Below are positions 1 to 64,000 of a stretch of 64,000 bases of DNA, piece by piece. A program made the translations under genes and the position numbers. Where the stretch lies: assembly GCF_000003815.2 (NCBI RefSeq), contig NC_049985.1:5280982-5344981 (forward strand), written 5' to 3'. Positions within the stretch are counted from its first letter, which is position 1, and every line of letters begins with the position of its first letter. The DNA is from Branchiostoma floridae. Taxonomy: Eukaryota; Chordata; Leptocardii; Amphioxiformes; Branchiostomatidae. A model generated the notes under the pieces. It saw nothing but the letters and a program-made list of their open reading frames with translations. It had not been told where the DNA came from and searched no databases.

Positions 1-330
1 CTGTTGACATTAAAATTTAAGTTCACAGCCAAACTACACAAAATTAAAGTTACATTTATAAGGCCTTTACAATAGTAATCCATGTAGCCACCATTGAATG
101 CAATGTGACATCATTGTGTTTTATCGAAACATTTGCATCAAGAAGTGACGTGAGACATATTCAAGAAGATAGCAATGTAGAATGATTTTTCTGCTATTCA
201 AAAAGATAGCAGAAAGCAAGAGATCCTGTTACATACATGTATTCATGTTACCCGTAAACTCGAAGTAGGCTTCGAATCTTGCTACGTGGTCACGACGGAC
301 AACAATAACGTAAACAAGCAACACTTCACT

Positions 331-1480
331 TCAATGTCCTGCTTTTGAAAATTCCTCTAAAGCTTCCGTGATGTGTTGTTTCATGGCGTTGGTCATGTCC
401 ACCATGTTTCTGACGTCATCCCAGTTGTCATGGAGATCCTGAGCAGTCATGATGTCTTGTTCCTTCAGCCAAGAAAGTATGGGCAGTACTCTGTCCGGCT
501 GCAAGGCGTACAGTACATGTACAGGTTTATACACCATGGTCAACTCAGAGGATTTTAGATCACGAACAATAAATGTAAATGGACGTATGTTAGAGCAATT
601 TACATACAATAATTCATTGCTTATTTTGGTGTGATAGTAGAAAATTTCCCTCATTCAATACATTCAAGATGTAGATATTTAGATTTTCTAGACAATTTCT
701 CTTATTTCTAGAATGACTTTGAACCCTTAACGTTATATCTAGAAAGACTCTGATACTTACATGGATGTATCGTGTAGAGCAAAGACGGACAAAGAAGTCT
801 TCAATTTCACTATGACGCCCAGACGACAGGAGAACTGGAAAACACGTTAACTGTTATATACTGTCACAAGAAGTGCAGCGAATAAATTGATAGTGTGTGT
901 TTGTAAGCGTGCATATTTGTGTGACAAGACTACAAAACGTCGACAAAGGCAAGACAGAACCTTTTGACCTACCTTGTACGGGAGCCTGTCTTACGTTGGT
1001 GCCCTGCCCGGAGTGTCCACCTGCCGGAGTAGGCGCGGTGTGTCCAGCCGCCGCCCCAGACGCGTCGTCCTTGGGGACTACTCGATGGCGGCGGTTTGCC
1101 GTCGGTCGGCGGTGCGAGGCCGAACACGGCGCGCATAGCTCCTTCCGACAGTCGAGGCAGCAAGATGTTGTTGTCGACTTGTCGTCGCACGTACATGGAC
1201 TGGTCCGAGCACGGGTAACACCGCCACTACCTTTAATGATATCGCGCAACTTGTTGACGAAAAAGCTAGTTGGAAGTCCCTCCACACCGTTTTGGGGAAG
1301 TTGACACTCGAGACGACAGTTGGGGCATGTCAACTTCCCCATTTTGGCCAACATTTCTTTCAAACATTTTTGGCAGAAGGTGTGCTGACAAGGGAGAACC
1401 TTTGGCTTGTCGTAGTCTTCAAAACAGATCTGGCACACAAGGAATTCTTCCTTGATCTGGCTTGCAACTCCTGACGCCAT
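331..1480 (-). CDS. R1: RING/B-box protein with C-terminal helical module
   Basis: Three exons join in frame: 1480-973, 834-761 and 498-331, giving about 249 aa. Residues 16-55 form a C3HC4 RING (C16, C19, C31, H33, C36, C39, C52, C55), so E3 ubiquitin ligase activity is likely from family knowledge. The segment GVEGLPTSFFVNKLRD follows, as after the RING of TRIM proteins. Residues 96-132 hold a B-box-like Cys/His set (C96, C98, C108, C111, C116, C119, H123, H132). There is no long coiled coil and no B30.2 or NHL domain. The last ~80 residues (EDFFVRLCS, then LPILSWLKEQDIMTAQDL) are homologous to the C-terminus of the M GTPases in this window. The start is the first ATG before the RING. Splice phases are 1 and 0, matching R2. 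The native target is unknown. Confidence 0.82.
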
Positions 1481-2048
1481 TTGTGAAATGCTAAGCCAGG
1501 AAGGTCAGAGGTGACAACGTTTCGACAGCACAGCTTGAAATGAATAAAGATATTTTGGCAACAGCAACTTGGTTATCTCGATGAAAATTCGTAGACATTG
1601 TTTTCTGTACATCTAAATGAAATGCAGACTGACCTCTGTTCGTGCGATTGTTTCGGAGAATAATGCTGAGTATCATAAAAAGCTATATGTTACTTTAGCA
1701 ACATGACGTTATGATTAATATAACGACAACCACAACATCTGGCTGCAACCGTTCTTTGAAGCTTTCTAGTGAGGTTACCCCTGCTGTACTTGGTATGGTA
1801 GCAACGAGTTCCACTCTGCGATAGTTCTATGAATTTTTGAACACATTATCCTAGATAGATAACTCTGCCTGATACTTGAAGGCGTGACTATTTCTTGTTG
1901 GAGCAACTACAACTTCATGGAACAACCGATTTATCTGTGTCGTTTATTTTGTTTTGTTTTTTAATTGTTTACATTTGTATTGTTTTTTGCATTATTACGA
2001 CACAACACGGAGTGGATCAACAGGATTACACATCATCTAAAAGTGAAA

Positions 2049-2129
2049 GCCTAATTTATATTGATTCACGGTTGTGTTATGGGACTTAAAAAGTCCCATA
2101 ACCTAATTGTGAATCCATATAGATTAGGC
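2049..2129. repeat. Hairpin element, ~39-bp arms
   Basis: An imperfect palindrome runs from GCCTAATTTATATTGATTCA to its complement ending ATAGATTAGGC. The centre is TTATGGGACTT-AAA-AAGTCCCATAA. It is consistent with a tiny MITE or foldback element. No target-site duplication is obvious. Confidence 0.7.
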
Positions 2130-2643
2130 GTTTTACTTAAAAAGAAAATTGACTTCAATCAAAATACTTTTTTGTAATGCGTATCATAGCTTTTATTTTC
2201 TTTGTACAGTAACCATCATTGTTGTTCGCTATAGTAAAATGTAGCATAGTATAATAGCATATTATGATATACTATTTAATGATAACTTGCGCAATCAAGT
2301 TTGATTTTATTTGTAGTTTGACGATGTTGAACAGCCATTCTTCTTATAATACGTAATGAAGTACAATGCTCAAGATACCTCACAGAAAGCTTAAACTTGT
2401 ACAATAAGGCGTGTACATATTTTCCTTCATCTGTGCGATATGACTGGTTACAGTTCATAACTCGCTTAACACGGAAAACTCTTCTTTTGCTGTTTCTCAC
2501 ATATCAATACGATAGTTACATTTGCTCTGTCGTATCGTTTAGATAACAATTTATCAGCAAGGGTTAAGTGAGATCACCAAATCACGACAGTGCATGCTTT
2601 GCACAGAGTATGTCATTAATTGACAATATTTACGCTTAAGTCT

Positions 2644-3085
2644 GTGCTATGGTAGCCTGGTTACCAAACCCCAGCCCGATCTCAAGTATCTCTCGTGCAG
2701 GGGTCTGGCCGGATGGGATAGGAACTCATCTCAATTTTGCCCCTTATAGTGTGCAAAAAAACTCAACCAATAGAACAGTACAGGATCAGCAGGAGGTAAT
2801 TGCACCCTACCATGATTGGTTAAATACCCCCAACTGTACTTTTTGAATCCATAACAGTGACCACTAAGTACCTGATTCGCTAGATTCGCTACTGTGATAG
2901 CCTGCTGACCAACTGTGGTGTGTTGTAACTGGCTACCTGTGGTGAGAGTGGTCATCAATCCTAGGTTCTCCTCCCTCTGATCAAGGGCCTTCGAGAACCT
3001 TTCTACAGCCATCCTGCCAGACCCCAACACGAAAGATATACTAGTATTTTGAGGTTGGGGTATGGTATCCAGGCTAGTGCTATGG
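2644..3085. mobile_element. Non-autonomous TIR element with 9-bp direct flanks
   Basis: The left end reads TAGCCTGGTTACCAAACCCC and ~60 bp of it reappears inverted at the right end (TAGCCTGGATACCATACCCC on the minus strand), including GGGGTCTGGC(C/A)GGATGG. The pair is flanked by a direct repeat GTGCTATGG (2644-2652 and 3077-3085), as expected of a target-site duplication. A 9-bp duplication fits MULE-type elements; if the true duplication is 8 bp, hAT is possible. No transposase is encoded. Confidence 0.75.
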
Positions 3086-3329
3086 CAGAACTACAGTAAA
3101 GTGTTTACTAGAAAATTACAGTCAAAACGGCGTTTATACTTCTTGCCTTTGCACAACAGATCAAATATTTTTCACACAATGTAAGTCTTGTGTCAACCTT
3201 ATGTTAACCTTAAGAAGAAGAACCTTATGTTAACTTCAGTTCACACAGTTTCATGTTTCATATGGAAAACTTCAAATTACGTTGCATCATGAATACATGT
3301 CCAGAGTGAATTACAAAAAGAGACTACGT

Positions 3330-5155
3330 TCAAGAATATTTCTGCGTCCCGTCATCACGAAACCAAGCCGCAACGGCTCTACACCCGCGAACAAAAAAAT
3401 TTCCACTATCTTCATTCCTAGGGACGGTTAACTCACGAACAATATGACAGTTTTGGGCTGTCTCGTCGTCAAATACAAACACAGACGCGCTCTTCATCTG
3501 GAATGACTGGTTTTTGATAGCCTCTATTACGAAGTCCGGAATATCCCCTACAGGAATACCTCTTTCAAATGCTGGCACCCGTTTTCCATACACAAGGTGC
3601 CCCACAAACTTGATTTTCCTGCGTGGGTTTGCTTTTAGGATGTCACCCTGCTGTTTCTTAAGTGTCTCACTAATACGTTTGCCTTCGCCGTCGGTGTATC
3701 TTACATCAGCGTTGGGTAGGTGAGGCCTTGCCCGTCCGTGTTTTGCGGCTGTCTCGGACTTGTCGCGTACGGATACTCTCTGGGCAGCACGGGACGAGTC
3801 TTCATAAACTTTCGCAGGATGGGATTTAGGATCAGTCCGTGGTGTCTGGTTCTTAGTTAGGTCCGTGGACGTGCTCGGAGCACTGGTCGGTTCTGGTTTG
3901 GGCAATGGCCTTGAAGGCGGTGTCGGCTTGAAGGGCTGCTCTAGGCCGGGTTGTCCTGACGAGATGGCCCGAAGGTAGCCCCCTAGCGCCTCCTCGTGGA
4001 CAGGGTTGTGCCGCTCGTCCCAGGAGAAGACGAAGCCCCGCCTGCCGTCCAGGTACGTGTCGTCAAACTGTGCGGCGATCTTGTGGTAGGCCCAGGTGGA
4101 CAGGACGCTCTTGTCCTGCTCTCCGTCCTTGTACCGGTCATCTCCACCGATCACTACAACGACATTTCCTGCAAAACAAGCAAAAATTTGTAAGACAGAA
4201 TAGAAACAACTGTTCAATACAACGTTTGTACGTGTCTCCTCTTTCATCGGTATTTTGTAATCTGTATGTTTACATACCTGCCATAACAGCTACATGCATA
4301 AACAATGCCCATACGACCTCATATGCGAAATAAACGGTTTCCAACTCCAAGAATTATCAAGGATGAGTTATTTATTGATTGATCTTTAGGGTAGTCCCTT
4401 CAGTTAACGTAGTAACTGATTTCCAAGGGAGCCCTATAACAATAATAATGATCAACATATACACGCAAAATTTGTAAGACAGATATTAAATAGAAACAAC
4501 TGTTCAATACAACTACACAGATATGTATAATGTAGTTTGTACGTGTCTCCTCTTTTATCAGTATTTTGTAATCTGTGTGTTTATAATTACATACTTGCTA
4601 TAACAGCTACATGTATAAGCAGTGTCCATACGACCTCATATGCGAAATAAACGCTTTCCAACTCCAAGAATTATCAAGGATGATCAACATGTACACGTTG
4701 CAAGTGTTGTTCTATGTAATGATTACCACTTTCACTTTCACCAAAATATGTCTATCTTTGTGCTTTAACTGCAGCAATGTGTCCCTCGCCCTCTCTTCTA
4801 CTATTTTTACATAATTTCTATGGCGGACAGTGGTTTCTCTCTTAGTCACCTGTTAGTATCGTATTCTGTTGAAAACCATACCTTGTGCTGCCCCCAGCAG
4901 TGCCTTGTACAGCACAGCATATCCGATCCCGGCTTTGTCCTCGTTAATACTCAGACGCGATTCGTAGCCGTTCACTACGAACACCCCGCACAGGAGCCGC
5001 CGCTGTCGTACTTCCTCACTCACCGACTCCAACTGCGATATTGGTAGGATCTTTTGCTGTATGGGTATGCCCTTGTCCACGCTTTTGAACAGGGACACGA
5101 CAGAGTCTAAGGGGTATGTACTGTCGCAGTTTACTATCAAAACCTCGTTGGCCAT
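3330..5155 (-). CDS. X1: two-exon protein of unrecognised family
   Basis: Exons 5155-4882 and 4168-3330 join in phase 1 to give about 370 aa. The N-terminal ~190 residues look like an alpha/beta domain. It has a first hydrophobic strand VLIVNCDSTYPLDSV, a second strand LLCGVFVVNGYESRLSINED followed by AGIGYAVLYKAL, then VVVVIGGDDRYKDG and GFVFSWDERHNPVHEEAL. A Pro/Ser/Thr-rich linker follows. The C-terminal domain contains KFVGHLVYGKRVP and ASVFVFDDET, shared with X2 and X3. I recognise no known family and assign no function. There is no signal peptide or membrane segment. X2 is the closest paralogue and the first ~200 bp of exon 2 are almost identical. The intron carries a local duplication and a GAAAGTGAAAGT word. 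Confidence 0.8.
4182..4684. repeat. Local tandem duplication in the X1 intron
   Basis: The stretch 4182-4363 (TTGTAAGACAGA, CGTGTCTCCTCTTTCATC, CATACGACCTCATATGCG, AACTCCAAGAATTATCAAGG) recurs at about 4466-4684 in the same order with scattered differences and small insertions. The offset is roughly 290-320 bp. It is intronic, so probably of no coding effect. Confidence 0.75.
4728..4739 (-). promoter_or_regulatory. ISRE/IRF-like site in the X1 intron
   Basis: On the minus strand, the coding strand of X1, the sequence is GAAAGTGAAAGT. It matches the GAAANNGAAA core bound by IRF proteins in vertebrates. It lies about 120 bp inside the only intron, close to the start of X1. A single match is expected by chance in this much DNA, so function is inference. 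Confidence 0.3.
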
Positions 5156-6801
5156 GCTGATGATTGTGCTTATAGGATAGGTCTGTGTTACTTGACTCTG
5201 CGACTCGCAAATCTAAGTTTCGCCATGTCGATAGCTAGTGCGCATGTTCAGTCCTTTGCCAAGTTAAGAGACAATAGCAAACAGAACAGGACAAGGCTTG
5301 TAGCTTGTGCCATTGGGGCCCACACGGGGTATTCCGATTCTACACCTAGGGGGACTAGCAGTTCGCTGCATAACACTTTTGGTTATTTTGTTTGCATATT
5401 TTGTTTCCCACACCAGATGGTGCTTAGGTATAGGGCGGCGTGAATCTCAGTTTCTGTGTTTTATAGCGTTTGTGCAATAACTACAGCAGGGGGCTAGTGG
5501 TGTGTGTTCAACTACCATACTACCAAATGCAGCTGAATACTAAGCAGAGAAAGCAGCATGTACGATTTTTAAAGTCTTTGGTATGACTAGGTCGGGGATC
5601 GAACTCACGACCTACCGAATGCAAGGGAACACTGCGCTGGCGCCAATTTCGCGTATTGTTACCTACTTTGCAGATGATACACGCACTGTAAGTGAAGGAA
5701 TGGTTTACCCCCTTCCATACTCGTACTATGAAAGTATTCACACACTATGTGTTTGGTGACGAATGATTGTAAAATTCCTTTGTAAATCCTTTTGTGTAAT
5801 CAAGCACTATGAAGCTCCACTATTATGTTGCTTTCTTGCGGTGCATACCGTCAGTCTTCTCTGTCACAACCAGTGGACTAGTTTGAGATCAGTTTTTGAT
5901 TATTTTTTTCTTCTTTTTGTTTTCCACCAGATATTTCTGCATTCTGTTTGTTGGATAAGGCATCGCAGATAAACCTAATTCGTCTCGAACTTCTTATTGC
6001 TCTGTGTTAAAAAGCTGTGCACAGGGAAGTGATAGATTGACATTGTACCCTTTACTGGTTGTAACAACCTTGAGATAAACTCGTACGTCAGGTTTTCGTT
6101 CACAGCTTTATTTTCTTTATTAGATATAGGTGTTTGGTCCAAAATGATTACGACAACTCATGAATATGACAATACCACTGCCTTTTCATGGGATCGGTCT
6201 ATAAGGTGGATCAAAATATCTTTACCGTTAAGATTTCTTTGAAATAATTATATGAGCTGGTCCGACAATACTGCTTATCGTTCATATACATTTATAGCTT
6301 CTTTAAAATATAGTGTACTAAAATAAGTAAGAATCGGCTTGATAATACATGTATACATAAAGCCATGCTTATACGAAATAAAAAGGAAAATGTAATTACT
6401 TGCTCATAATTGTTGATAATGGTGTACTAGGTTTACATTTGGGTTCCATTGCGAATTCCGTAGGGCTAGGGGTAAACATATTGAGGATGTTGACCACATT
6501 TGGATAGCAGGAAACAAATTTTCACATTGGCATTGAAATACTTGCTGTAGTACAGTAGCTACTGATTTCATATAGCTGGACTAAAATTGGTCTAGTTGGA
6601 ATGCAGGCGCACCTTCTTATTCAGTTTTTTCTGCTTTGCTATATAAATCTTTATTAAGCTCCATTTGTAGAAAAGATTTTCTCTACTGTGAAAAGAGCCG
6701 CATACTGTCTACACACACTGCGGTGCACACAACGACTTTTGATTAACGAAGCTGTGGCTATCCTTGTACCAGACTTCACCTGAATGCCAAACAGTGAGAT
6801 A
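5156..6801. other. Intergenic X1-X2
   Basis: Apart from a tRNA-like SINE fragment near 5.6 kb I see no gene or clear repeat. A minus-strand AATAAA (TTTATT on plus, 6649-6654) about 150 bp past the X2 stop is a plausible X2 polyadenylation signal. Confidence 0.5.
5565..5660 (-). mobile_element. tRNA-derived SINE fragment
   Basis: On the minus strand GGTAGGTCGTGAGTTCGATCC includes a tRNA B-box-like GAGTTCGATCC. It is preceded by GGCGCCAGCGCAGTG, resembling an A box, and followed by the non-tRNA tail TCATACCAAAGACTTTAAAA. This is the layout of a tRNA-derived SINE and not of a functional tRNA gene. Full ends and a target-site duplication were not found. Confidence 0.5.
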
Positions 6802-9333
6802 TCATGCAAGTTCGTCAATCAGAGCATCTAGATTGAGGCATCTTGATGCCAACTCCTCTCTTCCTTTATAAGAACCATCGTCAAAAATGACCACAACTTC
6901 AAGCCCTTTTCCTCTGATACCTGGCTGAATGTAATCTGGAATGGGGAACACATCCGCACCTTCAGGGTAATCATATCTGCTGACTACCTTCCCATTCACA
7001 AAGATCTGGATAACTTTAACTATTCTTCCTTCTCGATATGTTTCAATCTTTTCCCTCAGCTGTTGTGGAAATTTGACAATCAGATCAGACAAATCGATGA
7101 ATTCCCATCCTACCCCTCCACTTAAAAACCCGTCGTCAAAAACAACAATCACTATAGCCCCTTTCACACCCTTGCTTTCATCAATAGCTCGCTGTATTTT
7201 AGCTGGAATGGAATATGCATTCCCGTCTTTCAGAAAATCATACCTACTCTTTTCTTTCCCATCAACATAAAGCTGGATAACTTTCACTGTTCTACCTCGT
7301 GTGTCTTTCTCGATTTTTTCCTTCAGACCTGTTGCTAACTTGGACTCTTCAGCTTCATTCAACAAAGATAGACATAGAGCGATAGGATCTAACTGAACCC
7401 GGCTCGGCCCTGACATACGTGTATTGCCATCTGTAGAGTGTGGCTGTATGTTTTGAGTGACTTTGGGCGTGTAAGATGCAGAAGCCCCTAATGGGTCTTC
7501 AAAGTCTGTGCCCGAGTCTACAGTTTTATGCTCGAGTTCGTCTTTTCTTGCTTTTCTTTGGGACTCATTTGTCCCTTTGTCGTCATGTTGCCGGGTCCTT
7601 AGATGACTCGTGAGGCCGTGTGCGTTAGTGTGTTGCTGTTGTTGAGAGGTGCTTGCTGGTCCTGTTTCCTTTTTATCTTCGCGCACCTCAGTTTTCGTTG
7701 GCGCTTCTTTCTGCGGTGCATCTAATGTTGTGGCTTGGCGTGGAGTTGACGGTCCACGTTTAGGATCAGTCCGCGGTGTCTGACTCTTACTTATGTCCGT
7801 GGACGTGCTAGGAGTACTGATCGGTTCTGGTTTGGGCAATGGCTTTGAGCGCGGTGTCGGCTTGAAGGGCTGCTCTAAGCCAGGTTTTCCTACCGAGATG
7901 GCCCGCAGGTAGCCCCCTAGCGCCTCCTCGTGAACCGGGTTGTGCCGCTCGTCCCAGGAGAAGACGAAGCCCCGCCTGCCGTCCAGGTACGTGTCGTCAA
8001 ACTGGGCGGCGATCTTGTGGTAGGCCCAGGTGGACAGGACGCTCCTGTCCTCTTCTCCGTCCTTGTACCGGTCATCCCCACCGATCACTACAACGACTCG
8101 TCCTACAACAACAGGTAACGTTTGTAAGGTTTATTATTAAAACTCACAGAGTAAAACGGACAAGTCTTTTATAACAGCAAATAGCACATATCTATCAACC
8201 CCTTGCTCATAGCCTATGTATAACCTTACCAATCAAAGCCCTGACTGGTTTCAGACAACGTGATATACACATATACACTGCTTTCCTTCGTATTCTCTCT
8301 TAAGGCCCCCTCTCACTTGACGTGCGGCACGCTTGCGGCATTGCTGCGTTCGGAAGATGCTCAACGAATTCAGAGATAAAGAACAAATTTTCTTACTTGT
8401 TGTATATTTTGTCGTNNNNNNNNNNNNNNNNNNNNNNNNNNNNNNNNNNNNNNNNNNNNNNNNNNNNNNNNNNNNNNNNNNNNNNNNNNNNNNNNNNNNN
8501 NNNNNNNNNNNNNNNCAGCAATGCCGCAAGCGTTCCGCACGTCAAGTGAGAGGGGGCCTTTACAGTTCTAAATGAAGAAACATACTAGTATCATCATCTT
8601 AGGGATTTTTAGAGTGCCATCTTTAACACATTTATGAACATAATCAAGATTTCTAATCGCTTTCTTGTCAAATCAATATATTTATTGAGACTCAACAGAA
8701 CATGCCTGGGAGTGCTAAGAAAAGGATGGTAGTGGTTCCTACACAGGGTGGGCACCTCAAGCAGATGATACATATGCAATGAGGTTTGAACATGAATAAA
8801 TGTTAAAACAGACACTTAATTGAGTCACAGAATTAGCTGGTATATGCCTGGAAAAATACGAACAAACGTTTGATCATTTTAGCGATGTAATTATGACATG
8901 GTTATGATATAGAGACTGTAACTGTGTACTCGACAAATGGCTTTCGCTTTTAGTTTTGAGGGACACCCAAAATCGGTCCATGGATAATACGCAAGTACAT
9001 AATTGAAGCTTGAACACTTTGTCATTCTTAATTTCGTATTCTGCTGAAAACCATACCTTTTGCTGCCTCCAAAAGTGCCTTGTACAACACAGCATATCCG
9101 ATCCCGGCTTTGTCCTCGTTAATACTCAGGCGGGACTCGTAGGCGTTCACGACGAACACCCCGCACAGGAGGCGCCGCTGTCGCACTTCCTCACTCACCG
9201 CCTGTAACTCTGACACGTTACAGTATCGTTTCTCGATCCGAGTATTGCTACCCGGGGTATAAGTACGTTTCAGCAACGCTTCTACAGAATCTAAAGGGTA
9301 CGTTTTGTCGCAGTTAATGAGTAAGACATCCAT
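6802..9333 (-). CDS. X2: X-family protein with duplicated C-terminal domain
   Basis: Exons 9333-9057 and 8102-6802 join in phase 1, giving about 525 aa. Residues 1-~165 match X1 (VLLINCDKTYPLDSV, LLCGVFVVNAYESRLSINED, VVVVIGGDDRYKDG, FVFSWDERHNPVHEEA). A long low-complexity linker (about 170-330) is rich in Pro, Ser, Thr, Gln and Lys. Two tandem copies of a ~70-residue domain follow at about 348-419 and 438-507. Each reads REGRxVKVIQxxVxGKxxSRYD, then a Pro-containing helix, then a hydrophobic strand ending FDDG. The family is unrecognised. The intron (8103-9056) contains a MITE interrupted by an assembly gap. The start is the first ATG, aligning with X1 and X3. Confidence 0.8.
8303..8559. 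mobile_element. Harbinger-like MITE spanning an assembly gap
   Basis: The ends AGGCCCCCTCTCACTTGACG (left) and CGTCAAGTGAGAGGGGGCCT (right) form inverted repeats that extend for about 45 bp to GGCATTGCTG. Both ends are flanked by TTA (8300-8302 and 8560-8562). A 3-bp TTA duplication is typical of PIF/Harbinger elements. The interior is largely N, so its true length is unknown. It sits in the X2 intron. Confidence 0.8.
8416..8515. other. Assembly gap (100 N)
   Basis: Exactly 100 N bases, a conventional size for a gap of unknown length. It lies inside a palindromic element, which may explain why assembly failed. Confidence 0.99.
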
Positions 9334-9663
9334 TGCGCCCTAGTATAGCCGTGTTACCCTCTTAGTGTACACTAAGACCACAAAAAGTACCCCCGAGATC
9401 GTCGGGCTGTGCAGTGAGTGTTACGTCACGTGTTCTCGGATAAGGCTTAACCTCGCAACCAGCCCTCGGGAAGGACAGAAAAATTGCGCAATTAGTATCG
9501 CAGGTATATCGGGGGCTACTGTTAACCACCCCACCCAACACACGATTTACAAGACTTCTGCACACTCACGTATAGATTTATACCAATGTAGACATACGGT
9601 TCAGCATATTGACAGACTAACGGCCGTCCGTTGTGTTCTTGTTTCGCATTATACACCAAACAT

Positions 9664-9753
9664 AGGTTTCGGTCGCGGGGGCAGTATAGCAGTGACCGCT
9701 ATTTTGCAAGGACGGCAACCACAACAAGGTCCCCGACCGAAACCTCTGCTTGG
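9664..9753. repeat. Small inverted-repeat element
   Basis: AGGTTTCGGTCGCGGGG at the left is mirrored by GGTCCCCGACCGAAACCT at the right, about 90 bp apart end to end. It is probably a short foldback or MITE remnant; no target-site duplication was seen. Confidence 0.6.
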
Positions 9754-10328
9754 GGAATAGTTTCGCATTACCTCATCATAGTTTCCCCTAGCCTTCCTAG
9801 AATACTGGTATTCATCAGCTGCTTCAAGTACCACAATGCTGAAACAGCTTTGTTGTTATAACCCACACTCTTTTTATTGTTTCAGTAAGTGAACCTACTT
9901 CAAAACTTCACAGATAGGAACATTGTGATAAACAGGTGGTCAGCTTGGGCCTATGCACCGGTTTAATGGACACGCCAGGTCTCGTATAACCAGAGCTGGA
10001 GTTTAACCACGAGGTTTGGCCTTCAGCCAGCCAAAACGCAGAGATTCTCGGCTATCCTAGTCCAAATACACTGCCTCGGCCGCCGCCGACTTTGCCCACC
10101 CTCTTCCCTCAGCTTTGGTAAACCGAGTACTAGTACTGACACGCGGTCCCACTGAATACGTAGTCGGGCAACCATTGCTAAGGACTTTGCTCCAGGGAGC
10201 ACTTTCCTGCAATAATTGACCCATAGCGTTGCGCAGGTTGGGTTTCAAATTTGGCTGGGACTAAACCTAGTACCTGGACGGCGGGCATGTCGATATCGTC
10301 GACAACGCAAGCTATATATGCCCGCTAC

Positions 10329-10568
10329 GGCCCCCTTTCCACTAGAAGGCGACCGCGCTGCGCTCTCATTGCGACCTAAATAGGATATGTGTAACATTTA
10401 CTTTCACACTGGGTATACTATAGAAAACGTTAAGTGTGACGGAGAAGACAACAAAACACAGAAAGTGTAAAAAGATTCGTTTCTTTTCTACACAATTCGT
10501 TGATCGATCTGTCAAATTTTGGGTCGCAGAGAGAGAGCGGTGAGAGCGCCGTCCTAGTGGCAAGGGAG
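10329..10568. mobile_element. Candidate MITE with ~45-bp imperfect TIRs
   Basis: CCCTTTCCACTAGAAGGCG with GCGCTCTCATTGCGACC at the left is mirrored at the right by GGGTCGCAGAGAGAGAG and CCTAGTGGCAAGGG. The arms are imperfect and no duplication of the target site is clear. The GGCCCCC start resembles the element at 8.3 kb. Confidence 0.5.
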
Positions 10569-10570
10569 TA

Positions 10571-10658
10571 TACCCGAGTTGGCACTCTCCCTCGAATTAT
10601 CATTGGCCGCGGTAGAGGGGCGACGGCTGCTCGGCAAGGGATAGGCCCAACTCGGGTA
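10571..10658. repeat. Inverted repeat TACCCGAGTTGG
   Basis: TACCCGAGTTGG (10571-10582) and its exact complement CCAACTCGGGTA (10647-10658) bracket a GC-rich segment. It abuts the preceding MITE-like element and may be part of it. Confidence 0.5.
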
Positions 10659-11820
10659 GCGGACATGTGGATCTAAAGAGTTCGGTATGCCGCATGCTCT
10701 TGGTCTGACTTCCTTATCAACCGACGAACGATCAGCGGGCGTCAGCAGTTAATTGGGCGGGGGCGGAACACCATATTAACGTAAGCCCTGATCACTTCAC
10801 CACCCTTAAAATTATCCGGCTCAATGACAAAAGTCTACAGAATCGTGGGAAAGTGAGACGTAACATACCGAGGTTGTCTGTTTTAACTATAAGGTGCAAT
10901 TACAATGTATACATGTATGTAAATGTAATGTATAGCAATGTACATGTATTGTGTAAGCGGCGATATATATCCGACCGAATTTTTGGGTACGTGTAACTTG
11001 TTAGCCATGCCCATGTAAGGTTTCGTTCGCTAGCCTGGCGTCCATTCGCACCATCAATTTCTTTTTCATACAAGCTAGGCTTACACACTGCTGCATTTTC
11101 TTTGATAACTTCCCTACAAGGTGAAATTACGATGTATTAAGAGGCCTCACATTTTGATGTTGTTCGCACTTGGATAAGTAGAGAGATTGTCATATGGAGA
11201 GAAGTCAGAAGCGGAACAAAAAAACTGAAACTGTCATTACAAGCAAAAGTTTCCGTTTTCATGTAAGTGCAAGACATCACCCAAAGATTGTTCAGACGTC
11301 AGCATGTTGTCATAATCACAATTTCAAAGGAAGAGTGCCGCAAACTACAACATATGCTGTTTCAACAAACTTTTGGTAATAATTATAAGTCATATGTTGT
11401 TCAATCTTGATTAACACATTACCTTATGTCAATAGCTAGTTAGATTTACTGTTAAACTGTTTAATACATGGATGTTTAAATTCACTATCAGTCACAGACG
11501 CTACTTACAATCTAAATGCAATCCAAGAATCATTCGTAGTATCACTTTAAAAGGGCTTCAACAAATAAATGCGCCATGCATGCAGTATATATGGCATATT
11601 ATAACGTATAACTACTAGTGTTGAATTACATACTACCAGTTCTTATATCTAATTTGCACCAAATACGACTATCTGAAAAGATCTTAACCCTGCAAGATTT
11701 GAAACCGAAAAAGCCCTACGTCTGTCAATTCAAAATATTACTATTGTCGAATGTAGACTTGACTGGCCTGACATTACTGTGGAAAGCAGGAGCTTTAACT
11801 TTCTGACATTTTGTGTTTGT

Positions 11821-14800
11821 TTACTTCGGAAATAGGGCGTTCTGAATAGCAGACCTCATTCCGAGCGATAACTTTGACTTCACTTCGCCCCAGAACTCTT
11901 TCAGCCCAGCAACGTTGTATACGTCTTCGTCTTCCAGCTTCTGAACCGCAGAGTCCACCTTCGCCTCTTCCCAACCGTGCTTCTGGCCGATTTGGGCCAT
12001 GAAGTCTCTCACTGACAGGCTGGTAGCGTCTGCGGATGTATATTGAAATGAAATAAATGTACATGGTAGCGTCATAGAAAAATACACATGTCATAAAAAT
12101 ACTCAATAATGAAAGTTAGTTGAACCTGGCTTCCATAAACTTTGACTTTGCCGTATAAACATGGGTACAAGCGCTATGGTCAGACAATCAGTGAGGTTCG
12201 CGTGCGATAGTTTTCCATGCGAGTTTGCCATCTTCTCTCCCACTAATACACTAAACTAATTTTACAATTGTAAACCAGTGGTCCGTGAGACTCCTTGTGG
12301 TTTCTGAACTATTTCGTGACTCGAGCTCTCTGGTTGATTTCGATTCGGACTTAAAATCAGTACGTACACCTAACCATTACCAAACTTTTCCGCTTAAAAC
12401 CGGGAGCACTATGGGACAGCCTAAAGGAAATTAAATCGTTACCGCGCCAGCCTGTGCAAACCGGCTTTAGAGCCTGACCAGGGCCTATATCGGCCAAAAC
12501 CCACCCCCAACCCCTACGGGGCCCCTTACAGTTATGACCAAGGCATAACAGTAGTTGTCACCTGTAGTTGGTTTTGCACGCGCCTTAGCTGCTGCTTCCC
12601 GCTGTTGCTGCACCTTGATGTACATTTCTGCTGAGATCAGTGCCGTATCCAGGATCTCCAGGACATTGATGGTGGACTCTTGAGTTATGGTGGTTTTTGC
12701 TGCAATGTGATTGACGAAAGCGTATGTCCTGTGGAAAAATAACTATATTTTAAAGAAATCTCTGTGCCATGATGTAAGAGCATAGACAGATTATGTGACG
12801 TTTACCAGCAGCCTAGTCAATAATTCGGCTTACAGTCAGACACACACAACATAGAATTTATAAGATGCAAAGGAAAGAATCCATTCCTTACCTGTCACGT
12901 GGAGCTCCCATGGATGCAGACATTTTGATCATCGCTGACTCTCTCTTGCCCTTGTCGTTGAAATCGGCCTCGTTTATGAAAGCCACCGCACCTACGGGAC
13001 TGTAGCCTGGAAATACAGGAATAAGTGACACGGAATTTATTATATTCCTGTACAATATATTATTTCCAACTTGTGTTTAACTTGAGTCCGCCGTCACTTC
13101 GTCCTCGTGCCTTTATTTGTATTATTACATGTCTTTTTCAATAAAAAGAATGTTAGAACGACAACGTTTTGTATATTGACAAGAGCACTGTAAAACACTG
13201 TTACCAAATGTATTACAGTTTCCTCTACTGGTAGGGAAATTTAAGCTCATCAATCGGTAATGGAACGGATTAGCCTATTTCTACCTTCCTCCCTCAAGCT
13301 CTTCCTGATATTTGTCATCTTCTCTCCGTATGCTTTGGGATCTTTGTGGCCCAGAACACAGATAACAGCGTGTATCTTGTCCTGTAGTGGAACAGGGCCC
13401 TCCCTCATCCGGGTTTGGCCCGAGCTCAGAGACTCCTTCTCTTCTTTACTTCTCACAATCACCTGAGACGGGCGGATTTTTCCTGAAAGCAAATCACCAT
13501 TCACCAAGTCAAGCATGATTGCATGTCGGATACTTTAAAACTCTTGATCACTTCCCAGTCAAAGGATTCCAGCATTATGCCTGTCAAAGATTTGATGTTA
13601 AGTTCCACAGTATGGACATAAAGCAGTGTGGTTGGAACTTACCAAAAAATGAAATTGGAATATAGCTTATTTCCATATTTAAGATAACGGAGGTAACAAT
13701 ACAGAAAACGATCCAACGTACGGCAATATATTTTCCTGTATATACATGCCGTACGATATACTTCACACATGACACAATAGCAATGAGTTGATACACCGCA
13801 ACAGGCCATATTAAAAGAAGCTGTCTAAGCTACTTCTATTATAAATATGCCATGCTAACCTGTAAGGATGTTATCCAACTCTTGATGCATGGAATCGTCC
13901 AAGTCAAAGAAACCCCTGGTGTCGACCAAATGGAATTTTAATGTGGAGCCGGCGAGGTACTTCTCGAGGATGGTGGTACCCTCCTTAGAATCCGCCTGAA
14001 CGAGGGCCGTAGTCTTTCCTGAGCACACAATAGTAACGGCATCTATCTCAAACTTTATAAAGTTCTAAGCGAATATAGAAATTTAAATACTTATTTCAGT
14101 GCACTGTAAATTAGTTAAAAAAACATTTCAAGAACAGTCCGCGTATCTGCTCTGCATTCAACTGGCTCCGATATCATACATTTTATACTTTTATAATTAC
14201 TGCCCTCTTGTTTGGGCGGTTAGATCGATACATTAAGCATAATGTTCCAATGGGTTTCTTGTATATGTAACAAATACATGGGTACATTTGCACACATATC
14301 GTGCTTACACATGCTGGGGCATGGCACCCCATTCAATAGCAAACGTACTTTCCCAGGACGAAAACACCTGCGTAACCCGGAACACAAGTTACCGTCACAA
14401 AGCATTGACGCAACGTGCCTTTCACCCTCGTACAACGCAAACAGGGTTTCACAAGCAAAGAATTCTGTCTCACAGCCATGTTTGTTACGGTTGGTACGGT
14501 AAAAAGATAGAAATTATAGAGCTCACAGAGACTATGCAATGTCAGGGCAAATAAGTAGAAGTACGTTAGGTATTCGCAGAAATCATTAAAATACACTTTA
14601 TGAAATACACTTTACATAGTCGACAAATAGTCTGGGCCGATTGGACGTATGTCAGTTTCAATGTCGTCTGTAAATGATACCGACGACTTGGGCTACTGTA
14701 CCATGATGTCATTTCATATACGTCTCAAGGTAAAGAAGTGCACATACCCAGGAGAATCTGTTCAGCAGTCTGGATGAAACTTGACTTGCCGCTCCCAGTG

Positions 14801-15839
14801 GGCCCGAACATCGCTGAAAAGAATAAACCACAACATAGAGTTACATGGACAATGACACAATAGCGTTGTAATGCCTCTTTATCATAATGTACAGATAGAA
14901 CAATCACAATGGTCTGAACGAAAGTAACGACACGCGACATGGCTTTTATTTTACCTCAGTCCTCAATCGTAGTATAGCTTTATACCAACGGAAAATGATA
15001 GTAAGTTTCTAAATCCACCCATCTCCTTGAATATTGAGTATTTAGGGAAGTTAGTTAATTTGCTATGATTTGTTGCCCACTCTTTTCATTAAACAATGCT
15101 TCGTGGACGGGTAAAGACATTTTTGTACCGATGTTAACGTAGTGGAGTCCTTTGATGTTTTTCTTCTTGCCAACTGTGTAGGTTTTCAACCCACTCAAAA
15201 GGCCAAGGTGATGTCCTGTCATCTTGTCTTCCAGCGCTTTTTGTTCCCTTGCTTCACGGGCATGCCTCTCACTGCGGTCCCTCTCCTCCCTTTCATGTTC
15301 TCGTCGTTGTCTGTCTCTTTCCCGTTCATCTTCATGCTGTCTTTGAAGGTCAGCCTCAGCTCTGCGGACAGCATCTTCGTCATACCTGTCATGCCACCTT
15401 TCTACTTCCTATGAGATAAAAAAAGTCAAGTTGGATAATAAGGGAAAATGTTGTAATATGACCATGTGTAGTATTGTACACTGCACTGTTATGAAGACGT
15501 ACAGGACTGGTATTTGTTACATTCTCCCCAAATGGCAGGAATGTTATATTCCACTGCATTTAGTAAAGGAATCAATCCCAATATACTAACCGTTTTAGAT
15601 TAGAAGTAGTGCTAATTGACGACTTTCATTTCACTTTGTTTCTTTCATTATTGTATACTACACCGTATCATTATCATTATCTCCTTTCCAAGTATACTTG
15701 CAATTAGCCTTCCAGCATGAATTTGCAATAAAATATAAAACAAAATAACAAAATTATCATCATACTTCTATCATTGCCAGTGTATGCGTGTTTCCCGAAA
15801 TGCTAACAAAAAAGTTCCCGAACTTACCCGTGTGCCCAT
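11821..15839 (-). CDS. L1: IFI44-like GTPase with coiled coil and divergent G4
   Basis: Eight exons join in frame: 15839-15828, 15408-15129, 14813-14748, 14018-13860, 13482-13285, 13006-12892, 12728-12562 and 12029-11821, giving about 401 aa. The N-terminus is MGTR followed by a charged, probably coiled-coil region (ERERDRQRREHE). The P-loop is GPTGSGKSS (101-109) and the switch is DTRG (152-155). At the usual THxD specificity position it reads VAFINEAD (246-253), so guanine recognition may be altered. The IFI44 signature continues with TINVLEILDTALISAE. The C-terminus (SVRDFMAQIGQKHGW, KLEDEDVYNVAGLKEFW) is a small helical, perhaps SAM-like, module. L2 has five internal exons of identical length. 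It is divergent with M1. Assignment to the IFI44 family rests on motif order, not a search. Confidence 0.83.
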
Positions 15840-16183
15840 CTTGCTTCACAGCTGACGTTGTCTCTCTGTGAAGTTACACCGGAACCTGATTACCGAAAGT
15901 ACTGTAGGCGAGTGGCGTATCTCTGGCGGAAACAGACCAGAAACTTACAACGAAGTGCCCACGATGGGAAACTGGGAACCGTGGGTGTTTCGAAAGCTTT
16001 CCCTTTGTTGTTATGAATAAATAGACTAGTGAACCAACCACGGGCGTCTGTGTCGAAATAACAGTAAAACGCATGCGTGATTCTGAAACTCTTTGAAGGG
16101 CCTATAAATAGTACAGTCACTTTAGGTTGACCTGATCTCGAGCCGGAGTTCGACTTGAATTCTCCCACTAGAGTATCGTCATC
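15840..16183. promoter_or_regulatory. Bidirectional promoter region L1/M1
   Basis: The two start codons are separated by 344 bp and point away from each other, so both promoters and 5' leaders must share this interval unless unseen upstream exons exist. I see no clear TATA box. GAAAC words occur (for example GGAAACAGACCAGAAACTTA) but do not have strict ISRE spacing. Confidence 0.5.
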
Positions 16184-18946
16184 ATGGGAGGCGGGGTGCG
16201 TATATACAATCTTTGTCGTCGAAATTGCATTAGGGTTTAAAAAGTATTTCGATTACTATTGTAAATCGCCTATCGAACTGTGACAATGTAAAATATGTTG
16301 TGTTATCAGGGCAAAAATGTCTAGAAGTAAAAACTCGGGCATATGTTTCATTTTCACTTTCAAAACTACACTAATTCTACCCGTTTCTGTGGCAATGATT
16401 CATCTGCATCCGATGTATTTACTGTACGTCACTACTATCTGTATGATCAGAAAATATTGCACGAGATGCACAAGAAATCAGAATTTGAGAATTTTAAAAC
16501 AATCTAACCAAAGGCAATATCCGTACTAAATGCTTTTGTTGACATTTTCATGATTTAAGTTTTTAACTTATCATAATGGTATTTCACCACAGTCAAGTAC
16601 GCCACCACCGCAACCAAGGATTGTGTACGTTGACAAATACAAAGATATCACTGCTGATAAAGTACGGGAAGCCAGAGAAAGGAGAGCTCGAGAGCTGAGG
16701 GAGCAAGCAGAGAGGGAACGAAGAGAAATACAGGAGGCTGAGAGGCGAGATGAGGAAAGACGACGGCAACAGCAACAACGGGAGAAGCAGGAGAAACAAC
16801 GGGAAGCCGAACGCCTCAGAAAGTTGCAGCAGACAGCACTCGGCGAGAGGGAGAAGCTGCTCAAATACTGCTTCGGTGACAAGCATGGTTTGCGCAGCTT
16901 CGATTCCCTCAACATACGCGACATGCAGCAAAGTGACCGCGGCATACGGATTGGTATGTTCGGGCCTTCAGGGTCCGGAAAGAGCAGCTTTATAAACACC
17001 TGTGAACGCGCTATGAAGCTAACCGACAAGGGTAGGTTCATACATATAGTGTTCTATAAAACAGTGTTGTTTTCACGCTTGAGAGAAACGGCCTGCCATT
17101 TTTCAGGCACGATGATGTATTTTATTTGCTATTGAAGTGCTTTCGTGCAAACAACTATACAGTATTCACATGGATAGCCTCTTCTCTCTCAAAGACGAAA
17201 TGCCAAATTGATTTAATATCCTGATCTGAATTACATGCCTTTCGTTCCACAGGCATTGTTAGATAGTTTTCGAATTCAAAAACAAAGACGGATGTGTGTG
17301 TATATGAGTGCGCGCACGCGTGTGCTGCAACAATGATTAATATAGCACAACAACTGGCTTTTGCTTTGCACTGCTTGGGGCAAATAACATGTCGTTTCAC
17401 AAGGGATCAAGATTGCAGAAGACGTACTTAACAAACTTGTCTCATTTTCAGGGAGTTGTGAGACCCAGACAAGCGGGGCGGAAGGCACAATCCTCGTCCA
17501 AGAGTACCTTGACGACATCGAAGGATGCAAGTTCTGCCTAGTCGACACTCGTGGCTTCTTCACCTTCAGCGTGAGTGAGTTCCTGGCCATGACTAACATC
17601 GTGTATGGACGGATCCTACCAGGCGAGATGATCAACCTCAAAGGCGCGAAAAAGGTGGATAAGGAAGACAGCTGGGACACATTCTCCAACTGGCTCCATG
17701 CCGTCGTCATTGTCCTGTCAGCGAGAGACCCAAACCTCCTGAATGGGAATCATACAACCAACCTGAACACAATCCGGGCGTTTATGAAACCAAGAGGTAA
17801 ATCATTACCTGACATTTGAACCAGCGGTACAATTCATATATAATCATCCTCATTTGGTGTATTCGTAAATGCCGAGTTCTTTCGGGTCTTGTAATAATGG
17901 TGACCTGACTTATATTTTCCAAGATGTCTTACAAATACATTTTGTATGTCATTGTGCAATACATCTTTGACAAACTACCAACAAGAATACAATGGGAGTA
18001 GAACTTAATTTGGGCATATATGGAATGTAATTGCAATAGACTTGCCGGATTTGTATAATTTGATTTTCCCAGGTATTGCCCCAGTTTGTGTCGTGACACA
18101 CGTTGACGAGGTCAGGGACAAGAGTCAGTTGGACCAGATCAAGACGAAGGCATCCGCTGCAACAGGAAGCCCCGAAAGCCACGTCTTCTTCATCGAGAAC
18201 TACCATCCAGAGCACAACGAGCGAGACTGCAACATCGAGCTCCGGGCGATGGAAATACTCAACTCTGCGCTCACGGTGGGAGAGAGATACGTGAAGATTC
18301 ACAAGCAGCAACAGCAGTACGAAAAGGAGGAAAAGCAGGCAGCTTCCGGTAAGTCACTACAAAACATTTCCCTCTCTGTACAGTCAAGCCAATGTTGATC
18401 AAACCACAAAATACTGTTACGGACTATTACAATTTATAAGTGGCATCCAAAGCTGGGTAACACTCTGGGTAACACTCTACACTCTGCTCCCCTAACCCAA
18501 AATACTGTCTGTTATTATTAAAGAGTAATAATCATGTCAGCGCAGAGTGCTCCCGTGATACTCTAAACAGGTATTAAAGTTAAGTGTATCTTTACATTTT
18601 TATCCAGGTCAATCGAAGGAGGAAGAATCCATCGACAGCCTCTTTCAGCGCCTGTGTGACACAAAACACATTCCGGTAGGTAATAAGATTACAAACCCAG
18701 TAAAGATATAGACATAAAAGATTTGAATTGAAATGATTTTTATACCCATTTGGTTGCATTATCCGCTATTGATTATGATATCTTTTTGTTGTACAGCATG
18801 CAAAGGTGGAGCCAGTCATCGCTCTACTGAAGGAAGAAGACGTTACAACGGCCAGACTGCTCCGAGACAACTGGGGCGACTTGGAAGATGAACTACCAAT
18901 AAGTTCACGAATGAAAACATACATCAAAGAGGCTATATCCGAGTAG
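16184..18946 (+). CDS. M1: IFI44-like GTPase with N-terminal coiled coil
   Basis: Six exons join in frame: 16184-16195, 16593-17031, 17452-17796, 18073-18348, 18608-18675 and 18797-18946, giving about 429 aa. Exon 1 encodes only MGGG. Residues ~18-95 are Arg/Glu/Gln-rich and likely coiled coil (ERERREIQEAERRDEERRRQ). The P-loop is GPSGSGKSS (128-136), the switch DTRG (182-185) and the G4 THVD (274-277). ENYHPEHNERD and EILNSALTVGERYVKI match the C-terminal part of vertebrate IFI44/IFI44L. The last two exons encode a helical module (SLFQRLCDTKHIP / VIALLKEEDVTTARLLRDNW) shared with the RING proteins. Vertebrate IFI44 proteins are interferon-induced; the role here is unknown. AATAAA signals lie at 19370-19380. 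Confidence 0.87.
16345..16366 (-). promoter_or_regulatory. Triple GAAANN (ISRE/IRF-type) element in M1 intron 1
   Basis: The minus strand reads TTTTGAAAGTGAAAATGAAA followed by C. This gives three GAAA cores at perfect 6-bp spacing (GAAAGTGAAAATGAAAC), the form of IRF-bound interferon-stimulated response elements. It lies about 165 bp after the M1 start codon and about 510 bp from the L1 start. Three in-register cores are much less likely by chance than a single pair. Activity in this organism is inference. Confidence 0.5.
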
Positions 18947-19369
18947 CTGTCGCCTTAAAATCTTACCAGGCTTTAACATTTATAACTGTCCATGATTCAT
19001 GTTCAAGCTAGATTGAAAGTCAATACATTTAAACTTTAGCAAAGGACAAAGATACCACTTTCATTTAGAATATACATGTATAAGTCTCAATGCAAGTTGT
19101 CATTGTTCAAATTGTAAGTTTCGTGGCAGCCCTGCCCTTTGGATAGTAATTGTTGTTTACGCTATAATTTTTTTTTATTCTATACGACATTACCTTTCAT
19201 TAATCAGCAACTAGTACATCAGTATGTCAACCTAAAAAACGAACTTTTGCATGTGAAGGAAACATTTGACTTGTGGACGTCATCCTTGACTCCAGATACA
19301 AATGTAAGGTGATTGTTGTTGAGAATTTAGCTCTTAGAAGACATGTCACATGCATGTGCCCTTTTAGAA

Positions 19370-19380
19370 AATAAAATAAA
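19370..19380 (+). terminator. M1 polyadenylation signals
   Basis: Two overlapping AATAAA hexamers (19370-19375 and 19375-19380) lie about 425 bp past the M1 stop codon, with no closer AATAAA noticed. Confidence 0.45.
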
Positions 19381-19698
19381 CATTTGATTTATTTGACGTA
19401 TTCATGATTTTAGTCGTTTTTTTCAAAGATCACATTTGGGTGCTAAAATTGAGTTCACTACATCAGAAAAATTACTTAATACTAGTAAGGAAGGGAAGGC
19501 TATGCATGTCAGACGCTTCTGGGCGGCCATGGTGGTTCGGGTGACAGAGGAAGAGTAGCACCCGACATGTCAAGTAAGAAAATGAGTCCGAGTACAACAT
19601 AACACAAACGCACTTGTTTCGCCAGTGAGTGGGATTCAGCCATGCGTCCCTAGCTGCCAATATGCTACAGTAAACAAAGACTCATTACAACATTTCAT

Positions 19699-19710
19699 GA
19701 AAGTGAAAGT
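19699..19710 (+). promoter_or_regulatory. ISRE/IRF-like site upstream of S1
   Basis: GAAAGTGAAAGT, the same 12-mer as in the X1 intron, lies about 750 bp upstream of the S1 start codon. It matches GAAANNGAAA. A similar word also occurs in dispersed repeats of this window, so it may be repeat-borne. Confidence 0.3.
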
Positions 19711-19818
19711 AAATTACCATTTCTTCTTCCATTTTCACATGGTGTAAGCTAATCTACATCGACTTGTTTTCACGTCTCTTCTGTCCATAGTAAAATCGTC
19801 TTAGATTATCACTAACAG

Positions 19819-19849
19819 ATATACCAAGGAGTTTTTCAACCTCCTTGGA
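19819..19849. repeat. CCAAGGAG hairpin
   Basis: ATACCAAGGAG and CTCCTTGG flank a short loop containing TTTTTCAAC. Related hairpins with CCAAGGAGGTT occur at 49583-49610 and 58917-58976, suggesting a small repeat family. Confidence 0.5.
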
Positions 19850-20455
19850 GAGACTTATTTTGCAATAAGATTGCTTCAATTGACGTTTTATTTCTTTGAA
19901 GGTAACCCCACGTATGCATAGATGTTTATGACGGATGGGCTGCGTTTTAATGTAAAGCTACTTTGTGCCACATTGTACCCGCCTATGGAATTATAACTAA
20001 GACTGAAAGAATGACGTCGATTACCTTCCAATAGTTTGGTCTCAATTTTTGTTCCCTAGTCCTGTATTGTGTCTTTTAAGGAACCGACAGAAAACATGAG
20101 CTAGGCGAGCGAAAATGTAAATGAGCACTAGCTTGCTCAGCTTAAGTTTGATGGATCCTTTCCGGACACTAAATGCACAGTCCCGCTCTCCTTCTACTAG
20201 TTCTAGAGTTTGGCGAAATGCCATGCTTCGGATTCAAGTCCTTTTTCGGGAAAAAAGGGCTTGAATAGTAAGAGGAAAATACCACCGAAGCTTTGGTACA
20301 GAAAGATGCCGACGTGACATGAAATAAAGTGGATGGTTTCAGAATCACTATGATTCAGGCACAGTATACGTTCTACCCCCCCTCCAGGTCAAATGGACGT
20401 TCCTTTTACGAAAAATCTACCGGCTTGGCCCAGACCAGAGTCTCTATAATCTACA

Positions 20456-23271
20456 ATGGCCGGGTCGGAACTGCAACGTTTTCTTCGGTCTTATCAAACG
20501 GGGCAGATAGTACAGAACTTCCCTGACGCTCGTTTGGGCGAAATGAAGAATACGGTAGTAAGAGTGGGGCTTTTTGGCCTGACGGGTTCCGGAAAAAGCT
20601 CGTTTGTGAACACAGTGGTGAAGTGTGTGGAGGGTAAGGACGAGGAGTTGGCGATCGTGCAAAGCAGCGGCGCTGAAGGTAAGTGAAACAAAAATGTATT
20701 CAAACATGACACAAAATAGATTCCAGTGTATATTGAGAACACGATGAAGTCCATCAACAACCAGGTGTATCTGGGCATTGAATGATTACAAATGTCTCTA
20801 CTATGCTAGCTTAGCTGAAGTGTCAAACATCACAAAATTTCCATATTTCTGAAACAAATCTGCCCGTGTCGCAAAAATGTCAAACAAAGTTCTCATAATC
20901 ATAGACGGTTGATTGTCCTGGCAAGCACATATAGCTATGATGATTAAAAATATCGAAAACCATCGGTATTGTTGAAAAAATGAAACATCTTCAAACTCAA
21001 AAACCATTACCAACATATTATAGCTAATGATATACCCATATGTGAGGTACGGACATATTGTATATGGGTTACACATACAATACTACACTGCAGCCCCTAG
21101 TGCTACTATTTCTTCGTTAGTTCAGCACCACTATTTAGAAAGCTTTGGATTTTTTATATAAATAGACTCAGCTTACCCTTTATACAATGCTTTTTAAATA
21201 ATTCTGTTCCTGGCACATTTAATGGATTTGTAAATCTGAATTCCGAAACTCGAACTTATGAAACTCGACAAAGCGGCCACATTCCTTCAGTAATAACCGT
21301 ACTAGCCCAAATGAGCGTTCGATCTAAATGTGTAGCTGGAACAATCGTTTTAAGCACAGTATCAAAAACTACCTTCTTTCATTTCCCAGCTCCTAAGTAA
21401 AGGCCACACATTTAACAGTATTTAACATATTTTCATTCATGGTACTTTTGTTGCTACAAATCCTTGTTTCAATAATTTGCTATGCATCTATGATTTGATA
21501 TCTTACTGTATTTGATTTGTTCTTATACTATTAGATAGCTGCAGTAGATATACAATAGTTGCTACATCTCGTTGTCTTTAATCATTTAATTATTAGTTAT
21601 CTATGATTTGTTATTATTTGCTCCCCATTTCAATTATTTCAGTAGAATTACGTTTAGTAATTGTCAGAGGGGGGGGGGGCTTGTATAAGCCTATATGGCT
21701 TCTCCCTCTCTCCCACAAGGTATCTCTATATTATCTAACTTTACTTTCTGTATTTTCTTTTTGAGTGTAAATAATAAAACACTATTGATTGGTTTTAAGG
21801 TACGGTCGTCTTGGACGAGTTTGCCCTTGGAGGAGGGGGACCGGATAAGAAACCAGGCTTCAAACTTTTGGACACTCGAGGGTTTGACGTCTTGGGTGAC
21901 GATGCGCGAAAGGAAATGCTGGCCATTCTGAATGGAGACATAAGGAGTGGCCAAGTCATAGACAGAGCTCGAGGTAACCGTTTTAATGCTTTATAAAAGC
22001 TTCACCGCACTACTGACACATTTGATGATAGACGCAGAAAAAATATGCTATTCCTTCATTAACAGGCTATATAATATCAATAATAGTATTCTACAAGGTC
22101 TTCTGAGGTCAAAATTCTTTTTTTTTTTAAATGTGTATAAATTGTTGTGTGTATAGTTTGTGTTCTTATGTTTGTATGGCTTCTTCTAAGGGTAGTATAC
22201 CTGAAATACAGAAATTCAATTTATAGAAATTATATAAATGGGTAAGTCCTCCTTCACGCGCGTGTTTGTGTGTGTGTGCGTGCTTGTGAGGTCTATTGAT
22301 GGCCAGTTTTTATGGTGTCGTCGACATGATAATATGTGGGGGCAAGAGCTTAGGAAGAAGGTTGATATTACCTTTCTTTTCTTTTCTTATTTGGTTTGTC
22401 TTTAAAAGGACAATTTGGAAGTTACTATTCCATTATCTACAATGTAGGGGAATCTATGGAGACGTCTATGACTGGAGAAGACTACAAGTTGAGCAGAGAG
22501 ATACATGTGGTACTGTGGTTTGTAAAAGGGACGGACCCACGTCTGGAGAGTGGAACCTACCAGAGCCACATGGCCTATCTCAAGAAGCAGCTCATAGATC
22601 GAGGTAAAATTATAATCATAAGTTCATGTTGTTTTGAGTTAACAGGAATTCTCTTGTACAGAGTGAAAAAAAATCGAAAATTAATAAGTTGATAATGTTC
22701 AAAAGATGATTACGCCATGTGAATACAGGATTCCTTTATAATAATGAAATTATGTAAATCTAACACAAATAACTTCTAGAAGACTCTATTTCATAACTGA
22801 CTAAAACCTTCCAACAATCAATAGATAATAGAAAATACAGTAGGCTTCCTGAAATACCCTCTTTAAGTCTTAATGCATGTCTGTGCCTTCAACATTATCA
22901 CACTACACACAGAACCATCAACACAAGGATAGCAACATGTAAAATATTGTAGGTATGCACAAGACCTAAAGAAATTTCTTTATCAAATTATCACAGCAAT
23001 GAAGACACTGACGATCATTACACATGATGATGAGCTCCAGAGAAAGGGCTGCACGGATCAACAACGACACAACATCGCTGAACAAGCAAGAGAGATCACA
23101 GGAAGTGATCAAGACGATACCTACTTCCTAACGAATTACACAAAGGGGAAGCCCTTCCCTAGCGATCAGGAACAACAGGTTCTAGATGTAGTCAAGACAG
23201 CTCTCACAGCAGCAGAGTATACCATCAGAATGAGACAAAGCAAAAGGAAATTAAAAATGTTATTAGCATGA
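20456..23271 (+). CDS. S1: short IFI44-like GTPase
   Basis: Four exons join in phase 1: 20456-20678, 21800-21973, 22409-22603 and 22997-23271, giving about 288 aa. The P-loop is GLTGSGKSS (41-49), the switch DTRG (99-102) and the G4 THDD (206-209). LAILNGDIRSG closely resembles the ILNGNIRD segment of vertebrate IFI44 proteins, and TNYTKGKPF plus DVVKTALTAAEYTIR complete the fold. Unlike L and M it has no coiled coil and no C-terminal helical module, ending soon after the G domain with a basic tail. The N-terminal FLRSYQTGQIVQNFPDARLGEM is shared with S2. The start is the first in-frame ATG of the exon. Confidence 0.87.
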
Positions 23272-24563
23272 AAATTCATCGCTGTTGGTACAATGTAGTA
23301 CCAAAAAGTTGGTAACTATCATGAACATGCTATTGTAGTCATACAGGTAAACTCAAAACGTGATTGACAGTTGTAACCTGCATTGTTGTTATTTGCAAAG
23401 CCCGTGTAAAATAATTTCAGGCAAATGTGCATGAAATACGAGGTGTGGTTCAAAATATTTTAAACAAAGTTCAAAAGTACTCTGCTATTACATACCTGGC
23501 ACAATCACTATGGATGTTAATTAAATTACCAAGTATTAACTAAACATAATGATGTGCTTTTATTTTTGCCTGACTGTAACATTATGAAACTTATTCTTGC
23601 TAGCTATCTGGGATAGACAATTGATATATGTCAATCATATTGTTTTATTCGAGTGGTTTCAGGATATGTTCCTGCACATGAATAGTTAAACACATAATTA
23701 ATAATGATAATACATACATAGTTACATACATCTATAGTTTACTTTTGCAAATGCATGTTAGTCCCAAACCTAATCTGATGACACGAAAACATTGTCCATC
23801 ATTGGAGTCATTTGAATTATACTTCTGAATCAGTAGTGGCTTAGATAATCATGACAATGATAAGAATGATAATGATATTGAACTGGATACAAATAAGCAA
23901 ATTGTGGACATTTTGAATACTACTAATGCAGAACAATATTAATGATGCTTTTTGTATCATCATGTAGCATGTAACTGTTATATATAATAGAACGTTTGAA
24001 TAATCTCACATTGGAGTCTTTCTTGGACATGAGGCAAACAGAACATGAATTGTTTTCAGTCGATGTGACACTATACTAAGTATGAAGACCTTATATACAT
24101 ATGGCTTTGTTTTAGCTGCTTTGAATAAAACGCCTGGCATTTTTAATGTCTTGTATTTGTATGCTTGATCCATATTTTGTGTAAATGTCCCTTTTCAGAA
24201 GTTTGATATTGTGTGGAAAAAAATCACTTCTTGTGAGAGAGTATGCTTTGTGTAGGTCTCCAAGGTACAAATATGATACACAAATTGTAATCCTAACGTT
24301 ATCTAGGCTGCACCACTTATTTCTGAGACTTCTTAAACACATGAGAAAAGACCACAGCCCGAGAATAAGTACACTGAATATTTGCCAACCACCAACATGG
24401 TCAATACACTTTTGGCTAGCTTTGACAATTGAGTCTTTCATTAGGAAACACTTCAAACGTTGACAATGGGAAAATGCACTCAGCTGCCTCTGCTGAATAG
24501 TCAAATCAAAGGAGTAAATCAAACATGTTTGCTTTAGACACACAAAGGCCATGTGTGCCTTAC

Positions 24564-24709
24564 CTTCTGAACCACACTCAGAAGTTGCAGATCCGGCTGA
24601 GCTGTAAATGACCTTTGTGTGAACTTTTCACCCATGTTTATGATCCAATTCACCAGATCATGACTGACGTTAGGGAAGGGGGTGGGAAGCTCGCCAGCAC
24701 AAACCTCTG
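24564..24709 (-). other. Possible orphan exon
   Basis: On the minus strand an AG acceptor (TCCCTTGGCAG) precedes an open stretch encoding VCAGELPTPFPNVSHDLVNW and further residues, ending at CAGAAG|GTAAGG, a strong donor. The composition (Trp, Pro, balanced charge) looks protein-like, but I found no partner exons and do not recognise the protein. It may be a relic or part of an unseen gene. Confidence 0.25.
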
Positions 24710-25403
24710 CCAAGGGAACATGACAAAATAGTATATGTTGGAAATTTACGGTAAACAAAGGAAGCAAAAAAATCAGAACTTTGGAAGTTATTATGTACGT
24801 TTGGCCATATAGTTTCAACTACACTTCAAACAGTTTTTCTAACAGACTTTACTAACATCTGGGACATGGGATCTTTGGAGTGCAGACTAGCAACTAGCTA
24901 TTGTCACATCATCAGAGCGGCAAAGCTTATAATTATGTAAATAATCATTCAGAAAAGAATTAAATCAGAAATTAGTACACCAGTAACAATTGAATGAGAC
25001 AGAATTGAAAGTTAACAGTGACGTCAAGGTATCTGGCTGCGTGTTTGGTGTAAAAAAAGAGGAACACGTTCAGTGATATCCCAAAGCCTGTGAAACTAAA
25101 AACATGACCTAAGAAAGAGAAAAAGGAAAAGAACAACGTACCAAATAGACGACTAGCACTGGCAGGACTAAAAAACAGGTGAACATCTAAGAAAGACCAA
25201 AATTGAACACAGGGACCCCTTTGATCCCACCTGTATAGCATGTCAGCTTGGAACTATCTGGTGTTGTGTTGTACATTCAAAAAATGACTGACGGGCAACT
25301 TTCCTTAATCTTGTATGTGCAAATACGGTTAAGTCTGTTGTTACATTATGCTTTCTTAACCAATTCATTAACTTAAATGTCATCCTCACAAGACAGGAAA
25401 ATA

Positions 25404-25570
25404 GAGTGAGTGAGTGAGTGAGTGAGTGAGTGAGTGAGTGAGTGAGTGAGAGAGAGAGAGTGAGTGAGTGATGAGTGGGTGAGTGAATGAGTGAGTGAGC
25501 AAGTGAGCGAGTGAGCTAGTGAGTGAGCGAATGGTGAGTGAGTGGGTGGGTGGGTGGTTGAGTGAGCATG
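25404..25570. repeat. (GAGT)n microsatellite, degenerate at the right
   Basis: GTGAGTGAGTGA repeats run for about 165 bp, grading into GAGA, GGGT and GAAT variants. Open frames across it are repeat artefacts. Confidence 0.95.
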
Positions 25571-26059
25571 AGTGAATGAAGGAATGAAGGACTGAAGGTC
25601 AGCGAAATCTTTTTTTCATTCTTCATGCAGCGACTATTATGTGATAATCAACTTTCATTGTTGGCAAGTTGAGTGTGACTTTATCGATATGAATTGCTTC
25701 CTAAATTGCATTGTCTAAGATATGTTTCAAAACGGAATTCTGTATATACTTAGGAATTTGATTTAAGAAAGGTACTTTACCTGTACAGTTGCTGATACAG
25801 GTAAAGTTAGTAATTCTATTTTCAAGAGAAAATGACATCATATTGAATGTAGTAGCTATTTTATCACCCCAGGAATCAGATGCCTTTCAACCTCTGTTGT
25901 CATTTGGAATTTTGTGGCGTGATGGTTAGAGTATGCCCAGAAATTTATGGTTCCTGGCTAAGGGTGAGTTACCCAACGGAACCATGCAAGTGCTTGACTT
26001 GACAGAAAAAACAGGTCTAGATCGATTGAACCATTCAACCTCCATGTCATGGGAGAATG

Positions 26060-26815
26060 TGACAAACCCCATAAGTCATACAAAAGGGTGCTCCAGCAAC
26101 AACAGCTGAAAAGAAGTGAAAGCAAACAGTGAGTCACCCCATGGTCTATAAATTATGAGGGATCTCGCTGACTTTGCAATCTGGCTGTCAATCTCATGTA
26201 AAAGGGGAACATGCTCAGCCTGTGAAACTAAAAACATGGCCGAGATAACAAAGTGCTTTGTACACAAGCGCTTTTACTTAGTCATCATCTCAGTGACCTA
26301 TGAAAGTGAAAGTTATGACTCATACTACTAGGGTGTTTCAGAAAAACAACTTTAGGTTTAGGCTGCAGCTAAGATACAGTTGAACTTGAATAACCTTTTT
26401 GACATACACTATACAGGCATATTCTGTCTTGGTTTCAGACTATTTCTGTCATTACAGTGCTTTGTTTTGGGTTGTGAACCATCTTCTGTAGTGATCACTG
26501 GCTCAATCTTTGGCTAACCAGCCAGCGTAACGCTTGAGCCAGTGGTCACTACGGAGGATGGTACCCACACGGCAGGCTAACTTTGTTTGTATCCAATGAC
26601 TGAGCATAGTATTGAGTCACTTGGTGCAAAGAGTTGAAACTGTCATTTCCTCCAAATCAACTTCAAAATAGAATGCATATTGTCATCAACACAAAGTATA
26701 CCCTGAAAACCATCTTGATGGACCAGAATGGGTGTTTCACTGGGTTCAGTGCCTTAGTGGACAAGGTAATGGAAACTATAAACACTGTTACAGTAGAAAT
26801 TTGCCAGCATTCATG
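26060..26815. repeat. Dispersed repeat, copy A
   Basis: This segment is closely matched by 58199-58990. Shared stretches include GGGATCTCGCTGACTTTGCA, CTCAGCCTGTGAAACTAAAA, GTGAACCATCTTCTGTAGTG, CGGAGGATGGTACCCACACG and GACCAGTATGGGTGTTTCAC (AGAATGG here). It contains an internal inverted pair, TAGTGATCACTGGCTCAA and TTGAGCCAGTGGTCACTA. No coding potential was seen; it is probably an unclassified transposable element. Confidence 0.8.
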
Positions 26816-27139
26816 AATAGACCTGTGTGGGCAGGCAACACTTCCACAACACTTCCACTACCATAGAGATACTCAGGAACTCCCAGTGTGATAGCTCCCA
26901 AATGGTCTTGATAGGAATTGTACAACTAAAAAAATATAACTACAATACACACCAGAGAGCTTGTTCAAAATCCTGTTGGAAAGCGATCTACTTAAATTTC
27001 TTAGAATGTTGGTTACCATAATTCACAACACCTCATACCTTTTCTTGTGACTTTTAGTACTTTCTAAATGTAGTGATGAAATTTCCTAACTGTCAGCAAA
27101 ATCAAGTCTGGGCAAGCTCAGCAATGACTAAGATTATGT

Positions 27140-27490
27140 GAAGATAAAATATGACTTAGTCTATTAGGTGTAAAGGGAGAGTAGATGGTGTCTTAGCAAT
27201 AACTAATAAACTGATAACAGGGTATCTTAAAAATTAGAAAGGCAAAAATGCATCAGCAATGACTTAGGGTAGGAAACTAAAGGTGAACTTCAAAAGTGAA
27301 AGGGCAACATGCACCAAGATTAGATTACTGCAAGCGAAACTAGAAACAAGTTGGAAACATGCAGTATTGATGACTCAGTCACAGCATGTGAAACTAAAAA
27401 CACCTAGACAATAGCTCTGAAAGTGAAAGAACACATGCACAAGTGATGACTCATTATTGCATGTGAAACTAAAAACAAGATGTATGAACA
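27140..27490. repeat. Degenerate ~80-bp tandem units
   Basis: Diverged units share GATGACTCA, GCATGTGAAACTAAAAACA and GAAAGTGAAAG-ACATGCAC. The word TGTGAAACTAAAAACA occurs at 27387 and 27462, and also at 25089, 26221 and 58371, linking these units to the dispersed repeat. Confidence 0.5.
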
Positions 27491-27675
27491 GGCATTGGGA
27501 ATGATGCAACTCTGTATAGCCATTACTGAGTCTGAGAACAATGAAACAAAGAGATAGCGGCAGAATGGTAGATGTATTTTTGGCGACGCCTCGGGGATAG
27601 CCTAATTATGGTGTGCATCCGTTTGCTAGGACTTCCCAGAATTAGACAGGAATGTCTTGTATTTTTAGTACGCGC

Positions 27676-27724
27676 GTGAGTGAGTGAGTGAGTGGGTGGG
27701 TGAGTGAGTACGTTGGTGGTTGGG

Positions 27725-27767
<43 letters not shown>

Positions 27768-27854
27768 GTGAGTGAGTGAGTGAGTGAGTGAGTGAGTGAG
27801 TGAGTGAGTGAGTGAGTGAGTGAGTGAGTGAGTGAGTGAGTGAGTGAGTGAGTG
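27676..27854. repeat. (GATT)n then (GAGT)n microsatellite
   Basis: A block of about ten GATT units (27727-27766) is followed by about 22 GAGT units. It resembles the array at 25.4 kb; polymorphic length is likely. Confidence 0.95.
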
Positions 27855-29444
27855 GAGGTCAGCAAAATGGGCTGAACTCTTTCTAAATTGTGTACCAATT
27901 CCCTATGTAATAATCACCTTTCACTGTTGGTAAAGGTGAGCGTGAGCAGACAAAACTTTATTGATATAAATTGCTTCCAAATTGCATTTCATGCAGTATA
28001 AAGATAGTCTGTTTGCAGTTATATGTAACGATGCGCTGTGTATGTACATCCTGTAGTTCAGAAACTCCTTTTGGTCCCAGTAAAGTATAGGATGGACCAA
28101 GGCTAGACTTGAAGTTACGAGTTACCACATGTGGAAAGAAAGAGTACAAAGAAAGGGTAACATATACCATCAGTGCGTTCAAAAGTACGAAAGTAGAAGA
28201 ATCACAAGTTAGGGCGTGTGTATATAACTAACCTCTAAAATGAAAGTAAACATACCTAGACGATGGCTCATGCTCTGATCCTTTCAATTTCCCATGGCAG
28301 CACACTGTGTATTCAAACAACGAGTAGAAAAACAAGCTCAAGTGCTGCTATCGCATTAAATCTACCACGGCAGCGAGGTCTGACAGACTTAATAATATGT
28401 AAACTCAGCCATAAATGAATGCTGCTTAGGCTTTTAAGTTGGGCATCTGCGCCGGATGATTTACCATATTTAACATCAACAATGTAGATTAGTACGTGAT
28501 AACACGAACTCTTCATTCTAAACACCGAAGCAAGAATGTCGGAGTAACGATGCATGTAAAATAGTTAAGGAAAACTTCGGATTTGCGATTTAATCTGTTT
28601 TCAAAAGGATGACAGCGAGAGGATACAAGACGTGGAATTTTGATTCACAATTTTCACATTGGCGACATCCTTCATTACATTCACAGCGCCGCCTGGTGGT
28701 TATATCAAATATTACAGCAGACAACAGGCGCCCAATTTCACGAGGTTTATATGGCTTCGTGTAATATTTTAGATATTTTTTTCGCGCGCTCTACTTCATA
28801 TGTAAAGCAGCTTATGTTACGTCTATCATGGACCACAAAGAAGCTTTGATCTCTTCCTCAATAATCATGCAAATCGAATTCAAATCTGTATTTCAAATGT
28901 ACTTAGTGAGTAGAGCTACTAGAGCCCAAATCTATATCAAAGCCCGAAAATCTATCGGTCACCCAAAAACTTTATCTTGGAATGTCCAAAATGAAGGGCA
29001 TAAATAATTCAACGATATTACCATAGAAAGTGGAGTAGGACTTCCTACACTTCGAAAACACCTGAGGCCACAGCAAGTAAATTTATGGATGAAATCATAT
29101 GACGAGAAAATAACCAAATGGGCAAAAAGATTGTGTTATAGCCTAATATTTGTTTTTGTAGAAGTGGCAGTAGAGTGGTCGTCATGTAGTTGTAGAAAAT
29201 AGTTAGATAGTTGTAAAAGTGCCATCAATATGGAAGGCATGAGTGTACATTTAGTTGCTAAGTGATACCAGTATCCCACATTGGTGTCACTTTTACTAAA
29301 CTACGGCATACATCTTGCTTTTTTATCTTATTATTTTTGTTGTCTGCAGATGAAGTTATCCATAATATATATTTGCTGTGGCCTAATGCCATATAAAGAT
29401 CCATCAGCAACTTCTCCCGTCGTTATCATGGCGTTTGTATACAC

Positions 29445-29536
29445 AAACACGCAAGAACACAAACACACAGACACACACACGCACGCACACACACACACAC
29501 ATACACACACAAACACACACACACACACACAAACAC
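29445..29536. repeat. (CA)n microsatellite
   Basis: ACACACAC with interruptions over about 90 bp. The long open frames on both strands here are products of the dinucleotide repeat. Confidence 0.95.
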
Positions 29537-29703
29537 GCGCTACCAAAATCAGAACATTCCTGGCAAAGTGTATGATATTTGTAGCCCAGCTTAAAGCGCC
29601 CTCTAGTGATATCATTATAAACTGCACATTGTGACGTAATTGCAAATATCGGCAAATGAACATAAACAGATTTATTCACGTTGATTCGGCAAAACAGACC
29701 AAA

Positions 29704-29782
29704 AAAATGATAGTAGGTTTACATAAATTTTCTACCAATGGTCTTCATTGGTAGAAAATCTATGTAAACCTACTATCATTTT
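29704..29782. repeat. Near-perfect hairpin, 37-bp arms
   Basis: AAAATGATAGTAGGTTTACA through CTACCAATG is mirrored after a 5-base loop (GTCTT) by CATTGGTAG through CTACTATCATTTT, with one mismatch. Such a clean arm suggests a young foldback insertion; it could also yield a dsRNA stem if transcribed. Confidence 0.85.
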
Positions 29783-30552
29783 ATAATTTCATTCCAACAA
29801 CTCCAGTTGTGTTAGAAGGGTTCTAAAAGAAGAAAAAAGGTTGGGCCTCACCACAGCAGGATTTGTATAACTTATAATTTGGTTTATTTCATCACACAAA
29901 CAATACAATACAATTAAGATATAGTGAGTGGATCACATCTCGCAGCCGTATGCTGAATGGCATGTAAGCCACTGTGTTAAAACAAATTGCTCCATCAGTA
30001 AATACATTAAAAAGGGTTAAAAAGACAATAATATAATTTGAATATATATGTAATACAATATGTGCAAAAGCCGGGTAATTTACATTCTGTAAGGGTTCAT
30101 AATCAAGAGAAGTTAAACTTCCACGTCGCGGTTTTATTTTTGACTTCTGCTGTGTGTGCATGATATATTATTTGAAATACATATCTTCTATCCTGTAATC
30201 CTTCGTTTTCTTCCAACAAATAAATTGATGAAATCAAAGTTGCTTGTTATTAGCTATCATTCGTAATATAGTAAATATAACATAGATAGATGTCAATGAA
30301 TTCAGTAGGCCTTATGTTAGAGTCGATATTTGACATAGAATATGGAGAATTTAAAGATATGTTTGTACACGAAATGCTTGGCTACCACTTGAGGAATTGA
30401 CCAGAGACATGGAAATGTACATGCAAAATCTTCTAGATTATTTTCCTTTTTTCATGGCTTTGGGTAATTATCATCCATATTCATGTTATACTTCATCACA
30501 TCATACTTCGTCACATGTGACCCACAAACAAAACTGTAATCGGTCAAATACT

Positions 30553-31918
30553 TCAAAGACCCGGTTGTGAAAATTCCTCTAAAGCTTCAGTGATGTGTTG
30601 TCTCATGGCGTTGGTCATGTCCACCATGTTTCTGACGTCATCCCAGTTGTCATGGAGATCCTGAGCAGTCATGATGTCTTGTTCCTTCAGCCAGGAAAGT
30701 ATGGGCAGTACTCTGTCCGGCTGCAAGGCGAACAATATATACTACTTGTACACTACGCACCATGCGTATCGCGCCGAGGATACTTTTAATTACAGGCTCC
30801 TATCCTCTCCATATCAAGGAACGTTTGTTTACACGTCCGTCGTATTCAAAAGCATACATACAAAAAGTACAGAAACGACTATGAAACTATTATTGAAATT
30901 TTTAATGCCCGATACGTCAATTGCAAGATGGTCAAGATTTCCAATCTAATCATCATGTTATCTTTATATTTCTAAAGGCCGTGGTACTTACATGGAGGAA
31001 TCTTGAAGAGCAGAGTCGGATAAAGAAGTCATCAATTGCATCATAACGTCCAGACGACAAGAGAACTGAAAAAAAAAACTAGTAGTAGTACTAATGTTAT
31101 AAAGTCATGATGCGTCCTTGTGTGCGCGGTCGTATATGTGTAAAGCCCTCCATCACACGTGCGTGTATTTAAGTCAATATGAATTTTGTCAATACGCAGC
31201 CGTACGCACAAAACGCCACACATACTCATCGCAATTATTTTGTACGTTTTAGGTACGCAGGCATCGCACAGTACGCGTGATAATTTGGACACGCACAAGA
31301 CTATCGTGCGCAGCTCTTACGACAGATGTGTGTCACATTTTGAGAATCCGGATGCATATTAACAAAATCTAATACGGAACTATTGCGGGCTTGAATATAT
31401 CCACACTTGTGTCAGAGCCCTAAGGTTTACAAAGATTTTTTTTTTACAAATATTCGATAATGGGCCTAACCTGTATTAGGGGTCCGCCGTGAGTGTCTAT
31501 CGACCGGAGCAAGCCGTCTGTGCCGTGCGGATGTTCTAGCTGTGTCGCTCCCTGGGCCCAAGTTGTAAGCACGGTTGGCCGTCATGCCGCCGTTTGAGCC
31601 TAGATCACGACAAGGGTTGCAGTATGACGATCTGTCATCGTATGCGCGATGACTGGGTGGACTGCTAAACTTGATGATATCGCGCAACTTGTTGACGAAA
31701 ATGCTAGTTGGAAGCCCCTCCACGCCATTTTGGGGAAGGTGACACAGTTGGCGACAGTTGGGACAATTCAATGTTTTCATTGCAGCCGCCATTTTTTCCA
31801 AGCATGTCTGACAAAAGGTGTGCTGACAGGGAAGGGCCTTCGGTGTCTCGTAGTCTTCAAAGCAGATTTGGCACACAAGGAATTCTTCCTTGATCTGGCT
31901 TGCAACACCTGACGCCAT
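30553..31918 (-). CDS. R2: RING protein, B-box degenerate, with C-terminal helical module
   Basis: Exons 31918-31471, 31065-30992 and 30720-30553 join in phases 1 and 0, giving about 229 aa. The RING is intact (C16, C19, C31, H33, C36, C39, C52, C55) and is followed by GVEGLPTSIFVNKLRDI as in R1. The B-box of R1 is not preserved: only a YCNPC relic remains and the stretch is rich in Arg, Ser and Gly. The second exon (IDDFFIRLCSSRF) and third exon (LPILSWLKEQDIMTAQDL) match R1 in length exactly. The third exon is almost identical in nucleotides to R1. An alternative in-frame ATG nine codons upstream is possible; I chose the one aligning with R1. Likely a ubiquitin ligase by family. Confidence 0.8.
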
Positions 31919-33711
31919 GTTCACAATGCTGGGCGCATTCACAAGGCAAGGTCAGAGGTGACGACTTTTGCACGACTAGACCGACAAAGTACACCCCTAA
32001 AGAGGCCCCGCGCTAGCGCGCGCGCGCGAGTGTATGTGCTACTAGTAGGCACTCTTATCAGTCCCTAACTATTTGGGGCTGGTTATACCAAGGATAAAAG
32101 TTCTTTGGTTATATTAAGCCTAACGACTTTTGGCACAAGGAGAACTTTCCAAACGTACAATGCATGTGGTATCCTATCAGTATTTACAACAGTGAGTGTG
32201 ACTTGCGCACTGACATTTTTGACAACAAACAACATATACAATACATTCCGAAAACACTTCGTGGACATCCTGACAAGGACGACAACCTGCGTGTCCATAG
32301 AGAATATCCAGGGTAGTTGTGATCTGTGAGTCTTTACTTATTGTCCCTTTTGTGTATGGGTAATGTTGTCTGTGATACAGCGGTATGCGTGTAACGTGAT
32401 CCAACCATATTCCATTTACCCTGGAGTGTAAAAGACTAAAAATTCCTTTGTAGTAATGTATATACACACTAAGTAAAGTGAACTTACCGCCAAGAGATCA
32501 ACACCGGCTTAAAATATTATGAGCTGAGCAGACTGATATGTACCGGCAGAGATCTCTGCCAGTAGAATCGGGGATTCTACTCTGACATATACATACAATA
32601 CAAATATACACTAGTCACGGTTTGGAATGCAACTGTCCTAGGACAGTGTCCTCAGAGATTTGTCCCTCTTTCACTTACAGTATCTTTAAAAAACTACGCA
32701 TGCCCGGTCCTTCCCGGCCAGAGAAATACATGACGGTATCATCATGAGTATAATTAATCCCAACTCCCTAACGTCTGAATCCTCTGCTGAGGTGTACTAT
32801 GACCAGAACTGAAAGGTCAAGACAAAGGTCGTTCATAGTTCAGTCCACTCTGCAGCTTAACCATTATGTCTGGGTCAGCAACAAGTTGCCTTTGATCATC
32901 TTGACGTGTTATTTACGGCCGAATGATAAAGATAGCTTATTCAAATACAGGTAAGTAGGTTTGATGGCGAATTAGTTTTCCAGTTGATAACATTACCCAG
33001 TCTTTGAAAGCACATGATGTGAATGTAAACTAGATAGTTGATATTCACCACAAGGCCACATTTATTTATTTATTTGGATTCTCCACATACAATAACAATG
33101 GAGGGTATGGCGAAACAGGTGTCAACGGACACCTTTTCAAAGCCGCCATACCGAAATCATAACAATGATACATCAAATAATAATACACATACCAGTATAG
33201 CCATTTTTGTCGACGCCTCAGGAGCGATCCCCAGAGTATTATATGCAGCTATGTAGCTTGCAAGAATTTCAGGAATTGTACACAAGAATTCGCATCATCT
33301 ATTACACACATTAATAAGATATCATTTGTTCATCTGAAGCAAACATACCTGATAATGTGGAAAACTGATAATGTGTCACACAACGGGAACATGCTATTGG
33401 TAAACTAACACACTACGAGGCAACTTGTTGTTCCTAAAATTAATATTCAAAGCAGTCACCACCACTACATTAGAAAGCTCTTAAGTACATTATAAGTGGC
33501 TCTGGTTGAGTTTGTTAAGTAAGGCGAGAAGGCAGTACATGACTGAGAAATCTAACAGCTGGGTCTCCTATACTGAATACAGATATTAAACAGTCAATCC
33601 TACAATTGTGTCTACATAATAAATTGAGTATATACTTGACAAAGGTTGCAATTGTATTTCATGCTACGAAGTGGCAGAAATACTACGCGTCAAGACTTAG
33701 TATGTGATGGG
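31919..33711. other. Intergenic R2-L2
   Basis: No coding exon was recognised; block II lacks X genes at this position. Small palindromes occur at 32.53 kb (GGCAGAGATCTCTGCC next to AGTAGAATCGGGGATTCTACT), at 32.63 kb (CTGTCCTAGGACAG) and at 33.10-33.15 kb (GGTATGGCG ... CGCCATACC). An AAATAAATAAATAAA run on the minus strand (33058-33075) could supply the L2 polyadenylation signal. Confidence 0.5.
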
Positions 33712-36700
33712 CTACAACGACAGTGCACGCTCTATGGCAGACCTCGGCCCTAGTGTCAGTTCCCGTCTGATACTCCCCCAGTACTTCCGAAGTGCGCTAA
33801 CATCATAGATGTCCTTTCTATGCAACATCCGGACCAGTGCATCCATGCGAACTTGTTCCCAGTTGTGTGCCCTTCCAATGTTCTTGATGAATTCAACGAC
33901 CGACGGCAACTCAGAACCTATATAGAAACCAATGCTAAGTGTTTAGAACTCTTGAACAACATTTTAAGATAGTGTAAGGTCACAGCAAGTACATTTTATG
34001 GATGACATCAGCGCGCTCATTAATCTTCGTCTGATTACAAAAAAACAAGAAATTTTCCCCTCCGGAGATGGAGAACATAAGAAAGTGCCAAAAACGGAAA
34101 ATATATCTTGTGGTAGCCTTGATTTTACTTGTAGAGGTGACACTGGTGAAGAACATATGGCCATTATCGTAGTTGTAGAGGTGAAACTAGTTGTGAGCCA
34201 TAACTTGGTGACTAGTGTCACTTTATGCACCTCTTGACTACAGAAATGAAATACTTGATGGCTGTGAGCTTGTGATACATAATGGTGTCCATTTTGAAAA
34301 TCTAGATATCTAGTTTTTTTACTCATCTTGTTTTTTTCGCCCTTAATCATTGAATTGGGGGTCATCCATGAAAGTTACTTGCTGTGGCCTGCATACTGAA
34401 TGGAAAACTATGAAACAATGCAAAACAAGGAAAGTGTTAGAAACAAAGATCGGATAGCTGTAACCAAACTTACTTCTCGCTTCGCGTTCGTTGGATGTTT
34501 TCTTACGCTGCAGTTGAACCCTGATGAACTTCTCAGCTGCCATCACGGCTGTGTCTAGAATGTCCAGCACGTTTAATGCTGAGTCTGGATCCATCGAGAT
34601 GTCTGTCCCTGATGCCAGATGGTTGATGAATGGGAATGTCCTGGGAGTTGGACACAGCAGTACACATTAAGTAAAGTAAAGTAAAGTTTAAACATAAAAA
34701 CCTTTTTGCACCCACTGGCTTTAACAATTCTTTTTGTACTCCCATTGTCATGTTCATTGTTAATAAGCATGTCATGACCTTGCACCGACCTGTCAATAGG
34801 ACTGCCTATTGCAGACGACAAGTATTCCACTGTGTGACGTCTTTTATATATGTTCTTGAACTCTTCCTCCTTTTCGAAAGCCAAGGCACTCACTGGACTG
34901 TAACCTGGATGAAATATAGAAAACATAGTTATACAAATGTATTATCGTCTCACTCAAAAGAGTTTATGTTTTTGCTTCTGTTGGTTGATTTTACAAAGTA
35001 CAATTTGTTACAGTGAGTAATACTGCAAGGATGAAGAGTACCTTCGTTCTTCAGGTACTCCTTGATGGATTTCATCCTAGTGGTGTATTGCTTCAGCCTG
35101 GGATCGCTGTCCTCCATTACACAGATGACACCGTGGATCTGTTCTCCAAGTGGAGCTTCATCGGTTCGCCAGCTTTGTTCTGGGAGGAGATCCTCGTCAT
35201 CGTCGTCACGTACAATTGTCTGGCCTGGGCGGATCTTTCCTGGGAATATTTGATTTTGTTAGAGTGAAAATTATGTTTACTATATACTACGACAGGATCA
35301 ACATTAATATGTATGGGGCTCAAGATTTGACTGCTTGTTAAGTGTTAAGTTCCGATGTGCACGGTTCTCTCATTCTGAAAGCCCATGTATACAAACAATC
35401 TGATTCATGAACGCAACATATTGATGGTCAGAATGTGAATGACTTATTATACCTGTTAGAATATTCTTCAACTCATCAAACTGTTTCCTGTCCAAATGAA
35501 AGTATCCCCTTGTGTCGATCAACCGAAAGTTGAACTCAGGGAGGTATTCCTCCAGCTGGAGAGTACCTTCCTTTCCCTCACTCTGCGTAATGGCGGTAGT
35601 CTTGTCTATATATCAAAGAAACACTATATGAATGTAAACTTAATAGCATTCTGCCGGCTGGCAGCCTAGTACAAATGTACTACCATAGCGAGAGTAAACT
35701 AACGGAGATGGTACCAGATTAACTCATTCCTATATCAAAGATGTCAATGTAATAACAAAATAGTCAGTGGAGGAGAAATAGCCTCAACTGCTTTCATAAT
35801 AGTATTGATGTAAATTCTGCCTCTGACAGAATATAAGTACCTCCTGCCACAAAAAATGAGCCCATGTGAGAATGCACGTTCGATGAAACACTTAAATGGT
35901 CTTACCTGTCAACAGCTTCTCAGCGATGTTGATGAAACTTGTCTTGCCACTTCCAGTCGGACCAATCATTGCTGCGTAGAAATACGAGAGATACAATACG
36001 CCATAAAGTAGTTACTCAAGCAACTGGATATGGTTATGGACTGGATATGGATATATCCAGTTGCTTAAGTAACTACTTTTTGGCGTATCTTATTACCTGG
36101 ATGTCTAACCTACATCGAGAGATACAATAGCTGTTGTGTACGTACCATTATGTTCAAAGGAGGTATGATCAACACACAGTTCAATAAAAAGCAACAACTG
36201 AAAATAGTATACACCATTATTTATGGACAGTGTAGAAATGCTCAGAGGAAAGCTTCTGTACTTTGCATACAATGAGACAAGTTATCCTGACCCACCTATA
36301 TTGATATGTTTTACTCCGTCGATCTCAGTTTTGAAAGACTTGGCGAGCTGTAGTTTCGACCCGATTTCGTAATTCTGCAGGCCGCCTTTTATTTGCAAAA
36401 ATGACTGTTTAATTTCCTCCTCCTTCTGGCGCGTCTTTCTGGCTTCAAACTCTCTTGTGGCCTCTTCAATGCCTCGTTGCTCGGCATCATCGTCATAACG
36501 TTCATGCCAATTTATTTTTTCCTGAGCCAACGACAAGTACATTTGATATTTAGCCTATCTTTAGGCTTAAACATACGAATTTTAAAACGGATGGATTCAA
36601 AAGAAAATAATGCAAGTATGACATCCTGGCAACACAAAATGCACAAAATACACACTGTCCAATTTTTTTTTTACATCATATTTGGATTTATCAATTGGCA

Positions 36701-36758
36701 CCTACGACAGAAATAACATTGGGCAACTTACGACGGTTCGAGTCTTCCACGGCCACAT
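33712..36758 (-). CDS. L2: IFI44-like GTPase with divergent G4
   Basis: Eight exons join in frame: 36758-36732, 36521-36296, 35971-35906, 35605-35453, 35239-35042, 34904-34790, 34640-34474 and 33917-33712, giving about 385 aa. The start MWPWKTRTV was chosen because it gives phase 0 into exon 2, as in L1; an upstream ATG at 36807 is out of phase. The charged N-terminal region (TREFEARKTRQKEEE) is shorter than in L1. The P-loop is GPTGSGKTS, the switch DTRG, and the G4 position reads ALAFEKEEE, with no THxD. The C-terminal module is FIKNIGRAHNW and LHRKDIYDVSALRKYW. Exon lengths 66, 198, 115 and 167 match L1 exactly. It is divergent with M2. Confidence 0.82.
35996..36088. repeat. Hairpin element in L2 intron 2
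   Basis: ATACGCCATAAAGTAGTTAC to CAACTGGATAT is mirrored by ATATCCAGTTGCTTAAGTAA to GGCGTAT. The sequence CGAGAGATACAATA occurs at both 35985 and 36115, flanking it directly, which may be a target duplication or a small tandem repeat. It sits just upstream of the P-loop exon of L2. Confidence 0.7.
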
Positions 36759-38116
36759 TATTCTTGTCGCGAAAGTGATCTCTTAGCCCTGAAAACTCAA
36801 AATCCATTGTTATTACAATAAGATCTATTTTCATTGTTGAATATCCTCGTTACGCTCTTCTTGTATCCCTGATTAATATGTTGTGCTGCTCTAACATACG
36901 CTTATCTAAAAGTAAAACTACACTCTGCAACTAGAGACAAGAAACGTACTCATTGGATTGCTCAAGTAGATCATATCAACAAGCTCATGGTGAAAATGCT
37001 TTTTAATTCACGGAATTCAATTCCACGATGCACTTTTGTTAACAGACAGTTGAGGTATCCAAACTCAGTGGGCTTAATTTGGTGTCTAGAAGTGGTCAAT
37101 GACCTTGCACTGAGCAAACTCCTTTACAAAAATCAATCCAGAGCGTTATACTATTTACGATTAAATGGAGGATGTTTACATCGACGACGCTGTTTTGAAG
37201 GGCCACCTGGCTTTAGGTAGAAGTACTACATTCAAAGTCGGCTTGTTAAGATGCCAATACAACAGGGAAGAAGTAAACGACAGGGACGAACCACAATAAA
37301 TATAGCCTAATATAAGAAACAATAAATGCCAATAGTCTTCATGTAAGTGTTTCCCGATACCTTTGTACTGTTGTATCAGATTTCCCGTTGAAATAGATAA
37401 ATTACTGAATCTCTTAATGTGAAAACAAGTTACAATTCGCTCAGCAGAATTTATTACATATCTAGAATGATATACATGTATTGAAAAAGTAGTATATGTT
37501 CCCAAGAGGGGAGCTGTAATAAATAAATCATAGTTAATATATAATGAATTAATTCCTGATCCTGCACTTTGTTCATCGCTCGCACGATCAACTCAGCTTT
37601 CAACACGTCTTGTCGACACCATGCTGGCAAGTGTGCATAAGCAAAGAAAGCGGAATTAAACAAAGACCGGACTGTGAATGTACGGGGCAGTCTACTGATA
37701 AATGAGTCAGTAAAGAAAATTGAAAACCTGGTCGTGTACACTGACTCTTATCAGTGTTATGGACGCGTTTACAAGTAGTAAACCAGTTAGGCATTTTCTT
37801 CATCATCAACGTCACTGCGAGCTCACTGCCAGTCGCAGATAAGAAACAGCATATCATTGCTGACGTGAGCATGTATTACAGCTGCCTTAGAAGTTCCTAC
37901 TCCATAGCCGAATCAACCTGGCTATCTGACTGTATTCGTTTGGTTAAATGATTTGAATGTCACTTACCGAACAGATCTGGTTTAAATAAAACTCTTTCCG
38001 TATCAGATTGACCCCAACAGCACTATATGTTCTCCCCGGTCAAATACGTTCTATTGTATAACCGTAGAATACCAACTTCCTTAACTGGTGATCAGAGTGC
38101 CGGTATGGTACTCTTG
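36759..38116. other. Divergent intergenic L2-M2
   Basis: By analogy with L1/M1 this should contain the shared promoter region, but it is longer (over 1.3 kb) and its right edge is cut by an assembly gap. I see no exon or clear regulatory motif. Confidence 0.45.
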
Positions 38117-38216
38117 NNNNNNNNNNNNNNNNNNNNNNNNNNNNNNNNNNNNNNNNNNNNNNNNNNNNNNNNNNNNNNNNNNNNNNNNNNNNNNNNNNNN
38201 NNNNNNNNNNNNNNNN
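38117..38216. other. Assembly gap (100 N)
   Basis: One hundred N bases directly adjoining M2 coding sequence. The start exon and the first part of exon 2 of M2 are presumably lost here; the true length is unknown. Confidence 0.99.
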
Positions 38217-40793
38217 AAGGACGTCACAAAGGACAAGATCAGGGAGGCTGCGGAACAGAAGAGAAGAGAGTACGAGAAGCAGGAAAGGGAGAAAGATGAG
38301 CAGCTAAGACAACTGCAAGTTGAGGCAAACAGTAAGAGGGCAGAACTTCTCGGGTATCGATTCGGGTATATTCGCGGGCAACGTTACTTCGCAAACCTGG
38401 ACATTCGCGATATAAGACAAGAAGGCGTGAGAATCGGGCTGTTTGGACCCGCAGGATCGGGGAAAAGCAGTTTCATCGTCACTTGTGAGAGGGCTCTGAG
38501 GCCGTACCTATGCAAAGGTGGGTGTTAGGGGGTAACGGAGACGGGGGCTCGGTATACAGTTCCTTTCAAACTGTCGTCGATCCACTGACCTCGCATCTAA
38601 ACAGTTGAACCTATGACAAAATGTTATGGTTATCACAAAAATGAAGAAAACATCAATATTTCCCCTCAGGCCCACATGCATATCTCTCACACATTATGGC
38701 ATAATCTGAAAATATCTTTCATGGTAGTATTTATATGATTAAGTGTCATTGTTGCTTGTTAAGTGTCGTTCCAACAGAACACAATATTGTAGAGAAAGAG
38801 AGAAAGAGAAGACGAATATTCAAGTGAAAACATACCAACAAATAACCACACATTGATATTGTGCATCAGGCACTGCTGGTATCCAGGATGCCGGTGGGGA
38901 GGGTACCATCATTCTGGAAGAATGCTTAAAGGAACTCGGCAGTGACTTTTGTCTTGTCGACACTCGAGGTTTCTTCAGACATGACGCTGATGAGTTTACA
39001 GCCCTGACCAACATAGTTTATGGACGGATTGAACCTGGACAGGTAATGTTACTGTAAACGACCTTATTGAAATTATTACTTGTAGAAATTTGACATGAGA
39101 GCAAACCAATGCGATATTACAATATTATGCATCAGTGGCTCTTGAAGTAAATACGTTGTTATAAAGCTTCTGTCGTACAAGCTTTCTTGTTGTTAACTTG
39201 TATATATGCTCTATTCATCAGCATATCACATTTGATCGCCGAGTGGACAACGTAGGATCAGAAGCTTATTTTTCTAAATGGCTCCACGCCATCATCATTG
39301 TTCTTTCGGCAACTGACCCCCGTCTACAAGATGGCCACACTCATCGGAACAATTTAAACGTTGTACGCGAGTTCATGCGCCCAAGAGGTATGTTGTTGAA
39401 AATGTGCTTTAGATATTGGTGTTCGGAGGAACTTGCTTAGAAACATATGATTTTATGTTCTAAGGCATACATGAAGTAGTATTTACTCAATGTAAATACA
39501 TCTCAGCCTCTTTGATTTTGCTGTAGGGATAGCTCCAATCACGGTCATCACTCACCACGACAAGATAGGGAAAGGTGAAGAGAGAGACATCTTGACCAAG
39601 GCGTCCACAGCAACAGGTAGCTCTCGTGACCACACATTTTTTGTCACCAACTACCACGAGGACAAGAAAGACAGAGGTTAGTAGACTACGCGATTCAAAC
39701 TGGAAACAGATTATCGGTAGTTGTTTGGTCATCAGAACTTAGGACATTACATACACGTCAGACTCTTCATTTCACTTCAAATTCAAAGCAACCCATGGCC
39801 ATAACAATTACATTTTCAATACTTTTCATTTCCATCCTCTCACAGTTACATCTCTCACTCATCACACTCCCCGCTAACATATTGTTCCCACTCCCCTTTA
39901 AATATTTGGAGTTAATAAGTATATAATTATACCCTCTCTTCATTTCCTCATTGATCTGTATCCGAGCGTGAAGGAAAACAAAAAAAAACTATTTTCTTGC
40001 CCTCCCATGTTTTCTTAGATTATAACACCGAAATCGAAGCAATGAAAGTCATGAAATCAGCACTTAATGTCGCTGAACGCTTCGTCAGGATCCACAAGCA
40101 ACAAGAAGTGTACAAGGAAGTGGATAAAGCGAGATCAAGTCAGCGTGGGACAGGTAGGAATCAAACTAAGACGATTTTGTTTTGTTTAATCCCATGACGA
40201 CTGAAAGACGGGATTTCGTAATTGGTAACTTAACCAATATGATTTTCAGACTCTATTGTTAATCTGTTAAGTGATTGATGGGTTTAGCAACTCTGTGTAC
40301 ATTAACTTGATATTAATTTATGTGAGTGAGTAGTATATGGGTAATACAAAAGATTACTACGATGTTGTTATCCACAGAGGCTGTTGAGGACTTCTTCCGA
40401 CGCCTTTCAGCCAAGAGGCACATTCCCGTGAGTACACAGAGTGGAAATTTACTAATAAAGCTGATTAAGTAAAGGGTGAAGCCAATCTGTGAACCTACCA
40501 CAATAATCGAGCGTCAAGAACAAAATCTGGACGGGGCACATATGGCTTAATACACATAAGATATACAGAAGTTTTCATGATGGTCTTTAGAAACCTCTAA
40601 GGTCAATTTTTGTAATTTATAGTTTGGAAGATTTCAACCCATTATCGACGTGTTGAAGAGGGAGGACATCACAACGTCCCAGTCCCTCTGTGACAACTGG
40701 AGAGACGTCCAATACACAGTGTCAATGAGTGACCCAATGAAGGACTACATCGACGAAGAATTAAGTAGCACATTACAAAACCTTCATCTGTAG
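38217..40793 (+). CDS. M2: IFI44-like GTPase, 5' end in assembly gap
   Basis: Visible exons are 38217-38517, 38870-39042, 39222-39387, 39527-39676, 40019-40153, 40378-40427 and 40623-40793, giving at least 381 aa. The partial coiled coil (EQKRREYEKQEREKDEQLRQ) is followed by P-loop GPAGSGKSS, switch DTRG, the conserved KWLHAIIIVLSATDP and G4 THHD. TNYHEDKKDRDYN and MKSALNVAERFVRIHKQQ match M1. The last two exons (DFFRRLSAKRHIP / IIDVLKREDITTSQSLCDNW) carry the C-terminal helical module, with a slightly longer tail than M1. Two introns present here (after GRIEPGQ and after KKDR) are absent from M1. Likely function is as for M1. Confidence 0.85.
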
Positions 40794-41836
40794 GTTCTGT
40801 ACCGTACACAAAAATGATATCGATCGTTTCTGCTGGTGTTATTGTTATGGCACCCCCATGCACGCCCGGGTCGACAGAAGAGACGACGGTGGAGTTTTCT
40901 TACGTAAGGTTAAGAGTGGTTTCAAACACAAATGAACCAATACAGATAATGTGTTGCCTGATCCCTACGTCAAAACATTGTTAAGGAATGCAATAAGTAG
41001 TGCATGTTAACGGGACATGACAGAAGCAACAAACCAAACAATGCAGAAATAGCCAGCCATTTCAAATTAAATTAAGAATTTCATTAGAAGCAGGAATGTA
41101 CACGTATAAACATATCTATCGTGTATAATTGATAACTGTGTAACTATTTGACTACTCATACATGTAGGTCGTAGAGGCTAGAAACGTTATCAACTATACA
41201 CGTTATATAGTCGTTGTTGTCGACTACACATGGTATTTGTTCCTCTAAATGTGCATAGCTTTGTAGGAAAACGGGTGAACCATTCGAATTTCTATATTTT
41301 TTGGTCGCAACTTTAAAAGTGATGTAGAAATATTTAAGGCGAATATAGTGCGAGGCTAGACAAAAAAGAAAATCAAAAAGCGTGTGCTGTCTTATTTGAG
41401 TGTGAATTGAACTGAATTACATGCAATTAAAATTTGCCTTAAATGAGATATACATGGATTTGTAGTCTCTGTTTCAGATATATATTTCAACATTTATTAG
41501 TTACCTTTCGCTATGAAAGTCAAAGCACTACGATAGCCATTGATCAATAGTTTGTGTCATTCCTGGGTTCACCCATGAGCTGGTAAACAACAAACAAAAA
41601 AGGTCAACCAAGACGGCCTCATAGTTATGCATACTTGCACAGGCATGCCAGTTAATCTTTGACAGAGAGAGGAGGCAGACGTGATTGCAAAATATCAGCA
41701 CTGCCTATCAATGAGAGAGGCTGGACTTTTGATACTTTATAGATCCGCTTTATCCTTGGAGATTCCTGCAAATTTGATTTGTGCAAATTATATCCTTATT
41801 TAGAACTTGACGTAAGAAACGTGTAGGTAAGCTACG
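40794..41836. other. Intergenic M2-S2
   Basis: No gene was seen. An inverted repeat CGTGTATAATTGATAAC (41120-41136) / GTTATCAACTATACACG (41186-41202) may be another small foldback element. The segment should include the S2 promoter. Confidence 0.5.
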
Positions 41837-44800
41837 ATGAGCCTCTGTAAGATCAACGACTTGAAATATTTCTTGAAAGCTTACAAGGTAGGAAATTTTA
41901 CACACAGTTTCCCTGACGCGGGAATCGGGGAAATGGAAGACTTTAGTGTGCGGATCGGTCTGTTCGGGATAACAGGATCTGGTAAAAGCTCGTTTATTAA
42001 CTCCGTAGTCATGGCCCTAAATGACGACGACGTGGGACCCGCCGTAACACAGAGTACGGGCGCCGAAGGTGGGTAGCCTTTCTGATACGAATGGAGAAGT
42101 AATGGCGAATCTTTCCGGTGTGACAGCGATCTCGCCCCCCCGTGATCTCGCCCCCCCGGGGGCGAAATCACTAGCGATCTCGCCCCCCCGGGGCGACATC
42201 GCTAGCGATCTCGCCCTCCCCGGCTAGTGATCTCGCCCCCCTACCTCGCCCCCCTTTAGCGATTTCGCCCCCCCCCCCCAAAAAAAACGGGTTTACATGA
42301 CATTTTAGAAGTTGATTGGTATGAATCACAAAATGCAGTTTCAGAATGATATAAGTACACGAGTCTGATACATAACTCCATTCATAGTATCAATAGTAAC
42401 GTAATTACATGGTAATAAGATAGTTGAACTTGTTTCAGACAAGGAGGGTTGGGTCCCTTGTATTCCCATTATTGCATATACCTGAGTCTTGGCATAAGAT
42501 GTATTTCATTGTATTCACCTGTCCTCAAACAACCTATATATCTCCAATATGAAGTCTCTACCATGAAGTGACCACAAAAGAACTATGTAATGTCCTTATT
42601 AATTATGCAAATATTAGGTATTAATTAGAATAACGCACATTTTGGTATATGCACCTGGCCAAGGGATATCTTCACCTCCAACATGACTGTTTTTTCTAGT
42701 ATTTAGGAACTGATGCATTTACCCGTGTTTCTTAAGACTGGTACTTTGCCAGTGTTTGTGTAGCATTTAGCAACAGCTATATCAACTTGCGCGTAGATAG
42801 TGTTTATAATGAGAAACTATTATTCACGTGTGTTTTTGTTAGTGCTTTGGAAATGTTTCCAGCACAAGAAAGAAAACACTGTGACAAATTGAAAACATAT
42901 AGCTGACGTATTCCGTACCATAGACGGTGTTGATTTATACGTTCGCAGTAGCACTGTTTTTATGTCACCTCAGCTGCAAAAATTGTCTTTTTCATTTCAA
43001 TGTCATGTTTGCACCGAACAATATAGTATCGACTTTCGAGGTATGACATCTTACGGTACGGTAATAAGGTGCCATATAGGTACCAGGTAACACACCATAC
43101 ACGTTACTCCCCAGGTGCAGTATAGTACCAGGTAGCGCACCTGTAATATGTAGTAACCAGCTGCTCTTTGGGGGGGGGGGGGGCGAAAACGCTAAAGGGG
43201 GGCGAAAACGCTAGTGATCTCGCCCCCCGGGGGGGCGAAATCCCCGGGGGGGCGAGATCGCTGTCACACCGGTGTATAAATGCTACTTTACATTTAATAT
43301 ACTATTCACAAAAACAGCATTATAACTTCTACAATCTTGCATGATCTTATACGACTACATGGCCAGTGTCCACATTAGGAAAAAGTGCGTAATGTTTCAT
43401 TCATGCGCGAGATACTTACAACGTAGAATGTATCGGTCTATTTACATTCCTCGCTACCCAAGTCTATAGATCTGTTACTTTAAATGTTTGTACGTTTTGG
43501 TCAACGGACATTGCCCATGTAAAAAGCTATCTTCACTTAACTGTGATGGGGCTGGTGCATTATGATGAGCGGCTTGAGACTGCCCCTACTATCATTTGGT
43601 GTATTCTACAGCCATGGCAATTTGGATAAAAAAATTAAATGGCAGCCTTATAACGGCTGAATAACGTATGTATTAAAGACGATTATGTATCTATTACAGG
43701 CATTAAAAAAATCAAAATCAATAATATCAGAAGAGTTCTATAACAGATTTAAAGATTCATAAAATACCTTCCTTGCCACCTACACCTGCTACTTCCAATG
43801 ATATTTGTAGGTTTTAAATTCCTGCATTTTAAATTTTGCAAATAAATTTCAACAATCTCTTTCAAATGTTAGTGACATTCAACAATTACTCTTATATTTC
43901 TCATCGAATCTGTAATATGGGATAATCGTTTGGTATACAATCGCTATGGTTTTAACAAAAATATTTTGGACCGATTATGGTCCAATTTCCCCGCTGTATT
44001 GAAGCACATTCTGTTTAACAAAACAGCCTCAGCCATATATGTTTACGCAGGATCTTCGCTACTTCTATTTGTATCATGTAAGGTTATCATTTAGTATTAT
44101 GTAAAGTCAAATTATCATAAAGCAGATACACTTTTACATAAAGTACAGCTTACATGCTTCACAGGAACGATAATTTTGGAAACCTTTCCAATTACCGATC
44201 GGTTCACTCTCCTGGATACAAGGGGCTTCGACTGCCTTGGTGGGGACGCCGAACAGGAAATACTGGCCATTTTGAATGGCGACATCAGAGACGAAAGCTG
44301 CATTGACCGAAGTATGTCAGAAATCTTATGTCTCACAGTAACAATATCTAATAAAAAGACAATGATATCAATGGCACTGGACATTAAGCCTTTAATATTG
44401 CAAATTTATACTGGAGTAAAAAGTAACTTCATACATTTAATTCCGGAAGAAACGCTTGATTTTAGGGGGGGTAGAAGGTGGAAAATGAAATGAAGTTTTC
44501 TCTTGTTTTATTCTTAAACCAGACAAGTAAGAGAAGGTTTAGGCCAAAATCCCAGGCTACAATACGAGGTATCACCATACAGACACGTGTCACTTTCGTC
44601 AACATAAATAGACTGATTCCGAAGTAATTAACCGTTATGGAGCTGTATCTTGCCAACAGAAAGGATGGTGAAAACTTCGTTGGCAGGAAAAGGCACAAAC
44701 ACGAAAGACGAGACTCACATCGTGCTGTGGTTTGTGAACGCCATGGACCCTCGGCTACACAGAGGTGCCTATAGTCGCCACATGGACTTTCTGCGACATC

Positions 44801-45585
44801 AACTCTTCAGAAGAGGTAATTGTTTTATGTACTACTTTCTAGCAGGGAAGTCTTCCAGGATGTATTGAACAAACAGCCGTCACATTTGTCAAAAAAAGAC
44901 CTAATACCTATATACTTGCACAATAGACGCAAAACACTGAGCAGGCTATCGAGTAACACGACCCATTTTAGAAAAGTTTGAAAATCTCAATATTAAGGAA
45001 AGAGTTTGACCTATGATAAAGGCCTTATTTGGTATAGGCTGTATTTGTGTTGGAATTCTCAGTGACGACATGGCAACTTGATGCATTTCTATCTGAATCT
45101 TATTCAGGTTTAATCACTTAAGTACTAATTTACTGTTTGTTTATTTAAAAAAAAACAGTAAATTCCATCTGCCGCTTGTGTAGTTCGTTATATAACAATA
45201 TTTGTAAACCATGACATGAGTAAGGGCAGGTTACCGATGTTGGCTTTTATTTTTGCTCTGTTCCCACTGAAATGGGTCCATAAGTAATGGACTTTCTGTT
45301 ACAGGAGTGCTAACTATGACCATCCTTACACATGAAGACATGTTGGACTCGAAGGGAAATACTCCAGAAGAGAGGCATAAGCTGTCTGAGTCTGCAAGGG
45401 AGATAACCGGAAGCTTCCACGAGAATACATATTTCCTGTCCAACTTCATCAAAGGGAAGGAATTCTCCGATGAAAACAGACTTAAGGTTCTTGAAATAAT
45501 CAAGAGGTCTCTAGAGCTCTCAGAGAGCACAATCAAGACACGACAAACAAAGAAGAGACTGGCTTCAAGGTTAAAGAATACGTAG
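41837..45585 (+). CDS. S2: short IFI44-like GTPase
   Basis: Exons 41837-42068, 44165-44311, 44660-44815 and 45305-45585 join in phase 1, giving about 271 aa. The P-loop is GITGSGKSS (44-52), the switch DTRG (95-98) and the G4 THED (187-190). LAILNGDIRDES and IVLWFVNAMDPRL match S1, and FLSNFIKGKEF plus EIIKRSLELSESTIK complete the domain. Compared with S1, exons 2 and 3 are shorter by 27 and 39 bases, in frame. There is no coiled coil or C-terminal helical module. Intron 1 (about 2.1 kb) holds a foldback DNA element. A polyadenylation signal AATAAA lies at 45878-45883. Confidence 0.86.
42115..43272. mobile_element. Foldback element with repeated GATCTCGCCCCCC termini
   Basis: The left end CCGGTGTGACAGCGATCTCG is the exact complement of the right end CGAGATCGCTGTCACACCGG. 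Subterminal arrays of GATCTCGCCCCCC / CTAGCGAT units (42128-42280) are mirrored by GGGGGGCGA / CGCTAGTGATCTCG units (43165-43262). The ~880-bp core has no obvious coding sequence. The structure resembles foldback-type DNA transposons with internally repetitive TIRs. Flanking duplications were not clear. It lies in S2 intron 1. Confidence 0.8.
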
Positions 45586-46816
45586 CATGTGCATTACGTT
45601 TAATCGATTAAGGTACACAGAAATATTTAGTTGTTTTTTTCAGAGTGTATTGTTCAGTAAAGATAATTTTGGTTTTTCAAAGTTTGTCTCCACCACATAT
45701 CTTTTCATCTCTAATTCATGGACAACTGTTTGTCCGTCCTTGCCATGACAAGAGTAACTGTACAGATTACATTGTCACAATTACTCAACAACTTTATTTT
45801 GTATCTATCTTGTTCTGCTGGTGTTCTGAAAATAGATACAAATACCTTTCTATCGATAATGAATGAAATTTGGGTTTAATAAACAACAAAATATCGACAG
45901 CAACTTAATATGAAATGTTTGTGTCATGGTTTAAGTACATTTGAATAGTACATTTCAATTAGTGAATAAATACACTGTCTAAAACTTCCATCTAGTTTAT
46001 TTACCGATCAACATCCACTCTTTTGGTACCGCGAGTGGTCGAAAATCGAAAAACGTGTCCAAACACACGTTGCGACAATCTACAGACTGACATGGCCAAT
46101 GTTCCGACACTAATTGTGTAAGAGTCCGCTTTTTCATTCATTTCAATTTTTAACTCCAAAGCCTAGAATATAAATATAAATAGTATGACTAATGGTGAAA
46201 TAAACATACTTTCCGTGTAACCTTTTTGTAATATCTGTATCTGCATCTGTAATAGGCTTTTACAAAATCAGTAAGTAAAGACCTCAACCTGCGTACAGAA
46301 AAATCTGGTGAGGTTATTTGATGGAAAATCCCCCTGCGAACAAAATTTTAAACTCCTTCTCCCGGCCAACTCCCTTCCCCGGCATAGACAACTACCGACG
46401 TTGACAACAAAGACATGGTTGATTTACTACATACGCACTTTCTTTAGAATGCGTCTAATAAATTCAACACCCTGCTTAGCATTTGCTTCATTTCTAAATT
46501 TTTGTCTTAATGTTTACTATGTTAAATCAAATCAAATCAAATGTTTTTCACCGACAGCAATTTTGACCTATGAACATTGCCCTCTTACTAGCGACAGGTC
46601 ACAAAGGGCTATTTATCTTGTACACACAGCGCATGCAGTACTAATAGAATATTAGCCTTGGGCCATATCACGTGTCTACGTGCCACGCATGCTTCATGGG
46701 TGAGTGTACCAGCCGTTGTGACTCGAGAAGAACAATAGGTCTTTGTGAAGAATTCGAAGGCTTCTACAAACCAACAGAATACTGCCCCTGCGTTTTGAGA
46801 GACTACCTTTGCAGTA
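45586..46816. other. Intergenic S2-X3
   Basis: No gene was recognised. It includes the S2 3' UTR and a short AAATC tandem run near 46.53 kb. The final few hundred bases upstream of X3 should carry its promoter. Confidence 0.5.
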
Positions 46817-49573
46817 ATGGTATCCGTTGAAAGCGAGGACGTTCTTATCATAAATTGTGACGATACGTTCCCGCTGGATTCTGTGCATGAGTTGGTCGAA
46901 AAATCGTCTCAAGCTACGGGCATTAAAACGAGAATCAAACGTACACGTTTTCAGCTGTCAGATTTGAAAGAAACCAGCGAGAAGGTGAAAAGCGAAAGGG
47001 AGGAGAAAGGAAAACTTCTGTGCGCCATTCTTGTTCTCCACGCCCACGAGTCTCGTCTTTCAGTAAACGAGAAGAACGCAGGTATCGGCTACGCCGTTCT
47101 CTACAGGGCTCTACGAGAGGCCTCCGAAGGTACGAAAACCTACCTTGATTTTATTATGCACTAAGGATATTTCAGGTCACATACAATATCCGAGATCGTT
47201 TTGCATTATACAAAATGAGAAATAAACAATTCTAGCCTGTTCATTTTAAAACAGCCCCGTCTTCCTTATAGTTATACCATGAAGCCTTACTTGAACTAAA
47301 TAAACGTTATAAATAAAACTCGGCACAAAAAGTTTGGATTATCAACTTCGTTTCTTTCTGCATCAATTTCAATGTATTATATATCTATAGAATGCTTGTG
47401 TGATTTTCTTGCTAATGATATCAGTCATTATCATTGTTAATTCATATAACACGCAGGGGGTCACAAAATAGAGTGCCGAAATTACCCTACTTAAGCCAAA
47501 TACTCCATTTGGCTCAATTTCTTCCGTTGGTATATTGACTTGTGAATGAAGGCAAGTTGAATAAACAGGACATGTCAATCAAAGCAACTGTTACTCTTTA
47601 TTCAAGCAAACAATTTGAACCAAGAGGTGTTCAATCGAGTGCTAGCCATAAGCCATAGGAAGGCTATTCCATCCTAAAGGCTAAGACTGTGCTCCAGCAT
47701 CGCATCCTGGAGGTAGTCTGCAATATTAATGGCCCTTGCTCTGTGTGGACGGGTGTTGTAATCGTGCAGAAGGGCATTTGGTCCAATATTGAAGAGGTGG
47801 GATATTGCGACTATATCTCACCACATTTAAGTTGCCTGGAATGATGACGAGTCTTGTTTTTCTCATGGCCCCACGCCATGACGCTGCCTCAACCACCAAA
47901 CGCTAAATGTTACTCTTGCCGTGCCAGCGCGTGGTTCTCCTTGCCACCTCCGGGGTTTGATTCGGTCATCCAACTGTCGAAAGGGCAGATAGAATCTACT
48001 CAAATGTGCTAAAACAAACTTGTATGTTCTGTATAAAAATTTGACGTGAAAAGAGGATTGATTGAATCAGTGACACACGCGCCAATACCAACAGTATGAT
48101 ACAGCGTTGAACTGAAGGAGGGAAATTTGGGCACTTTTTTTTTTGTGACCCACTTAAGTAAGCAGGCCTGGTGCTCGTTTCATGAGTTAACAATCATAAT
48201 AAGTTTGATACTATTGGAAAGGAAATTACACGAGCTTTCTGTTGATATGTAATACATTGACATTCATAAAGAAATAACGGAAATATGATATACCAAAGTT
48301 AATATTCCAAACTTGTTGTGCTGAGTTTATCTAGTGAAATGTATTGCTGGAGTACTATAATTAGTATCCCCCTTTAAAAAGATAAACACATAAGACTCAG
48401 TATATTTCTATCGGAAAATGGAGTGATAAATCATGATAGAGTACCGTTCTATATAATTGTTTTACCTATAGGGTGTGTAAGAATGATTTCCATTACTACA
48501 TTTCAGGGAGAACACTTGTTGTGGTTGGTGGAGACGAGTCCTCAAGAGCCGATAGAAAGGTGGTCTCCGATCGAATCCGCTACAAAGTTGCATCACAGTT
48601 CGACGATGAGTATCTCGATGGCAGAAGGGGCTTTGTGTTCTCCTGGGGGGAAAACTATTATCCCGTACATGAAGAAGCTTTTAATCAGTACCTACACGCA
48701 ATAGGAAGTGGAGAAAAGGGCTTAAAACGGGCATTTGCACCTACCACCCACTTCAAAACAACCGATCAAGAGGAGAACGACGCGGCTGAGGCACAAAAGA
48801 TATCAGAAGATGGACACACGTCAGTGGCAAGTGATTCCAAAAACAGTTTGAAGCAACACGCCGAAACAGGAGAGCCAAAAGATAAAGAGAACTCTATGGC
48901 GACTTTTCAATCCGATGTCAGCTCTTTGACCCCAGATCAATCACACGCGTCTACGTCTCGAGAAAAAGGTGACAATGAAGACATGCCAGCACAGCCAAAA
49001 GATACAGCATCATCAGACTGCCAAATGGGGATTGAAAAAGAGTTGAAGAATGCAACTCACGATACATCCACGACAGCAATGAAACCCCGAGCCCAAAATG
49101 CCCCAAAGGGCTCGCCATCAAATGAGACACACCAAAAGTACCCACCAACGGAGGAGAGACACCAAAAGTACCCACCAAAGGAGGAGAGACACCAAAGGCA
49201 CCCACCAACGGAGGAGAGACACCAAAAGTGCCCAGGATCAGATGACATACAGAGACATGAGATTGAAAAACGGTTGTCAAAACGCATACAGGAATTTGAT
49301 CAGAGGTACCCAGAAAGTCAACCTAAACTTTTTGGAGTGCTCAGAAATGGAAAGTTGGATAAGAAGAATGCCTATATTCTTGATGAGAAAGATCCTACAT
49401 TTATCGTCCCTCCTTACATGGAGGAAGTAGTTTTTATGGAAAAAAGGAACACTCCTGAGGTGGACGTGATTGTCTACATAGATCCCAAAGACGACGGTGC
49501 AATCAGTTTCAAGTACTGGGAAGTTAACGTTCCTGCCCATTCAGGTTGGAAATGGTTCTGTAATTGGACCTGA
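46817..49573 (+). CDS. X3: X-family protein with Lys/Glu-rich repeats
   Basis: Exons 46817-47129 and 48507-49573 join in phase 1, giving about 459 aa. The N-terminal domain is conserved with X1/X2: VLIINCDDTFPLDSV, LLCAILVLHAHESRLSVNE, AGIGYAVLYRAL, TLVVVGGDES, then GRRGFVFSWGENYYPVHEEA. A long polar linker follows. Residues ~311-348 are about 3.5 copies of a 10-residue unit, HQKYPPTEER. The C-terminal ~90 residues (FGVLRNGKLDKKNAY, then VDVIVYIDPKDDG) match the X1/X2 C-terminal domain. It is the only X gene on the plus strand and flanks S2. The intron carries a transposase relic. AATAAA lies at 49952-49957. Function is not recognised. Confidence 0.8.
47585..47950 (-). pseudogene. Tc1/mariner transposase relic
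   Basis: On the minus strand, in shifting frames, appear VMAWG, then KTRLVIIPGNLN, then HDYNTRPHRARAINIADYLQ, then a degraded SIEHLL stretch. These match in order the GxSVMVWGGIS, LVxxxGNLN, QDNARPHxAR and DLNPIEHLW landmarks of Tc1-family DDE transposases. Frameshifts and stops show it is inactive. It sits in the X3 intron. Confidence 0.75.
49126..49235 (+). repeat. 30-bp coding minisatellite in X3
   Basis: The unit GAGAGACACCAAAAGTACCC followed by ACCAACGGAG occurs about 3.5 times in frame in exon 2 of X3, with few differences between units, implying recent slippage or unequal exchange. It encodes HQKYPPTEER-type repeats. Confidence 0.85.
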
Positions 49574-49582
49574 TATGTATAT

Positions 49583-49610
49583 CCAAGGAGGTTAAACTAA
49601 AGCTCCTTGG
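49583..49610. repeat. CCAAGGAGG hairpin after the X3 stop
   Basis: CCAAGGAGGTTAAACTAAAG followed by CTCCTTGG can fold into a short stem. It starts ten bases after the X3 stop codon, so it would lie in the X3 3' UTR. It belongs to the CCAAGGAGG hairpin group. Confidence 0.5.
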
Positions 49611-49951
49611 TATATCATTGGCTCCATAGACAACGGCAAGAAAGGGAATGTGCCTGGTACAAGAATATTTCTGGTACAACGCATACACCAACAAAATGTA
49701 CCACGTTAACTTTCTGATTCACAACCTTTATCTGGAGATATGAAACAACTGTAAAGAATCTGTCAAGATGATCAAACCAACTAAGACTTACCTACTGAGA
49801 GTAAACGATCTAACTGAACTAGTTAACCCCCTTTGACTGAAACTTTTACCTCTGACATTTACACACGTCACCATAGGATACTGGTTTGAAGGAAGAAGAA
49901 TTTGATATATGCCTTTGAGGCTCTAATGCTTTTTCTATACCATGTGATGAC

Positions 49952-49957
49952 AATAAA
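49952..49957 (+). terminator. X3 polyadenylation signal
   Basis: AATAAA lies about 380 bp past the X3 stop codon, followed by more AT-rich sequence. Confidence 0.4.
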
Positions 49958-50539
49958 AACAATAATTCAACATCAATACATTTTACAGTAGTATCATGGT
50001 AGCATTTTAATTCCATACACTCTGATTTTGACTCAAGTCAATCAGTAGGATAAGACACCTTGCCATCAGCAAAAACTGTTTTTGCTAATGACCTGCAACA
50101 TACATCATTAAAGCTTTACCATACTATTATATTTGATATGGTTATGGTTATATCCTTAAGTGGTCTATCTGTCAACATTGTTGTAGGTATATTTATTTGC
50201 CTTTTTTGCTGAAAGCAGCATGGAATTCAAGGCAAACAGAGTCTGAGAAATTAGCCCAGGGGCTAAGTCCAGTAGGGTCACTAGCTGTGGCATCAAACAA
50301 TAGGACGGCATTCTAAACTCAAACAACAACGAAACTAAGATGGTAGCTTAGTTCAAACTCATGAAAAACATGAGACACATGAAGGCAGGCATGTCAGCAG
50401 ACTGATAGCAAGCTTCGTTCCACATACTGGGATGTAATAGTTGCTCTATAAATGTAAAGAATATGCTGTCATCCAAACTTCTTAAAAAAAAGGTTTCCAT
50501 TTTGTGCCACTGAAAGAACAAGTCAGAGTTAGCATCAAG

Positions 50540-51085
50540 GGTTATAATTAAAAAGGGTTACAGGAGAAAGGGTGAGCAAGAAATTGAAGAGGACTCTTCA
50601 ATCTATTGACTGAATCTAGATCAATCACAAGCATTTTGAGTCACAGACAGGTTGGCAATCAAAGCACCCACTATCATTAGCCAGCCCAATGGAGACTGAT
50701 AACAAATGCAACTCACGAAAATACACTGGAGAAAAGAAACACCAGCTCCTACCTATTCCTCCGCTGTCTGCTTCCATGAACATTACCATAAGTAGCCGGG
50801 ATCAGGATCAGCATCATCAAAAGTATCCAGGATCAGATCAGAGACACCACAAGTCTTCAGAATCAGATGACAGGGGCAAGGATAAAACACTGGTGAATAA
50901 AATGCCTTGAAGAACTTAGACTTCCAGGTTACCAAGCTAAACATGAGAATGTTAGACTAAACCAGATGTACCATACATTACATGAAATTGTGGGAAAGTT
51001 AGATAGGGGGTATCATACTTTACATGAAAAAAGTATTCCTGGAACAAAAAAGGAACACTATGATCAGAGACTCTACGACTGGATC
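50540..51085 (+). pseudogene. Decayed partial copy of X3 exon 2
   Basis: Several segments match X3 exon 2 in order: TAGATCAATCACAAGCA (X3 CAGATCAATCACACGCG), AATGCAACTCACGA, CATCAAAAGTATCCAGGATC with AGATCAGAGACACC, and GAACAAAAAAGGAACACTAT (X3 GAAAAAAGGAACACTCC). The frame is broken by stops and gaps. It lacks the N-terminal domain, so only the 3' part of X3 was duplicated or survives. Confidence 0.65.
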
Positions 51086-51419
51086 CATCTTTGACCAGCA
51101 ATGTTGGCCTCTTGTAGGTCAATGTTGGTGCAGGTTGGGCTGAGTAACACTATGTCTTAAGTTATGGGTAGTAAGTGTGACTGTTAGTTTGAGTCTTCAT
51201 TGATTCCATTCTGTTTGATCACACAATATATGAATTGTGGAAATTGTATCTCACTGAGTGTGTGTTTTCTCATTTATTGCCTCAGTGCAGTTCACTATGG
51301 GAAAATCAGCAAAAAGTTCAAGTCCTACAAACAGAAAGTAAAGGGTGAGATGGGTTGACATAATAATGGTAATTTAAAGCCATGGGTTGGTGGTGACACT
51401 GTTCAAATAAAAGGTATAA

Positions 51420-52800
51420 ATATATAAAGTATCAATATCTCTTTATTTAGAACAATTTGTGTGTTTTTGATCATTGTTGGAACATGATCCAACAAGGCAT
51501 TTTCCAAATGGTAGGTTCGGGCTATTGCCCCCATAAACAAATGTGCTAAGCTACTTCCATTCTATTCTTTGTATATTTCTAGATTTCACAGCTGGACATT
51601 AAATTAAATGGCTCTTTTGTGAGAAGCTGTCAGACAGACACAATTTGCTGCAATTTGCAGGGATGTGTGAATTACCCTCTTCCAGCGGACTGACCCAGTT
51701 TCTATTTCTATTTCTATACTCTACTGGGCAAAGCCCCTTTTAGGGGCATCCCGCCCAGGTGAGAATACGAGGTGTACGGTATTAGTGCGACCGGTGGTGG
51801 TGGTGGTGCTCCGAAACAGAAAAATAGTGTGTAGTGAGTGCATTAAAAAAAATACAATATTGTATCAATGTTTGAGCATGTTACACTACAAATGATGAAT
51901 CTATGTTGGAACAGCTTAGAAACTAACAGAAATAATGTATTTGAAATTCCGAGTCACCGAGAGGGTTTTAAAATAATATTTGTAATAAGTTTGAACCATT
52001 TAAAGTAAAAGAGTTTTTCAGTCACTATAGTTCTAAATTGTTCAAACAATTAAAAATGAAAGTTTGAACATGTTTGAACCTATTCATATTTGTTGGAAAG
52101 TAACAATACAAATATCTCTTTATTTAGAACAATTTTCAAACATCTATGTGCTTTTGTTATTGTTCCAACAAGTTCCAACAATTTGTGTCATTTTTTCCCT
52201 CCGTAAAAACTTTTATTGCCCCAATAAACAAAGATGCTAAGCTGGGTCCTTTGTTTGGCCTTGAATTTTTAGATTTTCTTCAGAAGACACTGGTGAGTCT
52301 TTTGTGAAAAGGTGGCAGACAGACATAATTTCCTGTACTTGGCAGGGATGGGTGAATTGCCCTCTTTCCAGCTCACTGCCCCAGATACAAAACATTGTAT
52401 CAATGTTCGAACATGTGATCACAAATGATGAATCTATGTTGGAACAGTTTAGAAACAAACAGAAATAATGTATTTGATGTTAGAAATTTTTCTAGCATGT
52501 ATGAACACTATAGAAAATATTTTGAACATCACACAGATGTTATAAATAGTTCTAAACAGTTACTTATCACAGTCAGATTGTTACAAAGATTACCAAAATG
52601 TTGGAACAAAAGGCAAGAAACACCCTCTCGGTAATGTGGAATTGACTCTAGTAATACGTTAGAAAATATTTTGAACATCAACAAAAATATTAGAAATCGT
52701 TCTTAACAATTAGTTATCTCAGTTAGATTATTGCAAAGGTTTTGAAAATGATACAAGAAAGGGCAAGAAACACCCACTCGGTAATGTGGAATTGACTCTT
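51420..52800. repeat. Tandemly duplicated non-coding segment
   Basis: 51420-51985 and 52108-52490 share ATCTCTTTATTTAGAACAAT, AAACAAA(T/G)(G/A)TGCTAAGCT, CAGACAGACA and AATGATGAATCTATGTTGGA in the same order, about 690 then 540 bp apart. Two further ~150-bp units (52495-52645 and 52655-52805) share TAGAAAATATTTTGAACATC and CTCGGTAATGTGGAATTGAC. No coding function was seen. Confidence 0.7.
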
Positions 52801-53914
52801 TCCGCACTATCCTCCTAATAGGGAAACATTTCTTCACATACCTTTTGAAAATCAAATCTCTCTGCCACCAACCCACTGTGAAGGTAAGAAGGCAGGCAGA
52901 CGGAAATACCAGGACTCCAGACTAACTTTAAATCGTAAGATTTTACATTTGTCATCATTTAAGTAAAGACCATATATGTCCAGAAATTATCAGACAACAC
53001 GGCGTAAAGTGGCTCTAGATTTTAAAGGTAAATTCAAATCGTCCACATATTGAGACACTCCAGACAAAGCTATGGGGCAATGTTTTTGCCCAACCCCCTT
53101 CTGGCTATAGTACCACATGTACACAATACAATACAGTACAGGAACAGTACAATAACTGCTACAATTACATATCACTTGAAACGAACTTCCATGTACATTG
53201 TTGTACAAGTAGTTTGGGGGCTCACATGCCAATATTTCATCAATAAGAAATGAAGCTGAAAATTTAAAAATAAAATCACACAATTCATTGAAGAAAACTA
53301 TGGCAAAGGTTAAGAATCTAATCTACAATGCCCTGCATGTGACCCATTGGACTATTGTCAACAGAGAAATCTGCAATGGCAACTAAGTGTTTGTATTCAC
53401 CACCTTTATCAAAAGATGTTGAACAACAGTGCATAACTTGTCAAGGTGATCAAAGCAACCCAGATTTACCTTCAGTGTTAAGCATCTATTTGTACTGTGA
53501 TCCAACTTTGTATGAACTTTTGAACCTTACGTCCTTGATATTTCTACACCTCACTACCAGAGGATGCAGGTTGGAGGGAATGAGAATCTATGTAGGCCTT
53601 TGTGTGTTTACATGTTTTCCCTTCATCACGTGATCTCAATTAAAAAAAAAAAACTTCAAATACATTGTACATTAATCATGAGACAAGTGCAAAAAACTCA
53701 GTCTTATCACTCTGTATGCTACCTGGAGTTTTGTAAATTGCCTTGGGGGATACATCTGTCCAGGTACACAAGCCAGACATATAAGAGGACATCCCTCAGG
53801 AGTTCCAGAAACACAAGATACATCCTAGAAAAATATTCAGACTGAAACAAATAAAGATTGGAATGTCAGCAGAAATGTAGAAACACCCAGCATCAATGGT
53901 AAGCCACAAATACC

Positions 53915-53995
53915 CTCAGGGGCATTTGAGAGACACCACAACCACCCAATATGATCAGATGACAAGAGACAAGACTGAGATAGAATTACGCTGTC
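53915..53995 (+). pseudogene. Short X3-repeat relic
   Basis: GAGAGACACCACAACCACCC and TGATCAGATGACAAGAGACA resemble the X3 repeat region and its downstream CAGGATCAGATGACATACAG. It appears to be cut off at the right by the TIR element. Only ~80 bp can be aligned by eye. Confidence 0.4.
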
Positions 53996-53996
53996 T

Positions 53997-54980
53997 ATAC
54001 CCGTCACATTACGAGAAAATTGATTAGACGATGAGTCTGCAAGCTCTATGACATTTTCGTGAGTAAGATGTACGGTGTTCTCACGATCATCCCGCGATTT
54101 ACAGGGGTCGTACGATGGTCGCGGTGCAATGAACATGTTCTTAACATAAGCGACAAGTCGCAGGTGATCTCTGGGTTTGCAGAGCTCGCCTTGGTATCTG
54201 TCGGCATTCGATTAATCGGGCGTCAATCCAACGATTGAAGACCGATTTCACCTCCAAAAATCAGACGATGCTCGCTAAAACTGAGATGGCCCTGCAGGAG
54301 TATCGTACAAAACTCTGGCGACCTTCCTCCACATCTTCCTCGACTTGTGCAGAGTCAGTGAAGTTGGGCGTGTTTCCTACAAGCATCCTGCTTGTGTCGG
54401 GGAAATGTTCTACAAGCTTGGGTCGAGCTCCTGTCAATTAGTCTTGTAAGTAATTTTGCACCTGACTGAAACATGTCCCATGCTTTCTGAATTACATCTT
54501 TGAGAATCTTTCCATTAGGATCTTCTTCTTTTCCTTGTTCTTGTAGTCAGAGCCAGTCCCTTGTCGTAGAACAGAGGGTTCGCCTCTAAGAAATCTGCTA
54601 TGGTGTCTTCCACTTTGTACACTCGTCCCTCATGTTCTTCCTCCTCTTTCTTGTCACCATCATCATCTTCCTGGGCTGCTTTGTCTTCAGAGCCGTACTC
54701 TTCTGACACCTTTGTCTTGGTAACCTTTTTGCCCTTCTTTCACTCTATACAAACATATGTAGGGGCTATAGGGGTGTGGTATTCAGGCCATCTGTCCAAG
54801 TGAGAGGTCATGGGAGGTTCATTATCATAGATTTATTCACAAGCAATCTCACGAGCATATATGTGACAGGGACAGTTTGGGGCGAAAAATACGCACGACC
54901 ATCTAACGATCTTAAAATTAGCTGACCTTCCAGCGATCGCGAAGTACGTCTGAAGATCGTACATAATGTGACAGGGGTAT
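53997..54980. mobile_element. Candidate TIR DNA element
   Basis: The left end TACCCGTCACATTACGA and the right end (minus strand TACCCCTGTCACATTATGTACGA) form short inverted termini around ~980 bp. The 3-bp flanks CTA and TTA are similar but not identical. Inside is a minus-strand frame with an acidic stretch and ADFLEANPLFYDKG. Harbinger-type elements carry a SANT/MADF-like protein, which would fit, but no transposase domain is visible. Confidence 0.45.
54515..54709 (-). pseudogene. Possible SANT/MADF-like fragment
   Basis: An open frame of 64 codons encodes an acidic start (EEYGSEDKAAQEDDDGDKKE), then KVEDTIADFLEANPLFYDKG and a basic end TRTRKRRRS. The pattern of a short helix followed by hPxLYDK resembles the first helix of MADF domains. 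It is truncated and probably a remnant within the TIR element. Confidence 0.3.
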
Positions 54981-56894
54981 TACTTAAATGCCTAAAATAA
55001 CTAAATAGGGTTTGCAGATACAGATACAGATGCAAAGATACTGGTTGAAACTTTATATGTGTCTTACAACCATTAATTTGGCAACTGGAGGGTGCATAAT
55101 TGATTTTCTTAAGAGATCCAATAGATCGTGTGCTCAGTTCTGGCTACTGGGACTTTCAGGGGTTTGGACTGTTTTCCTAGACTCAATGAACAGAGGCACA
55201 AATGTTGTCAGAATTTGCATCCGATCAAGCATTACCAAAAACAGCTTGAAGAAGTGTTCAAGAAAGACAGAAGAGCTACATGTACAACATGCACAAAAAT
55301 ACTGATGCACAAAAGGTAGTTATGTCAATTCAAATACAAAACCATCTAATTGAATATCAACCTAAAAAATAAAAGATACTAAAAAAAGCGCATGTAGTTG
55401 CAGGATCAAATGATTGCAGCAGCAGTTAATAAGCTAAGATTATATATTATGCATAATACAACTGGTAAGGGGGTACTTAAAATTAGGATACAATAAGTGA
55501 TGCTGGTATAATGGGTAAGTTCTTTCCCTGGAAACAAAAAGAAAAGGGTGGCTGGCATAACAATGGTCATAAAAGCTTATCTAGGAAGGATCACAATGTA
55601 TTGGCCACTCAATACTTTAAAACAGTAAGTTCTTTCTGCAAGGAAAGACAGCATATATCCTGACAAGGACACTGAACACAAACAAGCTGCACTTTTAGTT
55701 AGTGAGGATCTGCTTCTTAAAATGAAGCTAAGATAATACTACTATATAGAGCAGTGTTTTTTGCACCCCATTCTGTCCTTTCTACTCTACGTTCTAAATA
55801 AACTTGAACATTAACAGAACGCAGATGTACATGCATATTTACGCAAAAAGAACTAAATCTACAAATTTCATATCCTACTTATTCAAGAATAAATGAGAGG
55901 CAAAAATTACCAATTCAATCTACATTTGATATTTCTAACTTAAGAAAGTTAAATTTGAAGTTAATCTTTCAAATGATGTTGTTAAAAAATGTGACCCCAT
56001 CAACAAACAACCTGCCTTATTAGTACCAAAGTGTTTTTCCCATTTTTGTCATGGAACATTGAACATCTGTTTATCATCTTTGAAGGAGATCTAGCCAGAA
56101 AGGCCTATTGAGTTAAGGAACTAACTAATCTGATAAGTATCCATGTTTGTCTGGGGATGCCAGATTCGGTGAAGAGTATTGAGGTGATGATCTTTTCTCT
56201 CTCTCTTAAGGATGAAGACCTGCATATAATTACAACTTTCACATCTGCTTCATGTGGTTCAACACAAGTTGTTAAAATAAGTGAAAAATATCTGCTATAG
56301 AACTATGATATTGAGCTTTTGAGGAAATCTCAGTAGCACAGCACCTATTGAATCAGATTTTGGACCAAATTGAATGTCATCTGGAGGTCAGCAGAACCAG
56401 TTTATGCTGACATCCTGCAATATATGCCATCAAATATTTACCAAATGGACTGTATATTCAAAACACCATGGGCTACCTGGCAACCCCGATATTGTTATTT
56501 GATTTTTGACAACAACAGCATCAAACTCCAAGTACCAGAGTCTGCCAAATGACCTTGGAAGCAAAGTCCAGCAGTCACTTAACCTGGGGGCATTCAAACA
56601 ATAACATTCCACAGATATTGTACAGTGTGAATTTACAAAGGTAAGTCCATATTATATATAAGTCCATATACATGTAGTTTCTCAACAAGAACACATGAAT
56701 GACACTAGCAATAAAGAGAGTATTGTCACACTTGTTATGATGACCAAACACAACAAAAGCCTTTATGGGTATCTGCATTGAGTGCAAAAAACATCTTCAC
56801 TTACATGTACAGACCTGTGAACTCAACAGATGGCTGACTGTTGAATAACAAACAAGACAAGACTACTTGAAATAAGCTATTGTTACTGTTATTA

Positions 56895-57184
56895 GGTGGG
56901 CTGACTACTCTCTCTTGCAAGGAGCTTTAACACAATATGTGGAGCCAAATCGCAAGGGTCTGGAGTGGCTGGCATTCAGTGCTAAATCAGGTGACCTCAA
57001 TACGACAGTAACTGCCCCAGGTTCAGCCAGGACTGTAGCTTTTGTTCAACTTACACCGGAAATGGCCCTTACTCTTCTTGACCCTCCTCAAAAATGGGAC
57101 CTCCATTTAACATTCTATCCGAGGGGCGGCCCAAACCACAGCTTATTAGCTCATGTCTACCTGAGTGAAGTGGGAAAGTCGTGA
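56895..57184 (+). other. Possible terminal exon or ORF, unassigned
   Basis: After an acceptor-like TGTTATTAG the frame runs GWADYSLLQGALTQYVEPNR through KGLEWLAFSAKSGDL, LTPEMALTLLDPPQKWDLHL and HVYLSEVGKS before a stop, about 96 codons. Composition is protein-like but no partner exon or family is recognised. It could be a decayed transposon or gene fragment. Confidence 0.25.
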
Positions 57185-58198
57185 AAAGTACCTTTCCTGA
57201 GGGCACAAGATTGGTGGCATGTCAACGAATTTAAACCAAGAACATCTGGGTTATGCGCTGAATACCCTGACGTTAGGCCACACAATCCCCTTGGTTGATA
57301 AACCCATATGAAATTGAATGTGCTTGTTTTGCCTGAATTACGTCAGCATCAGCAATGACTTGAGTTTGAAAAACTAACAAAGTGACAGCTGACACTGCAT
57401 GTAAAATTTTGTCAAAGACATATTTATGCATCACCAGTAAAACATAGCTGGACGATATCTAATGAATAAGTATATAGCTAGCAACCATTTTTAATGAGAC
57501 CAAGACTTGAAATAATTGAGTGCTAAAACAAGTTAAAACAAATATTGCTAACAGCAGTGATGCACTTTGTTGATTGGTAATAGCTTAAAGTTTAAAGTTG
57601 GGTGAACTTTTTTCTTTTCAAATCAAAATTTCAGTACGGACCATACTGGGGTAACAGTAAAGAAGGGAAAGGTCAAATAGCTTCTTTATCAAGACTCTAG
57701 ATCACTTAATATATATGTAAATGAGTGATGCAGAGTCTTTTTGGCTTTGGCTACTACCGGTATGGGCATCAAGTTTCACTATGTCTTGCCAACACATTTC
57801 CATCTGATCTCCTTCCCATTCAATTCTAATACTATAAACATCACTTACTTGCCTTTGTAATATTGACAATGAAATAGCAGGTGTTTGAAATGGTGATATC
57901 GTCTTATGTCTTCTATCTTCTATATGTAATAGCATACATTGCTTATCACAAAATGAACATGGCTCCTAGTCATGTTATAAGTGTTCAGATCCAAGAGATA
58001 CACCTGTGCGTGACATCTTCTGTGCTGATAATAATCTGGTAGACAAACATTCCGTGCCATGCAGATGTGTGCATTGACAGCAACTGTCATGGATCGCAGC
58101 GCACTTGTTAGGGGGTTGCAAAGTGATGTTACAAAATGTTTCTTGCTCTGTATAACGCAGATTGGACTTATTCCTCAAGCTTCCAACATTTTTGCACT

Positions 58199-58990
58199 GC
58201 AGTTGTCCCTCAGTAAGTCATAAAAAGAGTGCTTAAGCAACAAGACCTTGACAGAAGTGAAAGTAAACAGTGAGCCACCCCGTGGTCTATAAATTCTAAG
58301 GGATCTCGCTGACTTTGCATGGTGGACAATCTGGCTGTCAATCCCATGTAATAGGAGAACGTGCTCAGCCTGTGAAACTAAAAACAAGACTAAGATTACA
58401 AAGTGCTTTGTACACATTTCAGTGACCTTTGAAAGTGAAAGGGCAAAGTTTTGACTCATACTCCTAAGGTGTTTCAGAAAAACAACCTTGGGCTTAGGCT
58501 TCAGCTAAGATACAGCTGAACTTGAATAACCTTTACAACATTCACTGTATACTCTTCTGTCTTGGTTTCAGACTTTTTCTGTCATTACAGTGCTTTGTTT
58601 TGGGTTGTGAACCATCTTCTGTAGTGATCACTGGCTCAATCTTTTTACTGGCTAGCCAGCTAGCGTAACGCTTGAGCCAGTGGTCACTACGGAGGATGGT
58701 ACCCACACGGCAGGCTAACTTTGTTTGTATCCAATGACTGAGTATAGTATTGAGTCACTTGGTGCAAAGAGTTGAAACTGTCATTTCCTCCAAACCAACT
58801 TCAAAATAGAATGCATATTGTCATCAACACAAAGTATACCCTGAAAACCATCTTGATGGACCAGTATGGGTGTTTCACTGGGTTCAGTGCCTTACCGGAC
58901 AAGGTAATTGAAACCAAGCAAGGAGGTTAAAGAAAAACAACAATTTTTTAACAGTGATTTTTTAACCTCCTTGTTGAAACTAAGAACACT
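58199..58990. repeat. Dispersed repeat, copy B
   Basis: Matches 26060-26815 over nearly its full length in the same orientation. It differs by small indels and by a ~60-bp palindromic insertion (CAAGGAGGTTAAA ... TTTTAACCTCCTTG, 58920-58976), which copy A lacks at the equivalent place. Confidence 0.8.
58917..58976. repeat. Palindromic insertion inside copy B
   Basis: GCAAGGAGGTTAAA at the left and TTTAACCTCCTTG at the right flank a spacer. The empty site in copy A (26.78 kb) reads through without it, which shows it inserted after the two copies separated. It belongs to the CCAAGGAGG hairpin group. Confidence 0.6.
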
Positions 58991-59099
58991 GTAGAAATTT
59001 GCCAGCATTCACTAATAGACCTGTGCGAGCAGGCAACACTCAAACACTTCCATAGAGATACTATGTGTGTTATGGCTTAAGGTGGTTTATCGGTGGAAA

Positions 59100-59800
59100 A
59101 AATACCTTCAGATGGCTAACAGTATGTGAAACAAGGCATCCTTTAAAACTGCATCAGCAATGAAAAAACTAACATGAAGTGTCGACAGCTGACACTGCAA
59201 GTTTGTATCCACAATAACAGACATGTTTATACATCCCCAATACGTAGGAGGAACTGAATGTTACGTATGCCTGTCAGGATGCCAGACCACCTATCTCAAT
59301 AATATCTGTCATGTGGGGTCCAACTCGGGTGGGGGGCTGTTGACGGATTTCCATGGGGGCATGTTGGCCCTGGAGTCGAGAATTTGGCCTCAGGTGTTTG
59401 TTTCACATGACTGGTCAGCTGACACTTAAGGTGTTTGTTTCACATGACTGGTAAAAAAAAGGCTTACAGTATGTGAAACAAAGCATCCTTTCAAACTGCA
59501 TCAGAAATGACTTGAGTTTGAAAAACAAAGTGACAGCTCACAATGCGGGTGAGTTGTGTACAAAATACCAGGCATGCATGCTCATACATCCCAAGTATGT
59601 AGCAGGAACTGAATGTTAAGTAAGCATCTGGCAGTTAGTTTCAATGAATAGAACCTTATGATGCCAGACCACCTCCAGTGTATCTCAATATTTATCATGC
59701 AGGGTCCAACTCAGGGGTGGGGGGCTGTTAACAAATTTCCTTGGGGGCATGCTGGCCCTATATATTCTATTGCTGAGGATTTGGCTTCGGTATATCACTG
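59100..59800. repeat. Two tandem ~340-bp units
   Basis: Both units contain CATCAGCAATGA or CATCAGAAATGA, AGGAACTGAATGTTA, GATGCCAGACCACCT, GGGTCCAACTC, GGGGGGCTGTT and GGGGGCATG(T/C)TGGCCCT in that order. A related partial start also occurs at 57340-57400. They are non-coding. Confidence 0.7.
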
Positions 59801-60644
59801 GAAACAGTCTGGCATCAAGGTTAACTTACAATAAATGGGGGTAAAGCTTGGTAGGAAAAACATTAGTAACACAACATGCAATGAAACAAACTTACCTCTG
59901 TTTGAAAATAATTTTCTTGTGATCTCATCTTATACGTGCACAAAAAAGTATGCTGGTTTCTTCTGGAAGAGAAAAATAGAGAGCTCAAAAAAATCATATT
60001 AATCACCCAACTATAAATGGTCATCATCCACCAAATCATGAAGTGCCTAGTTATGATTCCATAACATTAAACAAACTCTACTGATTACACAAATTGTGCT
60101 CTTTTAGAACAAGGGACAGGAGGAATTTCACTTAGTATCATTGGATTTTAGTTCTTAATATGGAAAACATACTACTCACAAAAAGTGATACACTCTGATA
60201 TGTGACTCGGTAATAATAGCCATCTAAAGCTGGATGTGCTTTTTTCTTTTCAAATCAAAGTTTCTCATTGGCAAACAACAAGAAGTTTATATATAAATTA
60301 TACAGTGAATTCAATTAATAAATCAAACACTCACCTGCAATAAGAAAAAATCCTCAGCTGTTGATAGCACAGGGTGACGACAACCAGATGGCCATTTGGC
60401 ATGATACCCGCAAATGCATTTATGTACTGCTATCTAGGCAATGATATCCTGCTATGTGTAAGATGTTTTATGGCCATTTGGACATTGCAATGTGCAATGT
60501 AATAGATGTAGGTAAAAGGTGATGGTACCAAGGCCTCTTTGAGGCAGTGACACAGTGGGTTAACATGGATAATTCTTTGCATTTTAGGCATTGGTATTGG
60601 AAAGTGGAGCTCATCCCTCTCCTTCCAATGCCTTTTAGCTCCCC

Positions 60645-60790
60645 AACCAAAGTCAGGTACCCATTTCACAACTGGGTGGAGTGAGGAACGTTGTGTTAAG
60701 TGTCTTTCCTAAGGGCTCAACGTCTACCCGTGATCCTGTGTCCACTAGCCTAGCCATTTTACGCCACTGTGAATGCATTTCAATTGATAA
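60645..60790. mobile_element. SINE-like fragment
   Basis: GGTACCCATTTCACAACTGG, GTGGAGTGAGG and TTTCCTAAGGGCTCAACG followed by a degraded CCCGTGATCCTGTGTCCACT resemble a short interspersed repeat widespread in marine animal genomes. The identification is from memory of its wording and is uncertain. Confidence 0.35.
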
Positions 60791-61216
60791 TATATTATTG
60801 AACGTCAACCCAAACATGAAATAAATACTGTTAGTGAAGAGAAGGACAGAACAAACAGGAACACCAACAAATTCATTCTTTTCTTTAATGATGAATGAAC
60901 AATTATAATGCAAACTTGTTATTTTTTCTTTGATAATGAACCTGATAGATCAATTGTAAAACATCAGTCATGTAACACTGACTGGGAAGACGAAACCTAC
61001 AGAGGTTTACATCAGGATGTTCTGAGGTGTATCTCTGACACAGACAGCAGAATGATATGACCATGCAGTCATCAAAACCTTTTCCAGTGTCATCCAGAGT
61101 CTGCTCTTAAACATCTGTGCAGAGAAAAATAGTGTAGAGTTCAACCTTTCTTAACAGTTTCATTGTGTTTTCCATAGAAGGATGTGGATTATCAAATAGT
61201 CTTATTAATATTAATC

Positions 61217-63836
61217 TTATTTGATGCCAGAATTGGTCATAGTTTTTGAGGTACAGACGCCCTTCCCAGCTACAGTGAAGGGCACCCCCTTGTAAGTGGC
61301 GACCTTGTCGGAGGTGACCTGCAGGTCAGGTTGTACTGTCTCCCACACCTTCTTCTTGGGTTGTAGGACTGGGTCAGGCTCCCCTGAAATTAGAAAACAT
61401 TTGTTTGTAATACAATTACAACAACTTCAAGCCAAATCTAATCTTCTGCTTTAGAAGCGCCACGAGAGACCTTATATATGCTATAAAACATAATTAATGT
61501 ACTTGCTTTTGAACAGTTTTAAGGTTGATATGAATTATTTAAGTTTTAATCAATAGTACAGTATCTTGCCATCGCACCTGGAATCATCTGAGTAGCCATA
61601 AACATAAGCAGGGCTTTAAAGGCAAGGTGCACATTTGTACAATTCCAGTAAATTTTTACTTTATTCTCAACATCATTGCATGATATGTTTATATATGTGA
61701 AACAGTGAGGGTTTTTTCTAATAGGTTGAACTATTCAATGATATCATGAACTACAGGTATTCAATGACATATTCATGACATTAGAAAAATAGGGATACAT
61801 TACCTGGGTATCCTTCAAACGTGATGCGGTCTCCCGGCTGGCTGCCTGCTGGAGGGTCCAGGAGCTCCACCTTCTCCGGAGAGCTGGCGCACATGACCAT
61901 GGCCTGGGACGTGATGCCTCGCATCTTGGCAGGCTTCAGGTTACACATGGCGATCACTATACGATCTTGCATCTGTGAAGAATGTCAAACTGTATAACAT
62001 GCCTGTGTTCCTTGTAAAATAGGTCATGTTACAATACTTGTCTGATAACACATTTTCTATAAACAATAATGTATTCACAACCTACAATATTTACAACAGT
62101 ACCATCCTTAGACATTTAAATCATCTTCATGTCTTTAATTACATATCATTCATTGGATATAGTTTGTTCTTTTTTCAATATGAACATAATCAAATGTCAC
62201 TGAAGCAAGATGGCAGCTGTTGAATTGAGAGCAAAGTAAAAGAGCCCTCTGTAGACTGAAAAGTGAAGTGCATCTGTTCTGTTACTTGCGATTTCCTACT
62301 TCTCGGAAACCCAAATGAAATGAAGACAGCAGAAAAACATATACTGATGTGATGCATATCTCCCATTCTACACTGGCTTTACAAAGGATTCACAAGCATT
62401 CTCTATAGGTCATCATACACAGCTTTAAGACAATTTCTATGTGTTCGAAGAACATGCAAACATTGCCAAATGTATGCACTGTAGTGTACCATTGCCTAAG
62501 TGTCTGTATCATTACCTGTATGTTTGTTTTAATACCTAAATATGCAAATCAGCGTGCTACAGTGCTGCAATGTATTTTGAGATTGATGGAACAGCAATCA
62601 ATAAACAATTATTATTATTAGGAGGACCCATTGTTGTTCTATAAACAGGCCATGTACAGCTTGTGAGCAATGAAGTATACAACTTTGTATGGCCCAATCC
62701 TCACCTCCTCCATGGGGACATGCTTGACCAGCCCACTGACCACAGTCCTGGGTGCCGCCTCCCCCACATCGATCTCCTCCACATACAGGGTGTCTGCATC
62801 AGGGTGCTTCTTCACAGACAGGATCCGGCCGATCCTCATGTCCAGCCGGGACACGTCAACAGGCTTGTCTTCCTGAGGGGGTCCTCCCTTCTTCTTCTCA
62901 CCTGGTGATACAGAATACACGTACAGTCTTCAGGAGGATGCAAGTAGAGAAATGAAATTGCAACTGTGATGTTGAGAAATTCTATGGTAAATTTTATCAT
63001 CATCATAATCCTCGCCACATAGTGGTAAATTCTAAATAAGCTGTACCATCATTAATATCTATATTGTATCAATTCACACTAGTTATTTTATAAATCCAAG
63101 CTGAAGGACTCACATCCAATTCCCTATCCACTCACACACAGACAAGAAATAAAAAATTAAATCATATTCAAATACACATTCCATGTATTTACCAGTATGT
63201 ATGAGTAACTACTAATATATGATTGTATGTACAATTACATGTACCTTAATTACAATACAAAAGTTTATTACTTTGTAACATATTCAACAGACAAGATCGA
63301 GCTGCATAGAATGTTTACCCACCACCTTTCTTTTCCTTCTTTTCCCCTTTCCCTGCAGCCTTGTCAGTCTTCCCTCCTTTCTGCGCCTGCTTCTGTTCAG
63401 GTTTGGCCTCTGCAGGTTTCGGTGCTGGTTCAGCTGCCGGTGCAGCAGGTGTCCCGGTGGCAGCTGTCCTTACAGGTAGGTACACCTGTTGCACTGTGTA
63501 TTGGGCAGCACAATTTCATCAAAACAAAATATCTTTGTATAAACAAAACCATAAATTTGAAATTCGTAAAGGGTATGTGTACATATTCTACATGCAGAAC
63601 AAGTTGCCCTGAATTATTTTTGTGCTGGTATGAACAAGCTGTGAAATCTCAAGTCAACAGTTCTTGGACAGCATTTAGTAATAACAGAGGTAGGCTGGCC
63701 ATGGATGAACTAGTATTACTATTAGAGATCTTACCTCCATTTTGGATCTCAGCCAGAGTGAGCTTGGCCTTGAGTTCATCGACCTGCTGACGCAGCTGGT
63801 CATTCTCCTTCTTCAATCGCTGCTCCTCTGCAGTGA
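61217..63836 (-). CDS. AIMP1: AIMP1 (EMAP II precursor), last five exons
   Basis: Exons 63836-63735, 63463-63326, 62901-62705, 61972-61804 and 61383-61217 join in phase; the 5' part lies beyond the right edge. Visible regions in order are a Leu/Lys/Glu-rich coiled coil ([26 protein letters not shown]), an Ala/Pro then Lys-rich linker, and the tRNA-binding OB-fold. The OB-fold shows [64 protein letters not shown] and a terminal NSGIK. These match vertebrate AIMP1, a scaffold of the multi-aminoacyl-tRNA-synthetase complex whose C-terminal part is the cytokine EMAP II. Lys-rich linker exon borders were set by phase and are the least certain. Confidence 0.93.
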
Positions 63837-64000
63837 CTGTTACAAAATTGACAAGGATGCTACCTGATCAAAATTTATTTGGTGTCACAGTCACAATCAC
63901 AAAACAGTTGTATGACACATATCATTACAATCCATTACATACATCCCTGTTTTCTCTTTTCCAAACTGTAAATCTTGAAAAATTTGCTGTGTTTTTATTT

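Follow-up and report, generated by a model that had tools for sequence, protein, structure and literature searches.

In a 64,000-nucleotide stretch of Branchiostoma floridae DNA (the window), three genes, here called X1, X2 and X3, had been proposed in an earlier note to form an apparently undescribed protein family. This locus raises the questions of whether the three genes make up a real family, whether they have relatives elsewhere and what their products might do. X1, X2 and X3 are a real, constrained family that has no convincing relative in the searched libraries and lies beside immune-type genes. The family is probably lineage-restricted and immune-associated, the link to immunity being drawn from the neighbourhood alone. 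The best explanation, to which a probability of about 0.4 is given, is that all three are working members of a small lineage-restricted family in intracellular innate-immune or cell-death signalling.

Gene structure of X1, X2 and X3

Exons were joined by hand at GT-AG splice sites predicted from the sequence alone, which yielded three complete frames, each with one terminal stop, encoding products of 370 aa (X1), 525 aa (X2) and 459 aa (X3). The two-exon genes that had been proposed at 3330-5155, 6802-9333 and 46817-49573 were recovered as intact spliced frames at exactly these coordinates (Table 1). In all three, the single predicted intron lies at one position, in the codon just before the VVxGGD strand, and the lengths of exon 1 (274, 277 and 313 bases in X1, X2 and X3) are all 1 mod 3; therefore, all three introns are in phase 1, and the common phase-1 intron described previously agrees with both the GT-AG splicing and the exon lengths. 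The introns carry repeats: an internal direct repeat in X1 (80.2% over 217 columns), 45-base inverted repeats at 8302-8346 and 8516-8560 flanking the N run in X2, and an inverted repeat in X3 (72.1% over 147 columns).

Table 1. Features of the X genes and of the neighbouring RING genes (positions in the window).
Feature	Position	Strand	Remarks
X1 exon 1	4882-5155	-	first half of N-terminal domain; splice and reading frame
X1 intron	4169-4881	-	phase 1, GT-AG, 713 bases
X1 exon 2	3330-4168	-	second half of N domain (3918-4168), linker, C-terminal module (3405-3683)
X2 exon 1	9057-9333	-	first half of N-terminal domain; splice and reading frame
X2 intron	8103-9056	-	phase 1, GT-AG, 954 bases; N run 8416-8515 inside
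X2 exon 2	6802-8102	-	second half of N domain (7852-8102), long linker, tandem C-terminal modules
X2 tandem C-terminal modules (two)	7069-7338 and 6805-7071	-	in exon 2
X3 exon 1	46817-47129	+	first half of N-terminal domain; splice and reading frame
X3 intron	47130-48506	+	phase 1, GT-AG, 1377 bases
X3 exon 2	48507-49573	+	second half of N domain (48507-48748), linker, doubtful C-terminal module (49262-49543)
X1/X2 alike tract, exon 1	X1 4853-5034, X2 9028-9209	-	blastn, 182 bases, 90.1%
X1/X2 alike tract, exon 2	X1 3825-4194, X2 7759-8128	-	blastn, 370 bases, 90.5%
RING gene	857-1504		outside X1
RING gene	31469-31951		within GTPase array

A constrained N-terminal domain and a mosaic in X1 and X2

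The likeness among the three genes is far beyond chance, with tblastn E-values from 1.6e-20 to 3.5e-68, and no further copy was found in the window by tblastn up to E 0.1. They have in common an N-terminal domain of ~175 residues (82% identity between X1 and X2, 53% between X1 and X3), and the motifs that had been listed as invariant, NCDxT(Y/F)PLDSV, ESRLS(I/V)NE, AGIGYAVLY, VVxGGD, LDGRRGFVFSW and PVHEEA, were all found in X1, X2 and X3 by alignment. This invariance is that of three sequences, effectively two, because the cores of X1 and X2 have been homogenised.

When codons 48-175 of X1 and X2 were compared, 120 of 128 were identical, with a dN of 0.037 and a dS of 0.215. The dN was 0.44 for X1/X3 and 0.37 for X2/X3, with dS not estimable in either pair, and therefore the core has long been kept. 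The three genes are constrained coding sequence with purifying selection on the core.

Outside the core, X1 and X2 differ sharply. The alike tract of exon 1 runs 29 bases into the intron and that of exon 2 begins 26 bases inside it, whereas between the two genes blastn matched nothing in the interior of the introns or in the tails at the C-terminal end. In the early segment (codons 20-47) only 8 of 28 codons were identical and dS was not estimable; at codons 176-215 the count was 25 of 40, and the next aligned codons agreed at 2 of 14. We read this mosaic, with a core ~90% identical in DNA and a diverged start, tail and intron interior, as the probable outcome of gene conversion. The unlike intron interiors are awkward for gene conversion, which alone does not account for them. 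Later insertions into the introns, where inverted repeats and an internal duplication occur, may explain them.

The linker and the C-terminal module

The N domain is followed by a flexible-looking linker in which Ser, Thr, Pro and charged residues are abundant by eye, with a 30-base tandem repeat at 49124-49234 in X3, and then by a module of about 85-95 residues, present in two copies in X2, one in X1 and a doubtful one in X3. The tandem copies of X2 resemble each other with a z of 26 (500 shuffles). The X1 module scored 6.7 against the second X2 copy but 0.8 (not significant) against the first, and the X3 candidate, although similar in pattern, reached pairwise z values of 1.0 to 2.1, not significant against any copy.

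The structure predicted for the module was poor (pLDDT 51.5), with helix, two strands, helix and two strands in the first X2 copy and helix, two strands, a three-residue helix turn, strand and two helices in the second. A Foldseek search with this poor model returned 478 matches at E <=10 and none at E <=0.001 (best 0.12), and the search of the module against PDB sequences gave four matches, the best at E 0.15 and none convincing. Neither exon 2 of X2 nor the module had a convincing match in Pfam, PDB or the viral and genome contigs. Partial matches of the C-terminal part to G5, WH_Rok, DXP_synthase_N and HYR (E 0.049-0.12) were weak and were taken as chance, and the candidate identification of the module as CIDE-N or a beta-grasp (ubiquitin-like) domain was unsupported by Pfam, PDB sequences and the fold search.

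Searches for relatives of the N-terminal domain

No convincing relative of the N domain was found in Pfam-A, NCBIfam, PHROGs, PADLOC, PDB sequences, prokaryote and viral contigs, plasmids or phages. The lowest E-values in the family libraries were 0.014, for a 25-residue match of two of the three members to NCBIfam NF041391, and 0.016, for Lipocalin_10. In the per-member Pfam search, which lists matches up to E 10 and in which the HMMER filters remove most of those above about 0.1, Lipocalin_10 and VWC2L_1st (E 0.093) were matched by one member each, and nothing else was. The 26 PDB sequences listed with the N-domain profile comprised only lipid-binding proteins and an ankyrin-repeat protein (E 0.21); X2 alone matched the same ankyrin protein (E 0.14), and X3 alone matched eight sequences, the best a designed helical repeat at E 0.0012 with no single stretch passing. 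The lipocalin, lipid-binding and ankyrin matches, being weak and partial, were taken as chance.

The scans of prokaryote and viral contigs test only sites that match short peptide patterns; 176, 76, 51, 16 and 36 stretches did so, with no relative among them. Plasmid and phage matches had E-values of 0.9 to 7 and were likewise attributed to chance. Derivation of the family from a virus or mobile element, which the inverted-repeat elements of the introns might suggest, is very unlikely: those elements are intronic, the three genes have one common intron position, and no relative appeared in viral contigs (three queries), plasmids or phages.

In the literature, five of the motif strings were not found in any paper text searched, and no paper about the family was among the matches listed. 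The view that no family with these motifs is known thus holds in that no convincing match was seen, with a reach confined to the libraries searched. As these, Pfam and PDB aside, hold few or no animal proteins, the term 'undescribed' is valid for the searched libraries only. A confident profile match of the N domain to a characterised family, the result named in the earlier note as decisive against it, did not emerge from them.

The fold of the N-terminal domain

Judged by eye, hydrophobic strands and helices follow one another in an order that makes a Rossmann-like N domain plausible. A structural model computed from the unspliced X3 frame plus exon pieces of X1 and X2 had a pLDDT of 32, unusable beyond a rough strand and helix order, with strands at 8-12, 42-46 and 605-609 and helices between. 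The conserved Asp and Glu, seen in two effective sequences, weakly suggest an enzyme or sensor. Pfam holds TIR, SLOG and caspase models, and in the profile check that had been proposed for the domain neither TIR nor SLOG was among the Pfam matches.

The N domain may belong, as a divergent and perhaps inactive member, to one of the known alpha/beta superfamilies (Rossmann-like hydrolase, HAD, TIR or nucleotide-binding), a membership that two effective sequences cannot reveal. This is about as likely as the best explanation given above, with which it is compatible and from which it differs on novelty. Hydrophobic strands alternate by eye with amphipathic helices, the rough element order of the pLDDT 32 model is in line with such a fold, NCDxT resembles the DxDxT motifs, and most orphan domains of this sort later turn out to have known folds. 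Against it, the PDB sequence searches with the profile, X2 and X3 gave no alpha/beta family, and the Pfam searches of single members gave only the two matches already described.

More specific readings of NCDxTYPLDSV were not supported. The segment resembles the DxD segments of HAD-like proteins and glycosyltransferases, both through DxDxT and through NF041391, but the first Asp of the HAD-like DxDxT is Asn in all three proteins (N9-C10-D11-x-T13), so that the nucleophile Asp is absent, and the X proteins begin at the motif, which the NCBIfam model has at position 73. The Pfam matches included neither HAD nor glycosyltransferase models.

An inactive caspase-like domain was suggested by strand order and the last helix, which look similar by eye. 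Caspase-3 also gave a weak score, for which X1 and X2 fell in the 2-4% tail of 500 shuffles and X3 at 14% (CheY control, 72-98%). In the profile-profile comparison, run with six caspase sequences and with column shuffles and the reversed alignment as its only controls, the score was 12.5 against a mean of 14.1 in 200 column shuffles, 70% of which scored at or above it; the hhalign probability was 0.12%, and the reversed alignment scored 12.7. The caspase-like check envisaged for the domain was thus negative, with a score like that of shuffled columns. Furthermore, the local match of X1 to caspase-3 links non-equivalent regions, five other caspases gave no shuffle fraction <0.1 for any X protein, and Peptidase_C14 was absent from the Pfam listing, which extends to E 10. 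With the strands as tentatively assigned, there is no conserved His after strand 3 and no Cys after strand 4. The family therefore resembles Peptidase_C14 in strand order by eye, but lacks profile similarity and the His/Cys dyad, and a caspase-like domain is very improbable.

GTPase and RING genes around the family

Between 13.9 and 44.2 kb of the window, G1 and DTRG[FY] motifs each occur six times and pair up into six GTPase genes, against means of 0 and 0.15 in 20 mononucleotide shuffles. X1 and X2 lie on one side of this array and X3 on the other; the X genes have no G1 motif, all six matches in the window falling outside them. Two of the six GTPase genes were assembled by hand for the Pfam search and matched weakly MMR_HSR1 (0.0012 and 0.00022, just below its cut-off), IIGP (0.0059 and 0.017) and, for one of them, AIG1 (0.029). 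One of these two also gave weak matches in PDB (E 0.2-0.4, none better than 0.22), including an interferon-inducible GTPase and GIMAP7. The two RING genes are duplicates of each other (94.2%, 79.6% and 79.3% over three segments). A gene with a tRNA-binding domain was also seen near 62.6-62.9 kb (E 5.6e-14).

As it is the neighbourhood alone that points to immunity, the family could be an ordinary orphan with a non-immune role that lies beside immune-type genes by chance. This is unlikely, as X copies flank the GTPase array on both sides, duplicated RING genes occur in the same stretch, and the divergence of X1 and X2 is uneven and mosaic, a pattern common among immune genes.

A possible role and comparison with lancelet immune genes

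If X1, X2 and X3 are working members of an intracellular signalling family, the N domain, of about 175 residues, globular and probably alpha/beta, could be a constant switch or ligand-binding core. The fast-evolving C-terminal modules, in one or two copies, would be the variable binding parts, joined to the core by a flexible linker, with a division of labour between core and ends. The proteins would then take part in innate-immune or cell-death signalling within the cell, perhaps together with the RING and GTPase proteins encoded nearby. The reading we favour is a switch or adaptor, intracellular and immune-associated, whose core is constant and whose ends vary.

A bolder proposal is that the X proteins contain a novel alpha/beta domain for signalling or catalysis, unrelated to any described superfamily. 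Together with the GTPase/RING array, it would work as the constant core of a lancelet-type set of immune receptors or effectors, in which the C-terminal modules and the early N-terminal segment diversify and the core is held uniform by gene conversion. This is improbable.

If the immune link is true, the variable defence genes of an early chordate gain an unassigned domain, whose mosaic of uniform core and divergent ends would be directly testable in population and expression data. If the N domain is instead a divergent known fold, the family can still serve as a starting point for a family model that is lacking.

Two groups of lancelet immune genes invite comparison. Presence/absence variation among GTPase immune genes, with GIMAP genes differing between individuals, is described in PMC12373286, and the window GTPases adjoining the X genes weakly match the MMR_HSR1, IIGP and AIG1 models, whereas the X proteins themselves have neither a G1 motif nor a match to these families. 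A lineage-specific expansion of immune adaptor proteins with TRADD-N is described in PMC8195603. Although the X proteins gave no Pfam match to a Death-like, TRADD-N or WD40 model, these adaptors, as presented there, resemble them in having a constant N-terminal region, a low-complexity linker, a variable C-terminal region and multiple copies.

Duplicated genes, a possible X3 fragment and repeats

The two RING genes are duplicates of each other, being alike at 94.2%, 79.6% and 79.3% across three segments. Both pairs of short helical-looking segments adjoin GTPase and RING genes; a Pfam search gave nothing convincing for any of the four segments, which are perhaps SAM- or Death-like adaptor domains.

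Downstream of X3, a member of the two-exon X family, a fragment showed a 33-base match (85%) and two weak, collinear protein matches (E 0.018 and 0.53) surrounded by stops. From its sequence, it is possibly a degenerate piece of the X3 linker and C-terminal module.

The inverted repeat in the intron of X2, another member, resembles a small transposable element. The tetranucleotide arrays are spaced by ~2.1 kb.

Features of the window
Feature	Positions	Strand	Basis or remarks
Inverted repeat	8302-8560		45-base, 97.8%; either side of N run, X2 intron
GAGT and GTGA tetranucleotide arrays	25404-25579 and 27676-27854
GTPase gene	13858-14955	-	GxxGSGK[ST]S and DTRG[FY]
GTPase gene	16554-18395	+	same motifs
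GTPase gene	20450-23268	+	same motifs
GTPase gene	34953-36554	-	same motifs
GTPase gene	38400-40194	+	same motifs
GTPase gene	41831-45582	+	same motifs
RING duplicate pair	328-1522 and 30550-31969		likeness over three segments
Candidate degenerate X3-derived fragment	50803-51059	+	short DNA match, weak protein matches
Helical-looking segment pair	11824-12090 and 33715-33942	both -	alike within pair
Helical-looking segment pair	334-654 and 30556-30741	both -	alike within pair

A single GTPase type, with both motifs, was common to all six GTPase genes, and only weak Pfam matches were obtained (two of the six genes searched). Judged by sequence, these genes may form a separate family of their own, related to IRG/GIMAP.
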